From contig QHNR01000063.1 in NCBI GenBank assembly GCA_003218475.1, positions 1,305-47,166 on the forward strand: a DNA stretch of 45,862 nucleotides, written 5' to 3'. The notes below the pieces were generated by a model, which made no database searches, was not told the DNA's origin, and saw nothing but the letters and a program-made list of their open reading frames with translations. Position 1 is the stretch's first letter. Each line of letters begins with the position of its first letter. A program made the position numbers and the translations under genes. Source of the stretch: Verrucomicrobiota bacterium (GTDB lineage: Bacteria > Verrucomicrobiota > Verrucomicrobiia > Chthoniobacterales > UBA10450). Shown here in pieces: positions 1 through 45,862 of this stretch.

Positions 1-138
1 CTGGTTCAGGTTTTTCGTCGCCGATGGGACCGTCACAAGCGGATCGCGCGTTGGACGATCCCAATCTGGCTGTACGTCTCCATCACGGGCGTGTTTGTGT
101 ATTTGATGCTTTACAAATGGTTTCCTCCGGGAACGTGA
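1..138 (+). CDS. DUF420 family membrane protein, C-terminal end (partial)
   Basis: Reading frame 1 is open from the window edge to the TGA at 136-138 and gives 45 residues. The peptide starts [18 protein letters not shown], continues through a hydrophobic segment ([17 protein letters not shown]) and ends soon after. A basic HKRIARWT-type run followed by a last membrane helix ending in YLMLY is what I know from the C-terminus of DUF420 (YozB-like) integral membrane proteins, which often sit near respiratory or heme/copper assembly genes. The 5' part lies outside the window, so context cannot be judged. The family call rests on this short end only. Confidence 0.6.
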
Positions 139-254
139 TGCAAGCAATCCTGCCTGCAAGAGATCACCTACGCAGACAGGATGTCTGCGTCACGTCCAAA
201 GTCTTGCACACGGCAATGATTTGATGTTTCATCAATCGATGCGCGCTGCTGCGC

Positions 255-728
255 ATGCAAGAAACGTTTATGGTAACTATTGCAACGTTCAATGAGCCGG
301 CCAAAGCGCGGCAGCTGAAACGGCGCTTTCACGACGCCGGGATCAACGCCGATGTTCACAATGAGGCGCCGCTGCAACAGGTCGGCTTCATGTCGCGCCC
401 GCAGGCGAATGCGAAGGTGATGGTGGAAGACAGCGACTTCGAAAAGGCGCAGGAGCTCATGATCGAGTGGGAGGCCACCGATCCAGACATCTCCGCCGCT
501 CTGATTCGATGTCCGCAATGCGGCTCTTCAAATATCGAGTATCCACAGATGACCCGAAAATTCATGACTCCCGCGCTCGTCGGCGTGCTTTGCGCTCTGA
601 AAATTATTCCCAAGGAGTTTTACTGCCAGGACTGCCACTTTACCTGGAGCAACCAGGAAGAGCCTACGATCGGACGGCTGTGGCATCGGTTCTTTCCCGG
701 AAGTGAATCGAGCACGGAAGCCTCATAG
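255..728 (+). CDS. DUF2007-type protein with C-terminal zinc ribbon
   Basis: The 157-residue protein begins with a compact alpha/beta domain (MVTIATFNEPAKARQLKRRF, then VHNEAPLQQ and VMVEDSDFEKAQELM) typical of DUF2007 'putative signal transducing' proteins, a ferredoxin-like fold related to PII/ACT domains. The second half has CPQCGSS near residue 90 and CQDC near residue 128, a four-cysteine zinc ribbon. A weakly hydrophobic stretch (MTPALVGVLCALKII) lies between the Cys pairs. The start may be ATG 255 or ATG 270; the second gives the usual MVTI N-terminus and neither has a strong Shine-Dalgarno. Function is unknown in the family. It stands alone, 117 bp after the DUF420 gene. Confidence 0.75.
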   Translation: MQETFMVTIATFNEPAKARQLKRRFHDAGINADVHNEAPLQQVGFMSRPQANAKVMVEDSDFEKAQELMIEWEATDPDISAALIRCPQCGSSNIEYPQMTRKFMTPALVGVLCALKIIPKEFYCQDCHFTWSNQEEPTIGRLWHRFFPGSESSTEAS

Positions 729-879
729 GCGATCGATTTATTCTCCTGGCGCTTGATTCGTCGCACACGATTCTTCTTGTGATGGATTCTCATTTGCCCA
801 GAGCTATCGGAATTTCTTGTTCTCTCCGGCATGACATCTCTCGAGTTTCCCCTGCAGGCACAATCGCTCGTTGCCAGCC

Positions 880-1722
880 ATGAAGTGGCTCTTCGTACTA
901 CTGCTCGCACTGATCATCTTTGGCGGCGCCGCGTGGTTCGGTTACAACACCTTCGTCAAAGAAGAAATTGCGGTGAAAAAGGAGCAACGTGGAGAAGTTA
1001 CTCCCCCGCCTGCGCCGGACATCAGCCTGCCGGAATTTCAGGCAGCGCTACAATTGCGCCAGGACGGAAAACTGACCGAAGCTCGCGACGCGCTCGTCGC
1101 CTTCATCCAAAAATATCCCTCCGGAAAACACCTCGATGAAGCGCGCGATGTGCTCGGGGAAGTGAATGTCGACATTTTGCTATCGCGTCATCCGTCTCCG
1201 GAAAAAATTGAGTACGTCGTAAAGCCCGGAGACGTGCTGGCTAAGATTTCGCGGAAATTGAAGACGACGCCGGAGCTGATTATGCGGATGAACAATATGA
1301 GCAGCACAATGTTGCACATTGGGGAGCATCTGCTCATCTCGCACCCCGAGTTCGCAATGGTGATTCAGCGGAAGGCAAACCTCGTTGTGCTTCTCAATCA
1401 CGGCGCGTTTTTCAAGCAATATCATGTGCGTGAAGCAAAGCTACCGCCCAAGCAGCCGGCCAAAATCACCGCAAAAATCGCCGAAACAATGGCTTGGAAA
1501 GGTGGCAAACGCGTGGGCCTGGGCAGCAAGCAGTACCTTGCCAGCACCAAGTGGATCCGGATTGCTGGCGCTGCGGGTTATACTCTGTATTCGGTGCCGG
1601 ATAGTGCCCATCCCAATCTCGACCAGCCGCCCCCGCCGGTCGGCCTCGGCCTGGTCGCCACCGATCTCGAGGAGCTAAGCAGCCTTATAAACAACCGTAC
1701 CCCCGTCACGATTATCGACTAG
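880..1722 (+). CDS. membrane-anchored LysM protein with L,D-transpeptidase-like tail
   Basis: Starting at ATG 880 (MKWLFVLLLALIIFGG), a single N-terminal membrane segment is followed by a TPR-like helical stretch (ALQLRQDGKLTEARDALVAF, about residues 55-75). Then comes a clear LysM domain (EYVVKPGDVLAKISRKL to IGEHLLI, about 108-150), which binds peptidoglycan. The last 120 residues (HGAFFKQYHVREAKLPP onward) resemble the beta-rich entry of a YkuD L,D-transpeptidase, but I do not see the expected HG-plus-SxGC catalytic cysteine motif, so this domain is either divergent or non-catalytic. A TTG nine bases upstream is an alternative start but gives a worse signal. Likely a cell-wall-attached envelope protein. 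It sits 89 bp before accA with the same orientation. Confidence 0.75.
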   Translation: MKWLFVLLLALIIFGGAAWFGYNTFVKEEIAVKKEQRGEVTPPPAPDISLPEFQAALQLRQDGKLTEARDALVAFIQKYPSGKHLDEARDVLGEVNVDILLSRHPSPEKIEYVVKPGDVLAKISRKLKTTPELIMRMNNMSSTMLHIGEHLLISHPEFAMVIQRKANLVVLLNHGAFFKQYHVREAKLPPKQPAKITAKIAETMAWKGGKRVGLGSKQYLASTKWIRIAGAAGYTLYSVPDSAHPNLDQPPPPVGLGLVATDLEELSSLINNRTPVTIID

Positions 1723-1811
1723 AATCAGTGAAAGAGTGATGCATTGAAGCAGGGAAAACGACGGGATTACTTGACGCTCTGACGCTTCAACGCTTTAAGG
1801 CTTTACTGCTC

Positions 1812-2804
1812 ATGGAATGGCAACCGCTGGATTTTGAAAGACCGATCTTTGACTTGGAACGGCGATTAGAGGATTTGAAGAATCACTCCGATAAGCACGA
1901 CGTCGATCTCGATCCGGCGATAAGAGAACTGGAGGCAAAGCTTCGCGAAACACGGCGCCGGATCTATGGCAATCTTACGGCCTGGCAACGTGTCCAAATC
2001 GCGCGACATACGCAACGGCCGTTCGCACTTGATTACATCGACCGGTGTTTCGCGAATTGGGTCGAATTGCATGGCGACCGCCGCTTTGCGGATGACAAAG
2101 CGATGCCCTGCGGTCTGGCCATATTCGGCGGCCGGCGTTGCGTCGTGATCACTCACCAGAAAGGACGTAATACCAAAGAGAACGTGATGCGGAATTTTGG
2201 CTGCGCCCATCCTGAAGGCTACCGCAAAGCGCTGCGATTAATGCGGTTGGGCGAAAAATTTGGCATGCCAGTGATCTCGTTGATCGATACGCCGGGCGCT
2301 TTTCCCGGGATCGGATCGGAAGAACGTCATATTTCAGAGGCTATAGCTGTCAATCTTCGTGAAATGATGACGCTGCGCGTGCCGATCGTCGCCGCAGTTA
2401 TCGGCGAGGGCGGCTCCGGCGGAGCGCTAGGCATCGGCGTTGCAGATCGTGTGTTGATCCTCGAGAACGCTTATTACTCAGTGATCAGCCCTGAAGCGTG
2501 TTCCGCGATCTTGTGGAGAGACCGGCGACATGCGGCCGAAGCGGCCGAAGCGCTCAAGCTGACCGCGCAGGATTTGTTTAAACTCGAAATTGTGGACGAA
2601 ATTATCGCCGAACCGGAGGGCGGTGCACACCGGGACTATGATTCTATTGCCGCGAACCTTAGCAAGGCGTTGCGCGGGGCTGTCCAACAGGTTTCTCAGC
2701 TTCCAGTTGCCGAACTGCTGGAAAAACGATATCAAAAATTTCGCCGGCTGGGTGTGTTTTCCGAAGGCAAAACCGTCAGCGCCTCGGCTCAGTCTTTAAT
2801 GTGA
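1812..2804 (+). CDS. accA: acetyl-CoA carboxylase carboxyltransferase subunit alpha
   Basis: The product has 330 residues, close to the usual AccA length of about 320. It catalyses, with AccD, transfer of the carboxyl group from carboxybiotin to acetyl-CoA to make malonyl-CoA, the first committed step of fatty acid synthesis in the cytoplasm. Family signatures are visible: the N-terminal FERPIFDLERRLEDL helix, LHGDRRFADDKA, HQKGRNTKENVMRNFG, the oxyanion segment LIDTPGAFPGIGSEERH, and GEGGSGGALGIGVADRV. No biotin-carboxyl-carrier or AccD gene is in the window. The stop codon overlaps the start of the next gene by one base (TGATG), so the two are probably translated together. Confidence 0.97.
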   Translation: MEWQPLDFERPIFDLERRLEDLKNHSDKHDVDLDPAIRELEAKLRETRRRIYGNLTAWQRVQIARHTQRPFALDYIDRCFANWVELHGDRRFADDKAMPCGLAIFGGRRCVVITHQKGRNTKENVMRNFGCAHPEGYRKALRLMRLGEKFGMPVISLIDTPGAFPGIGSEERHISEAIAVNLREMMTLRVPIVAAVIGEGGSGGALGIGVADRVLILENAYYSVISPEACSAILWRDRRHAAEAAEALKLTAQDLFKLEIVDEIIAEPEGGAHRDYDSIAANLSKALRGAVQQVSQLPVAELLEKRYQKFRRLGVFSEGKTVSASAQSLM

Positions 2805-3610
2805 TGTTTGGGATTTGGGGTAAATCAGCGGGTGTTTGCTGGCTCAGTGCCCTCGCTGCTGTCACCACGATGCAAGCGAGCATAGGAGGTTCGGATTTTC
2901 GCTTTGATCGCGACACCCTGGCGTTTCAAAACGCCACCGTGCTCAAGTATAAGGATGGGGTTCCCTTTCTGCGTGCAAAATCGACAAGCGATGATCCCGC
3001 CAACAAATATACCCGCCGCTGTTTTGTCATGACGCGCACGGCGATGCAATTCCGCAAGTTCGCCCATTTCGATCCGCGAGGCGCCCCGTTGGATGACAAA
3101 GCTTTGGCCGCCCGCATTCGCTCGGTTACGCGACGACACGCTTGGGCTGCTCCGTTGCCGGAAAATCAGCGAATCGTTTTTCCAGGTTATGCAAGTTTGC
3201 GGGAAATGAGCAAAGCTCGCACGCACGTGTTTCAAGAGAATATCGGCAGCGGGTTTATAACTTATTTTCGGCCAGGCAACGGCCGAATGTTTTTCGAGCA
3301 CAGCCGCAAATATCAGGAGAGAACTCACGCCAGTCTCGATGCCGCCCTCTCGCATGGTGATCTGTTCGTCGGCTATCTTTCGACTTATCCGAAACTCAGT
3401 ATTAATCATGCAGTGCTGGTTTATGCCCGGAACAAAAGTATCCCTGGAGACGAGCTTGAGCATTACCTGGCTTATGATCCAAACCATGCCGAAGCACCGC
3501 GCGAGCTAACCTGGTCGCCTTGTGAGCGCGCCTTTGCGTATGAGAAAGACATAGACTTCATCGGGGGATTCGTCCGCGTTTACCAATCCTACGGCAAGCC
3601 GTTGCAGTGA
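2804..3610 (+). CDS. secreted protein with papain-like Cys/His/Asp pattern, copy A
   Basis: I do not recognise a named family. From ATG 2804 (a GTG three bases earlier is possible) there is a signal-peptide-like N-terminus (VCWLSALAAVTTMQA) and a mature domain of about 240 residues. The following gene encodes a paralog. Invariant blocks between the two are YTRRCF, LDDKALAARIR, VFPGY, MSKAR, TYFRPGN, LSINHAVLVY, YDPNH, RELTW and FIGGF. The order Cys (about 73), His (about 202, in SINHAVLVY) and Asp (about 225, in YDPNH) matches the nucleophile-His-Asp/Asn order of papain-like/C39-like folds, where H-x-V-x-x-Y and YDPN strands are common. This is inference. It is coupled to accA by a one-base overlap. 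Confidence 0.7.
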   Translation: MFGIWGKSAGVCWLSALAAVTTMQASIGGSDFRFDRDTLAFQNATVLKYKDGVPFLRAKSTSDDPANKYTRRCFVMTRTAMQFRKFAHFDPRGAPLDDKALAARIRSVTRRHAWAAPLPENQRIVFPGYASLREMSKARTHVFQENIGSGFITYFRPGNGRMFFEHSRKYQERTHASLDAALSHGDLFVGYLSTYPKLSINHAVLVYARNKSIPGDELEHYLAYDPNHAEAPRELTWSPCERAFAYEKDIDFIGGFVRVYQSYGKPLQ

Positions 3611-4440
3611 AAACGATTCGACGCGTCCTTAACGTGATTCCCAGCAATTCGCGCACAGCGGCAGGTTTTTGGCAGCTCGGCGCTTTCGTAGCTCTCGTCC
3701 TTCTACGAAGCAGCGCGGTAGCGTCGGATTTCTGTATCGACAGCGACACGGTCAGCTTCGCCAACTCAACCGTCTTCGAGTATCGCCAAGGCCATCCTCA
3801 TTTGCGGCGGCAAAGAGAGAAAGGAGAGCCGAAAAGGTACACCCGCCGCTGTTTTGTCCTGTGCCGTACGACGATGCAGTTTCAGAAGTTTGCTCGCTTC
3901 GATCCGCATACCCCTGCATTAGACGACAAGGCATTGGCCGCTCGCATTCGAAATGTCACCCGTCGAGCGGCTTGGGGAAAGCCGTTGCCGCTGGATCAAC
4001 GCGTCGTCTTCCCGGGATACCCCAACTTGCGAGCAATGAGCAAGGCGCGCCGCGAAGTTGTGCGAGCAAATATTGGCCTTGGCTGGCCGACTTATTTTCG
4101 GCCCGGGAATTTTCGCATGCTTATCGTGCACGACTCTAATTACCACAAAGAGACCCACGCCAACCTCGATGCAGCTTTGGCGCGCGGCGAGTTGTTTGTT
4201 GGTTTTCTCACAACTTACCCGCGTCTCAGCATCAATCACGCGGTGTTGGTCTACAAACGAAAACCTGCATCTCAGAATGATGGAATTGACCGTTATCTCG
4301 TTTACGACCCCAATCACCCGGAATTGCCGCGTGAGCTCACCTGGTCCTCCCACGATCATGCTTTCGCATACCAAAAAGATTGGGATTTCATCGGCGGCTT
4401 CGTTTGCGTTTATCAAATTTACGGCAAGTGGCTCCAGTAG
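3607..4440 (+). CDS. secreted protein with papain-like Cys/His/Asp pattern, copy B
   Basis: This 277-residue protein is a paralog of the preceding gene, colinear along the whole mature domain. The GTG start overlaps the upstream stop by four bases (GTGA), a typical coupled start. A hydrophobic segment (FVALVLLRSSAVAS) suggests export. The candidate catalytic positions are Cys82 in YTRRCF, His211 in SINHAVLVY and Asp234 in YDPNH, all conserved with copy A. An additional Cys (FVLCRTT) is present only here. Role unknown: a secreted cysteine peptidase, amidase or transglutaminase-like enzyme would fit the pattern. Strong divergence in the N-terminal 60 residues and high identity in the core indicate an old tandem duplication under constraint. 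Confidence 0.7.
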   Translation: MKTIRRVLNVIPSNSRTAAGFWQLGAFVALVLLRSSAVASDFCIDSDTVSFANSTVFEYRQGHPHLRRQREKGEPKRYTRRCFVLCRTTMQFQKFARFDPHTPALDDKALAARIRNVTRRAAWGKPLPLDQRVVFPGYPNLRAMSKARREVVRANIGLGWPTYFRPGNFRMLIVHDSNYHKETHANLDAALARGELFVGFLTTYPRLSINHAVLVYKRKPASQNDGIDRYLVYDPNHPELPRELTWSSHDHAFAYQKDWDFIGGFVCVYQIYGKWLQ

Positions 4441-4442
4441 TT

Positions 4443-4472
4443 TGTCATTCCGAGCGAAGTCGAGGAATCTCT
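4443..4472 (+). repeat. intergenic repeat arm (TGTCATTCCGAGCGAAG type)
   Basis: The segment TGTCATTCCGAGCGAAG continuing to GAATCTCT is one arm of a dispersed intergenic repeat. The reverse-complement form (GAGATTTCTCG...GCTCGAAATGACA) lies at 5686-5721, and related arms are at 12947-13047 and 14231-14255. It lies just after the stop of copy B and may form a weak hairpin. Confidence 0.6.
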
Positions 4473-4553
4473 TAATTGTTTTCTTCGGTATGCTGACCAA
4501 AATAGCAGTAATAGACTAGTCGACTCTATTCGACATGACACGAGACCGCGCCA

Positions 4554-4658
4554 ATGCCAGATCAACCGTCACCGCCCAAACCGGCTCCGCCGACACCCGT
4601 GCCGCCTCCCGAACCGTTGCCGCCTAACCCTCCACCGGTGCCACCGGTGGGAAGGTGA
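4554..4658 (+). CDS. 34-residue proline-rich micro-ORF (putative)
   Basis: An ATG at 4554 opens a 34-residue ORF ending at TGA 4656-4658. About half of the residues are proline (MPDQPSPPKPAPPTPVPP, then more PP and VPPVGR), with no membrane segment. I see no strong ribosome binding site, and the ORF ends four bases before the stop of the convergent esterase gene. It could be a real small protein, as Pro-rich small ORFs are known in these bacteria, or the compositional outcome of a CCG-rich linker. No function can be assigned. Confidence 0.35.
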   Translation: MPDQPSPPKPAPPTPVPPPEPLPPNPPPVPPVGR

Positions 4659-4661
4659 TAA

Positions 4662-5462
4662 TTAGTTGGCTGCAAACAAAAATCGTAGGGCCGGTTCCAC
4701 ACGCGCTGCCCACGCACCTTCGCTGTGGTCGGCGCGTTCAGCTTCGATGTATTGAATGTCCTTGTTTAGTTTCCACCCTTTTTCGATCAGACGATTACAC
4801 AACTCGCGCGTTTGTTCCCAGCCGGGCTCCGCTGTGCCGGTGTCGAGCCAGATTTTTGACGGTGGTTTCTGCTCGATAGAATCGACGAGCCGGTAAATCA
4901 CGAAATTGTCCCACCAAATTGACGGCGACATCACCATGAGGCGGCGGAAGATGTGCGGATATAAAATGCCAATCGCAAGCGTAACGAGGCCACCAAAGGA
5001 TGAGCCGCCTAATCCCGTGAATTCTGGATCCGTCTTAGTCCGATATTTTCGATCGATGTAAGGCTTAAGTTCCTCGGCAAGAAACTCCGCATAGTGTCCC
5101 GCCAGGCCTTTGCTCCGTTTTTTGCGTCTCGCTTTCGCGTCGATGATTCCCCGCGTCGGCGCGTATTCATGCACCCGCTCCTCGCCCATGTTTGCGACTG
5201 CGACGATGATAAGCGGCTCAATCAGCTTTGCGCGAATGAGGCGTTCGGCCGTTTCATCCACGCCCCATTCCGCGCCTGCAAAGGAAGTTGCGGCATCGAA
5301 GACATTTTGACCGTCGTGCAAATAAAGCACTGGATAACGCCGGCCCAAGAAACGTCGGTAGCCGCGGGGCAGATAAACCAAAATGTCGCGACGATTCCCG
5401 AGAATCTTCGATGGAAACGCGCGATGCCGTTTAATGTTTCCGGTTAACGTATGTTTAGGCAT
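4662..5462 (-). CDS. esterase, enterochelin esterase (Fes)/esterase D-like alpha/beta hydrolase
   Basis: The 266-residue protein has the layout of the putative esterase family (PF00756). It starts with RRDILVYLPRGY, then YPVLYLHDGQN around residue 43, the AEWGVDETAERLI region, and a nucleophile elbow GGSSFGG with Ser155. A strand WLDTGTAE provides an acidic residue and ADHSEGAWAAR a catalytic His near the C-terminus. No signal peptide is seen, so it is probably cytoplasmic. Substrate unknown; relatives hydrolyse siderophore, S-formylglutathione or carbohydrate esters. It is a single gene, convergent with the accA block and flanked on both sides by intergenic repeat arms. Confidence 0.85.
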   Translation of the reverse strand: MPKHTLTGNIKRHRAFPSKILGNRRDILVYLPRGYRRFLGRRYPVLYLHDGQNVFDAATSFAGAEWGVDETAERLIRAKLIEPLIIVAVANMGEERVHEYAPTRGIIDAKARRKKRSKGLAGHYAEFLAEELKPYIDRKYRTKTDPEFTGLGGSSFGGLVTLAIGILYPHIFRRLMVMSPSIWWDNFVIYRLVDSIEQKPPSKIWLDTGTAEPGWEQTRELCNRLIEKGWKLNKDIQYIEAERADHSEGAWAARVEPALRFLFAAN

Positions 5463-5535
5463 GCGAGACCAGACGCTTCGATGAGATGTCGATCATGTCC
5501 AATGCTTGGCGTTCGCTGTGGACACGAAAACGAAG

Positions 5536-5663
5536 CCTCACCTTAATCCTCTCCCTTTGCCAACGGGAGAGGCGATTGAGCAAGCAGCGTCGCGGCGAAG
5601 CTTCAGCATGACAAATTCTCGTGTTCCGCCTCTCCCCGTTCGGGGAGAGGATTGAGGTGAGAG
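5536..5663. repeat. inverted repeat with CCTCACC..ATCCTCTCCC arms
   Basis: The left arm at 5536-5555 (CCTCACCTTAATCCTCTCCC) is complementary with few mismatches to the right arm at 5643-5663 (GGGGAGAGGATTGAGGTGAG). Inside there are two smaller hairpins with GGGAGAGG/CCTCTCCC units. It looks like a mobile-type intergenic repeat (REP/MITE-like) without coding capacity. It sits directly before the second repeat arm at 5686-5721. Confidence 0.7.
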
Positions 5664-5685
5664 GATATCCCCGGCGATTTGTAAA

Positions 5686-5721
5686 AGAGATTTCTCGCCT
5701 TCGGCTTCGCTCGAAATGACA
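5686..5721 (-). repeat. intergenic repeat arm, reverse orientation
   Basis: The sequence GAGATTTCTCG followed by GCTTCGCTCGAAATGACA is the reverse-complement version of the arm at 4443-4472. Its last base is the A of an ATG at 5721, so that ATG is probably an accident of repeat insertion and not the original start of the next gene. Confidence 0.6.
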
Positions 5722-5729
5722 TGGAGAAC

Positions 5730-6444
5730 ATGAACGAACGTTACATCAAATGGTACACACCCTGGCTGAGCCGTGAAGTTGAAATGCTCGTTTTCGGGAA
5801 CGGCGGCGGCCTGCCGCTGATCATCTTCCCGACTTCTTTCGGCCGTTACTATCAAAACAAGGATTTTGGCGTGACTGGTTCGGTGAGCGACTATGTCGAT
5901 GAGGGTAAAATCACGGTCTACTGCCCGGATGCGATAGATCTCGAAAGTTTTTACAATAAATCGATTCACCCGGCCGACAGAATGCGGACGCACAACGCGT
6001 ACGAAAATGTGATCGTTCGCGACGTGTTCGATCTCGCGCGCCGCGAATGCGGTTGTCATGGCGTCGCGGTTTGTGGCGGTAGCCTGGGTGCTTACCACGC
6101 CGCGAATATTGCGTTTCGTCACCCAGACGCCGCCAGGCCATCTCATTAGCTTGAGTGGCTCATTCGACATCACCTCGTTTTTCGACGGCTATCACGACGA
6201 CAACATCTACTTCAACAGTCCATTTGAATATCTCCCGAACACGACTGACCCGTGGAAGTACAATCACATGGGCATCGTTCTCGGAACTGGCGAATGGGAC
6301 AACACACGCCACGAATCCTATCGCTTGTCTGAAATCTTAAATTCGAAGGGTATCAAGCATTGGCTCGACGACGGAAAATGGCGTGGCCACGACTGGAATT
6401 ACTGGCGAGACATGCTGCCCTATTATTTGTCAAAGATCGTTTGA
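5730..6444 (+). pseudogene. esterase-like alpha/beta hydrolase, single frameshift
   Basis: Two overlapping frames together encode one conserved protein. The first frame gives MNERYIKWYTPWLSREVEML through a nucleophile-elbow motif CGGSLGAYHAAN and reaches FRHPDAARPSH, ending at 6149. The second frame resumes as GHLISLSGSFDITSFFDGY and runs to the natural end PYYLSKIV at 6444. Removing one A near 6135 would restore HPDAAGHLISLSG, so a one-base insertion is the simplest explanation. The family is the esterase (PF00756-like) group also represented at 4662-5462, but the sequences are clearly different. Ser in GGSLG and His in HDWNYWR are candidate catalytic residues. A sequencing error is as likely as a true mutation. 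Confidence 0.75.
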
Positions 6445-6485
6445 GCTACGATTTCTCACGCAGGCTCCCACGCACGCGCGATGAC

Positions 6486-8651
6486 CTAGCTGGAAGTTTC
6501 TATGCGCTCGGGCGCTGGCTCTGCTGCCTGTCCAGTCTCTTTCTCCGCGCGCTCTTTCAGCGCTGCTTTGCGCGAAAGTTTTACCCGGCCTTTGTCATCG
6601 ATGCCGATGCACTTGACCCAAATGATGTCGCCCACCTTGGCGACGTCTTCGGTCCGTTTCACGCGAAAATCCGCGAGCTCGGAAATATGCACGAGCCCAT
6701 CTCTACCCGGGAAAACTTCGACAAACGCGCCAAATTCCTTCGTTGAAACGACGCGACCTTGATACGTCTGCCCGATCTCAATTTCCCGCGTCATACCACC
6801 GATGATTTCCTTCGCGCGCGCCATGCTTTCGCCGCTGGTCGCGTAGATGTGCACCGAGCCGTCATCTTCAATGTTGATCTCAGCGCCGGTCTCCGCGACG
6901 ATGCCCTTGATGGTCTTGCCGCCGGGGCCGATCAGCGCGCCGATCTTCTCGGGATTAATTTTGAGCGTCTCGATTCGCGGCGCGTATTTCGAGAGTTCCG
7001 GCCGAGGCTTATCCAGTGTGCTCCGCATTATCTCGAGAATCTTCGTGCGCGCGTCCTTCGCACGCTGAATCGCTTCCGCCATGATTTTGTGACTAATACC
7101 CGGTAGCTTCAGGTCGAGCTGAAAGCCGGTGACGCCTGCGTCTGTTCCGCAAAGTTTGAAGTCCATGTCACCAAAGTGGTCTTCCGAGCCAATGATGTCG
7201 GTGAGCAACTCGTAGCGTTTTATTTCCTGATCGTCGCCGCGCTCAGTCACCAGCCCGATCGAGATTCCGCCAACCGGCGTCTTTATCGGAACGCCGGCAT
7301 CCATGAGCGCGAGTGTGCCCGCGCAGACACTCGCCATCGAGGTCGATCCGTTTGATTCCATGATCTCGCTTGAAATACGGATGGCATAACGAAAATCCTG
7401 TTCACTCGGCACAACCGGCTCGAGCGAGCGCTCAGCGAGCGCGCCGTGGCCAATCTCGCGCCGTCCAGGTCCGCCCGTCCGGCCCGTTTCGCCTACGCTA
7501 AACGGAGGAAAATTGTAATGCAGGATGAACCGCTTCGATTGGTCGCCGCCGCCGTAAGCATCAAGCATCTGCGCCTCCTCGATCGGTGCGAGCGTGGCGA
7601 GCGCGACCGCCTGGGTTTCGCCGCGCTGGAAAATCGCCGCACCGTGCGCACGCGGCAGGACACTCACTTCGCAACTGATCGGTCGTAAATCCCCATAGCC
7701 GCGCCCATCAACGCGCTTCTGTTTTTCCAGAATGCTGACGCGAAACGCCTTTTTCTGGACGTAATCGAATGCCTGGAAGATCGTGAAGGGATCAACCTCC
7801 GGATGTTTTTCCAGGATCGCGGTCTTTACTTCCTCGCGAAGGGCATCGACCGCTTTAGCACGCGCAACCTTTCCTTCGGTGTAAAGCGCCTCTTCAATGC
7901 GGTCGCCCGCACCGCGGTAAGCGATATCGAGCAGTTCCTGATTCACCTTGAGCAACTCGGCATTCCGTTTTGGTTTGTTCACCATCGCGGCCAGTTCTTT
8001 TTGCACGCGAATCATCTCCCGCGCATGCCCGTGCGCGAACTCGAGCGCTTTTATGAACTCAGTTTCCGGCAGTTCCCTGGCGGAACCTTCGATCATGATC
8101 ACATCGTTTTCTGTACCCACGTAAACCAGATCCAGGTCGCTATCGGCGCGTTCGGTGTGTGTCGGGTTGGCAATAAACTCGCCTTTCACCCGACCGACCC
8201 GGACGGCACCAACTGGACCGGCGAATTGAATATCCGAAACGCACAGCGCAGCGGACGCTCCGTTGATCGCCAGAATGTCCGGATCGTTTTGCCCGTCGGC
8301 GCTAAGCAGGATCGAGATGATTTGCGTGTCGTAAAAATAGCCTTGTGGAAAAAGCGGCCGCAGCGGCCGATCGATCATGCGCGACGTGAGCGTTTCCTTT
8401 TCCGTCGGACGGCCTTCGCGTTTGAAATAACCGCCCGGGAATTTTCCCACCGCTGCCGCTTTTTCGCGATAATCGACGGTGAGCGGGAAATAATCCTGCC
8501 CTTCTTTGACCGCCGTGGCCGAGACCGCACTGACCAAGACGGTCGTGTCGCCGCACGTTACGACGACCGCCCCGTCGGCGAGCCTGGCGATTTTGCCAGT
8601 TTCGATTGAGATTTGATTAGCCCCAATTTGGGCTGTGACCTTTTGTTGCAT
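6486..8651 (-). CDS. pnp: polyribonucleotide nucleotidyltransferase (PNPase)
   Basis: PNPase degrades RNA 3' to 5' phosphorolytically and is part of bacterial RNA decay machinery in the cytoplasm. From ATG 8651 the product is 721 residues, the usual size. The start is supported by AGGAAAG seven bases upstream; a longer TTG start at 8672 is less likely. The domain order is complete: first RNase PH domain (residues 1-220, with [10 protein letters not shown] and [11 protein letters not shown]), an alpha-helical linker, second RNase PH domain ([18 protein letters not shown]-type segment; [19 protein letters not shown]), a KH domain with [11 protein letters not shown], and a C-terminal S1 domain ([20 protein letters not shown]). 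It lies downstream of rpsO, the classical arrangement. Confidence 0.98.
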
Positions 8652-8696
8652 TTTACTTTCCTGGATGCGCAAGTTCCAGGCCGGTCACCCTGACTG

Positions 8697-8746
8697 TAGG
8701 TTTTAAACCCGTTGCTCCGTCGCGCGGAGCGCGAAACTAAAACCTA
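8697..8746 (-). promoter_or_regulatory. long hairpin in the rpsO-pnp intergenic region
   Basis: TAGGTTTTA at 8697-8705 pairs perfectly with TAAAACCTA at 8738-8746. An inner stem GCTCCG (8714-8719) pairs with CGGAGC (8725-8730) around a five-base loop. The structure lies in the pnp leader about 45 bases before the start codon. In other bacteria the rpsO-pnp spacer carries a terminator and an RNase III-cleaved stem used for pnp autoregulation; an equivalent role here is inferred from position only. There is no clear U-tract. Confidence 0.55.
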
Positions 8747-8851
8747 AAATCCAAGGTGATTGCTGCGACCTGAGACTGCTAATTAACTCTGTTTAATTTA
8801 GTTATGGCTTCGAGCAATTCAAACCATTCGACGCAAGACCAGTGATTTCGG

Positions 8852-9115
8852 TTATTTGCGCAGGTTCAGCTTGTCGATCAGTTTTTTATAACGATCGGCT
8901 TTGGTTTTGCTTAAATAATCGAGCAGACTCCGGCGTTGCGCGACCATCTTAAGTAGGCCGCGGCGCGAAGAATGATCTTTCCGGTTGGTCTTGAGGTGTT
9001 CAGTCAAATGCTCAATCCGGCGAGTTAGAAGTGCGACCTGCACATCCGCGCTGCCGGTATCTTTGTCATGCAACTGGAACTCCTGGAGACTCAGCGTCTC
9101 GTTGCTTTCTGCCAT
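8852..9115 (-). CDS. rpsO: 30S ribosomal protein S15
   Basis: The 87-residue product matches S15, which binds the central domain of 16S rRNA and is usually 88-89 residues. Recognisable segments are the first helix region [25 protein letters not shown], then [19 protein letters not shown], the RNA-binding block [20 protein letters not shown], and a short basic tail. It is followed on the same strand by pnp, with a 200-base spacer carrying a hairpin. Confidence 0.98.
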
Positions 9116-9172
9116 AACGAAGGCGCTATATTAGACGAAGAACCCGTTTTAGCAACCGCATCATGGCCAGCC

Positions 9173-9901
9173 TTAGGCATCTGTCAGGCTTTCCGCCAGA
9201 TGCTTTTCGCGTTTGCCATCATACCAGATGCGCAGTTTCGCACGCGAGCGCGCCACCCGGCGTCCGCCGACGATGACTCCGAAGAAGTTGCCAAGAATTT
9301 GTTTAGCAGGGTACATGCGCAATTTCCGGCCGGATGTGAGAATGGTTTCCCGCAGCACCTTGAAGCGTCCAAGTTTCTTCAAGGCGAGGCTAAAATAGAC
9401 TTCTTCCCCGACAAAGTACTGCTCATCAAAACCGCCAATCGCCTCGAAATTGCGGCGTGTTGTGAAAAGAAACGCGCCGGCTCCGAGATTGAACCCGAAA
9501 TAAAGCGCGCAAAACGCACGCAAAAAAATCCGTCCCCAGAGCGGAACGAAGCCGCCCACCGCCACGCGCGCGCTGCCCCCAGCGTAACCGGCGTTCAGCG
9601 CGGCAATGGCTTCAGTAATGTGCGTCCGATTGATTCGCGTATCGGCGTCAACGAAAAAAAGGTAGTCGCCTTGCGCAGCGTGCCCGCCTGCATTCCGGGC
9701 GGCCGCAATTTGACGGCGATCAATTCGCACCACTTTCGCGCCAGCACGCATGGCAATCTCCGACGTTGCGTCGGTTGAGGCATCATCAACTACGATGACT
9801 TCGTAAGGCTGCATTACTGGCGAAGCCGCAGCGTGAATCGCAATGAGTGTGGAAGAAAGCTCCACCTCCTCGTTGTGCGCTGGAATGACGAATGAAATCA
9901 T
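9173..9901 (-). CDS. family 2 glycosyltransferase
   Basis: The 242-residue protein is a GT-A fold glycosyltransferase. It opens with ISFVIPAHNEE, has the nucleotide-binding VVDDASTD near residue 38, and a DxD motif in FFVDADTRI (residues 85-87) that binds the metal and sugar nucleotide. A GGFDEQYFVGEEVYFSLAL segment near residue 155 carries the conserved ED-like acceptor/base region. A moderately hydrophobic region (FCALYFGFNLGAGAFLF) suggests membrane association. Acceptor is unknown. It starts 12 bases after the end of the upstream VOC gene on the same strand, so the two likely share a transcript. Confidence 0.88.
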   Translation of the reverse strand: MISFVIPAHNEEVELSSTLIAIHAAASPVMQPYEVIVVDDASTDATSEIAMRAGAKVVRIDRRQIAAARNAGGHAAQGDYLFFVDADTRINRTHITEAIAALNAGYAGGSARVAVGGFVPLWGRIFLRAFCALYFGFNLGAGAFLFTTRRNFEAIGGFDEQYFVGEEVYFSLALKKLGRFKVLRETILTSGRKLRMYPAKQILGNFFGVIVGGRRVARSRAKLRIWYDGKREKHLAESLTDA

Positions 9902-9913
9902 TGTTCCGACCGA

Positions 9914-10327
9914 TTATTTCGTGGCGAATTTGATGCCGACCTTCTGGACTTCGCGATAAGGCAAAAGCCATACCAGCGATTCGTCGTGAAGATCGACGAC
10001 TTGGATGCGATTTCCCCACGGATCGCGAAAATCGCAGCGGAACGGTGGCTCCATCTTCAGTTTATATTCCTCTTTCAGTTTCTTCCGGACTTCCTCCAGC
10101 TGCGCTTCGTCGCGGACCATGATCCCGAAGTGGCGCATATTTGCCGGTTGCACCTTTTCTACTTCGAAGACCGCGAGGAACTGATGCTCACCCAATTTGA
10201 AAAATGCATCGCCCTCGCCGCCGCTCATTTGTTCAAGATTGAAAACGTCCCTGTAAAACGCTATCGCCTTCTCGATGTCGTCCACCTCGATGGCGATATG
10301 ATTGCATCCAAAGACTTGCACGCTCAT
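9914..10327 (-). CDS. VOC (glyoxalase/bleomycin-resistance) superfamily protein
   Basis: The 137-residue protein is a single VOC module pair. It shows CNHIAIEVDDIEKAIAFYRDVFNL at residues 8-31, EFLAVFEV-like strand (HQFLAVFEVEKV) with an acidic metal-ligand candidate, RHFGIMVRDEAQLEEV in the second half, and the typical end FRDPWGNRIQVVDL. VOC proteins coordinate a divalent metal with His/Glu residues and act as lyases, isomerases or dioxygenases; the substrate cannot be read from sequence. It is the first gene of a two-gene minus-strand unit with the GT2 gene and is divergent from the GT39 pseudogene. Confidence 0.85.
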   Translation of the reverse strand: MSVQVFGCNHIAIEVDDIEKAIAFYRDVFNLEQMSGGEGDAFFKLGEHQFLAVFEVEKVQPANMRHFGIMVRDEAQLEEVRKKLKEEYKLKMEPPFRCDFRDPWGNRIQVVDLHDESLVWLLPYREVQKVGIKFATK

Positions 10328-10375
10328 ATCTCAGTTTAACCGAAAACGAAGCTCTGCGCGGCACTTTTTCACGCG

Positions 10376-11922
10376 ATGTACAACCCAAACCCGGCAGCCA
10401 ACCGAAATTACTCCGCCGAATCGGCGTTAATCGTTTTCTTCGGAGCAATAGCGCTGCTCGTCCACCTGCTGACTAACGGGCGCTGCGGGTATTTTCGCGA
10501 CGAACTCTATTACATCGCTTGCGGACAACATCTCGCTTTCGGCTACGTCGATCACCCGCCGCTTTCGATTCTGCTGCTACGATTGAGCCAAATCCTCCTT
10601 GGCGACTCATTGTTTGCCATTCGCTTGTTACCGGCGCTGTTTGGCGCAGCGACGGTTGCTCTTAGTGGTTTGATAGCGCGAGCTGGGCGGTCGCGGATGG
10701 GCGATCGCGCTCGCCTGCGCGGGCTCACTCTGCGCGCTGTTCAATCTGGCAGTTGGCAATTTCTTTTCGATGAACGCGTTTGAGCCGCTGTTCTGGATGG
10801 GATGCGTTTATCTATTTGTCCGCATTATCAACGGCGGCTCGCCAACGCTTTGGCTTTGGTTCGGCGCGCTGCTGGGACTCAGTCTCGAAAACAAACATTC
10901 CACGGCGTTTTTCGCCGTTGGTATTTTCGTTGCGCTTCTGCTCACGCCTGAGCGCCGTCATTTCGCAGGAAAGTGGATCTGGTTCGGAGGCCTGGTCGCC
11001 TTTGCAATCGCGCTGCCGAACATTCTTTGGCAAGCACGGCATCATTGGCCCACTTACGAACTGCTGAACAACATCTCCCACAGCAACAAAAACGTCGCAC
11101 TCAGCCCGGTACAATTCATCGTGCAGCAGGTCGTTTTCATGAATCCGGGAACGCTGCTGCTATGGCTCGCCGGCCTTTTTGGTTGCTTGGTTCGCGCGAG
11201 TGCCGTCGCTACCGCGCGATCGGAATCATTTATCTAATCACGCTCGCCGAGTTCATTATCTTACATGGCAAAAGCTATTATCTCGCGCCGGCGTATCCGA
11301 TGCTCTTTGCCGTGGGAGGCGTGGCCATCGAACGCATTTTCGCTTCTCATCTCAAATGGCTGAAGCCGGTTTTGCTCAGCGCGATGCTCGTAATGGGCGC
11401 CTTATTTGCGCCATTCGTGGTACCGATTTTGCCGCCCGACAAACTTGTCGCATACATGCGAGCCATTCGCTTCCAACCGCCATGCACCGAGACATCGCAT
11501 ACGGCGGCGCTGCCGCAGGTTTTTGCCGACCAGTTTGGCTGGGAACAAATGGTTGGCTCGGTCGCACACGTTTATCATCACTTGCGTCCCGAGGATGAGA
11601 AACGCGCCGCCATTTTCTGCCAAAACTACGGCGAGGGTGGCGCGATCGATTTTTTTGGCCCAAAGCTCGGGTGCCATCAGCGATTCCGGCCACCAGAATT
11701 ATTTTCTGTGGGGACCGCGTGATTGGACTGGCGAAGTGGTTTTGGTTCTCGACACAGACGACGAGGATGAGCGTAAGCTATTCGCCTCCGTCCAAGATTT
11801 GGGGCCAAATCGTGAGCAGCCCGTGGGCGATGCCTTTCGAGCGCCGAAACCACATTTTCCTCTGCCGCGACTTAAAGGTCAGCGTTCGAGAGTTTTGGCC
11901 GCGGATAAAGAAATGGCTTTAA
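10376..11922 (+). pseudogene. GT39/ArnT-like membrane glycosyltransferase with four frameshifts
   Basis: Segments in alternating frames form one protein of about 510 residues. The N-terminal part has the family hallmark [18 protein letters not shown] with the catalytic-type Asp-Glu, then [14 protein letters not shown]. Frame changes are needed near 10682 (to [15 protein letters not shown] and [10 protein letters not shown]), near 11196 (to RRYRAIGIIYLITLAEF), near 11670 (to SGHQNYFLWGPRDWTGEVV) and near 11804 (to SSPWAMPFERRNHIFLCRDL). It ends with REFWPRIKKWL at 11922. Such proteins use polyprenyl-phosphate sugars to glycosylate lipids or proteins at the cytoplasmic membrane. Protein-level conservation remains high in every segment, so the lesions are recent or are sequencing errors. 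Confidence 0.8.
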
Positions 11923-11940
11923 AAGCCGATCGGTTTCGAC

Positions 11941-12929
11941 TCAGTCTCGAATGGTCCTAATGCCGAGCCGAACGATCCGTTCAATCAAGTCCGGATACGG
12001 CAGGCCTGCCTTTGCCGCCGCGAGTGCGAAATCTTCATCGTCTGCGAGGATCGGATTTGGATTCGCCTCAATAAAATAAAGCTTGTTCTCTGGCGTGAGT
12101 CGAAGATCGATACGCGCGTAGCCCACGTGTCTTGAATTTTGCTAACGAGCGCTGAATCGAGATCTTCAGCGAAGTGATTCTCCAAGCCCCAACGTTTGCG
12201 GTATTCTTCGTCCCATTTTGCCTTGTAGGTAGCGATCTTTGGCTCGTCAGGCGGCACTTCGCGGAAGACCAGCTCGCGAATCGGAAAAACCGTTAATCGC
12301 ACATTCCCCATCAAACTAACGTAAAGCTCGCGACCCTCGATGTATTCCTCGGCAATCGCGTCGCTGTTGTATTTTTCGTGAATAAAAGCCACGCGTTCTC
12401 GAAATTGCTCCTCATTTTGGACGAACGAGGCCTGAGAAATGCCATAGGAGGCTTCTTCCTTCACGGGCTTGACCAAAATCGGGAATTTGAGCTGCTTTGG
12501 TCGCGTGATGCGCTGGCCGCGCGGGATCACCAGGAAATTAGGCACGTGGATGCGATGGTAATGCAGAATCTTTTTTGAGATGCCCTTGTGCTTGCAAAGG
12601 GTCAGTCCAGTTGAGCCGCAGCCCGTGAACGGCAGGTCCTGCATTTCGAAAAACGAAACAATGTTCTGATCGAAACCGGTCCTGTTTTTGAATTGTTCGA
12701 CGAGATTGAAAAGAACGTCGGGCGCGCAGCTCTCCATTTTTTGCCTCACCAGATCGACATCGTCGTAGATGGCGAGATGCTCGGCGGAATGACCGAGCTT
12801 GCCGAGCGCGGCCATCACGTCCGCTTCGGTTTTCCAGTCCTTGGTCTTCAGCTCTTTCGAAAAGTCCTGATCGAGCGTGGTAGGACTTGTGCCGTCAAAG
12901 AGCACGAGGACTTTGAGTTTTTTCTTCAC
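11941..12929 (-). pseudogene. ATP-grasp (D-Ala-D-Ala ligase-like) protein, out-of-frame internal deletion
   Basis: The N-terminal 270 residues show an ATP-grasp ligase: KLKVLVLFDGTSPTTLDQDF, NLVEQF, FEMQDLPFTGCGSTGLTLCKHKG, the ATP-binding lysines in FPILVKPVKEEASYGIS, and EEYIEGRELYVSLMGN. The frame then reads IQDT followed by unrelated residues. The missing C-terminus GYARIDLRLTPENKLYFIEANPNP, with the metal-binding ExNxNP motif, is in another frame at 12126-11941. Relative to the family about 11 residues plus one base are absent between IQDT and GYARID, so this is a deletion of roughly 34 bases and not one miscalled base. It is next to a zinc metallopeptidase gene on the same strand, a pairing I have seen with this ligase type. 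Confidence 0.75.
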
Positions 12930-12946
12930 GTTGTTTTTGTCGTCTT

Positions 12947-13047
12947 TGTCATGTCGAGCGAAACAGCTTGCCCGCCGTGGTGGGAGGAATCTCTGTTATT
13001 CACTGTGAGGCAGCGGTGAGAGATGTTTCGCTTCGCTCAACATGACA
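12947..13047. repeat. intergenic inverted repeat with TGTCATGTCGAGCG arms
   Basis: TGTCATGTCGAGCG at 12947-12960 pairs with CGCTCAACATGACA at 13034-13047 with one mismatch. The roughly 70-base interior has no coding sense. It belongs to the same dispersed family as the arms at 4443, 5686 and 14231, and it separates the ATP-grasp and metallopeptidase genes. Confidence 0.7.
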
Positions 13048-13057
13048 GAACGGCTGG

Positions 13058-14074
13058 TCATTTCGTGCGTTTGAATTTGCCGGTGAAAAGATAATTCATC
13101 ACGAGCGTGGTGATGAAAGCCGATACGCGAAAATCCTGTTGCGGATCGTCATTGAGCACATGCAGCCCAAGTTCATCACAGCGGCGAGTGAGCCGTGCGA
13201 GAAGCTGGTTCACCCGGAATTTCTTTTCATTGGTCCACTGGCAAACGGCGTTCAATAGTCGCCTTCTCCGCCGTTGCAGATATGCGCTTGCTTTGATTCC
13301 AGTCGGTGCCACGAAGAGCTGTCGCAGATCAGCATCATAGAAATCCGGATACGCATCTTCGTAGAGCTTTCGTTTACGCGCGTAATAAGTCTTGAGCTTG
13401 ACGTTCAAACAATTGTACTCCGCCACGCGATGGGGCGGCTGATGCACGGGTGGGCTCCCAGCCAGCGAGCGCATCAGTTCTTCGACGTATTCGAGCTTTC
13501 TCAGTGCCCTCCACCCGGCATAGTCTTTGCGCCAGTCAACCCCAGGGGTAAGCCAGACGGCGAACGTTTCGGCGAAATCTTCGTCCGGATGGCTCTGTGC
13601 GTACCAGTCCTCAAGATGCATGACGTAACTGCGACTGAATGGACGCGGCCGGTAAGTAGTCGGCGTCCCCTCGCGGGACGTGCGTCCGAAAATCTGCTGC
13701 CACTTCTTCTTGCGCTGAAGCTGATACGCATAGCTGTAAGCGTGTGCCGCTTCGTGTCGCATTAATTTCATGAACCACTCCGGTGTTCCCCCTTCCACCT
13801 CGAGCATCATCGCGCGCTCCAGCGCGCGCAGCCGGTCGTGCACAAGAAAAAACGGAATAAAGATGGCGGGAATGCCGATGGGGACAAACCATTCATCGCC
13901 GATGTGACACGGCGGATGAAACACGAGTCCTTTCGCCGACAGCTCGTCATAGAGCTGTTTGATCAGCGGTTCAAGTGCAGTGACCTCAAGCTGTAAACCA
14001 AGCGTTGAGATCCGGCGCTCGAGAAGATCCTGGTCGCTGAGTGATGCCCAATCGACTACGTCCACCTCGCGCAC
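13058..14074 (-). CDS. putative zinc-binding metallopeptidase
   Basis: The 338-residue protein has an HExxH zinc site in MRHEAAHAYSYAY (His107, Glu108, His111). A downstream acidic block DEDFAETFAVWLTP near residue 165 can supply the third ligand. N-terminal WASLSDQDLLERRISTLGLQLE and FHPPCHIGDEWFVP match the 'putative zinc-binding metallopeptidase' family as I know it. There is no signal peptide, so it is probably cytoplasmic. GTG 14074 is the first usable start; the frame stays open upstream to about 14190 without ATG, GTG or TTG, so the true start may differ. It is separated from the disrupted ATP-grasp gene by an intergenic repeat. Confidence 0.8.
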   Translation of the reverse strand: MREVDVVDWASLSDQDLLERRISTLGLQLEVTALEPLIKQLYDELSAKGLVFHPPCHIGDEWFVPIGIPAIFIPFFLVHDRLRALERAMMLEVEGGTPEWFMKLMRHEAAHAYSYAYQLQRKKKWQQIFGRTSREGTPTTYRPRPFSRSYVMHLEDWYAQSHPDEDFAETFAVWLTPGVDWRKDYAGWRALRKLEYVEELMRSLAGSPPVHQPPHRVAEYNCLNVKLKTYYARKRKLYEDAYPDFYDADLRQLFVAPTGIKASAYLQRRRRRLLNAVCQWTNEKKFRVNQLLARLTRRCDELGLHVLNDDPQQDFRVSAFITTLVMNYLFTGKFKRTK

Positions 14075-14496
14075 AGTATCATCGAGAAATCCGCTGTCAC
14101 GCCCTTGGTGGCGGGCGCAATCATCTGCAGCGGCAAGGGTGATACAACTTTGCCGAAAATAGTGAGCTCGGAGACGGCTTTTCTCGCCTGGCCACGGTCG
14201 CAGTCATCGATTTGCAAAATAAATTATAAATCGCTTCGCTCAGTCGGAGAATGACTTACAACTGGGATCGCTCAGCGGCACTGGACAGAACCGGAAATGC
14301 CTTGTACATGAAGAGCCATGAAATTGATCAACGCGCCGATTCGCGCTGCCCGCTGGGGCGGGCGGGCGGCATAGAGGCTCGTTAGATTTCGCCAAGTTGG
14401 AGCCCGCAATTCGCGGCACCCCAGTGGTCGAAGCTCAACCACGCGCAGTTTTTTTGCGCCGGTAACCCGAACCGCAATCGAGAACAACTACACACT
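14075..14496. other. non-coding gap with one repeat arm
   Basis: No convincing gene is seen. The gap contains the presumed promoter region of the metallopeptidase gene on the minus strand, an A/T-rich patch around 14215-14230, a repeat arm at 14231-14255, and a GC-rich palindromic stretch near 14350-14370 (GCCCGCTGGGGCGGGCGGGC). Confidence 0.5.
14231..14255 (-). repeat. intergenic repeat arm
   Basis: TCGCTTCGCTCAGTCGGAGA followed by ATGAC resembles the arm at 5686-5721 and the right arm of the repeat at 12947-13047. Only a single arm is seen here. Confidence 0.45.
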
Positions 14497-14811
14497 ATGA
14501 AACCAATACCTCAAATTAGTCAGAACCAGCGTAGCTCGCGTCGCGACAACCGCGCACGACGCGGTAACGGAACGGTTCTGCCAACAGATTACTATTATCG
14601 TCCAACGGCCGAAACGCAGTTGAGTTCCTCCGCCGGCCGGCCGGCCGCGAAGTTGCCCGCGTTTCACAAATTAAGCAGTGAATTCTTCGGCACAGAAGCA
14701 AGCCGCGACTATGTCGCCGAGCTTTTGTATTTCGTTTTGATCACGGGCATCGCCGCCTGGCCGGTCGTGTCCATGCTCATCGCAGTGACTCGCATGATCA
14801 GGAATTACTAA
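14497..14811 (+). CDS. small single-pass membrane protein
   Basis: The 104-residue product has a basic, Asn/Arg-rich N-terminal half (SSRRDNRARRGNGTV) and a C-terminal hydrophobic helix (LLYFVLITGIAAWPVVSML, about residues 77-95) followed by a short basic tail. I do not recognise the family. The ATG has no strong Shine-Dalgarno, but ACACACT precedes it and no competing frame is plausible. It may be an inner-membrane protein with a cytoplasmic N-terminus. It stands alone between two minus-strand genes. Confidence 0.6.
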   Translation: MKPIPQISQNQRSSRRDNRARRGNGTVLPTDYYYRPTAETQLSSSAGRPAAKLPAFHKLSSEFFGTEASRDYVAELLYFVLITGIAAWPVVSMLIAVTRMIRNY

Positions 14812-14902
14812 GAGCCGGAAAAGGCCGTTTAAGAAAGCCGGCAAGATGCCCGCCTGCCGGGTCAGGCTGGAAGCCTAACTTCCGATCGAAGTTCGCGAGA
14901 AA

Positions 14903-15742
14903 TTAGAGCTTCGCGTAAACGCCGAGCAGAGGACGGTGCGATGGTGTCGGCGAACGGAAGTCGCTGACAAAACCGTTCCTCGTGCGGAGTTCCACATGAC
15001 CGACGCTGCGCGAAGTTCCGTACACGAGCACCGAACCGACTGGCGCCGAGAATGGATCCGTCACAGGTAACCTTTTGAATCCGTAATTGCTGACGAGCTC
15101 TTGAGCGGCGTCTCTTGCGAGTTCGGTCTTCGGGCGGGACTCGATCGCGCCGGAGGCGAGCAACGCTTCCTTGACGTAATGCCAGCACCGGGAGCGCGAG
15201 TGCGCGTGCGCGCGTTCCTCCGCGATGCTCGCTGCTTGCATCAGCCTGCCATCGATGTGTCGATCAACTCTGCCGAAAGGATAAACGATCTGCTTTGGGT
15301 AATACTGCGAGATTACGGGCACCGATTCTTTTTTGCCCTCCGCAGATTTAAAACTGAAATGGCTAACCGGCTTTGCCGTCGTGCTTACCGTCGGTTGATT
15401 CATTGGCCGCACTGGCTCTAACGCAAACGTTCGCGGCGAATCCTTGACGATTGCTCGCGTCGGCTCTTTCACGATGTCTTGCGCCGTCTCTTCCTTAACT
15501 TCCTTTGGCGGTTTTCGCGCGATCACTGGCGTTCGCTCTTTCGTGATAGCTGTGATCGGTTTATCCGGGGTTTTTCCGGCAGATTTCTCCGTAATCACTT
15601 GAACCATGTCGTCAGAAGTCTTCTGATCGTGGCTCGCAAGATTCAGCGCTGAAGGCGCCAGCGCTTGCGCGCGAGCAGCTCCGCTGGAAATCAGCAAGAG
15701 CGAAGTGGTTAAGGATGCTAAACAGACTCCTCGTCCGTGCAT
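14903..15742 (-). CDS. secreted CHAP-like/papain-fold protein with long linker
   Basis: The 279-residue protein starts with a signal peptide (LTTSLLLISSGAARAQA). A Lys/Pro/Thr/Glu-rich linker of about 120 residues with repeating KEPTRAIVKDSPR-like units follows. The C-terminal domain begins near residue 165. It has Cys186 in SRCWHYVKEALLASG, a strand GSVLVYG, His249 in VGHVELRT and an acidic residue in FVSDFRS. This Cys-then-GHVE arrangement is that of CHAP/NlpC-type amidases which cut peptidoglycan peptides. I infer a periplasmic cell-wall hydrolase or a relative. A T8CA8 palindrome near 15782-15798 precedes the gene. Confidence 0.75.
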   Translation of the reverse strand: MHGRGVCLASLTTSLLLISSGAARAQALAPSALNLASHDQKTSDDMVQVITEKSAGKTPDKPITAITKERTPVIARKPPKEVKEETAQDIVKEPTRAIVKDSPRTFALEPVRPMNQPTVSTTAKPVSHFSFKSAEGKKESVPVISQYYPKQIVYPFGRVDRHIDGRLMQAASIAEERAHAHSRSRCWHYVKEALLASGAIESRPKTELARDAAQELVSNYGFKRLPVTDPFSAPVGSVLVYGTSRSVGHVELRTRNGFVSDFRSPTPSHRPLLGVYAKL

Positions 15743-15865
15743 GAAGGCGAGGTATGACGGGAATTAAAACGTTAGGCAAGCTTTTTTTTCAAAAAAAATG
15801 CGCCGGGAAAAACGCACCCTTACCCGCGTGGGCCGTTGGTTTAATCGCGCGGGCCTGATCGGCTG

Positions 15866-17542
15866 CTAATCGCCAGGAAAATAATCCGGCTCAAATCGAG
15901 GCGGTCTGCCGAACATCTCATCTCGCTCAATGACAGTACGGCGGTGACGCCGCGGCATGAGCTCGTCGTGGTCAGAGTCCGGGGACACGATGGCGGTGCG
16001 GCCTGAGGGTAAACGGAGAATTAATCTCCCATCCGAGGTGATGCCAACGACGCGAGCGCGCACCGAACCTCCTCGGCGTTGTGGCCAGTCCTCCGACAAA
16101 CCTTGAGCGCCGCGCGCGCGCCTTGATGTCGAGGCAACGGATTTCTTTTTGCCACGCGAACTCGATTGGCTGGCAGTGGAGGGCTGCGTTGCTTCGTCCG
16201 GTTTCGCGGATGCCTGCGTCTCGCCCGCAGAAGAGGGAGAACTTTCCGCGACCGCCGGCGGCGAAGTTGCTTCCGGAGCGTTCGGAGCAGCTGCTGAAGA
16301 TTGAGCATTCATTGTTTGAGTCTGCTGAATATCCGGCGATGCAACCTGAGGCGAATTTGAAGCGACTGCCGCATTCTCCGGCGGTTGGCTCGAATACGGC
16401 ACCGCGACGTTTGCGTCTTGCGATGCCACAGTTGCGGGCGCCATCGTAGTCGAAGCATTTTGGGTCGCTGGCGGTGGCGAAGATTCGGGCACGCCAACGA
16501 GAACCCCGATTTTCTTTGTCTCGCGATCTCCGCGCACGATTTTGCCAATCGGCTTCGCTAGCAATACCGCTACGATCACTGCCATGGCTAGCAACAGGGC
16601 AGCAACCGGCAATGCTATTCGCAACAATCGCGCCGGCCGAGCCTCAGATCGCCGCGGAATTGTAGTCCTGTACGGGATGCCATACTTGTCGGCGAACGCC
16701 CGCCGCCGTTCGATTTTCAGCAGGCATTCACGGATCATCTCAGCCAGCACGACCAAATCCTTTGGGCGCCGATCGGGATCGCGATGCAACATCCTGGCAA
16801 GCAAGGTTCGTAACGCTTTTGGAAACCCCGAAAATTTTGGAGGCGGCTGGAGCGCGTCAGCCGAAAGTGCAACGCCTGTCAGAAGAAAGTAAACTGTTGC
16901 ACCTAGCGAATAAATCTCTGAACGGACATCCGTCGTTCCCTGCGCTGGTTGTTCCGAGCTGGCGAACTGTTCGGCAGGGGGCGCTTCTTCGTGCATCTCT
17001 GAATCCTCCACCTGGAGCCGGGCACTCGATGTGATTGCGGGCAAGCCGAAGTTGATCAATTTTACCAGCGGCCAAGTGCCTTCAGGAGTTTGTCCTGGGA
17101 CGACAATGATGTCGGAGGGCCGAATGGGTGGGAATATGAGTTTGTGAAAACTCGCAGATGACAAGACGCTGACGATTTGCTCGGCCACTCGCAAAGCGGC
17201 ATCTGCCGGCATCGGACCGTGAGCAGCCACCCACGCCGCCAGCGTTTCACCTGGAAGATGCTCTGAGATGCAAACAAGATCTCCGCCTTCGCGTCCAAAA
17301 TCGAAGACCTTGGCGATATTGACGTGACGCAGGTTCTGCGCAGCGCGCGCCTGCGTCTCCAATTGCCCGGATATATCCGGACCGATGTTTTGGAGCGGAA
17401 TCAGCTTGAGATCAACTGGTTCACGAGACCTTTCATCCACCGCTTCGTAAGTAATCGCTGCACCGTCCCGGCTAAGTTCACGCGGAGTGCCGTCCGATCT
17501 AAGGCAGATGCGGTAATGCTGAAGGAAAATTGTGCGCTCCAT
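15866..17542 (-). CDS. membrane-anchored Ser/Thr pseudokinase
   Basis: The first 280 residues follow the bacterial Hanks-type kinase fold. The VAIK lysine is present (PVDLKLIPL, Lys46), as is an alpha-C Glu region (LETQARAAQNLRHVNI). The sequence EIYSLGATVYFLLTG and the C-lobe end MLHRDPDRRPKDL are typical. However the HRD catalytic loop reads FPPIRPSDIIV and DFG is replaced by NFG in LINFGLP, so phosphotransfer is unlikely. A membrane segment at about residues 305-330 (ALPVAALLLAMAVIVAVLLA) is followed by a long Ser/Ala/Pro/Gln-rich region and a basic C-terminal domain with ARVVGITSDGRLILRLPSGR. Probably a scaffold or sensor. It ends upstream of the CHAP-like gene on the same strand. Confidence 0.8.
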   Translation of the reverse strand: MERTIFLQHYRICLRSDGTPRELSRDGAAITYEAVDERSREPVDLKLIPLQNIGPDISGQLETQARAAQNLRHVNIAKVFDFGREGGDLVCISEHLPGETLAAWVAAHGPMPADAALRVAEQIVSVLSSASFHKLIFPPIRPSDIIVVPGQTPEGTWPLVKLINFGLPAITSSARLQVEDSEMHEEAPPAEQFASSEQPAQGTTDVRSEIYSLGATVYFLLTGVALSADALQPPPKFSGFPKALRTLLARMLHRDPDRRPKDLVVLAEMIRECLLKIERRRAFADKYGIPYRTTIPRRSEARPARLLRIALPVAALLLAMAVIVAVLLAKPIGKIVRGDRETKKIGVLVGVPESSPPPATQNASTTMAPATVASQDANVAVPYSSQPPENAAVASNSPQVASPDIQQTQTMNAQSSAAAPNAPEATSPPAVAESSPSSAGETQASAKPDEATQPSTASQSSSRGKKKSVASTSRRARGAQGLSEDWPQRRGGSVRARVVGITSDGRLILRLPSGRTAIVSPDSDHDELMPRRHRRTVIERDEMFGRPPRFEPDYFPGD

Positions 17543-17706
17543 AACCGTGTGCCTTTTTTCTGCTGCGCGAGAATCACACTCGCCCCGTTCGCCGTTGATT
17601 CAACCTCGATTGTGCCAGCGAGTTGCTCCGCGTAACTCCAAAGCCTCTGAATTTTGGGCATTGCGCTTGAATCGAAAATCGCCGATCTAAAATCGCAAAT
17701 CGAGCC

Positions 17707-17780
17707 TACCCCGTGGTGTAACGGTAACACAGCGCCCTTTGGAGGCGTTATTCTTGGTTCGAATCCAAGCGGGGTAGCCA
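17707..17780 (+). tRNA. tRNA-Gln (anticodon TTG), CCA encoded
   Basis: The cloverleaf folds fully. The acceptor TACCCCG (17707-17713) pairs with CGGGGTA. The D stem is GTGT/ACAC with an AACGGTA loop, and the anticodon stem GCGCC/GGCGT holds the loop CTTTGGA, giving anticodon TTG. The T arm is CTTGG-TTCGAAT-CCAAG, the discriminator is G and CCA is encoded at 17778-17780. Anticodon TTG reads CAA/CAG, that is glutamine. Confidence 0.95.
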
Positions 17781-17786
17781 CGTAAA

Positions 17787-17805
17787 CCCCGAAGTGCTTT
17801 CGGGG
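17787..17805 (+). terminator. hairpin after tRNA-Gln
   Basis: CCCCGAA (17787-17793) pairs perfectly with TTCGGGG (17799-17805) over a five-base loop, six bases after the tRNA CCA end. No T-run follows, so it may act as a processing signal or a weak terminator. Confidence 0.5.
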
Positions 17806-17869
17806 CACATCGCTGTGCATGCTGGAGGAGCCTTGGGCTGAACTGCTACAGTCTGCTTCGCTGCGCCTC

Positions 17870-18871
17870 TTATTCTGTCGTTGCCTCTTCGCCTGGCCAC
17901 TCATCGGCAGTTGGATGCCAGGTCTTGTCGGGATTGAAACGATCCATGCTTTTGAAAATCTTCAACGTATCCGGCCCAAGATTTTTTTCGTAAACGGCCC
18001 CGCTGGGCCCAACGATGAACGTCTGCACTCCGGTCACGCGGTATTGAGCCGGTGCGGCCGCCAGGGCGAACCCGCCAATCATTGCTCCTTCCACGACAAA
18101 GTCCATTTGGCCCAAAGGCGCTGCCGGACCTTGCCCTTTCAAAACCTTGAAATAGTAGCCGTGATACGGCTGACTCCGCTCGCTGTAGCCTTGCTCCAGC
18201 GCTTTGGCGATCTGCTCTCCCACCGGACCTCCCCAGGTTCCGTCAGAGTTTTGCCACGCCAAACCGTCATGTTTGCCAGGCGTGCTAATGACTCGCTGAG
18301 CGTACTGGTTCACCTTGGAATCATCGTGCTTTTCCTCGGCATATTCTTTTTGCGCTTCGACGAAACCACGGCAAATGGCTATCGCGTCCAGTTCGTTGGC
18401 ACCGATGCGTCGATTCAGAATTTCTTGACGACCGGCCTTGGTATCGAAAATCCACTTTCCCTTCCGCCGCACAATCGGGATGGCCAACGGGAAGGTGTCA
18501 TTTCCAACTGAAAGAATGGTTCGCTTCGAGTTCTTCGGATCTACATCGAGCGATATCTTCTCTTTTGACTTGGCGGCAAAATCCGTTGCGCGTTTCTTAT
18601 CCGCGACTGGATCTGCCGACTTGATCAGATCGGTTGCGTCCGATCCGAGAATTTCTTGCAAGACGGCAATGTCGAATACTTCCGCCGCTCGAAGAAGGGT
18701 GTCAGCCGCCTCTCTTGCGGAAGTGAATTCTTTCTGGTTGTTGGAGTCTGTCTTCGCAGCTGTTTCGGGGGACCCCGCGTGTGAGACTCCGAGGACCAGT
18801 GCGAAGGCGACGGTTACGGAAGCGAACAGCCAAATTGTTAAAGAACTCGTAAAGCTCGGTCGTATGTTCAT
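17870..18871 (-). CDS. DUF2950 family secreted protein, copy A
   Basis: From ATG 18871 (MNIRPSFTSSLTIWLF) the product is 333 residues with a signal peptide ending near VSHAGS. The mature part carries the DUF2950 landmarks: SAREAADTLLRAAE, GKWIFDTKAGRQEILNRRIGANEL, AICRGFVEAQKEYA, the strongly conserved QRVISTPGKHDGLAWQN, PYHGYYFKVLKGQGPAAPLG and MIGGFALAAAPAQYRVTGV. The function is unknown; the family is periplasmic and regularly found next to DUF3300. A longer in-frame extension to 19042 overlaps the upstream gene and is Ala/Val-rich noise. It starts 25 bases after DUF3300 copy A, so the two form an operon. It has a paralog at 20486-21493. Confidence 0.88.
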   Translation of the reverse strand: MNIRPSFTSSLTIWLFASVTVAFALVLGVSHAGSPETAAKTDSNNQKEFTSAREAADTLLRAAEVFDIAVLQEILGSDATDLIKSADPVADKKRATDFAAKSKEKISLDVDPKNSKRTILSVGNDTFPLAIPIVRRKGKWIFDTKAGRQEILNRRIGANELDAIAICRGFVEAQKEYAEEKHDDSKVNQYAQRVISTPGKHDGLAWQNSDGTWGGPVGEQIAKALEQGYSERSQPYHGYYFKVLKGQGPAAPLGQMDFVVEGAMIGGFALAAAPAQYRVTGVQTFIVGPSGAVYEKNLGPDTLKIFKSMDRFNPDKTWHPTADEWPGEEATTE

Positions 18872-18896
18872 AGCTTCGCTCGATTCATTTGTTCGG

Positions 18897-20267
18897 TTAT
18901 CTACGACGCCCACCACCGCCTCGGCCACCACCGCCGCCGCGCCCACCACTGAAACTTGCTCCGCCACTGAAGCTGTTGTGTCCTCGACTGCTACTAGCAC
19001 GCGCGGAGCTCCCACTAAATCCACCGCCGCCAAAGGCGTCACGGCTTGAACCGTAGCCAGAACCTGGCGAGACGTTGCGGTTACCTATTCGATCTCCGCC
19101 GCTAAATCCGGAACCCACGGCACTTGGGCGAATGCCCGTGCCCGCCCCCGCGCCGAGTCCGCCGACGCCGCCAGGGCGATTCGCTGCCGCGTTGCTGCCG
19201 CCGAGCTGGCTTGCACCATCGCCACGATTCAACCCCGCGTTGCCGGCGGAACGATTTAGTGCAGCGTTGCCGCCAGCAATTCCGCTGCCACTAGACCGAT
19301 TAGCTCCAGTAGCGCCGATAGGCTGGACGCGTGACCGGCCACCGTACTTGTTCGCGGTTCCTTTATCCCCGTAAGGAGCGCCGCCGCGATGTTGTGGATC
19401 ATGCTGCCATTTGCCGCCGCCGGGCTGCTGAGAAGCCCGGTTGCCACTGCTGATGTTGGTAGTTCTATTCGAATTCTTTACGTATTTATTGTTGTTGTTG
19501 ATGTTAATGTCGCCGCGTGCCCATCCGCAGTTGTAACCCCAGCCACCACTCCACGCCACTCCGAGCGCAACACCAACCCCGAAGGCCAAGGCCGCTCCGG
19601 CAGCGTAATATCCGGTGGGCGGATAGTACATTGCGGGATAAGCGTAGCCGATATCCCCATAAACCACCGTCGGATTGTATGAGGGAACATAAACCATCTC
19701 GGGATCGGCTGGTTCAATTACGATAACTTGGTCGCCGCCATCCACTATTTCAGTCTCGACGGTCTGTTGTGGACTCGTTTTTAGAATCCCTTTGCCCTGA
19801 GCCTTCGCGCGCATGCGCTGAACTGCATCCATTACGTCGGCTTGTTGTGCCAGGAAAGCGTTTCCCAAATCCATTGTCCACGCGACGTTATCACCTAACA
19901 GTTTGACCACGTCGGGGAACGCGGCCGTCGCTTGCACACTTGGATCCCAAGGCTGCTTTTCCACTGAATCCACAAGCGCTTGCCCCTTTAGATGTTTATT
20001 GTTCGCCAACCACTGTTGAAGCTGGATTACTTCCAACGGATAAGTGGAAGCGGCCAGGGTCTGGGCAAGGAGCGGATCCGGATAAAGAGCAATTGGCGCT
20101 ACCAACGAGTCCAGCTTTTCATTGGGAATCCTCGGTGCTTCTTCGTCAGCCGTGAGCTGCCCGGGAAGCGGCGGCATGGTTAGTGATAACGAGGCTACGC
20201 AAACAGAAGCTACGAGGATGCGCAATGGTTGGTAAGGAAATGTGGATCGAGAACTCGGCGAATTCAT
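18897..20267 (-). CDS. DUF3300 family secreted protein, copy A
   Basis: The 456-residue product has a signal peptide (ILVASVCVASLSLTM), then the DUF3300 domain at about residues 45-215. The domain starts LDSLVAPIALYPDPLLAQTLAASTYP, continues with QPWDPSVQATAAFPDVV, MDLGNAFLAQQADVMDAVQRMR, and ends with MVYVPSYNPTVVYG. A Tyr/Gly/Ala-rich hydrophobic stretch and a low-complexity Asn/Gly/Ser/Arg-rich C-terminal tail of about 200 residues follow, finishing in GGGRRR. The intact copy shows what copy B has lost. Role unknown; envelope location is inferred. It precedes DUF2950 copy A by 25 bases. Confidence 0.88.
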   Translation of the reverse strand: MNSPSSRSTFPYQPLRILVASVCVASLSLTMPPLPGQLTADEEAPRIPNEKLDSLVAPIALYPDPLLAQTLAASTYPLEVIQLQQWLANNKHLKGQALVDSVEKQPWDPSVQATAAFPDVVKLLGDNVAWTMDLGNAFLAQQADVMDAVQRMRAKAQGKGILKTSPQQTVETEIVDGGDQVIVIEPADPEMVYVPSYNPTVVYGDIGYAYPAMYYPPTGYYAAGAALAFGVGVALGVAWSGGWGYNCGWARGDININNNNKYVKNSNRTTNISSGNRASQQPGGGKWQHDPQHRGGAPYGDKGTANKYGGRSRVQPIGATGANRSSGSGIAGGNAALNRSAGNAGLNRGDGASQLGGSNAAANRPGGVGGLGAGAGTGIRPSAVGSGFSGGDRIGNRNVSPGSGYGSSRDAFGGGGFSGSSARASSSRGHNSFSGGASFSGGRGGGGGRGGGGRRR

Positions 20268-20485
20268 GGCAGCCGGTTTTTACGATTCGTTCCGTTCGCG
20301 GGCCGGCTCACTTGTCCAATTACCTTCCGCTCGGGTATCGGGCCTCTAGACCATATTTCGGTGCGAACGTAAAGGCACCAGTTTAATGGCGCGATTCCTA
20401 GCGAGTGATTTGGATGTTGTCCAAGCTTATGTAGCTGGCGAGGTCCCAAGTTTACCCATGGTCACTCATGCATTTCCCGAAAATC

Positions 20486-21493
20486 TCACCCTTGATCTAA
20501 TGAGTCGTCTTCCACGTCATCCTCAGTTACTTTCCAGGTCTTGTCCGGGTTGTACTTGTCCATGCTCTGAAACGTCTTCAGCGTATCGGGTCCAAGATCC
20601 TTTTCATAAACCACTCCGTCGGGGCCGACAATAAATGTCATTACTCCAGTCACTCGATATTCAGCAGGTGCGGCGGCCAAGGCGAATCCGCCGATCATTG
20701 CGCCGCCAACCATGAAGTCCATCTCTCCCAGTGACGCCGCGGGTCCCTGCCCCTTAAGTACCTTGAAGTAGTAACCGTGATAAGGTTTGCCTCCCTGCGC
20801 GGAATAACCTTCCTGAAGCGCTTTGGCCACTTCTTCGCCAACTGGACCTGCCCATGTCCCATCTGGGTTTTGCCACGCCAGACCGTCATGTTTCCCGGGC
20901 GTGCTGATGACGCGCTGTGCGTATTGGTTCACCTTATCATCATGTTTTTCCGCCGCATACTCGTGTTGTGCCTCGTGGAAGCCACGACAAATCTCAATGG
21001 CGTTCAGCTCGTTGGCGCCGATACGTCGATTTAAGATTTCCTCACGGCCTACCTTTGTATCAAAAAACCATTTCCCTTTTTGCTTCACGATCGGAATCGG
21101 AAGCGGAAAATCATCGTTACCTACCAAAATAATGGCCTGATTCGGATTTTTCTTGTCTGTCTGGACGGACATTTTTTCTTTTGCCTTGGCTGCAAATTCC
21201 ACTGCACGGTTCTTGTCCTGAACCGGGTCTTCGGAAGCGACGATATCCTCGCTATCGGGCCCCAGAATTTCCTTGGCGGCGGCAACGTCAAAATTCGCCG
21301 CGACCTGAATAAGGGCGTCGGCCGCCTGTTTCGGTGTGTCGAATTGTTTTTGAGCTGGTTGCGCCGCCGAAGCTGCGTCGGATTTCGACGGTGTTGCGGC
21401 GTGCAAACCGAAGCCTAACAACCAAAAGCTAGCAATCGCGGAAGCGATCAGCGTAAATTTCGAGGAAGTCATAATTCTTAGTGTTGATTTCAT
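20486..21493 (-). CDS. DUF2950 family secreted protein, copy B
   Basis: The start at ATG 21493 is supported by GAGGGA eight bases upstream; an ATG at 21508 is the alternative. The 335-residue product has a signal peptide (FTLIASAIASFWLLGFGLHA) and all DUF2950 blocks seen in copy A, including GREEILNRRIGANELNAI, RVISTPGKHDGLAWQNPDG and GGAMIGGFALAAAPAEYRVTG. It is highly similar to copy A through the mature region and divergent in the signal peptide and the acidic C-terminus (DDVEDDSLDQG). It follows DUF3300 copy B by 31 bases, so the duplicated unit is the two-gene operon and not single genes. Confidence 0.88.
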   Translation of the reverse strand: MKSTLRIMTSSKFTLIASAIASFWLLGFGLHAATPSKSDAASAAQPAQKQFDTPKQAADALIQVAANFDVAAAKEILGPDSEDIVASEDPVQDKNRAVEFAAKAKEKMSVQTDKKNPNQAIILVGNDDFPLPIPIVKQKGKWFFDTKVGREEILNRRIGANELNAIEICRGFHEAQHEYAAEKHDDKVNQYAQRVISTPGKHDGLAWQNPDGTWAGPVGEEVAKALQEGYSAQGGKPYHGYYFKVLKGQGPAASLGEMDFMVGGAMIGGFALAAAPAEYRVTGVMTFIVGPDGVVYEKDLGPDTLKTFQSMDKYNPDKTWKVTEDDVEDDSLDQG

Positions 21494-21524
21494 TTTAGTT
21501 TCCCTCATTCACAGTTCCTTCCTT

Positions 21525-23004
21525 TTATCTCCGGCGTCCGCCTCCACCGCCACCGCGTCCGCCGCCGCCGCGTCCGCCGCCTCCACCGCCACGGCCACCG
21601 CCACCACCACCACCACGGCTCATGCTTCCACCGCCACCACCACGGCTGTAGCCGCCGCCTCCCATGCTGTTCCCACCTCTGCTGCTACTGGCACGCGCGT
21701 AGTTTCCGCTGCCGCCGCTAAATCCTCCACCCTTGGCACCGCTACTAGGCCGCGATGATGCGCTGCGGTTACCCACTTGGTTCTTGGCGCTACCGCCACT
21801 TGGACGAGCCCCAGCCCCTCCACCCGGCTTAGCTCCAGCGCCGCCGCCACCGGGCCGTGCTCCAGCTCCACCGCCACCGGGTCGTGCTCCAGCTCCACCG
21901 CCCGGCTTGGCACCGGCCCCGCCACCAGGCCGTGTTCCAGCTCCGCCGCCACCGGGTCGTGCTCCAGCTCCACCGCCCGGCTTGGCACCGGCCCCGCCGC
22001 CTGGCCGTGTTCCGGCTCCGCCGCCTCCGGGACGGTTTCCAGCTCCGGCTCCGCCGCCCGGGCGATTGGCAGCTCCGCCCCCAGGCTGCTGGCGAGCATT
22101 GGCGCCGAACTTATTCGCCGTTTGCCTGTTACCATAAGGAGCATTTCCGCGGTGTTGCGGATTGTGCTGCCAGTTGTTGCCCTGGCCAGCTTGACCCCGA
22201 TTGACGTTCTTATTGTAGTTTCTATTGAAATTATTGTTGTTATTGATGTTGACGTTGCCGCCGTTCCAATTGCAATTGCCCCAATTGCCGCCCCAAGCAC
22301 CCCAAGCGGCGGCACCCAGCGCAATTCCCGCGCCCCACGCTAAAGCTGTTCCTGGGACGTAGCCCGGGTAGGTGTAGGGATAGTAAGGGTACTCAACAGG
22401 AGCAGCCCCGTACACCACAGTCGGATCGTAAGAGGGCACGTAAACAACGTCCGGGTTCGCTTGCTGAATTTCGATTACCTGTTTGCCGCTTGGGACTGTC
22501 TCGGTCTTCACTACCGATTGGGCGCTGGTTTTTAGATTTCCTGTCCCTTGAGCCTTCCATCACGTCAGATTGCTGCGCCAGGAACGCGTTTCCCAAATCC
22601 GTCATCCATTGAATGTTGCCAGCCATCCGCTGCACCACGTCTGGATATTCCACCAATGACTGAATGCTTGGGTCCCACGGCTGTTTTGCTACAGCGTCCG
22701 CCAGTGCCTTGCCTTGCAAATTTTTGTTCTTATCCATCCACTGCTGAAGTTGAACAACTTCAAGTGGGTAAGTGGAAGCGGCCAGCGTCTGAGCCAGAAG
22801 CGGGTCCGGATATAACGCAATCGGCGCGACCAAAGAATCCAATTCACCACTCGCAAGCGCAGGAGCCTGTTCCGTGTCCGAGGTTGTTGTGTTCATGACT
22901 TGCGATTGCGCCTGCTGCGCGAATGCGCTGGAGCCCAAGTTGAGCAATGCGAGACCAGTGATGGCGATCACGCCATGAAATAGTTTGGTATTTTGTGACT
23001 TCAT
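21525..23004 (-). pseudogene. DUF3300 family protein, copy B, disrupted by a short deletion
   Basis: From ATG 23004 (AAGAG upstream) a signal peptide and the first half of DUF3300 are normal: LDSLVAPIALYPDPLLAQTL, QPWDPSIQSLVEYPDVV and MTDLGNAFLAQQSDVM. After DVM the frame turns into nonsense and stops at 22393. The correct continuation is in another frame, from AQGTGNLKTSAQSVV through NPDVVYVPSYDPTVVYG and a Gly/Ala/Pro-rich tail to 21525. Compared with copy A, the residues DAVQRMRA are missing, which corresponds to a deletion of about 23 bases near 22557. The tail contains a 75-bp tandem repeat. Translation would need a frameshift, so it is probably inactive unless this is an assembly error. 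Confidence 0.78.
21873..22022. repeat. two 75-bp tandem repeat units inside DUF3300 copy B
   Basis: Units at 21873-21947 and 21948-22022 differ at only about three positions. On the minus strand each unit encodes 25 residues rich in Gly, Ala, Pro with spaced Arg/Lys/Thr. Shorter degenerate versions flank them. The size of 75 bp keeps the frame, so copy-number change would alter only the tail length. Confidence 0.75.
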
Positions 23005-23153
23005 AACTCTTTTACATTTCAACCCGCGATTATTGACGAAGTTCCTCGATCGGCATATAAGACTTTCGTCCAATGGAAACCGTACGAGAGGAATCTTTAC
23101 TTCGTGCCGGCAAAATAAAAATCAAGGAGAAACAAAATCAAAGGAGATACATT

Positions 23154-23609
23154 ATGAATAATATAAAGAAAATCGGGATTCTGCTGCTTGTCCTTGGGGG
23201 GATGACAGGCTTCGCGCAGGCGGCGACGCGTCATCACGAATCCAGGCCAGACGCAACGTTGCGGCTGAGCACCGGTGGCTTCGCTCTTGGAATTGGTGTC
23301 AGCTGGGGGTCAGGCACGCTCACTTACCGAGGCAAAAACTACCCGGTTAAAGTAAAAGGACTGTCGGTAGGCAGGGTCGGGGCGACCAGCTCTTCCGCTT
23401 ATGGTGAGGTTTTCAACCTGAAGCATCTTCAAGATTTCAACGGTCATTACACCGTGAGTGGCGCTGGAACGCGGGGCGTGACTCTTGGCGCCGGGAAAAC
23501 TGGCACCATTCTGTCAAATCAGGCCGGTGTGATAGTCCGCGTTTCCTCCACGCAACAAGGCGTTGCTGTCAACGCGACTGGCGGTGGCGTTGATTTGCAA
23601 CTTCAGTGA
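23154..23609 (+). CDS. small secreted beta-rich protein, family not recognised
   Basis: ATG 23154 has an excellent AAGGAG seven bases upstream and gives 151 residues. A signal peptide (IGILLLVLGGMTGFAQA) is followed by a repetitive beta-type domain: LSTGGFALGIGVSWGSGTL, TYRGKNYPVKVKGLSVGRVGAT, GEVFNLKHLQDFNGHYTVSGAG, then VIVRVSSTQQGVAVNATGGGVDL. An upstream in-frame ATG at 23073 adds an unlikely polar leader and is rejected. Function unknown. It could be a periplasmic or lipid-binding beta protein. It is divergent from the DUF3300-DUF2950 operon. Confidence 0.75.
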   Translation: MNNIKKIGILLLVLGGMTGFAQAATRHHESRPDATLRLSTGGFALGIGVSWGSGTLTYRGKNYPVKVKGLSVGRVGATSSSAYGEVFNLKHLQDFNGHYTVSGAGTRGVTLGAGKTGTILSNQAGVIVRVSSTQQGVAVNATGGGVDLQLQ

Positions 23610-23633
23610 TAACGGAATCGCCTGATAAATAAA

Positions 23634-23661
23634 CTGAGTGCACCACTGAGGATGCACTCAG
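23634..23661 (+). promoter_or_regulatory. hairpin just before the next start codon
   Basis: CTGAGTGCA (23634-23642) pairs perfectly with TGCACTCAG (23653-23661), ten bases before ATG 23672. It may end the upstream transcript or hinder ribosome entry at the next gene; no T-run is present. Confidence 0.5.
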
Positions 23662-23671
23662 CAATGCTCGA

Positions 23672-25351
23672 ATGACCGAGCTTTCCTCACCCGCCGCCGT
23701 ACTTGAGATCGGAACGGCAGCAGCATGGGTGAGGAAATGGTCGACCGGATGGGTGCGTGGACCGCTTTGGGATGGCTTCTGGATGCTCAGCGCGCTCTGG
23801 CTTGCGCCGATCATACTGTTGCTCGTCCATGGCTATTCTAATCCGGAGTCGAGTCCACTCGATCTGCTTTACTTCGGGTTGACTGCCCTGTTTTGGATCG
23901 GCCACCGGTTATCGAGCACCTATCTCGCGTACTGCACGGAAGCGTACCGACCGCTTCTTCGCGAGCAGCCGATGCGATTCGTCGTGCTTCCGCTTCTCGT
24001 CACAGCAGGATGTTTTGCCCTGTTTCTTCCGGCAGACTCAACATTGCCATGGACGCGCGAGGAACGACTGATTGGACTGGCGATCGTTGATTACGCCTGC
24101 GTGACGTACCATTTCGCGGCGCAACATTTCGGTGCGCTTTCACTCTATCGTTCGCGAGCGGATCGCGGCTCGTGCATTCAGACGAGGCGTTTGGATCGCT
24201 TCTTCGCGTTAACTGCAGGCGGCGTGCTTGTCTTTGTCGCAGACATTCTCGCCGGCGCGGTCGCTTACCAGGACCAGTGGGTCGATCGCTGGTTCCCGGC
24301 GTGGATTGTATCAGCTGAGAATGGAATCCGCGGCGGTGCGACCTTGGCGCTCTTTGCTATCACGGCAACCATGTTAGTTGCCGAACTGCGCACGCCGCAA
24401 TGGTCGCTGCCGCGCATCTTGTACATTATTGGGCTCGCGGTAATGATCGGGCTCGCGCTTCGACCCAGGAGTTTGTTTCTGTTCCTTGTCATCTGGACAT
24501 CGCAACACTGGATACTCGCTACCGGACTGGCGTCTCAGACGCCATCCGCGGAGTCAGCTCCAACAACCGGCGTAGTCCGCCGCATTCTGCATACACTGAA
24601 TGCACGGCCATGGGCCGTCGTGCTTTTCCTGATGTTGTTGTCGCTCTTGTTGCTCCCGATTTTTGAGGTGGAAGCAAACCGCGAGACCGGCACATACTAT
24701 GGCGACCGGATTTTCGGCGCGTTTGCGACGCAACTACGGACGTCGACCTGGGTGCCTGCGTTGCTGGCTCTGGGATTCGCGACAGGATTCATTCACTACT
24801 TGCTCGATAGAAGCGTCTATCGAATGTCGGATCCGCGGGTGCGCGCGGCAGCGCGTGGACTCGTCGGCAATGCCAGCAGGATCGCGCCACGTAAAATGGT
24901 GCGGCGTTTCGCCCTCGTTTTCATCGGCGCGCTCGCCTCTTTTTCTTCGCTGCACGCTCAGACTGGAACTCCCGTAGCGGCACAACAGCCCCCCAAAGCT
25001 ATCTACACGCCGAAACCTGTTTACCGTCCTGAATGGGCGAAGCAGGGACTGGCAGGGAAAGGTGTCGTTTTAGTGACGATTGATCAACGGACCGGCCAAG
25101 TTGCCGGAGCGCGAATGCTGCAGAGCACCGGAAACAAACAACTTGATGGCGCTGCTCTTGAAGCGTACTCGCAGTGGCGTTTCCAACCCGGCACAGGCTC
25201 GCAGGTGAAGATTCCGATTGAGTTTGCGAGCCGACCCAAACCTCCGACATCCAAACGAACTGTTTCGCAGCCGGCAATTCTCTATCCCTTACTGATTCTC
25301 GTTGGTTTTGGTGTGGCAGTGATGGCGATGCGTGGAAGAAGGAGAACCTAA
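23672..25351 (+). CDS. multi-pass membrane protein fused to a TonB-C-like domain
   Basis: The 559-residue ORF has two parts. Residues 1-400 contain about eight to ten membrane helices (WMLSALWLAPIILLLVHG, FVVLPLLVTAGCFALFLP and others) and end with HYLLDRSVYRMSDPRVRAA, which I have seen as the end of free-standing membrane proteins. From Met409 a new signal-like helix appears (FALVFIGALASFSSLHAQ). A TonB C-terminal-type domain follows: YRPEWAKQGLAGKGVVLVTID, GARMLQSTGNKQLDGAALEA, WRFQPGTGSQVKIPIEF. A last hydrophobic helix (ILYPLLILVGFGVAVMAM) closes the protein. Either a true fusion, or two genes whose separation was lost; ATG 24896 could be an internal start. Role unknown. Confidence 0.7.
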   Translation: MTELSSPAAVLEIGTAAAWVRKWSTGWVRGPLWDGFWMLSALWLAPIILLLVHGYSNPESSPLDLLYFGLTALFWIGHRLSSTYLAYCTEAYRPLLREQPMRFVVLPLLVTAGCFALFLPADSTLPWTREERLIGLAIVDYACVTYHFAAQHFGALSLYRSRADRGSCIQTRRLDRFFALTAGGVLVFVADILAGAVAYQDQWVDRWFPAWIVSAENGIRGGATLALFAITATMLVAELRTPQWSLPRILYIIGLAVMIGLALRPRSLFLFLVIWTSQHWILATGLASQTPSAESAPTTGVVRRILHTLNARPWAVVLFLMLLSLLLLPIFEVEANRETGTYYGDRIFGAFATQLRTSTWVPALLALGFATGFIHYLLDRSVYRMSDPRVRAAARGLVGNASRIAPRKMVRRFALVFIGALASFSSLHAQTGTPVAAQQPPKAIYTPKPVYRPEWAKQGLAGKGVVLVTIDQRTGQVAGARMLQSTGNKQLDGAALEAYSQWRFQPGTGSQVKIPIEFASRPKPPTSKRTVSQPAILYPLLILVGFGVAVMAMRGRRRT

Positions 25352-25378
25352 CGTAATCAGCTTTTAGGTTTCGTTAGG
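25347..25378 (+). terminator. inverted repeat at the gene end
   Basis: CCTAACG (25347-25353), overlapping the stop codon, pairs with CGTTAGG (25372-25378). A terminator-like role is possible but there is no long T-run. Confidence 0.35.
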
Positions 25379-25387
25379 CCTTACACG

Positions 25388-26233
25388 ATGCCGTTCGCCG
25401 TTCTCTTCTGCGGTTGCGTGTTGCTCGCGACAACGTCGCTTTTAAATGGGGCGCAAGTTTCAGAGACACGCGATCTGCCTCCCGTAAAATTGGCAGCGAA
25501 TGAACTCGACGCGATTTTGAACGAGACCCATGCGTTTGTTGACGCGGCCGATGGTCCTGCCAGGCAGGATTCCAGTCGGGAAATTGTCAAGGTTCGCGTT
25601 CGCGGCCACGACATCGAGATCCCTCATTTCTCTCTCGCGAGCAACCTTGCGTTTCCTAATGAAATCTTCGCGTTTTCTTACACGTATTACCAAGCCGACA
25701 AACCGATCTCGTCCGTGAGCATTGATTTAGGCGATTCTTCACGCTCGGTATCGGTGACCGGCGAATCCCTCGAAAAGGTCGGAGAATTGTCTAGCCTGCT
25801 CGAGAATGATTTTCGTCGCTATTCAACCGCCATTGGTGGCGCGAAATTCCGTCGCGTGGCTGGAGTGCTCCTTTTGATAACGCTTTTGATGTCGCTTATG
25901 GTTAGCAGCGCGTTTTGGTGGAATACTCGCCGCTATAACGCAGTGGGGATGCTGATTTGTTCGGCTCTTACTTTATTGCTGGTGCTTCTGGTGCCATGGA
26001 ACAGGTACCTTCCCGGCCTTTGCTCTTTACCAGAGCTATTCGCGTTTCTTTCTAGTCAGAAATGCGGCTCCAATTTTTTTCCTCAGCCTTGTCGCGACTC
26101 TTTTGGGGATTCCCGTGTCGTACCTTCTTCCGCGATGGCGACGGGAAGCCTAATCACCCGATGCAAACATATGAGCGCGGTGTTTGCCAGGCGGCGCGTT
26201 TGTCTAATCTTCCTGCAGTGGCCGTCGTCCTGA
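25388..26233 (+). CDS. small membrane protein, probable frameshift near 26003
   Basis: The ORF reads 281 residues with a signal peptide (FAVLFCGCVLLATTSLLNG), a soluble part (ANELDAILNETHAFVDAAD, IVKVRVRGHDIEIPHF) and two membrane helices (VAGVLLLITLLMSLMVSSAFWW; VGMLICSALTLLLVLLV). After VPWNR the frame becomes Ser/Cys/Arg-rich. The neighbouring frame continues as GTFPAFALYQSYSRFFLVRN with a third helix (PIFFLSLVATLLGIPVSYLL) and ends PRWRREA at 26153, which is far more protein-like. One extra base near 26003 explains this, so the natural gene is probably 25388-26153. No family recognised. It follows the fusion gene on the same strand. Confidence 0.6.
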   Translation: MPFAVLFCGCVLLATTSLLNGAQVSETRDLPPVKLAANELDAILNETHAFVDAADGPARQDSSREIVKVRVRGHDIEIPHFSLASNLAFPNEIFAFSYTYYQADKPISSVSIDLGDSSRSVSVTGESLEKVGELSSLLENDFRRYSTAIGGAKFRRVAGVLLLITLLMSLMVSSAFWWNTRRYNAVGMLICSALTLLLVLLVPWNRYLPGLCSLPELFAFLSSQKCGSNFFPQPCRDSFGDSRVVPSSAMATGSLITRCKHMSAVFARRRVCLIFLQWPSS

Positions 26234-26597
26234 TCAGGATCTCCGGCGGTGCTCAGTCCTTAATATTTGCAAATTACTCCGATTCCTAGGGATTCTTAGG
26301 AGTTTTGGCCTGTCAAAAATTAGGCTTTTCTGAAGGGCTGAGCCTTGTACGAGGTCTCTCCGATTGTGACGAACGTGTTACAAATTTGCCTAGGTGGATA
26401 TAAGGCTTTTCCAGGGGGTTCGGACAGTGTAATAATGGAGGGACCATGGGGAAATGTTTGCATGTGAGGGCTTGCGTCCTCGCTCCGACGAACGCAAGCC
26501 GGACACAACCTGTGATAGTTTTCGCGGCGGCGTTTGATTTTCGATCTTCGTCACAATTGGGCGTGCGGCCCGACGTGTCCGCGATCGAGCAACAGCC
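26154..26597. other. non-coding gap before the first kinase gene
   Basis: No gene is supported once the frame of the preceding gene is corrected; the last 80 bases of its uncorrected ORF lie here. The region is moderately A/T-rich around 26260-26440 with the near-repeat GATTCCTAGG/GATTCTTAGG at 26280-26299, and probably holds the promoter of the kinase gene at 26598. A TACGAGGTCTC string near 26346 only faintly resembles the downstream regulatory motif. Confidence 0.5.
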
Positions 26598-29063
26598 ATG
26601 AGAAGCATCTCGGCACCGTTTGACACCGGGGAAGTTCAAGCGCCTTCCCAAAATCCGCGCGTTTGGAGTCTACCTTTCGATTTTCGCACAATTGTGACCG
26701 GCGTGTGCTTGTTTGTCGGCTATTATCTCGGCGCGCGAATCGGGTTCGCGCTCACGTTCCAGCCGCATCCGGTCTCGGTTCTTTGGCCTCCGAATTCTAT
26801 CTTGGTCGCAGCACTCTTGCTGACGCCGCCACGCGTATGGGGATTCATATTGCTGGCCGCATTTCCGGCGCATTGGGCGGCGCAATTGCAGAGTCATGTT
26901 CCACCATTGATGATTTTATGCTGGTTCATCAGCAACTCGTGCGAAGCGCTGATCGGCGCAGGCTTGACGCGCTACCTGATCGGCGAACCGATTCGCTTCA
27001 CAACGCTTCGCAACGTAGGCATTTTTTGCCTTTGCGTAGTGGTCATCGGCCCGTGTTTGTCCTCGTTTTTGGACGCCGCGTTTGTGGTATGGAATAATTG
27101 GGGCCACGACACCTATCGAGAGCTGATCCGAATACGCCTTTTTTCGAACGCCCTCGCCGCGTTGATAGTTGTGCCGCTGGTTGTAACGTGGGCGACGAGT
27201 GGAATCCAGTCCCTGCGGACAGGCCGACTCTCGCGTTACCTTGAGGCATGCGCGCTGTTTGTTGGTCTGTTGCTGGTAAGTTACGCTGTCCTTTATAAAT
27301 TTGGATCGAGAACGGATTCGGCTCTTCTCTTCCTCCCGCTGCCATTTCTGCTTTGGGCGGCGGTACGATTCGGATCTCTGGGAGCAAGCACTGCTATTTC
27401 GGTTGTCAGTTTCCTGGCAATTTGGAGCGCAGCCCACGGGCATGGGCCATTCTCCGGCGGACCACCTCAACAAGACGCTCTTTCGATCCAAATATTTCTA
27501 ATCGTCCTGGCAATTCCGCTGTTGTTTCTGGCGACGGTGATCGAGGAGCGCAGAACTGGAGAGACCGTGCTGCGCGAAAGCGAATCACGTTTCCGGGCCG
27601 TGGCGGATGCTGCGCCCGTCCTCATCTGGATGGCCGGCGTGGACAAGCTTTGCACTTTCTTCAACAAGCCCTGGTTACAGTTTACCGGCCGCAGCATCGA
27701 ACAGGAACTTGGAAACGGGTGGGCTGAAGGCGTGCACCCGGACGATCTGCAAAAGTGCCTCGAGGTTTACACCCAGGCATTCGATGCGCGGCAGCCATTC
27801 GTTATGCAATACCGCCTCCGGCGAAACGATGGCGAGTATCGTTGGGTTTCGGATCAGGGCGTGGCACGCCATACAGCGGAAGGAGAGTTCGCCGGCTACA
27901 TCGGCTCATGCTTGGATGTCACAGAATTAATGAGGAAGGAAGAGGCTTTGCGCGAATTCGAAGAGCGCGTCACGCTCGCGGCGCAGGCGGCCAATCTCGG
28001 AGTGTGGGAGATGGACACGACTACGAACGAGATCTGGATGTCTGACATGGCGCGCACTTTGTATCAATTTGATTCCGAGACCCGCGTCGACCATGCGGCG
28101 CTGCAACTTCGTGTGCACCCGGAAGATCGTGAGCTTCGCAATTCGGCCGTCAAAACCGCTGTAGAAACGCAGAGTGAATACGAAATCGAATATCGCCTCT
28201 TGCTACCGGATGGAACTCTGCGCTGGATCGGTGGCCGGGGATGCTGTGTAGCTGGCGAAAATCGCAAAGGCGCCCGGCTCATTGGTGTTTCCATTGACAT
28301 AACGCCGCGCAAGCTCGCTGAAGCCGAAGCGCGAGAGTATCATGAACAAGTCGGACATCTCAGCCGCCTGGCGGCGGTGGGCGAATTGGCGGCATCCATT
28401 GCCCATGAAGTGAATCAACCGCTCTCGGGAATTATCAGTAACGCTGGCGCTGGTCGGCGTTTGCTCGATCGCGGCGATGTCGAGCTTCGCGAACTTCGGG
28501 ATCTGCTCGATGACATCGTGGCTGATGGACGCCGCGCTGGCGATGTGATTCGCGGTGTCCAGAGCATGGTAAGAAAAGGTGCCCCGGACTGGCAGCGGGT
28601 GAATCTGAATGATTTGGTAATAAATGTAGCGCGCATGGTAAAGCCGGCTGCAATGCTTCAATCCTGCGACGTGGAGACTTTGCTCGAGCCAAATCTGCCG
28701 ACGGTTGAAGCAGATCCGATTCAACTCCAGCAAGTCCTGCTCAATCTCGTGATCAACTCCTTCGATGCCATGCGCAACACGCCGCTGAGCAGTCGCAAAG
28801 TCGTGATCACAACGGAGCGAAATGCTGACGACGGTATTCGTGCGAGCGTCCGCGATTATGGTGTTGGTATATCCGAGGAAGCACGCGATCGAATTTTCGA
28901 TCACTTCTTCACAACCAAAGCACAAGGATTAGGGATGGGCCTCGCGATCGTCCGTTCAATCGTTGAATCGCATGGCGGCACCATTGGCGGCGAGAATGTC
29001 GAGGGTGGTGGAGCGCAATTTCAGTTTGTTCTTCCGGCAAGCGCCGCACCTCCAGCGGTATGA
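26598..29063 (+). CDS. MASE1-PAS-PAS sensor histidine kinase
   Basis: The 821-residue protein starts with an eight-helix MASE1-type membrane sensor (YYLGARIGFALTF, VSVLWPPNSILVAALLL, about residues 30-310). PAS domain 1 covers about 327-442 (FRAVADAAPVLIWMAG to IGSCLDVTE). PAS domain 2 covers about 449-571 (AAQAANLGVWEM to SIDITPRK). The dimerisation/phosphoacceptor helix contains His603 in SIAHEVNQPLSGI. The ATPase domain has the N box VLLNLVINSFDAM, G1 DYGVGIS and G2 GLGMGLAIVRSIVESHGG. It autophosphorylates and should pass phosphate to a FixJ-type receiver; the REC gene at 29166 is 102 bases downstream. This H-box class is FixL/NtrB-like. No receiver domain is attached. Confidence 0.92.
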   Translation: MRSISAPFDTGEVQAPSQNPRVWSLPFDFRTIVTGVCLFVGYYLGARIGFALTFQPHPVSVLWPPNSILVAALLLTPPRVWGFILLAAFPAHWAAQLQSHVPPLMILCWFISNSCEALIGAGLTRYLIGEPIRFTTLRNVGIFCLCVVVIGPCLSSFLDAAFVVWNNWGHDTYRELIRIRLFSNALAALIVVPLVVTWATSGIQSLRTGRLSRYLEACALFVGLLLVSYAVLYKFGSRTDSALLFLPLPFLLWAAVRFGSLGASTAISVVSFLAIWSAAHGHGPFSGGPPQQDALSIQIFLIVLAIPLLFLATVIEERRTGETVLRESESRFRAVADAAPVLIWMAGVDKLCTFFNKPWLQFTGRSIEQELGNGWAEGVHPDDLQKCLEVYTQAFDARQPFVMQYRLRRNDGEYRWVSDQGVARHTAEGEFAGYIGSCLDVTELMRKEEALREFEERVTLAAQAANLGVWEMDTTTNEIWMSDMARTLYQFDSETRVDHAALQLRVHPEDRELRNSAVKTAVETQSEYEIEYRLLLPDGTLRWIGGRGCCVAGENRKGARLIGVSIDITPRKLAEAEAREYHEQVGHLSRLAAVGELAASIAHEVNQPLSGIISNAGAGRRLLDRGDVELRELRDLLDDIVADGRRAGDVIRGVQSMVRKGAPDWQRVNLNDLVINVARMVKPAAMLQSCDVETLLEPNLPTVEADPIQLQQVLLNLVINSFDAMRNTPLSSRKVVITTERNADDGIRASVRDYGVGISEEARDRIFDHFFTTKAQGLGMGLAIVRSIVESHGGTIGGENVEGGGAQFQFVLPASAAPPAV

Positions 29064-29104
29064 CGCGAGGCTTGCGGCGTCTCGCCAGCGGCAAGGCCGC
29101 ATAA

Positions 29105-29137
29105 GACTAAGGTCCATTAGACCAAGGTCCACTATCA
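29105..29137 (+). promoter_or_regulatory. GACYAAGGTCC motif, tandem pair
   Basis: Two copies (GACTAAGGTCCATTAG and GACCAAGGTCCACTATC) follow each other with an exact 15-base period. The core GACC-AA-GGTC of the second copy is a perfect palindrome. The pair ends about 28 bases before ATG 29166, a position suited to activator binding or a promoter element. The same motif precedes at least six more genes downstream. Confidence 0.65.
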
Positions 29138-29165
29138 TTCGGACTGGCGGGGCCTAATCTGGGGC

Positions 29166-29732
29166 ATGATCGCCACGCCCCAGATTGAAAGTCGGGCGGT
29201 GTCGCAACAGCCTTCTTCGGAAGGTGTTTGCCTGGTGGATGATGATCCCATGGTGCTCAGATCGATCGGCCGTTTACTCGGTTCGAGTGGGTTCGCCGTG
29301 CAGCCGTTTAACAAAGGCGCGGCTTTCATTGACTATGTAGCCGCACACGATGTGCGGCTCGTCGTGCTCGACCTTTGGATGAAGGAAATGACCGGCTTGG
29401 AAGTTCTGGCGCGGCTTTGCGCAATATCGCCGAAGACTAATGTGATTGTGATCACAGGACACGATGATCGCGCCGCGCGGCTCACTGCGATGCAAATCGG
29501 CGCAGTCGCCTTTCTTATTAAGCCCTTTGACGATGAACAAATTGTCGAGGCGGTTCATCGGGCACTTGGTCACGCGACTGACAGGTCGCGGTTGATCAAG
29601 CCAGGAGCTCATCATCGCTTTAGCCTCACTCGAGACTCCCCATTTGCTCCCTCATTGGGCCAACGTCCCGATAAGAGGAGCTCGCGAAACCTGCCAAAGA
29701 TCCTAAGAAAACAGAAAGGAACTAAGTTATGA
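29166..29732 (+). CDS. receiver-only response regulator (FixJ-type REC)
   Basis: The 188-residue protein holds one receiver domain at about residues 20-135. It has the acidic pocket LVDDDP, phosphoacceptor Asp69 in VVLDLWMKEMTG, Thr97 in VITGHDD and Lys119 in LIKPFDD. It is FixJ-like in the SGFAVQPF and AFLIKPF segments but has no DNA-binding domain. The C-terminal 50 residues are basic and low in structure (HHRFSLTRDSPF to LRKQKGTKL). It may be a phosphate sink or protein-interaction output. It follows the first kinase gene and overlaps the next small gene by four bases. Confidence 0.85.
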   Translation: MIATPQIESRAVSQQPSSEGVCLVDDDPMVLRSIGRLLGSSGFAVQPFNKGAAFIDYVAAHDVRLVVLDLWMKEMTGLEVLARLCAISPKTNVIVITGHDDRAARLTAMQIGAVAFLIKPFDDEQIVEAVHRALGHATDRSRLIKPGAHHRFSLTRDSPFAPSLGQRPDKRSSRNLPKILRKQKGTKL

Positions 29733-30004
29733 GTAAATCAACCCCAACCCTTACGCAAAGTGGACTGCTGGCCGTGTTGCTGCAACGACAGCGCTACGTA
29801 TCCCACCTAGCCCGACGCCGTGCAGACCGCAAGCACCAGCATGCCACCGTTTGGAGTGGCCTCACTTGGGCGTGGCGAGCGTTCAGGTCGCCAAAGCTGC
29901 TAGACGATTCTGGCCTACCCACTGTAAGAGTTAGCAGGCGCCACACTTTCTTGCGAGTCGCGCCCTCTGGAACTGCTGTGCACGTTCAGGCGAAGAGGGT
30001 CTAA
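29729..30004 (+). CDS. small basic protein translationally coupled to the receiver gene
   Basis: The ATG at 29729 overlaps the receiver stop as ATGA and has AAAGGA about nine bases upstream, which supports real translation. The 91-residue product is rich in Arg, His and Trp (YVSHLARRRADRKHQHATVW, LTWAWRAFRSPKLL) with no membrane segment or recognisable domain. Function unknown; coupling suggests it works with the receiver or is a degenerate gene. Confidence 0.5.
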   Translation: MSKSTPTLTQSGLLAVLLQRQRYVSHLARRRADRKHQHATVWSGLTWAWRAFRSPKLLDDSGLPTVRVSRRHTFLRVAPSGTAVHVQAKRV

Positions 30005-30116
30005 TAAGTATATCGCTGCTATTCATCGCACCCCAAACAGCAAGGTAGAGACTTATGGGACATGTTCGGATACAAGTTATCTATGTTGGCAGTTCCATAG
30101 CTCCGACGGAACGAAC

Positions 30117-30548
30117 GTGACGGAACTGCCCGCCGATGCCGAGTACGTAGAAGACGCCAGCCTGTTCATCTGGAGGCCGCACGGCATCCTCGACGAGGCT
30201 GAGGTAAATAAGGTCTTGGTGGACCTCATTAGAAGAGAAACCACGGCCGAGAAGCCATTCAATCGTTTTTCTGATCTCTCGCTCGTCGAATCTTTTCACC
30301 TTACTTTCAAATATGTTTTTCATGTCGCGCTACACCGGCGCCTTTCCTATGTTGGCCGCGAACGGATAAAGTCCGCATTTTATGTCACGAATCCGGAAGC
30401 TGCTCATCTTATCAAAATCCACGCCCTTTTGACCGATCTCTCGCCATTGGAGGTCGAGATGTTCGAAACACGCGAAGCTGCCGCGAAATGGCTAGGCGTG
30501 CCGGTTGGGTCGTTGCTGCCCAAGGCGAGCGGCAGAACAACCTCCTAG
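30117..30548 (+). CDS. hypothetical protein, possibly STAS/SpoIIAA-like fold
   Basis: The 143-residue ORF starts at GTG 30117. It reads EYVEDASLFIWRPHGILDEAEVNKVLVDLI in its first half, then FNRFSDLSLVESFHLTFKYVF, and ends with AHLIKIHALLTDLSPLEVEMFETREAAAKWLGV. The layout, a strand giving RPHGILDEAEV and a final helix with FETREAAAKWLG, resembles SpoIIAA-like/STAS-type proteins that hypothetically bind lipids or regulatory partners. That assignment is weak. It lies between the first and second kinase genes on the same strand and could belong to the same regulatory block. Confidence 0.6.
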   Translation: MTELPADAEYVEDASLFIWRPHGILDEAEVNKVLVDLIRRETTAEKPFNRFSDLSLVESFHLTFKYVFHVALHRRLSYVGRERIKSAFYVTNPEAAHLIKIHALLTDLSPLEVEMFETREAAAKWLGVPVGSLLPKASGRTTS

Positions 30549-30820
30549 AAGCCGTCAGATCACTTGCCTTCCATAATGCGGAGAAGCGATGATGTGCTGA
30601 ATTCGTGTTTGGCCGACTCGTCGAAACGAAGAGGACTCCGTCTCGATTTGGATTTACATTCAGTATCGTTCTCCCCATTGTCTGGGACTAGCTCACGCGT
30701 TATGCAGCGTTCCCTCGCGTTGACAAGCTTGCTAGTTTCCCCTGTTTGTCGGGAAGCTGCTTTGCAAGACCGCAAAAAGCCAATGCTCGTGTTCAACTGC
30801 GAGCGGTCTCATCTCTGCCG

Positions 30821-33424
30821 ATGAGCTGGATCACACTGCTTTGGTCGATGGACGCCGCGTTTTGTTTCACGGCTGCCGGGATATACCTGCTGATCTGGAG
30901 CAAACGACGCCAGAACTGGGTGTATTTGTTGTTTTCGAGCAGCGCTTTGGCGACGGGAATCATCGCAGAGCTCGAGTTGATAGGGATGCACGCGCAGACA
31001 ACCGCACAATACAGCGCGGTGCTGCGATGGGCGCAACTGCCGATCTGGATGCTGACCTTGTCGATCGTATGGTTTGGTCGTCTCTATCTCCGTGCCGGGC
31101 GACTGTGGTTAGCGTGGTGCGTCTGCGGTGTGCGGACGCTGGCGCTTTTACTTAATTTTCTTTTCCCGCCAAATCTTAATTTTCGGGAAATCACGAGTCT
31201 GGGGCATCTCTCTTGGTGGGGAGGGGAAACGGTCTCTGTTGCGGTAGGCGTACCGAATCCTTGGAGCTTGATCGGCCAACTGAGTACGGTGTTGCTTCTT
31301 ATTTTCTTCGTGGATGCTACGATCGCTGTCTGGCGTCGTGGCGAACAGCGGCGCGCGCTTCTTGTGGGAGGGAGCGCAATTCTTTTTATCACGTTGGCGC
31401 TGGTGCAGTCCGTGCTGGTGATTTGGGGAGCTGTCCAATGGCCATTCATCAACAGTGTCCCTTACCTGGGAATCATCGCGGCGATGGGCTATGAATTGAG
31501 CTACGACTTCCTCCGTGCGGCCAAACTTGCCCAGGACTTCCAAACCAGCGAAGCCGCGCTGCGGGAAAGCGAAGCGCGCATTAACATCGCAACGAACGCG
31601 GCAAACCTCGGTTTGTGGCTTTGGAACATCCCTGGTGACCAGCTCAGGGTAACGCAGAAATGGAGAGAGTTATTCGGTTTCCCGGATTCGGAGCCAGTGA
31701 CGTTTGACCGATTGCTCCAACTCGTGCACCCCGAGGACCGGGAACGTATGAAGCAGCTTGTGCAACAGATGTTCGAGCACGGCGGCGAGTACGAGAGCGA
31801 ATATCGTATCTCGCGGCCGGACGGAAGCACACGCTGGATCCTGGGTTATGGCAGCGTTGAGCTCGACGAACGTGGCAAACCGGCGTTCGCGCGCGGGGTG
31901 TCGCGCGACATCACCACGCGCAAACTGGCGGAGGAAGAATTGCGTGAGAGTGAAGAGCGTTTTCGCACAGTAGCCAACGCCGCGCCCGTGCTCATCTGGA
32001 TGTCAGGTCCGGACAGACTTTGCACCTTTTTCAATAAAGGGTGGCTGGACTTTACTGGCCGAAGTCTGGAGCAGGAGCTTGGCAATGGATGGGCAGAGGG
32101 CGTTCACCTGGAAGACTTGGATCGCTGCCTGGATGTTTATCAAAATTCCTTCAACGCGCGCGAATCGTTTACAATGGAATATCGCCTGCGCCGAAGTGAC
32201 GGTGAATACCGCTGGGTTCTGGATAGCGGAACACCACGGTTTGCTCCCGATGGCGCGTTCCTCGGTTACATTGGCTCATGCATTGACATCACGGAGCGGA
32301 AGAGCTCCGAAGAACAATTCCGGCTCGTGCTGGATGCTGCGCCAAATGCGATGATCATGGTCGACTCAGCCGGTGTAATCAACTTCGCCAACGCGTCGGC
32401 AGCGACCGTCTTCGGCTATTCTTTTAGCGAGTTGATCGGCTGCCAGATCGAAATGTTGATTCCGGAACGGTTCCGCGCTCAACATCCCGGCTATCGCAAA
32501 CATTTTGTTTCTCAACCGAGCAGCCGCGCAATGGGAGTCGGTCGCGATCTTTTTGGCCGCCGCAAAGACGGCACCGAATTTCCAGTCGAAGTAGGACTCA
32601 GTCCGATCCATACCGCGGAAGGTCTGTTTGTTCTGGCGTCATTGATCGACATTACCGCGCGCAAGGAGGCGGAGCTAGAGCATGAGCGCCAAAACATGGA
32701 ACTGGCCCGGGCGGGACGCGTCGCATTGATGGGCGAACTGGCGGCGTCGCTGGCACATGAAGTCAACAATCCGGTTGGGGCGATCGTAGCGAACGCCAGC
32801 GCCGGGCAGCGCTTGCTCGCGGCGGACAAAATCGGAACCGAAGAAATGACGGAGCTGCTTGCCGACATCGTGGCTGACGGCCGCCGAGCCGGTGACATTA
32901 TTCGGGGCATTCGCAGTATGGTCCGTAAAGGCGAAGCTCAGCACTCTTTAGTCCAGATCAACAACTTAATTGACGATCTTCTGCGGATTGTCCACGGCGA
33001 GGCCATTGGACGGGAGGTTAGAGTCACAGTCGAAGTTGATTCCGACGCGGGCCAGGTTTGGGGAGATTCAGTGCAGCTCTTGCAGGTTCTTCTCAATCTC
33101 ACCGTCAACGCATTCGAAGCAATGACCGCTCTGCCCGCCAACGCGCGGTCCCTTATCATTCGTGCGAGTCATGACGGAAACGGAAACATTCTTGTCAAAG
33201 TGCGTGATTCTGGTCCTGGCTTCCCCAGCGGCATCAGCGAACAACTCTTCGAGCCATTCTTTTCGACAAAAGCCGAAGGAACCGGAATGGGACTGGCGAT
33301 CGCGCGCAGCATCGTGGAGGCGCACGGTGGATCGCTCTCGGCAGAGAATTGTGACGATGGCGGCGCCTGTTTTACGATTCGCTTGCCTGAAGCAAAGGAG
33401 GAAAAATCAAAGTCGCCGCCTTAA
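30821..33424 (+). CDS. membrane PAS-PAS-PAS sensor histidine kinase
   Basis: From ATG 30821 (MSWITLLWSMDAAF) the product is 867 residues; an in-frame start at 30746 only adds a non-homologous leader. Residues 1-230 form about seven membrane helices, a sensor unlike MASE1. Three PAS domains follow at about 246-367, 377-493 and 496-615 (ends DITTRK, DITERK and DITARK). His646 in SLAHEVNNPVGAI is the phosphoacceptor. The ATPase domain shows VLLNLTVNAFEAM, DSGPGF and GTGMGLAIARSIVEAHGG. PAS 1-3 are nearly the same as those of the 41495 kinase, while the His region is closer to the 26598 kinase. The N-terminal start is copied as a remnant at 41216. Confidence 0.92.
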   Translation: MSWITLLWSMDAAFCFTAAGIYLLIWSKRRQNWVYLLFSSSALATGIIAELELIGMHAQTTAQYSAVLRWAQLPIWMLTLSIVWFGRLYLRAGRLWLAWCVCGVRTLALLLNFLFPPNLNFREITSLGHLSWWGGETVSVAVGVPNPWSLIGQLSTVLLLIFFVDATIAVWRRGEQRRALLVGGSAILFITLALVQSVLVIWGAVQWPFINSVPYLGIIAAMGYELSYDFLRAAKLAQDFQTSEAALRESEARINIATNAANLGLWLWNIPGDQLRVTQKWRELFGFPDSEPVTFDRLLQLVHPEDRERMKQLVQQMFEHGGEYESEYRISRPDGSTRWILGYGSVELDERGKPAFARGVSRDITTRKLAEEELRESEERFRTVANAAPVLIWMSGPDRLCTFFNKGWLDFTGRSLEQELGNGWAEGVHLEDLDRCLDVYQNSFNARESFTMEYRLRRSDGEYRWVLDSGTPRFAPDGAFLGYIGSCIDITERKSSEEQFRLVLDAAPNAMIMVDSAGVINFANASAATVFGYSFSELIGCQIEMLIPERFRAQHPGYRKHFVSQPSSRAMGVGRDLFGRRKDGTEFPVEVGLSPIHTAEGLFVLASLIDITARKEAELEHERQNMELARAGRVALMGELAASLAHEVNNPVGAIVANASAGQRLLAADKIGTEEMTELLADIVADGRRAGDIIRGIRSMVRKGEAQHSLVQINNLIDDLLRIVHGEAIGREVRVTVEVDSDAGQVWGDSVQLLQVLLNLTVNAFEAMTALPANARSLIIRASHDGNGNILVKVRDSGPGFPSGISEQLFEPFFSTKAEGTGMGLAIARSIVEAHGGSLSAENCDDGGACFTIRLPEAKEEKSKSPP

Positions 33425-33572
33425 CTTTCAGCGGGAAAGAATTAACCTCCGCAAGAAGTTCATTCGTGTCGCCAGGCGCCGGAGCCAAAACTTTTGGCCA
33501 TACCCGCGAAGCCGCGGTGTGCGAATAGAAATTTACGGGTATCACGCCGGAGTGACGACGACATCGACGTGA

Positions 33573-33590
33573 GACTAAGGTCCAATATCA
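33573..33590 (+). promoter_or_regulatory. GACYAAGGTCC motif
   Basis: GACTAAGGTCCAATATCA lies 55 bases before ATG 33646 of a receiver-only gene. It agrees with the consensus GRCYAARGTCCNATA at all core positions. Confidence 0.6.
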
Positions 33591-33645
33591 TTTTATTTCC
33601 CGAAGCCTTATCGTTAACTGCACACGCCACCTTCCCCTCACACAT

Positions 33646-34080
33646 ATGACAGCTTTGAAACACCTCGAAGAACCAGCTGCCCGAGTTTCGACTTTGGGAC
33701 TTAACGGCTCCAATTCGATCTGGCTCCTTGACGACGACGCTTCCATGTTGAGAGCGCTCGGCCGTTTGCTTACGTCAGCAGGCTTTAGTGTGGAAAAGTT
33801 TAACCATCCTGCCGCCTTTCTCTCCAGGCTCGAGCAAGCGAGATGTAAGGTCGCCGTCCTCGACGTATGGATGCCCTTCATGGATGGACTGGAAGTGCAG
33901 GCGTTGCTCAACCAAAATTCGCCGGACACACAGATTATTTTCATTAGCGGACGGTACGATCCGTCAGTGCGCCAGACTGCGCTCGATGCGGGAGCGTTTG
34001 CATTCCTTGCAAAACCTTTCGAGGATGAGGTTCTGGTGAAGCTCATTCAAGAGGCCCTCCAGGCTAAGCAGTACTCCTGA
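33646..34080 (+). CDS. receiver-only response regulator (FixJ-type REC)
   Basis: The 144-residue protein is a single receiver. Acidic pocket LLDDDASML, phosphoacceptor Asp73 in VLDVWMPFMDG, Ser101 in FISGRYD in place of the more usual Thr, and Lys123 in LAKPFEDE are all present. No output domain is attached. It is similar to the receivers at 29166 and 44910 (WLLDDDA, GFSVEKF, AGAFAFLAKPF). It follows the second kinase gene by 221 bases and carries its own upstream copy of the shared motif, so it is probably transcribed independently. Confidence 0.88.
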   Translation: MTALKHLEEPAARVSTLGLNGSNSIWLLDDDASMLRALGRLLTSAGFSVEKFNHPAAFLSRLEQARCKVAVLDVWMPFMDGLEVQALLNQNSPDTQIIFISGRYDPSVRQTALDAGAFAFLAKPFEDEVLVKLIQEALQAKQYS

Positions 34081-34256
34081 GCCGTTCTCAACCACAACCA
34101 ACCCAGTTCATTCTTTCTGACACACAGGGGGCAGCGAAGGCGAAACACCACGTGCCAGATGCTGCGCTGGTTATCCCCGAGCGAATCCTTCCAGTCTGCA
34201 AGCAAGCGAGCACAAAAGCGCCGTTGTGGGGGTCGTGCAAATGGGTGTCGGGGTAC

Positions 34257-34273
34257 GACCAAGGTCCCATATA
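34257..34273 (+). promoter_or_regulatory. GACYAAGGTCC motif
   Basis: GACCAAGGTCCCATATA contains the perfect palindrome GACC-AA-GGTC. It lies about 122 bases before ATG 34395 of an outer-membrane protein gene. The surrounding 314-base gap (34081-34394) holds nothing else I can name. Confidence 0.6.
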
Positions 34274-34394
34274 CGATCCAACGACGATCCCTGAATGATG
34301 GCTGCGGAATAAAAGAAAGCCCACTTCGGTTCAGAAAAAAACTTAAGAAACTTATTGACGAGCCCACCCTTTACCCCTTATCACGCCTATCGTT

Positions 34395-35168
34395 ATGAAA
34401 AAGTTATCTCTTATCTCAACAGCAATCCTGATTGGATTCCTCGCCGCTCCGTTGCAAGCCGGAACGGAGGTCTACAAGCAGGTTGCGCCGCCGCCGCCGC
34501 CACCCGAACTTTACGGACTCGGTTTCTACGGAGCGATCGACGCGGGGGCGAACGTCTATCAAAACCGCGGTGGAGACAGAACGTTTACGGGTGAAAACCG
34601 CATTAACGACCTAACCGATAGGGATTTTCAAGCTACTCTGGAGGTCTCGCCGAAGAATGACGTCGGCTTTTACGGCGGCATTAAACTCGGTTACGTCTTT
34701 GGCACGGGCGTATTTCGTCCAACGATTGAAGGCGACTTCTTTTACAATGGCTTTCGGGGCGGCGCTGACTTCACCCTGAGAGATCGCTTTGGTGACGTTT
34801 TAGCACAGCGCGACGTGACTACTTGGATCAATACGGGCGCGTTTATGGGGAACTTCATCGGGAGATTCGCATTTGGAAGATTTCAGCCGTATGCGGGCGC
34901 CGGGGTCGGCATTTACTATGCCGAATCTGCGGGGGTCGAGGTCCGGGACCCCGTAACCGGTCGTGTCCCAGTCAACACTGGCGGGGGGCGAAGTCACGCG
35001 GACCTCGCATGGCAAGTGGTCGCAGGCTCAGATTACTATTGGAACCCCAAGTTCAGCACTTTTATCGAATATCACTTCCTCGTTTATACCAGCACCCAAA
35101 TCGATACTCGACAAGATCGCGATCTGAAGCAGCACCTCGTAGGCGCGGGTGTTCGGTTCCACTTTTAG
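34395..35168 (+). CDS. outer-membrane beta-barrel protein
   Basis: The 257-residue protein has a signal peptide (LSLISTAILIGFLAAPLQA) and a Pro-rich linker (QVAPPPPPPELYG). The rest is a series of amphipathic strands: GFYGAIDAGANVYQ, VGFYGGIKLGYVFG, PTIEGDFFYNGFRGG, PYAGAGVGIYYAE, FSTFIEYHFLVYTS. It ends in the strand GAGVRFHF with a terminal Phe, the outer-membrane C-terminal signature. This is the small OmpA/Opa-like barrel type of Verrucomicrobia. A strong terminator follows. The shared motif lies upstream, so it may be controlled by the local two-component system. Confidence 0.85.
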   Translation: MKKLSLISTAILIGFLAAPLQAGTEVYKQVAPPPPPPELYGLGFYGAIDAGANVYQNRGGDRTFTGENRINDLTDRDFQATLEVSPKNDVGFYGGIKLGYVFGTGVFRPTIEGDFFYNGFRGGADFTLRDRFGDVLAQRDVTTWINTGAFMGNFIGRFAFGRFQPYAGAGVGIYYAESAGVEVRDPVTGRVPVNTGGGRSHADLAWQVVAGSDYYWNPKFSTFIEYHFLVYTSTQIDTRQDRDLKQHLVGAGVRFHF

Positions 35169-35196
35169 AAGCACGCGGAATTCCCTGGTTAAGTTG

Positions 35197-35230
35197 ATCG
35201 GCCTCCTTTGATCAGGAGGCCGATTTTTTT
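35197..35230 (+). terminator. strong intrinsic terminator
   Basis: ATCGGCCTCCT (35197-35207) pairs perfectly with AGGAGGCCGAT (35214-35224) over a short loop, followed by a run of eight T residues ending near 35231. It ends the transcript of the barrel gene and isolates it from the next one. Confidence 0.9.
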
Positions 35231-35255
35231 TAACGCGTATCGTCAGCACAACTGC

Positions 35256-35276
35256 CATAGGCCTAAAGTCCTATAG
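35256..35276 (+). promoter_or_regulatory. GGCCTAAAGTCC variant of the shared motif
   Basis: The core GGCCTAAAGTCCTATAG is framed by inverted ATAGG/CCTAT. A copy with 21 identical bases lies at 38139-38159 before the sulfatase gene. This copy ends 76 bases before ATG 35353. Confidence 0.6.
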
Positions 35277-35352
35277 ACGCATCGCACTAGCCACCACATG
35301 GTTGCGCTGATTTTTCTCGGATTTATGCGTCGGCGACGGTAAAAATCGGGTC

Positions 35353-36525
35353 ATGAGAACAAAACTGTCTTTCTTCGCTGGCGCGGTGTTCGCAACAGTC
35401 GGGCACCTAGGAGCGGGCTCGATGGAACTCGCGCCGAAGGAGACCGCGCCGCCATCAATTACTCAGAGCGAGCCGTGGCAATTTACGATTGCGGTGCCCG
35501 GTTGGCTGGCGAGCTTCAACGGGACAATCGGGATCCGTGGGGTTAACGCGAACATCGACGTCCCCGTCACCGAAGTTCTGCAGCATTTTGACGCGATTTT
35601 GGCGGGGCGGGTCGAGGCACAAAAAGGACCCTTCGGAATATTCGGTGAAGCGATCTACATGGGTCTTTCGGACGTCACGCAGATAAACGGATTGATCAAC
35701 AACATCCATGAAACAGTGGACCTAACTTACGTTGACGGTGCCTTAAGTTGGCGGCTCGTTAACCAGCCGCGCTGGTTCCTGAATTTCGCTGCCGGCACGC
35801 ACTACACCACCGTCTACGAACAACTGGAACTACATTCCGACCCGATCCTGATTCAACAGACAAGCAAACAGTTCGTTGACAATATCGCCGACGATTTGCG
35901 GGACCGCCTTAACAAGGACATTTCTAACAGCGAATTTCTTGCTGCTCTCAAGGGCACAATCGAGGCAGACATTGTCAGCCGGATCGACAAGCATAACTTG
36001 TTAGAACGCCACGAAAGTAAACCAAGAATTCCAATCGGTCCCTTGGGCGGGCGCATTGAAGAAGATGTTGCTCAACGGGTCGAGAATTTTATTGAGAAGG
36101 AAAAGGCCGCTTTGGAGGCACGGATAGATGCGCTCAGGCTCATGGGAGCCGCACGTCGCGCCGCGGTTGCTCGCGCCGTTAATGCGGCTAAGGCGCGAAT
36201 CGCGAATCAACTTGCGCTTCGCCTGGACAAGAGCCTGAGCCAAACTTTGTCAAAAGACGATTACTGGTTCGATCCATATGTCGGATTGCGCGCCCGTTAC
36301 AATTTTAACAGGACGTTTTACACCGCAGTCCGCGGCGAGATCGGAGGATTCGGCGTAGGCGCCGACCTGATGTGGGAGGTCGAGACCGTGGTTGGTATCA
36401 ACCTGACGCGTTCCATCTTTACAGAGATCGGTTACCGGGCACTCGGCGCTGACTACGAGAATAACGGGCTCCTTTTCGACGCAGTGCTGCACGGCCCGCA
36501 AATCACAACGGGGATCACCTTCTGA
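35353..36525 (+). CDS. outer-membrane beta-barrel protein with internal helical insert
   Basis: The 390-residue protein has a signal peptide (FFAGAVFATVGHLGAG). The N-terminal half is beta-rich (WQFTIAVPGWLASFNGTIGI, GPFGIFGEAIYMGLSD, VDGALSWRLVNQPRWFLNF). About residues 170-295 are strongly helical and charged (FVDNIADDLRDRLNKDI, RVENFIEKEKAALEARID, AARRAAVARAVNAAKARI). Final strands return (YVGLRARYNFNRTFYTAVR, VVGINLTRSIFTEIGYRAL) and end in PQITTGITF, with the terminal Phe of barrel proteins. The helical insert looks like a coiled coil or a periplasmic plug. Its upstream motif is shared with the sulfatase gene. Confidence 0.8.
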   Translation: MRTKLSFFAGAVFATVGHLGAGSMELAPKETAPPSITQSEPWQFTIAVPGWLASFNGTIGIRGVNANIDVPVTEVLQHFDAILAGRVEAQKGPFGIFGEAIYMGLSDVTQINGLINNIHETVDLTYVDGALSWRLVNQPRWFLNFAAGTHYTTVYEQLELHSDPILIQQTSKQFVDNIADDLRDRLNKDISNSEFLAALKGTIEADIVSRIDKHNLLERHESKPRIPIGPLGGRIEEDVAQRVENFIEKEKAALEARIDALRLMGAARRAAVARAVNAAKARIANQLALRLDKSLSQTLSKDDYWFDPYVGLRARYNFNRTFYTAVRGEIGGFGVGADLMWEVETVVGINLTRSIFTEIGYRALGADYENNGLLFDAVLHGPQITTGITF

Positions 36526-36568
36526 AGCATTCGTTAGGAACTTATTAAGTCGCTCTTCAAGGCTGGAA

Positions 36569-37036
36569 ATGCTAATCAGGGTAAACTGGCCAACTAAGCC
36601 GCGAATAGCCACAAAAGTCAAAGCAGATGCGGCAAAATTCATCGCCGTTATCGCGATCGTATGCACAGTATTCTTTGTGGGCTGTGCCACCACACAGACT
36701 ACCATGCAGAACAGAGAAAGCATGCTGGTGGCCTCCGGATTTAAGGTCATCACGCCTAAGACGGCAGCGCAGCAACAAAAGCTCCAAAACCTTTCGCCGG
36801 GCAAGGTAACCATGATCCATAAAGGGAAGAAAACATATTACATCTTCCCGGACCCGGTCCACAACCGCTCTTATGTTGGCGGACCCAGAGAGTACCAGGC
36901 TTACCAACAACTCCGTGCTACAAATAGACTTTCGAAGGAGAATCTCGAAAGCGGCGAGATGTACCAGGATTCGGAGATGCAGTGGAGTTCATGGGGCGGA
37001 TGGGGAGCCGGCTGGAGTGCGAACGTTTTCGAATGA
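36569..37036 (+). CDS. putative lipoprotein
   Basis: The 155-residue protein has an N-terminal hydrophobic segment (FIAVIAIVCTVFFVGC) with a lipobox-like FVGC, so Cys39 can be lipidated. The mature part includes FKVITPKTAAQQQKLQNL, GKVTMIHKGKKTYYIFPD and YVGGPREYQAYQQL. I know similar proteins as hypothetical in Verrucomicrobia. Starting at ATG 36569 fits the lipobox. It lies 43 bases after the barrel gene on the same strand, without a copy of the shared motif of its own, so the two may be an operon. Confidence 0.65.
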   Translation: MLIRVNWPTKPRIATKVKADAAKFIAVIAIVCTVFFVGCATTQTTMQNRESMLVASGFKVITPKTAAQQQKLQNLSPGKVTMIHKGKKTYYIFPDPVHNRSYVGGPREYQAYQQLRATNRLSKENLESGEMYQDSEMQWSSWGGWGAGWSANVFE

Positions 37037-37132
37037 ATGAGAGGGTGTGACAAATCGCTGCCACGGCCATTGCGCAGCGCTTTAGCTTGCCTCGGGCAGT
37101 GAGCTGATAGGATCTCGCGGCGGAGAGGATGG

Positions 37133-37148
37133 GACCAAGGTCCAATAG
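37133..37148 (+). promoter_or_regulatory. GACYAAGGTCC motif
   Basis: GACCAAGGTCCAATAG is the best consensus match in the window, with the palindromic core. It lies 35 bases before ATG 37184 of a 59-residue ORF, which supports the reality of that ORF. Confidence 0.6.
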
Positions 37149-37183
37149 CGACAGCCGGCCAAAGTGCACATTTTTTTGCTTGA

Positions 37184-37363
37184 ATGGCGCGGCATAAATA
37201 CGTTCAAAACTTTTTCGCGATAATCGAGTTCGTGATCATTTTCCTGGTCATTGCCTTCTTGGCGACTACCACCGTTCCAGGCCTCCTGCGCCTCCGCAAA
37301 CGCTCGCGGACATCTAAGATTATGCCCTTGCCACAATCATCAGATCGGCTCGCAACTGGATGA
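37184..37363 (+). CDS. 59-residue single-helix protein, prepilin-like N-terminus
   Basis: ATG 37184 opens a 59-residue ORF ending at TGA 37361-37363. It reads MARHKYVQNFFAIIEFVIIF and continues through a hydrophobic helix (VIAFLATTTVPGLL) into a basic tail (RLRKRSRTSK). The Glu near the start of a long hydrophobic helix followed by LATTTVPGLLRLR recalls the N-terminus of type IV pilin/pseudopilin proteins. But the usual Gly before the cleavage site is absent, so that similarity is tentative. No strong ribosome binding site is seen. The shared regulatory motif 35 bases upstream is the main argument for expression. Confidence 0.5.
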   Translation: MARHKYVQNFFAIIEFVIIFLVIAFLATTTVPGLLRLRKRSRTSKIMPLPQSSDRLATG

Positions 37364-37432
37364 GCGAGCGGCCGAATCTTTCGGACATTCGTTCGGCACT
37401 CTCGTTTTACCGATGTAACGCTGTAACCCTAC

Positions 37433-38059
37433 GTGTCCAAATACAACAAAAACAGGAACGCCCGCGGGAAGGTCACGGCAGCGAGTAACAAATCGACAGT
37501 GAAAAGGCATTACAGTAAATTACTGTTCGCAGCCGTGGCGCTCATTCCCGCCGCCTTGTTCGCGCAGAGTCTTGCTCCAACACCTCCCTTTGCTGATCAG
37601 GCCGAACTTTCCAAAGTGGCAGAATGGGTGCTTTCTCAAGGCACTGAAGAGTCGATAGCCCCTGAGCTGGCGGCTATACTCGGACTTGGCAGTGATCGTC
37701 TTCCAGTGAAGCTAAAGTCGTATCGTACGACGGAGGGTATTAGTCTCACATTTGCTTTCAGCACTAACCCAAAGCAAGAGGGCATCGTGATTTCTGCGCT
37801 CAAAACAATGGCAGATAAGATGGAAATTTATTCCGTTGGCACTGCCTGGCTTACGGACAGATCAGGAACTCTTCGCCAAACGATAGCGGTAGATGCTTCC
37901 GGCGCCAGGGTTCTTCCAAACAGTTCCCACGCAGCGAAATTTCAAGACATAAAGGCCTTCTTCATCAAGAAACTTCAGGCCACCAGTCCGACTACTGCCT
38001 TATCACCCTCTCCCAGAATATCTGCAACACGTGTGGGAGGGAAAAAAGAAACCAAGTGA
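37433..38059 (+). CDS. secreted protein of unknown function
   Basis: The 208-residue ORF starts at GTG 37433. A basic N-terminus (SKYNKNRNARGKVTAASNKS) precedes a hydrophobic export segment (LLFAAVALIPAALFAQS). The mature domain has LSKVAEWVLSQGTEESIAPE, LPVKLKSYRTTEGISLTFAFS and DASGARVLPNSSHAAKFQDI. It ends with a Ser/Thr-rich tail. I do not recognise a family. It lies between the small prepilin-like ORF and the sulfatase gene, all on the same strand, and may be co-transcribed with the former. Confidence 0.6.
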   Translation: MSKYNKNRNARGKVTAASNKSTVKRHYSKLLFAAVALIPAALFAQSLAPTPPFADQAELSKVAEWVLSQGTEESIAPELAAILGLGSDRLPVKLKSYRTTEGISLTFAFSTNPKQEGIVISALKTMADKMEIYSVGTAWLTDRSGTLRQTIAVDASGARVLPNSSHAAKFQDIKAFFIKKLQATSPTTALSPSPRISATRVGGKKETK

Positions 38060-38138
38060 TAAGAGTTCAATGAAACTACAAAGCTGCGATCTGCTGACGC
38101 TCTTAGCCTCGCCTTGGGCACGGCGGGACAGCGCATGG

Positions 38139-38159
38139 CATAGGCCTAAAGTCCTATAG
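38139..38159 (+). promoter_or_regulatory. GGCCTAAAGTCC variant of the shared motif
   Basis: Identical over 21 bases to the copy at 35256-35276 (core GGCCTAAAGTCCTATAG). It lies 69 bases before ATG 38229 of the arylsulfatase gene, at nearly the same distance as in front of the barrel gene at 35353. Confidence 0.65.
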
Positions 38160-38228
38160 GGAAATTACCTAAGGCACACCAAATTGCGCTTACTCAGATG
38201 AGTTGGTGAGTAGCAACAATCAGAACAA

Positions 38229-40763
38229 ATGCCTATGAAATCAGCAAGACAGATCTTCCTTTGCGGGATGGTCGCTGCCGCCGTCATGGCGGTTGCGCCT
38301 TCTGTCCGAACCCAAGTGCAAATCACTGGCGAGCCTGGCTCGCCCAGCGCCACGACGACCATTGACGGCAAACAACTGCCGCCGCCACCGATGAAGTTCG
38401 GCGGCGTGATCAAGGAAAGCGTTTCGGATTCCACACCCTGGTGGCCGCCGCGCGTCGTCCCGCCCAAGGGCGCGCCCAACATCGTGCTCATCATGACTGA
38501 CGACCAAGGCTACGGTATTTCGAGTACCTTCGGCGGCGTCATCCCGACGCCGGCCCTGGATCGCATCGCGAAATCGGGGCTGCGCTACACGCAGTTTCAT
38601 TCTACCGCGCTCTGCTCGCCTACGCGTGCCGCGTTGATCACCGGTCGCAATCATCACTCGGTGGGCTTCGGCGTGGTCGGCGAATTGGCCACCGGCTATC
38701 CGGGCTACGATTCCGTCATTGAGCCGGACAAGGCCACCATCGCTGAAATCCTGAAGGAGAATGGCTACGCGACATCGTGGTTCGGGAAAGAACATAACAC
38801 CCCCACCTATCAATACAGTCTGGCCGGGCCTTATGACCAATGGCCTTCAGGCATGGGCTTCGAGTATTTCTACGGGTTCATGGGTGGCGAGACCGACCAG
38901 TGGACGCCTTACTTGTTCAAGGATCATACGCAGATTACTCCGTGGGTTGGGCATCCGGGTTACAACCTCACGACCGATATGGCGGATGAGGCCGTCAAGT
39001 ATTTGCATAGCATGAACGCGGTCGCCCCGGACAAGCCGTTCTTCCTTTATTACGTCCCCGGGGGCACGCATTCGCCGCATCAGCCCACAAAGGAGTGGAT
39101 TGACAAGATCCACGCGATGCACCTGTTCGACAACGGCTGGGAAAAGTTGCGTGAGACGATATTTGAAAACCAAAAGAAGCTCGGCGTCATCCCCGCCGAC
39201 ACGCAACTGACTGCATGGCCGGACGGACAGGCCGAATTTGGCGGCGCGAAGCTGCCCCGGTGGGATTCACTTTCGCCGATCCAAAAGAAACTTTGCGTCC
39301 GCCAGGCCGAGGTCTTCGCCGCCTACGCTGCCTACACCGATTATGAAATCGGCCGCGTGATCCAGGAGGTTCAGGATCAAGGCAAGCTCGACAACACGCT
39401 TGTCATCTACATCTGCGGCGACAACGGCACGAGTCCCGAAGGCACGTTGGAGGGCACCTACAATACGTTGACGGCTTACAACGGCATTCTGAAATTGCCG
39501 GAGGCGTTGCAGTTGCTGCATTACGAGGATTGGGGATCGGACAAAACCTATCCGCACATGGCGGTGGGCTGGACGTGGGCTTTTGACACGCCGTTCAAAT
39601 GGACTAAGCAAGTGGCGTCGCATTTCGGCGGCACGCGGCAGGGCATGGCCATTTCCTGGCCCGGCCACATCACGGATGCGGGCGCCATCCGCACGCAGTT
39701 TCACCATGTCATTGACATCGTGCCCACCATTCTCGAAGCCACCGGCATCAAGGCTCCCGATTTAGTCAATGGTATCCCGCAAAAACCGATTGAAGGCGTT
39801 AGCATGGCTTACACGTTCGATCCCGCGGCCGCGGGACCAAACGTCCCGTCGAAGCATGAGACGCAGTACTTCGAGATGGTTGGCAACCGTGCGATCTATC
39901 ACGACGGCTGGATTGCTGCTACTACACCACCATCCGCGCCTTGGCTCCTGGGCGCTACGATGCCTCCGTTGGGTAACTATAAATGGGAACTCTACAACGT
40001 CGCCAAGGATTATTCTGAGAACAACGACCTCGCTGCTCAGCAGCCGGACAAACTGAAGGAAATGCAGGCATTGTTCCTGACCGAGGCGGCAAAATATCAG
40101 GTTTTCCCCTTGGACAACTCGGGCTTTGTGCGCGTGCTCGCGCCGAAGCCGAGCACGACCGCCGGCAAAACAGAATTCACCTACACGGGTGTGAACGCCG
40201 GCATTCCCTTCGGCAATGCGCCCGGCATTTTGGATAAGGACTACACCATCACCGCCGAGATAACGGTTCCCAAAGGCGGCGCGGAGGGAATGATCGTAAC
40301 GATGGGTGGACGTTTTGGCGGTTATGGCCTTTTCCTGCAAAAGGGCAAGCCGATTTTCGCCTACAACCTTCTTGATATGGAGCGATTCCGCTGGGAGGGC
40401 GGCATAGGTGGTAGGATAGGCGAAGACTTCTTTGGCCGTGCGCTCGCGCCAGGCAAACACACACTCGTGTTCGACTTCAAATACGACGGCCCCGGCCCTG
40501 GCAAGGGCGGTACTGGCGTATTTACGGTGGACGGCAGGGAGTTGGCGAAGAAGACGATCGCGCACACGATTCCGTTGATCATGACCGTTGACGAAACCTT
40601 CGACATCGGCCTGGATACCGGCACGGGAGTGGACGAGAGCTACAAGCTGCCGTTCAGGTTCACCGGCACGATTGACAAGCTCACCTTCAAGCTGGGCCGG
40701 TCTCAAATGACCGCGGCGGAACAGCGGGCCATTGAGGAGAAACTCATCCTAGCCACGGACTAA
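38229..40763 (+). CDS. arylsulfatase (type I, Cys-type formylglycine)
   Basis: The 844-residue protein hydrolyses sulfate esters. A signal peptide (FLCGMVAAAVMAVAP) predicts export. The sulfatase domain begins at APNIVLIMTDDQGYG with the metal-binding Asp pair, then has the formylglycine motif CSPTRAALITGR with Cys129 (C-x-P-x-R). Further landmarks are WFGKEHNTP, PFFLYYVPGGTHSPH and IYICGDNGTSPEG with the second metal site. A C-terminal beta-sandwich domain (about 640-830, with GKHTLVFDFKYDG) follows. Cys129 must be converted by a maturase, which is not in the window. The ATG at 38235 is an alternative start. Preceded by the shared motif and followed by a small membrane protein gene. Confidence 0.93.
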   Translation: MPMKSARQIFLCGMVAAAVMAVAPSVRTQVQITGEPGSPSATTTIDGKQLPPPPMKFGGVIKESVSDSTPWWPPRVVPPKGAPNIVLIMTDDQGYGISSTFGGVIPTPALDRIAKSGLRYTQFHSTALCSPTRAALITGRNHHSVGFGVVGELATGYPGYDSVIEPDKATIAEILKENGYATSWFGKEHNTPTYQYSLAGPYDQWPSGMGFEYFYGFMGGETDQWTPYLFKDHTQITPWVGHPGYNLTTDMADEAVKYLHSMNAVAPDKPFFLYYVPGGTHSPHQPTKEWIDKIHAMHLFDNGWEKLRETIFENQKKLGVIPADTQLTAWPDGQAEFGGAKLPRWDSLSPIQKKLCVRQAEVFAAYAAYTDYEIGRVIQEVQDQGKLDNTLVIYICGDNGTSPEGTLEGTYNTLTAYNGILKLPEALQLLHYEDWGSDKTYPHMAVGWTWAFDTPFKWTKQVASHFGGTRQGMAISWPGHITDAGAIRTQFHHVIDIVPTILEATGIKAPDLVNGIPQKPIEGVSMAYTFDPAAAGPNVPSKHETQYFEMVGNRAIYHDGWIAATTPPSAPWLLGATMPPLGNYKWELYNVAKDYSENNDLAAQQPDKLKEMQALFLTEAAKYQVFPLDNSGFVRVLAPKPSTTAGKTEFTYTGVNAGIPFGNAPGILDKDYTITAEITVPKGGAEGMIVTMGGRFGGYGLFLQKGKPIFAYNLLDMERFRWEGGIGGRIGEDFFGRALAPGKHTLVFDFKYDGPGPGKGGTGVFTVDGRELAKKTIAHTIPLIMTVDETFDIGLDTGTGVDESYKLPFRFTGTIDKLTFKLGRSQMTAAEQRAIEEKLILATD

Positions 40764-40811
40764 GCGGATAAGCAACAGCAGCAGCGAAAGACGAGGCGTA
40801 AGCAAATCGAG

Positions 40812-41168
40812 ATGAAGCAACTGCTCACTCTCGCTGCCGTGATCGAAGCGGTCACGGGTCTGGCGTTGATAGTTGCTCCGTCGCTTGCGGGGCGACTCTT
40901 ACTCGGCGCGCAAGGTACCGGCGTCGCCATACCGGTAGCTCGCGTACTCGGTATCGCCTTGATCGCATTAGGGATCGCCTGCTGGCCGGGCCCGGCATTG
41001 CTCGGTATGCTAGCCTACGGCGCGCTTGTTACTGCGTACCTCTTGTATCTTGGTATTCGCGGTGAGTGGGCCGGCCCGCTGCTATGGCCCGCAGTCGTGT
41101 TGCATGCGGCGCTGACGCTGCTTCTCGCCCGGGCTTGGTGCAAGCCATCAAAGAACAGAGCAACATAA
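40812..41168 (+). CDS. small multi-pass membrane protein
   Basis: The 118-residue product has about four hydrophobic helices (LLTLAAVIEAVTGLALIVAP, VARVLGIALIALGIACW, ALLGMLAYGALVTAYLLYLG, LLWPAVVLHAALTLLLARAW). It has a short basic tail. Small proteins of this kind are known next to sulfatase genes, but a function is not assigned. It starts 48 bases after the sulfatase stop on the same strand, so it is probably its operon partner. Confidence 0.65.
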   Translation: MKQLLTLAAVIEAVTGLALIVAPSLAGRLLLGAQGTGVAIPVARVLGIALIALGIACWPGPALLGMLAYGALVTAYLLYLGIRGEWAGPLLWPAVVLHAALTLLLARAWCKPSKNRAT

Positions 41169-41215
41169 CAACTGGCCGAATCGAAAAAGGGTGTAATCAT
41201 TACTGAGATCACGTC

Positions 41216-41482
41216 ATGAGCTGGGTCACACTACTTTGGTCGATGGACGCTGCGTTCTGTTTCACGCTGGCGTGGATCTATTTGCTGGTGTCGCTCCAGC
41301 AGCGGCAGAGGTGGGACCATTGGCTGTTTTCGTGCTGCGCCATGGCGGCTGGAGCGAACGATTCTAGGCCAACGCGCAAACTCGGTCGCGGCTTCTCTAA
41401 TTTTTTCTTGGCGCCGGCTGAAGTTTTCGTGAGCGTTACATCAGTCGCTCGAGGCCGACGTAGAAATAAGAAGATTCGCTGA
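41216..41482 (+). pseudogene. N-terminal remnant of a sensor kinase gene
   Basis: The first 50 residues (MSWVTLLWSMDAAFCFTLAW, then IYLLV and RQRW) match the start of the kinase at 30821 at protein and DNA level (ATGAGCTGG..CACACT..TTTGGTCGATGG). After about 41355 similarity stops and the ORF continues with unrelated Arg/Ser-rich residues for 35 codons. The remnant ends 12 bases before the third kinase gene. It shows that a kinase of the 30821 type once stood here and that its sensor part was replaced or deleted. Probably not functional. Confidence 0.7.
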
Positions 41483-41494
41483 GGCGGTGAGGCG

Positions 41495-44236
41495 ATGCAC
41501 TCGCGACCTTTTTCCAAGCTGCCAGTAATTGGTATTTTAACAGTTGTCTATTTCATTGCCGGCAAGTTCGGATTGATGCTGGCATCTTTGCACGCAAGTG
41601 CATCGCCGGTGTGGCCGGCAGCGGGAATTGCGCTCGCGGCATTGCTCGTACTCGGTTACCGAGCCTGGCCTGCAATTTTTATCGGTGCATTTCTGGTGAA
41701 CGTTACCACTGCGGGCAATGTCGCCACATCGCTTGCCGTCGCGAGCGGCAACACGCTCGAGGCTGTTTGCGGTGCCTGGCTGGTGAATAGGTTCGCCGGC
41801 GGCACAACCGTCTTCGATCGTCCGCAAGGTGCCGTTAAGTTCGCGCTCGCAGCAGTGGTTAGCACAGTTATCGGTCCAGCTTTTGGGGTGACCAGTCTTG
41901 CACTTGGTGGATTTGCCGATTGGGCCAATTTTGCTGCGATCTGGATGACGTGGTGGCTGGGCGACACAACGGGCGATCTTCTGATCGCTCCATTGATTAT
42001 TCTCTGGAGCATCCCATCAAAACGGCGCTGGAACAGGAGGGAAGCTGTTGAAGTGGGCATCCTCCTACTGCTGTTGTTCGTCCTCAGCGAAGCGGTCTTT
42101 TGCGGATGGCTTACAATTTCGGCCAGGAATTATCCAATCGCATTCATCTCCCTGCCGATTGTGATTTGGACGGCCTTCCGCTTCACGCAGCGCGAAACCG
42201 CTACGGGCATCTTTATTCTCTCAGCGATCGCGATTTGGGGCACAATGCATGGTTTCGGGCCATTCGTCGGGGAAACCGAAAACCAGTCGCTTCTTGCTCT
42301 GCAGTCCTGGACGGCTGTGCTCACCATTACTGCGATGGCGCTTTCCGCGGGCATGGCGGAACGCGGGCGGGCTGAGAAGGCACTGCGGGAAAGCGAAGCG
42401 CGCATGAGCCTCGCGGTTAACGCGGCGAACCTCGGTCTGATGGTTTGGGACATCCTGGGTGACGAACGTTGGGTAACGGAGAAATGGAGACAGTTGTTCG
42501 GCTTCGCGGATTCGAAGCCAGTGACGTTTAACCGATTTCTCCAGATAGTGCACCCCGGCGATCGCGAACGTGTAAAGCAAGTTGTGCAGCACGTGTTGGA
42601 GCACGGTCGGGAGTACGAAATCGAATATCGCATCACGCGGCCGGACGGAAGCACCCGCTGGATCGCTGGTCATGGCAGCGTCGAGTTAGACGAAGGTGGC
42701 AAAGCGGTCTTAGCGCGCGGCGTGTCGCGCGACATCACCAAGCGCAAAATAGCGGAGGAAGAGTTGCGTGAGAGCGAAGCGCGTTTTCGCACCGTAGCCA
42801 ACGCCGCGCCCGTGATGATCTGGATGTCAGATCCAGACAAACTTTGCACCTTCTTTAACAAAGGGTGGCTTGACTTTACCGGCCGAACTCTGGAGCAGGA
42901 GCTTGGAAATGGATGGGCAGAAGGCGTGCACCCGGAAGACATAGATCGCTACCTCGACATTTATCAAAATTCCTTCAACGCGCGCGAATCGTTTACAATG
43001 GAATATCGGCTGCGGCGAAGTGACGGTGAATACCGCTGGGTTCTGGACATTGGAACGCCGCGCTTTGCGTCCGATGGCGCGTTCATCGGTTACATCGGCT
43101 CATGCATTGACATTACTGAGCGGAAGGCCGCTGAAGAGAAATTCCGGCTCGTGCTCGATGCTGCGCCCAACGCAATGATTATGGTCGACCCAGCCGGTGT
43201 GATCAACTTCGCTAACGCGTCGGCAGCAACCGTCTTCGGCTATTCTCTCAGCGAGTTGATCGGCTGCCAGATCGAAATGTTGATTCCAAAACGTTTCCGC
43301 GATCGACATCCCGGCTATCGCAAAGATTTTCTTTCTCACCCCAGCGGCCGCGCAATGGGAGTCGGGCGCGATCTTTTTGGTCGTCGGAAAGACGGCAGCG
43401 AATTTCCCGTAGAAGTGGGACTTAGCCCGATGCGCACGACGCGAGGCGTATTTGTTCTGGCATCATTGATCGACATTACCGCACGCAAGGCCGCTGAAGT
43501 GGAGGCGCGCCAGCGTCGCGAACAGGTCGAACTTCTCGGCCGGGTCAGCTTGCTTGGCGAGATGACTGCTTCTCTCGCGCACGAATTAAACCAACCGCTT
43601 GCGGCGATCGTGAACAACGCCACCGCCGCGATGCAATACATCGAACAGGGCAAGCTCGACCCCGAACAACTACAGGAGATTCTTACCGACGTGGTGGGAG
43701 ACAGTCGCCGCGCGCATGACATCATGCGTAATGTGCGGAGTGCGATTAAGAAGGGCAGCGCGATTCGCGGGCGGATCAATTTGAACGACGTGGTGAAAGC
43801 CGTCACGCACATGGTTCACCCGGATGCCGCCGCACACTTCTGCAAGGTGGAAATGTCCCTCGCGCCAAATTTGCCGACCATCGAAGGGGATCCCACCCAG
43901 ATTCAGCAGGTGTTGATTAATCTCGTGAGCAACGCCTTTGATGCGATGCGTGGTACGCCGCCGAGCCGCCGGAAGGTGGAGATTGCCACGAATTACAATG
44001 GCGACGGCACGATCTCTGTCGCCGTGCGCGACTATGGTTCCGGGATCGCAGAGCCAACGCAGGAGCGCCTTTTCGAGCATTTCTTCACCACGAAAGAGGA
44101 AGGTCTCGGAATGGGTCTTGCCATCGTGCGCTCGATCGTCGAAGCACATGGGGGAAGCATTGCAGCCGAAAACGCCGATGGAGGTGGCGCGCGTTTTCGT
44201 TTTCGTCTGCCGACTAAGGAGGGGATGCCACAATGA
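41495..44236 (+). CDS. MASE1-PAS-PAS-PAS sensor histidine kinase
   Basis: The 913-residue protein has a MASE1 membrane sensor at about residues 10-290 (FGLMLASLHASASPVWPAAG, GNTLEAVCGAWLVNRF), three PAS domains at about 297-418, 428-543 and 546-664, and His696 in SLAHELNQPLAAIV. The ATPase domain has VLINLVSNAFDAM, DYGSGIA and GLGMGLAIVRSIVEAHGG. It is FixL-class. The PAS block is very similar to that of the 30821 kinase. The stop overlaps the next gene's ATG as ATGA, so kinase and FixJ-type regulator are translationally coupled and are the best cognate pair in the window. Confidence 0.93.
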   Translation: MHSRPFSKLPVIGILTVVYFIAGKFGLMLASLHASASPVWPAAGIALAALLVLGYRAWPAIFIGAFLVNVTTAGNVATSLAVASGNTLEAVCGAWLVNRFAGGTTVFDRPQGAVKFALAAVVSTVIGPAFGVTSLALGGFADWANFAAIWMTWWLGDTTGDLLIAPLIILWSIPSKRRWNRREAVEVGILLLLLFVLSEAVFCGWLTISARNYPIAFISLPIVIWTAFRFTQRETATGIFILSAIAIWGTMHGFGPFVGETENQSLLALQSWTAVLTITAMALSAGMAERGRAEKALRESEARMSLAVNAANLGLMVWDILGDERWVTEKWRQLFGFADSKPVTFNRFLQIVHPGDRERVKQVVQHVLEHGREYEIEYRITRPDGSTRWIAGHGSVELDEGGKAVLARGVSRDITKRKIAEEELRESEARFRTVANAAPVMIWMSDPDKLCTFFNKGWLDFTGRTLEQELGNGWAEGVHPEDIDRYLDIYQNSFNARESFTMEYRLRRSDGEYRWVLDIGTPRFASDGAFIGYIGSCIDITERKAAEEKFRLVLDAAPNAMIMVDPAGVINFANASAATVFGYSLSELIGCQIEMLIPKRFRDRHPGYRKDFLSHPSGRAMGVGRDLFGRRKDGSEFPVEVGLSPMRTTRGVFVLASLIDITARKAAEVEARQRREQVELLGRVSLLGEMTASLAHELNQPLAAIVNNATAAMQYIEQGKLDPEQLQEILTDVVGDSRRAHDIMRNVRSAIKKGSAIRGRINLNDVVKAVTHMVHPDAAAHFCKVEMSLAPNLPTIEGDPTQIQQVLINLVSNAFDAMRGTPPSRRKVEIATNYNGDGTISVAVRDYGSGIAEPTQERLFEHFFTTKEEGLGMGLAIVRSIVEAHGGSIAAENADGGGARFRFRLPTKEGMPQ

Positions 44237-44892
44237 TGACTCCAACTGCAATGGTGTTCGTGATCGATGACGATGAAGCGGTGCGAAAAAGTCTAGGGCG
44301 GTTGTTAGGCGCTGCCCATTACAGAATCGAACTCTTCAAGTCTGCTTCCGAGTTTCTCTCGCGTTCAGCCCATCCCGGACCTTCATGCGTCGTTGTCGAC
44401 GTGCGGATGCCCGGGTTGAACGGAATCGATCTGCAGAAAGCTCTCATCGAACGCCACCGCGAAGAGCAGATCATTTTTATAACTGGTCACGGCAATATCC
44501 CGATGTGTGCCCAGGCAATGAAGGCAGGTGCCGTCGATTTTCTCCCGAAGCCTTTCAAGCCCAAAGAATTATTGGCAAGCGTCGAACGCGCCCTGAGACG
44601 CTCGGCCGAACAACGCCGTCGCGCGGCGGAGAAGAATCATGCCCGCGGCCTGCTCGAACGGCTAACGCCGCGCGAGTTTCAAGTTATGCAACTCGTGATC
44701 ACGGGGCTGCTCAATAAACAAGTTGGCGCTGAGCTCGGAATGGCGGAAAAGACGGTTAAAACCCATCGCGGCCATATTATGCAGAAGTTGGGGATCACTT
44801 CGGTCGCTGAGCTTATAGGCGTGGTGAAAAAAGCTGAAGTGCCCCCGGCGAAAGACCTACGACTAAGGTCTCATAGCGTTGCGACGGTCTGA
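44233..44892 (+). CDS. FixJ/NarL-type response regulator with LuxR HTH
   Basis: The 219-residue protein has a receiver (FVIDDDEAVRKSLGRLL, Asp56 in VVVDVRMPGLNG, Thr84 in FITGHGN, Lys106 in LPKPFKP) and a C-terminal LuxR-type helix-turn-helix at about residues 143-200 (LTPREFQVMQLVITGLLNKQ, then MAEKTVKTHRGHIMQKLG). It should bind DNA as a dimer when phosphorylated, usually at short inverted repeats. It is the only DNA-binding regulator seen in the island and is coupled to the third kinase by a four-base overlap. I infer it as the prime candidate to bind the GACYAAGGTCC motif. One copy of the motif lies inside its own 3' end. Confidence 0.93.
   Translation: MMTPTAMVFVIDDDEAVRKSLGRLLGAAHYRIELFKSASEFLSRSAHPGPSCVVVDVRMPGLNGIDLQKALIERHREEQIIFITGHGNIPMCAQAMKAGAVDFLPKPFKPKELLASVERALRRSAEQRRRAAEKNHARGLLERLTPREFQVMQLVITGLLNKQVGAELGMAEKTVKTHRGHIMQKLGITSVAELIGVVKKAEVPPAKDLRLRSHSVATV
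44861..44876 (+). promoter_or_regulatory. GACYAAGGTCC motif within the end of the regulator gene
   Basis: GACTAAGGTCTCATAG overlaps the last codons of the regulator gene (stop at 44892) and lies 33 bases before ATG 44910 of the next receiver gene. The fit is good except for one T. Confidence 0.55.
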
Positions 44893-44909
44893 CATGCTAA
44901 TGTAGTGGC

Positions 44910-45329
44910 ATGTTTGCCCCCGCACCTGTTGTTTGTCTTGTCGATGATGATGCATCGGTTCGCAAATCCATTGCCAGATTTCTTGAATCCTCCGGGTTTA
45001 AAGTCGACGCGTTTAGCGAACCGGAAGCATTTCTTGGACATTTGACGACGCATTCTGTCCCCGTGGCGGTCTTGGACATCTGGATGGAAAGCATGACCGG
45101 AATGGAATTGCTCGCCCACCTGTGCGCGAGATCACCCAAGACCCGGGTTATCTTTATTACTGGCCATGAAGATCATGCCGCCGAGGCTACCGTCAGGCAG
45201 GCCGGCGCTTTCGCTTTCTTCATCAAGCCTTTTGACAACAAGCGATTTTTGGCCGCTGTGCGAGATGCCTTTGGACGGACCTCCCCGGAAAAGGAGGGAC
45301 AGACCAAACCCGAGTCGGCGCGAACATAG
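44910..45329 (+). CDS. receiver-only response regulator (FixJ-type REC)
   Basis: The 139-residue protein is one receiver domain with LVDDDASVRKSIARFL, phosphoacceptor Asp56 in VLDIWMESMTG, Thr84 in FITGHEDH and Lys106 in FIKPFDN. A polar tail of about 25 residues follows and no output domain is present. It is close to the receiver at 29166 (MTGxELLAxLCxxSPKT, AFFIKPF). It begins 17 bases after the stop of the LuxR-type regulator and has its own upstream motif copy. Confidence 0.9.
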   Translation: MFAPAPVVCLVDDDASVRKSIARFLESSGFKVDAFSEPEAFLGHLTTHSVPVAVLDIWMESMTGMELLAHLCARSPKTRVIFITGHEDHAAEATVRQAGAFAFFIKPFDNKRFLAAVRDAFGRTSPEKEGQTKPESART

Positions 45330-45349
45330 CGCCGTTTTGTTCGATCGAA

Positions 45350-45360
45350 GACCGAGGTCC
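45350..45360 (+). promoter_or_regulatory. degenerate GACYAAGGTCC motif
   Basis: GACCGAGGTCC keeps the GACC/GGTCC half-sites with one change in the spacer. It lies 74 bases before ATG 45435. The flanking NATAG part is missing, so this call is weak. Confidence 0.3.
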
Positions 45361-45434
45361 AGCCGAGTCAGATAGGATCGGCTAAGCAGCCGTGGAGCTG
45401 GAAGCAGCCCGCGCGCGGCTACATCTGACCAGAA

Positions 45435-45677
45435 ATGTTTCAACGAACATTGCCATCCGCCGCCATCGTCGTCTGCGTGGTCGACCACGATGCGTCGGCG
45501 CTCAAGAGCACGATTGAAGTTTTGTCTTCCACGGGTTACGAGATAAGACCATTTAGGGATCGGGATACGTTTTTGAATGTGGAGGAACAAATGCCACCGG
45601 CCCTGGCAGTTGCCGCAGGCATACCAGTGAATTTGGTTTATCGACAATGTACGGGAGAACACTGCGGCCGCCAATAA
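45435..45677 (+). pseudogene. truncated receiver domain lacking the phosphoacceptor
   Basis: The 80-residue ORF begins like the other receivers (VVCVVDHDASALKSTIEVLS, then GYEIRPF) but after about residue 52 turns into ALAVAAGIPVNLVYRQC and stops. The phosphoacceptor Asp strand, the Thr and the Lys are absent. It is either a decayed receiver gene or an interacting half-domain. Flanking receivers at 44910 and 45714 share the N-terminal half, which points to repeated duplication. Confidence 0.6.
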
Positions 45678-45713
45678 ACGGCCGGATACGTCCAAAGACC
45701 AAGGGGACTGAAC

Positions 45714-45862
45714 ATGATCGCGCTTAGCAAAGAAACTCTGGCCGTGTACCTGCTGGACGACGACTCCTCGGTTCTGAAAGCCACGCGTCGCCTTCTCGAT
45801 TCGGCGGGTTGGAACGTCGAAGCCTTCACTGATCCGATTGCATTTTTGGAGCATGCTGCAAC
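45714..45862 (+). CDS. receiver domain, N-terminal part (cut by window end)
   Basis: ATG 45714 with AAGGGGA upstream opens a frame that runs off the window after 49 residues. It reads VYLLDDDSSVLKATRRLLDS, then GWNVEAFTDPIAFLEHA, the typical start of a FixJ-like receiver. Whether an output domain follows cannot be seen. Confidence 0.8.
   Translation, partial: MIALSKETLAVYLLDDDSSVLKATRRLLDSAGWNVEAFTDPIAFLEHAA

Follow-up and report, generated by a model that had tools for sequence, protein, structure and literature searches.

The window, a 45,862-nt stretch of a contig from a Verrucomicrobiota bacterium, contains a signalling island of sensor histidine kinases, receiver-only response regulators, putative outer-membrane proteins and a sulfatase, together with the FixJ/StyR-type response regulator gene at 44233, here called fixJ (Table 1). 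In the alignment, the residues needed for phosphorylation are conserved in the receiver-only proteins. Pfam finds no MASE1 match in the multi-PAS kinase at 30746, whose gene is 86% identical in DNA to positions 42380-43490 over 1.1 kb. Family searches named no family for OMP35, the lipoproteins or the protein at 29729.

Table 1. Genes and candidate operator sites in the window
Position	Strand	Feature	Basis
23057..23074	.	Ninth operator-like site, ATAAGACTTTCGTCCAAT	Matrix score 20.3
26598..29063	+	MASE1-PAS-PAS sensor histidine kinase	Pfam
29101..29133	.	Tandem candidate operator sites, 29101-29118 and 29116-29133	Pattern count, matrix
29166..29732	+	Receiver-only response regulator; -10-like TAATCT 5 nt ahead of ATG	Pfam, alignment, sequence
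29729..30004	+	Small conserved protein; homologues downstream of sites in L047 and L071	
30746..33424	+	Multi-PAS histidine kinase, start uncertain	Pfam
33569..33586	.	Candidate operator site	Pattern count, matrix
33646..34080	+	Receiver-only response regulator	Pfam, alignment
34253..34270	.	Candidate operator site	Pattern count, matrix
34395..35168	+	Putative outer-membrane beta-barrel protein OMP34	Pfam OMP_b-brl, E 3e-5, under gathering score
35257..35274	.	Candidate operator site	Pattern count
35353..36525	+	Second conserved putative outer-membrane protein, OMP35	
36569..37036	+	Lipoprotein-like protein; paralogue downstream of a site on contig C158	
37129..37146	.	Candidate operator site	Top matrix score of window (24.3)
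37184..37363	+	Small membrane peptide, 59 aa	Visual reading of the sequence
38140..38157	.	Candidate operator site	Pattern count
38229..40763	+	Sulfatase	PF00884, E 1e-57
41495..44236	+	MASE1-PAS sensor histidine kinase, presumed to pair with 44233	Pfam
44233..44892	+	FixJ/StyR-type response regulator (receiver + GerE), recognition helix AEKTVKTHRGH; candidate regulator	Pfam, alignment
44857..44874	.	Candidate operator site within fixJ 3' end, upstream of next receiver gene	
44910..45329	+	Receiver-only response regulator; -10-like TAATGT 6 nt ahead of ATG	Pfam

The 44233 protein matches Response_reg (95.6 bits) and GerE (68.0 bits) in Pfam, and its receiver has the residues required for phosphorylation (D12-D14, D56, T84 and K106 in the alignment). 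The closest solved structure is that of StyR (1yio, E 3e-54), followed by FixJ (5xso, E 2e-41). The protein scores below the equivalog cut-offs for FixJ (NCBIfam NF006900; 196.7 vs 255) and for TtrR (NCBIfam NF040749; 148.5 vs 290), and its layout of receiver and GerE domain would place it in the StyR/TodT-like branch of the NarL/FixJ response regulators. Six GerE proteins of the genome, including this one, pass the cut-off. The recognition helices of three of the other five were read, two of them (L065 and L066) with lysine at the same position, and L067 and L068 were left out.

An 18-bp palindrome ahead of the island genes

The original prediction held that palindromic sites recur in the island, and its pattern, at up to three mismatches, has eight matches in the window, compared with a mean of 0.77 in shuffled sequences, none of which (0/100) reaches eight. 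These matches start at positions 29105, 29120, 33573, 34257, 35261, 37133, 38144 and 44861, all given on the + strand. The palindrome itself was recognized correctly, but not its extent: instead of GACC/GGTC halves around a two-base spacer, the repeat unit is the 18-mer ATAGGAC-YWWR-GTCCTAT, with 7-bp arms and a 4-bp spacer. The core is GAC-N4-GTC in six of the eight sites and GCC-N4-GTC in two. Leave-one-out matrix scores of the eight range from 15.7 to 23.0, and in a scan with the full matrix the best position beyond them is 23057 (20.3), the next reaching 10.1. Thus the first 29 kb, thought to hold no good match, contains one strong site, which lies 79 bp upstream of an EipA-like gene (ATG at 23154; match below the gathering score), divergent from DUF3300/DUF2950 genes. 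A weak site suggested at 45350 scores 5.0 and is rejected.

Site ends and start codons are 32-124 bases apart, close to the 31-122 bases stated originally; at the three receiver genes of the window the gap is 32, 59 and 35 bp. We searched for -10 hexamers downstream of 30 sites, hand-picked for a clear downstream gene (seven of the eight window sites, nine from elsewhere in the genome and 14 from relatives). Twelve of them have a -10 hexamer at an offset of 39-42, a number matched in none of 2000 rotations, and all three receiver promoters of the window are among these. The other 18 have no -10 at this offset; among them are the sites ahead of the sulfatase gene, the membrane peptide gene, the two OMP genes and each of the four S74 genes. 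Based on the spacing, the site centre is predicted to lie near -43 at the receiver promoters, as for StyR.

Distribution of the sites in the genome and in relatives

The genome contains 19 places with at most two mismatches to the motif, compared with none for a reversed control, and only three of these are inside the window; at up to three mismatches there are 34 matches, compared with nine for the control. Because of these genome-wide counts we reject the proposal of a merely local regulon. The comparison of intergenic and coding DNA, suggested earlier as a check, reveals an intergenic bias, so that the genome counts and this bias are the opposite of the outcome named as refuting: 17 of the 19 sites are outside ORFs of at least 100 aa and two are inside, while such ORFs make up 78% of the same DNA (binomial 6e-10).

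A second suggested check, for the same motif near fixJ loci of relatives, also came out in favour of the prediction. Among relatives, 16 loci have a fixJ with 63% identity or more, and 14 of them carry a site at the 3' end of this gene, as do the more distant genomes G066 and G074. Of the two remaining loci, L152 has the second-closest fixJ (72%), yet no site follows it over 1.5 kb, and in L150 (78%) there is none in the 91 bp left before the contig end. Sites also precede receiver genes and OMP homologues in the relatives' loci L071-L073 and L277, and are found upstream of OMP34 homologues in L072, L073 and L297.

Across 78 genomes, site numbers track fixJ homologues. Of the 29 genomes that have a fixJ homologue (E<1e-40), 20 contain at least two sites, compared with six of the 48 that have none (Fisher 7e-7), with our own genome excluded and the E-value cut chosen after viewing the data. 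The six, all from the genus, are G002 (seven sites), G008 (six), G031 (four), G004 (three), G011 and G026 (two each). In G002 and G008 the site clusters are near contig ends, and therefore assembly gaps at fixJ are likely. Outside the genus, G068 has seven sites but also five control matches, and G076, where the EKT homologue is partial, has no site.

Covariation of recognition helix and half-site

We compared the recognition helices of fixJ homologues with the palindromes beside their genes. The spacer was left free in this comparison, because a fixed YNNR spacer missed sites in Acidobacteria. Requiring a recognizable helix and removing identical cores reduced 165 candidate ORFs to 116 rows, and the helix filter excluded the window protein, L150 and L152. 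Six of the rows read a gene for a second time, so that 110 distinct genes remain, of which the 37 with a palindrome form the table and the 73 without one were left out. A palindrome is detectable at 17 of 34 genes of the E-K-T class and at 37 of 110 overall, compared with 11 of 85 control stretches.

With lysine in E-K-T both half-sites are GAC in 17/17 cases, compared with 1/20 for other residues (P=1e-9). At 70% non-redundancy the counts are 7/7 and 1/13 (P=1e-4), and the pairing of K with GAC occurs on several separate branches of the tree. L182 (helix SAIST with GAC halves) counts against a code; the palindromes of L227 and L268 may be due to chance, and L082 (E-K-T, ATTGGACTGAAGGCCAAT) falls outside the template and was not counted. 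Two genomes, G016 and G030, have an EQT-type FixJ with its own ATTATAC-type sites alongside.

It appears that one amino acid of the regulator sets which DNA motif is read. In the 44233 protein, Lys173 of the recognition helix would read the G/C pairs of the GAC half-sites. We give an even chance to a wider joint reading, in which the StyR/FixJ branch follows a near one-residue code: residue x of E-x-T would determine the pairs that vary within a common AT-nn-AC-N4-GT-nn-AT operator, with K specifying GGAC or AGAC, and I, V or Q specifying ATAC, GCAC, GAAC and the like. The same reading would have the G016 paralogues hold separate regulons while keeping one module of kinase, regulator, operator and receiver, and would extend this module over Verrucomicrobia, Acidobacteria and Alphaproteobacteria.

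A candidate operator of the 44233 protein

We consider it very probable that the 44233 protein uses the motif as its operator, acting as a FixJ/StyR-type activator that is driven by kinases and has targets throughout the genome. The link between motif and protein, originally a proposal, is supported by the conserved place of the site beside fixJ, by the co-occurrence across genomes and by the covariation of helix and half-site; the absence of a site at L152 and the 18 sites without a -10 slightly lower our confidence. The MASE1/PAS sensor kinases of the cluster would phosphorylate the protein, which, judging from the palindrome and from StyR, would bind ATAGGAC-N4-GTCCTAT as a dimer and activate transcription, at receiver genes from a predicted position near -43, over the -35 region. 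Its targets would include a family of S74-type fibre proteins, as well as outer-membrane proteins, lipoproteins, sulfatases and the receiver-only proteins beside the kinases. By analogy with FixT, these receivers most likely withdraw phosphate from the kinases or inhibit them, which would result in delayed negative feedback.

The palindrome could instead be bound by another DNA-binding regulator, such as one of the other five GerE proteins, with the adjacency to fixJ being coincidence or cross-regulation. The lysine in L065 and L066 and the genomes with sites in which no fixJ was found are compatible with this idea. We nevertheless regard it as improbable, since the half-site varies with the FixJ helix, the EQT-type FixJ proteins are flanked by sites of their own, and, in the neighbourhoods surveyed, those of fixJ, the site stays with this gene in most relatives and in more distant families. 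Still more remote is the explanation that the palindrome belongs to a dispersed repeat, an IS end or a MITE. Several own-genome matches do fall in a family of 600-bp stretches with 86-94% identity, and L005/L047, L013/L055 and L056 form a second group, with about 80% identity over 300 bp. However, the 600-bp family, considered as an IS or MITE and rejected, corresponds to the promoter and coding start of paralogous repeat-protein genes, one of them with an S74 domain. Moreover, the eight window sites have the 18-mer in common and no common flanks among the matches listed, and the sites of relatives precede different genes.

That the regulator represses, or works both ways, more than it activates is unlikely, with somewhat more in its favour. 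A site over the -35 region can exclude polymerase, StyR is described as having repressing sites too (PMC2442086), and 18 of the 30 sites lack the fixed -10. The fixed -10 distance at the receiver promoters, judged from -10 hexamers alone, resembles that of the activating StyR site and favours activation by the 44233 protein.

With StyR and TodT (of StyS-StyR and TodS-TodT) the 44233 protein shares the receiver and GerE domains, and the window motif contains the AC-N4-GT core of their reported operator, ATAAAC-N4-GTTTAT (PMC5874301). StyR is reported to activate from about -40 (PMC2442086), similar to the position predicted for the candidate activating site at the receiver promoters here. In contrast, the half-sites are ATAGGAC here and ATAAAC there, the helices are AEKT and AEVT, and a genome-wide set replaces the catabolic promoters of StyR/TodT, for which the available parts of these accounts mention no receiver-only targets. 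Rhizobial FixJ, for which 18-bp imperfect palindromes are predicted (PMC4999443), shares this palindrome length and differs in its operator and helix (SPRT); the MASE1/PAS domains that Pfam finds in the kinases are a further difference. As reported for FixT of Caulobacter (PMC7078487), the receiver-only proteins would be controlled by the system they serve; here there are several paralogues, located beside their kinases.

A literature search by title and start of abstract, with most subscription journals and preprints outside its coverage, found no regulon or code of this kind. What is new would be the candidate regulon, of a kind already known from StyR/FixJ regulators, by which uncultured soil Verrucomicrobia gain a putative operator together with its likely regulator and a list of targets. 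Several kinases, each with its own receiver placed under one common operator, would exemplify multi-input feedback in nature. The covariation, for which StyR serves as an outside reference, brings the DNA specificity of a large family within reach of a single-substitution test and could allow operator prediction for orphan FixJ-like regulators.

Residue x of E-x-T corresponds to position 172 of StyR, one turn ahead of the proposed contact Lys175.

Palindromic sites in the window and across the genome

Scanning the whole 45,862-base window with the originally predicted pattern gave eight matches with up to three mismatches, at 29105-44876. The repeated motif in the signalling island is real, since 100 shuffles gave 0.77 matches on average and none reached eight. 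As predicted, the sites shortly precede start codons, which lie 32 to 124 bases downstream. With a symmetrical scoring matrix built from the eight sites, leave-one-out scores range from 15.7 to 23.0. The weak site suggested at 45350 scores 5.0 and was not borne out, and neither was the absence of good matches from the first 29 kb: positions 23057-23074 score 20.3, the sole near-equal elsewhere in the window (next-best place, 10.1). This ninth strong site is remote from the island, flanked by DUF3300/DUF2950 genes on one side and an EipA-like gene on the other. A short receiver-like ORF (45435-45677, 80 aa) and a further one from about 45715, cut by the window end, lack a good site upstream; the best-scoring place before them is at 45686 (10.1).

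The regulon is larger than originally described, and not 'local'. In the organism's own genome (3.16 Mb, 195 contigs, 83% complete), 34 places match with up to three mismatches, compared with 9 for the reversed pattern, and 19 with up to two, compared with none; only 3 of the 19 are inside the window. The unit seen genome-wide is an 18-bp palindrome, ATAGGAC-YWWR-GTCCTAT, with three copies free of mismatches; this putative operator itself appears to be new. The window and 17 further stretches together contain all 19 sites, and the proposed comparison of intergenic with coding DNA revealed an intergenic bias: ORFs of 100 aa or more span 78% of the tested DNA but contain two of the 19 site centres (binomial, 6e-10).

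Genes downstream of sites outside the window, taken from mechanical ORF calls
Locus	Gene downstream of site
L046	Repeat protein with S74 domain; relatives in L048, L049, L054
L058	Paralogue of the lipoprotein-like window gene 36569
L047	Paralogue of the small conserved protein 29729
L047	Sigma-like gene (match below its cut-off), then Ser/Thr kinase
L061	Hsp20-like fragment, without Pfam match, named by eye from sequence

No convincing gene was found by these calls behind the sites of L050, L051, L053 and L057. Loci L046, L047, L048, L049 and L054 encode a secreted-looking repeat-protein family, with an S74 chaperone domain detected in one; their promoter stretches are near-identical and contain the operator, and the contigs are repeat-rich.

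Association of the site with the FixJ-like regulator

The genome encodes six proteins that score above the GerE cut-off. The solved structures closest to the proposed regulator, the 44233 protein, are StyR (1yio, E 3e-54) and FixJ (5xso, E 2e-41); identity as FixJ proper was rejected by the NCBIfam cut-off. The protein is a putative StyR/TodT-like regulator, judged by its sequence, by the geometry of the operator and, for some promoters, by the predicted position of the site. The proposal that it binds the motif and controls the gene set is very probably right in substance, a prediction based on fixJ-adjacent sites, co-occurrence and covariation between recognition helix and half-site.

A fixJ scan of named genomes yielded 80 loci. 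The best five, from soil Verrucomicrobia MAGs (66-69% identity), all have a site (scores 15.9-23.7) at the fixJ 3' end that precedes a receiver gene, the arrangement seen at 44857 in the window. Seventeen homologues besides the window's own are at least 63% identical to the window fixJ; 16 were examined, counting these five once and leaving out the fragment G007:C150. The motif recurs near orthologous loci as proposed, with a 3'-end site found by the matrix in 14 of the 16. It was not found in L150, where the contig stops 91 bp past the match, and L152 has no site within 1.5 kb. Loci L071-L073 contain additional sites upstream of receiver genes and outer-membrane protein (OMP) homologues. In G066, from another family (FixJ 48% identity), the order kinase-FixJ-site-receiver is conserved, and a second site precedes a homologue of OMP35 (32% identity). 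The Bradyrhizobium genomes of L080 and L081 (G434, G435) have eleven and twelve FixJ-like-branch matches, with E up to 1e-35.

We compared motif counts (up to two mismatches) with the best fixJ match in 78 related genomes including our own. With our own genome excluded and a threshold chosen after seeing the data (E<1e-40), at least two sites are present in 20 of the 29 genomes that have a homologue, compared with 6 of the 48 others (P=7e-7). The association is found within the genus (16/19 versus 6/15, P=0.01) and outside it (4/10 versus 0/33, P=0.002). Each of the four positive genomes outside the genus (G037, G066, G068, G074) has a homologue with the recognition-helix tripeptide E-K-T; G068 has seven sites but five control matches. 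Of the six FixJ-like genomes there with fewer than two sites, five lack an E-K-T homologue in the analysed set and G076 has a partial one. The counter-examples with sites and no homologue at this threshold (G002, G004, G008, G011, G026, G031) are same-genus drafts. Draft-assembly gaps likely explain the missing fixJ in two of them, because the site clusters lie near contig ends: in G002 the contig terminates 0.7 kb past site-OMP34, where fixJ is expected next, and in G008 the cluster is within 3 kb of the end, with a receiver of 83% identity present.

Covariation of recognition helix and half-site

We took the FixJ-like homologues whose recognition helix could be read (116 rows representing 110 distinct genes) and sought a class-neutral palindrome, N-Y-NNN-AC-N4-GT-NNN-R-N with 5 or more of its 7 pairs, between -63 and +200 relative to the fixJ stop. 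It was detected in 40/116 rows, compared with 11/85 in a control stretch farther along, or in 37 of the 110 genes (K class, 17/34; others, 20/76). In the K class, defined by E-K-T with one I-K-T row, both half-sites are GAC in 17 of 17 cases, compared with 1 of 20 in the others (P=1e-9); with proteins more than 70% identical removed, the counts are 7/7 and 1/13 (P=1e-4). On several branches of the tree, whose inner branches are in some cases poorly supported, K/GAC separates from Q/I types that have other half-sites; examples are L183 next to L200/L221, L187 within an I clade, and L169, L204 and L224 among Q types.

In G016 and G030, ATTATAC-type sites adjoin the Q-type regulators, with three counted per genome (control, 1 and 0); five other relatives have none, and our own genome has one (control, 1). 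The Acidobacteria G430 and G431 have one and two (control, 1 and 0), one per genome adjoining fixJ. An E-Q-T FixJ paralogue has its own ATTATAC/ATTAAAC palindromes clustered next to it (G016:C18:17068, 17633; G030:C237:7369, 8239, 10522).

The variable helix residue, K173 in the window protein, corresponds to StyR 172 by alignment count, and is V in StyR. The StyR operator is described as ATAAAC-N4-GTTTAT, with proposed contacts K175, V176 and H179 (PMC5874301). The residue-to-half-site rule suggested here would be new, and is testable.

Promoter placement, receivers and targets

Thirty hand-chosen sites, some related by descent, were oriented to their genes. In 12, a TANNNT hexamer starts 39-42 bases past the site start; when the downstream sequence was rotated 2000 times, no rotation reached 12, even with the best of all four-base windows taken each time. 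Every one of the three window receiver promoters is among the 12, as are five receiver promoters from relatives, the L047/L055/L056 promoters (one related group) and that of the sigma-like gene. The hexamer is missing at this distance from the other 18, among them the window promoters of the OMP, membrane peptide and sulfatase genes and four of the S74 family. A promoter with the hexamer would begin transcription about 52 bases past the site start, with the site centre near -43. StyR is reported to activate from about -40 (PMC2442086). At receiver genes in the window (29155-29168, 44898-44912) and in L071 (near 1805), 5-6 nt separate a -10-like hexamer from the ATG, and their mRNAs may therefore be leaderless.

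Ten receiver-only proteins aligned with FixJ retain the phosphorylation aspartates, Thr/Ser and Lys. A receiver-like ORF starts within 300 bp downstream in 51 of the 111 rows having enough sequence, in 24/38 with the palindrome versus 27/73 without (P=0.01). Receiver-only feedback proteins such as FixT are on record (PMC7078487), and the proteins described here might likewise exert feedback. Kinases paired with receivers under putative operator control would be new. Inside two window kinase genes, 31556-32666 and 42380-43490 are 86% identical in DNA, which points to a recent duplication or to gene conversion.

The regulon resembles a programme for the cell surface, with sulfatases recurring among the genes behind sites. 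By a raw hand count in four genomes, with fragments merged and two genes cut by contig ends excluded, a site lies no more than 750 bp upstream of the Pfam-match start in 7 of the 18 sulfatase genes (own genome 1/4, G007 2/4, G016 1/5, G002 3/5). A 32-kb stretch, G007:C124:1-32000 (L298, L299), contains 13 sites, which precede genes for sulfatases, membrane proteins and lipoproteins.
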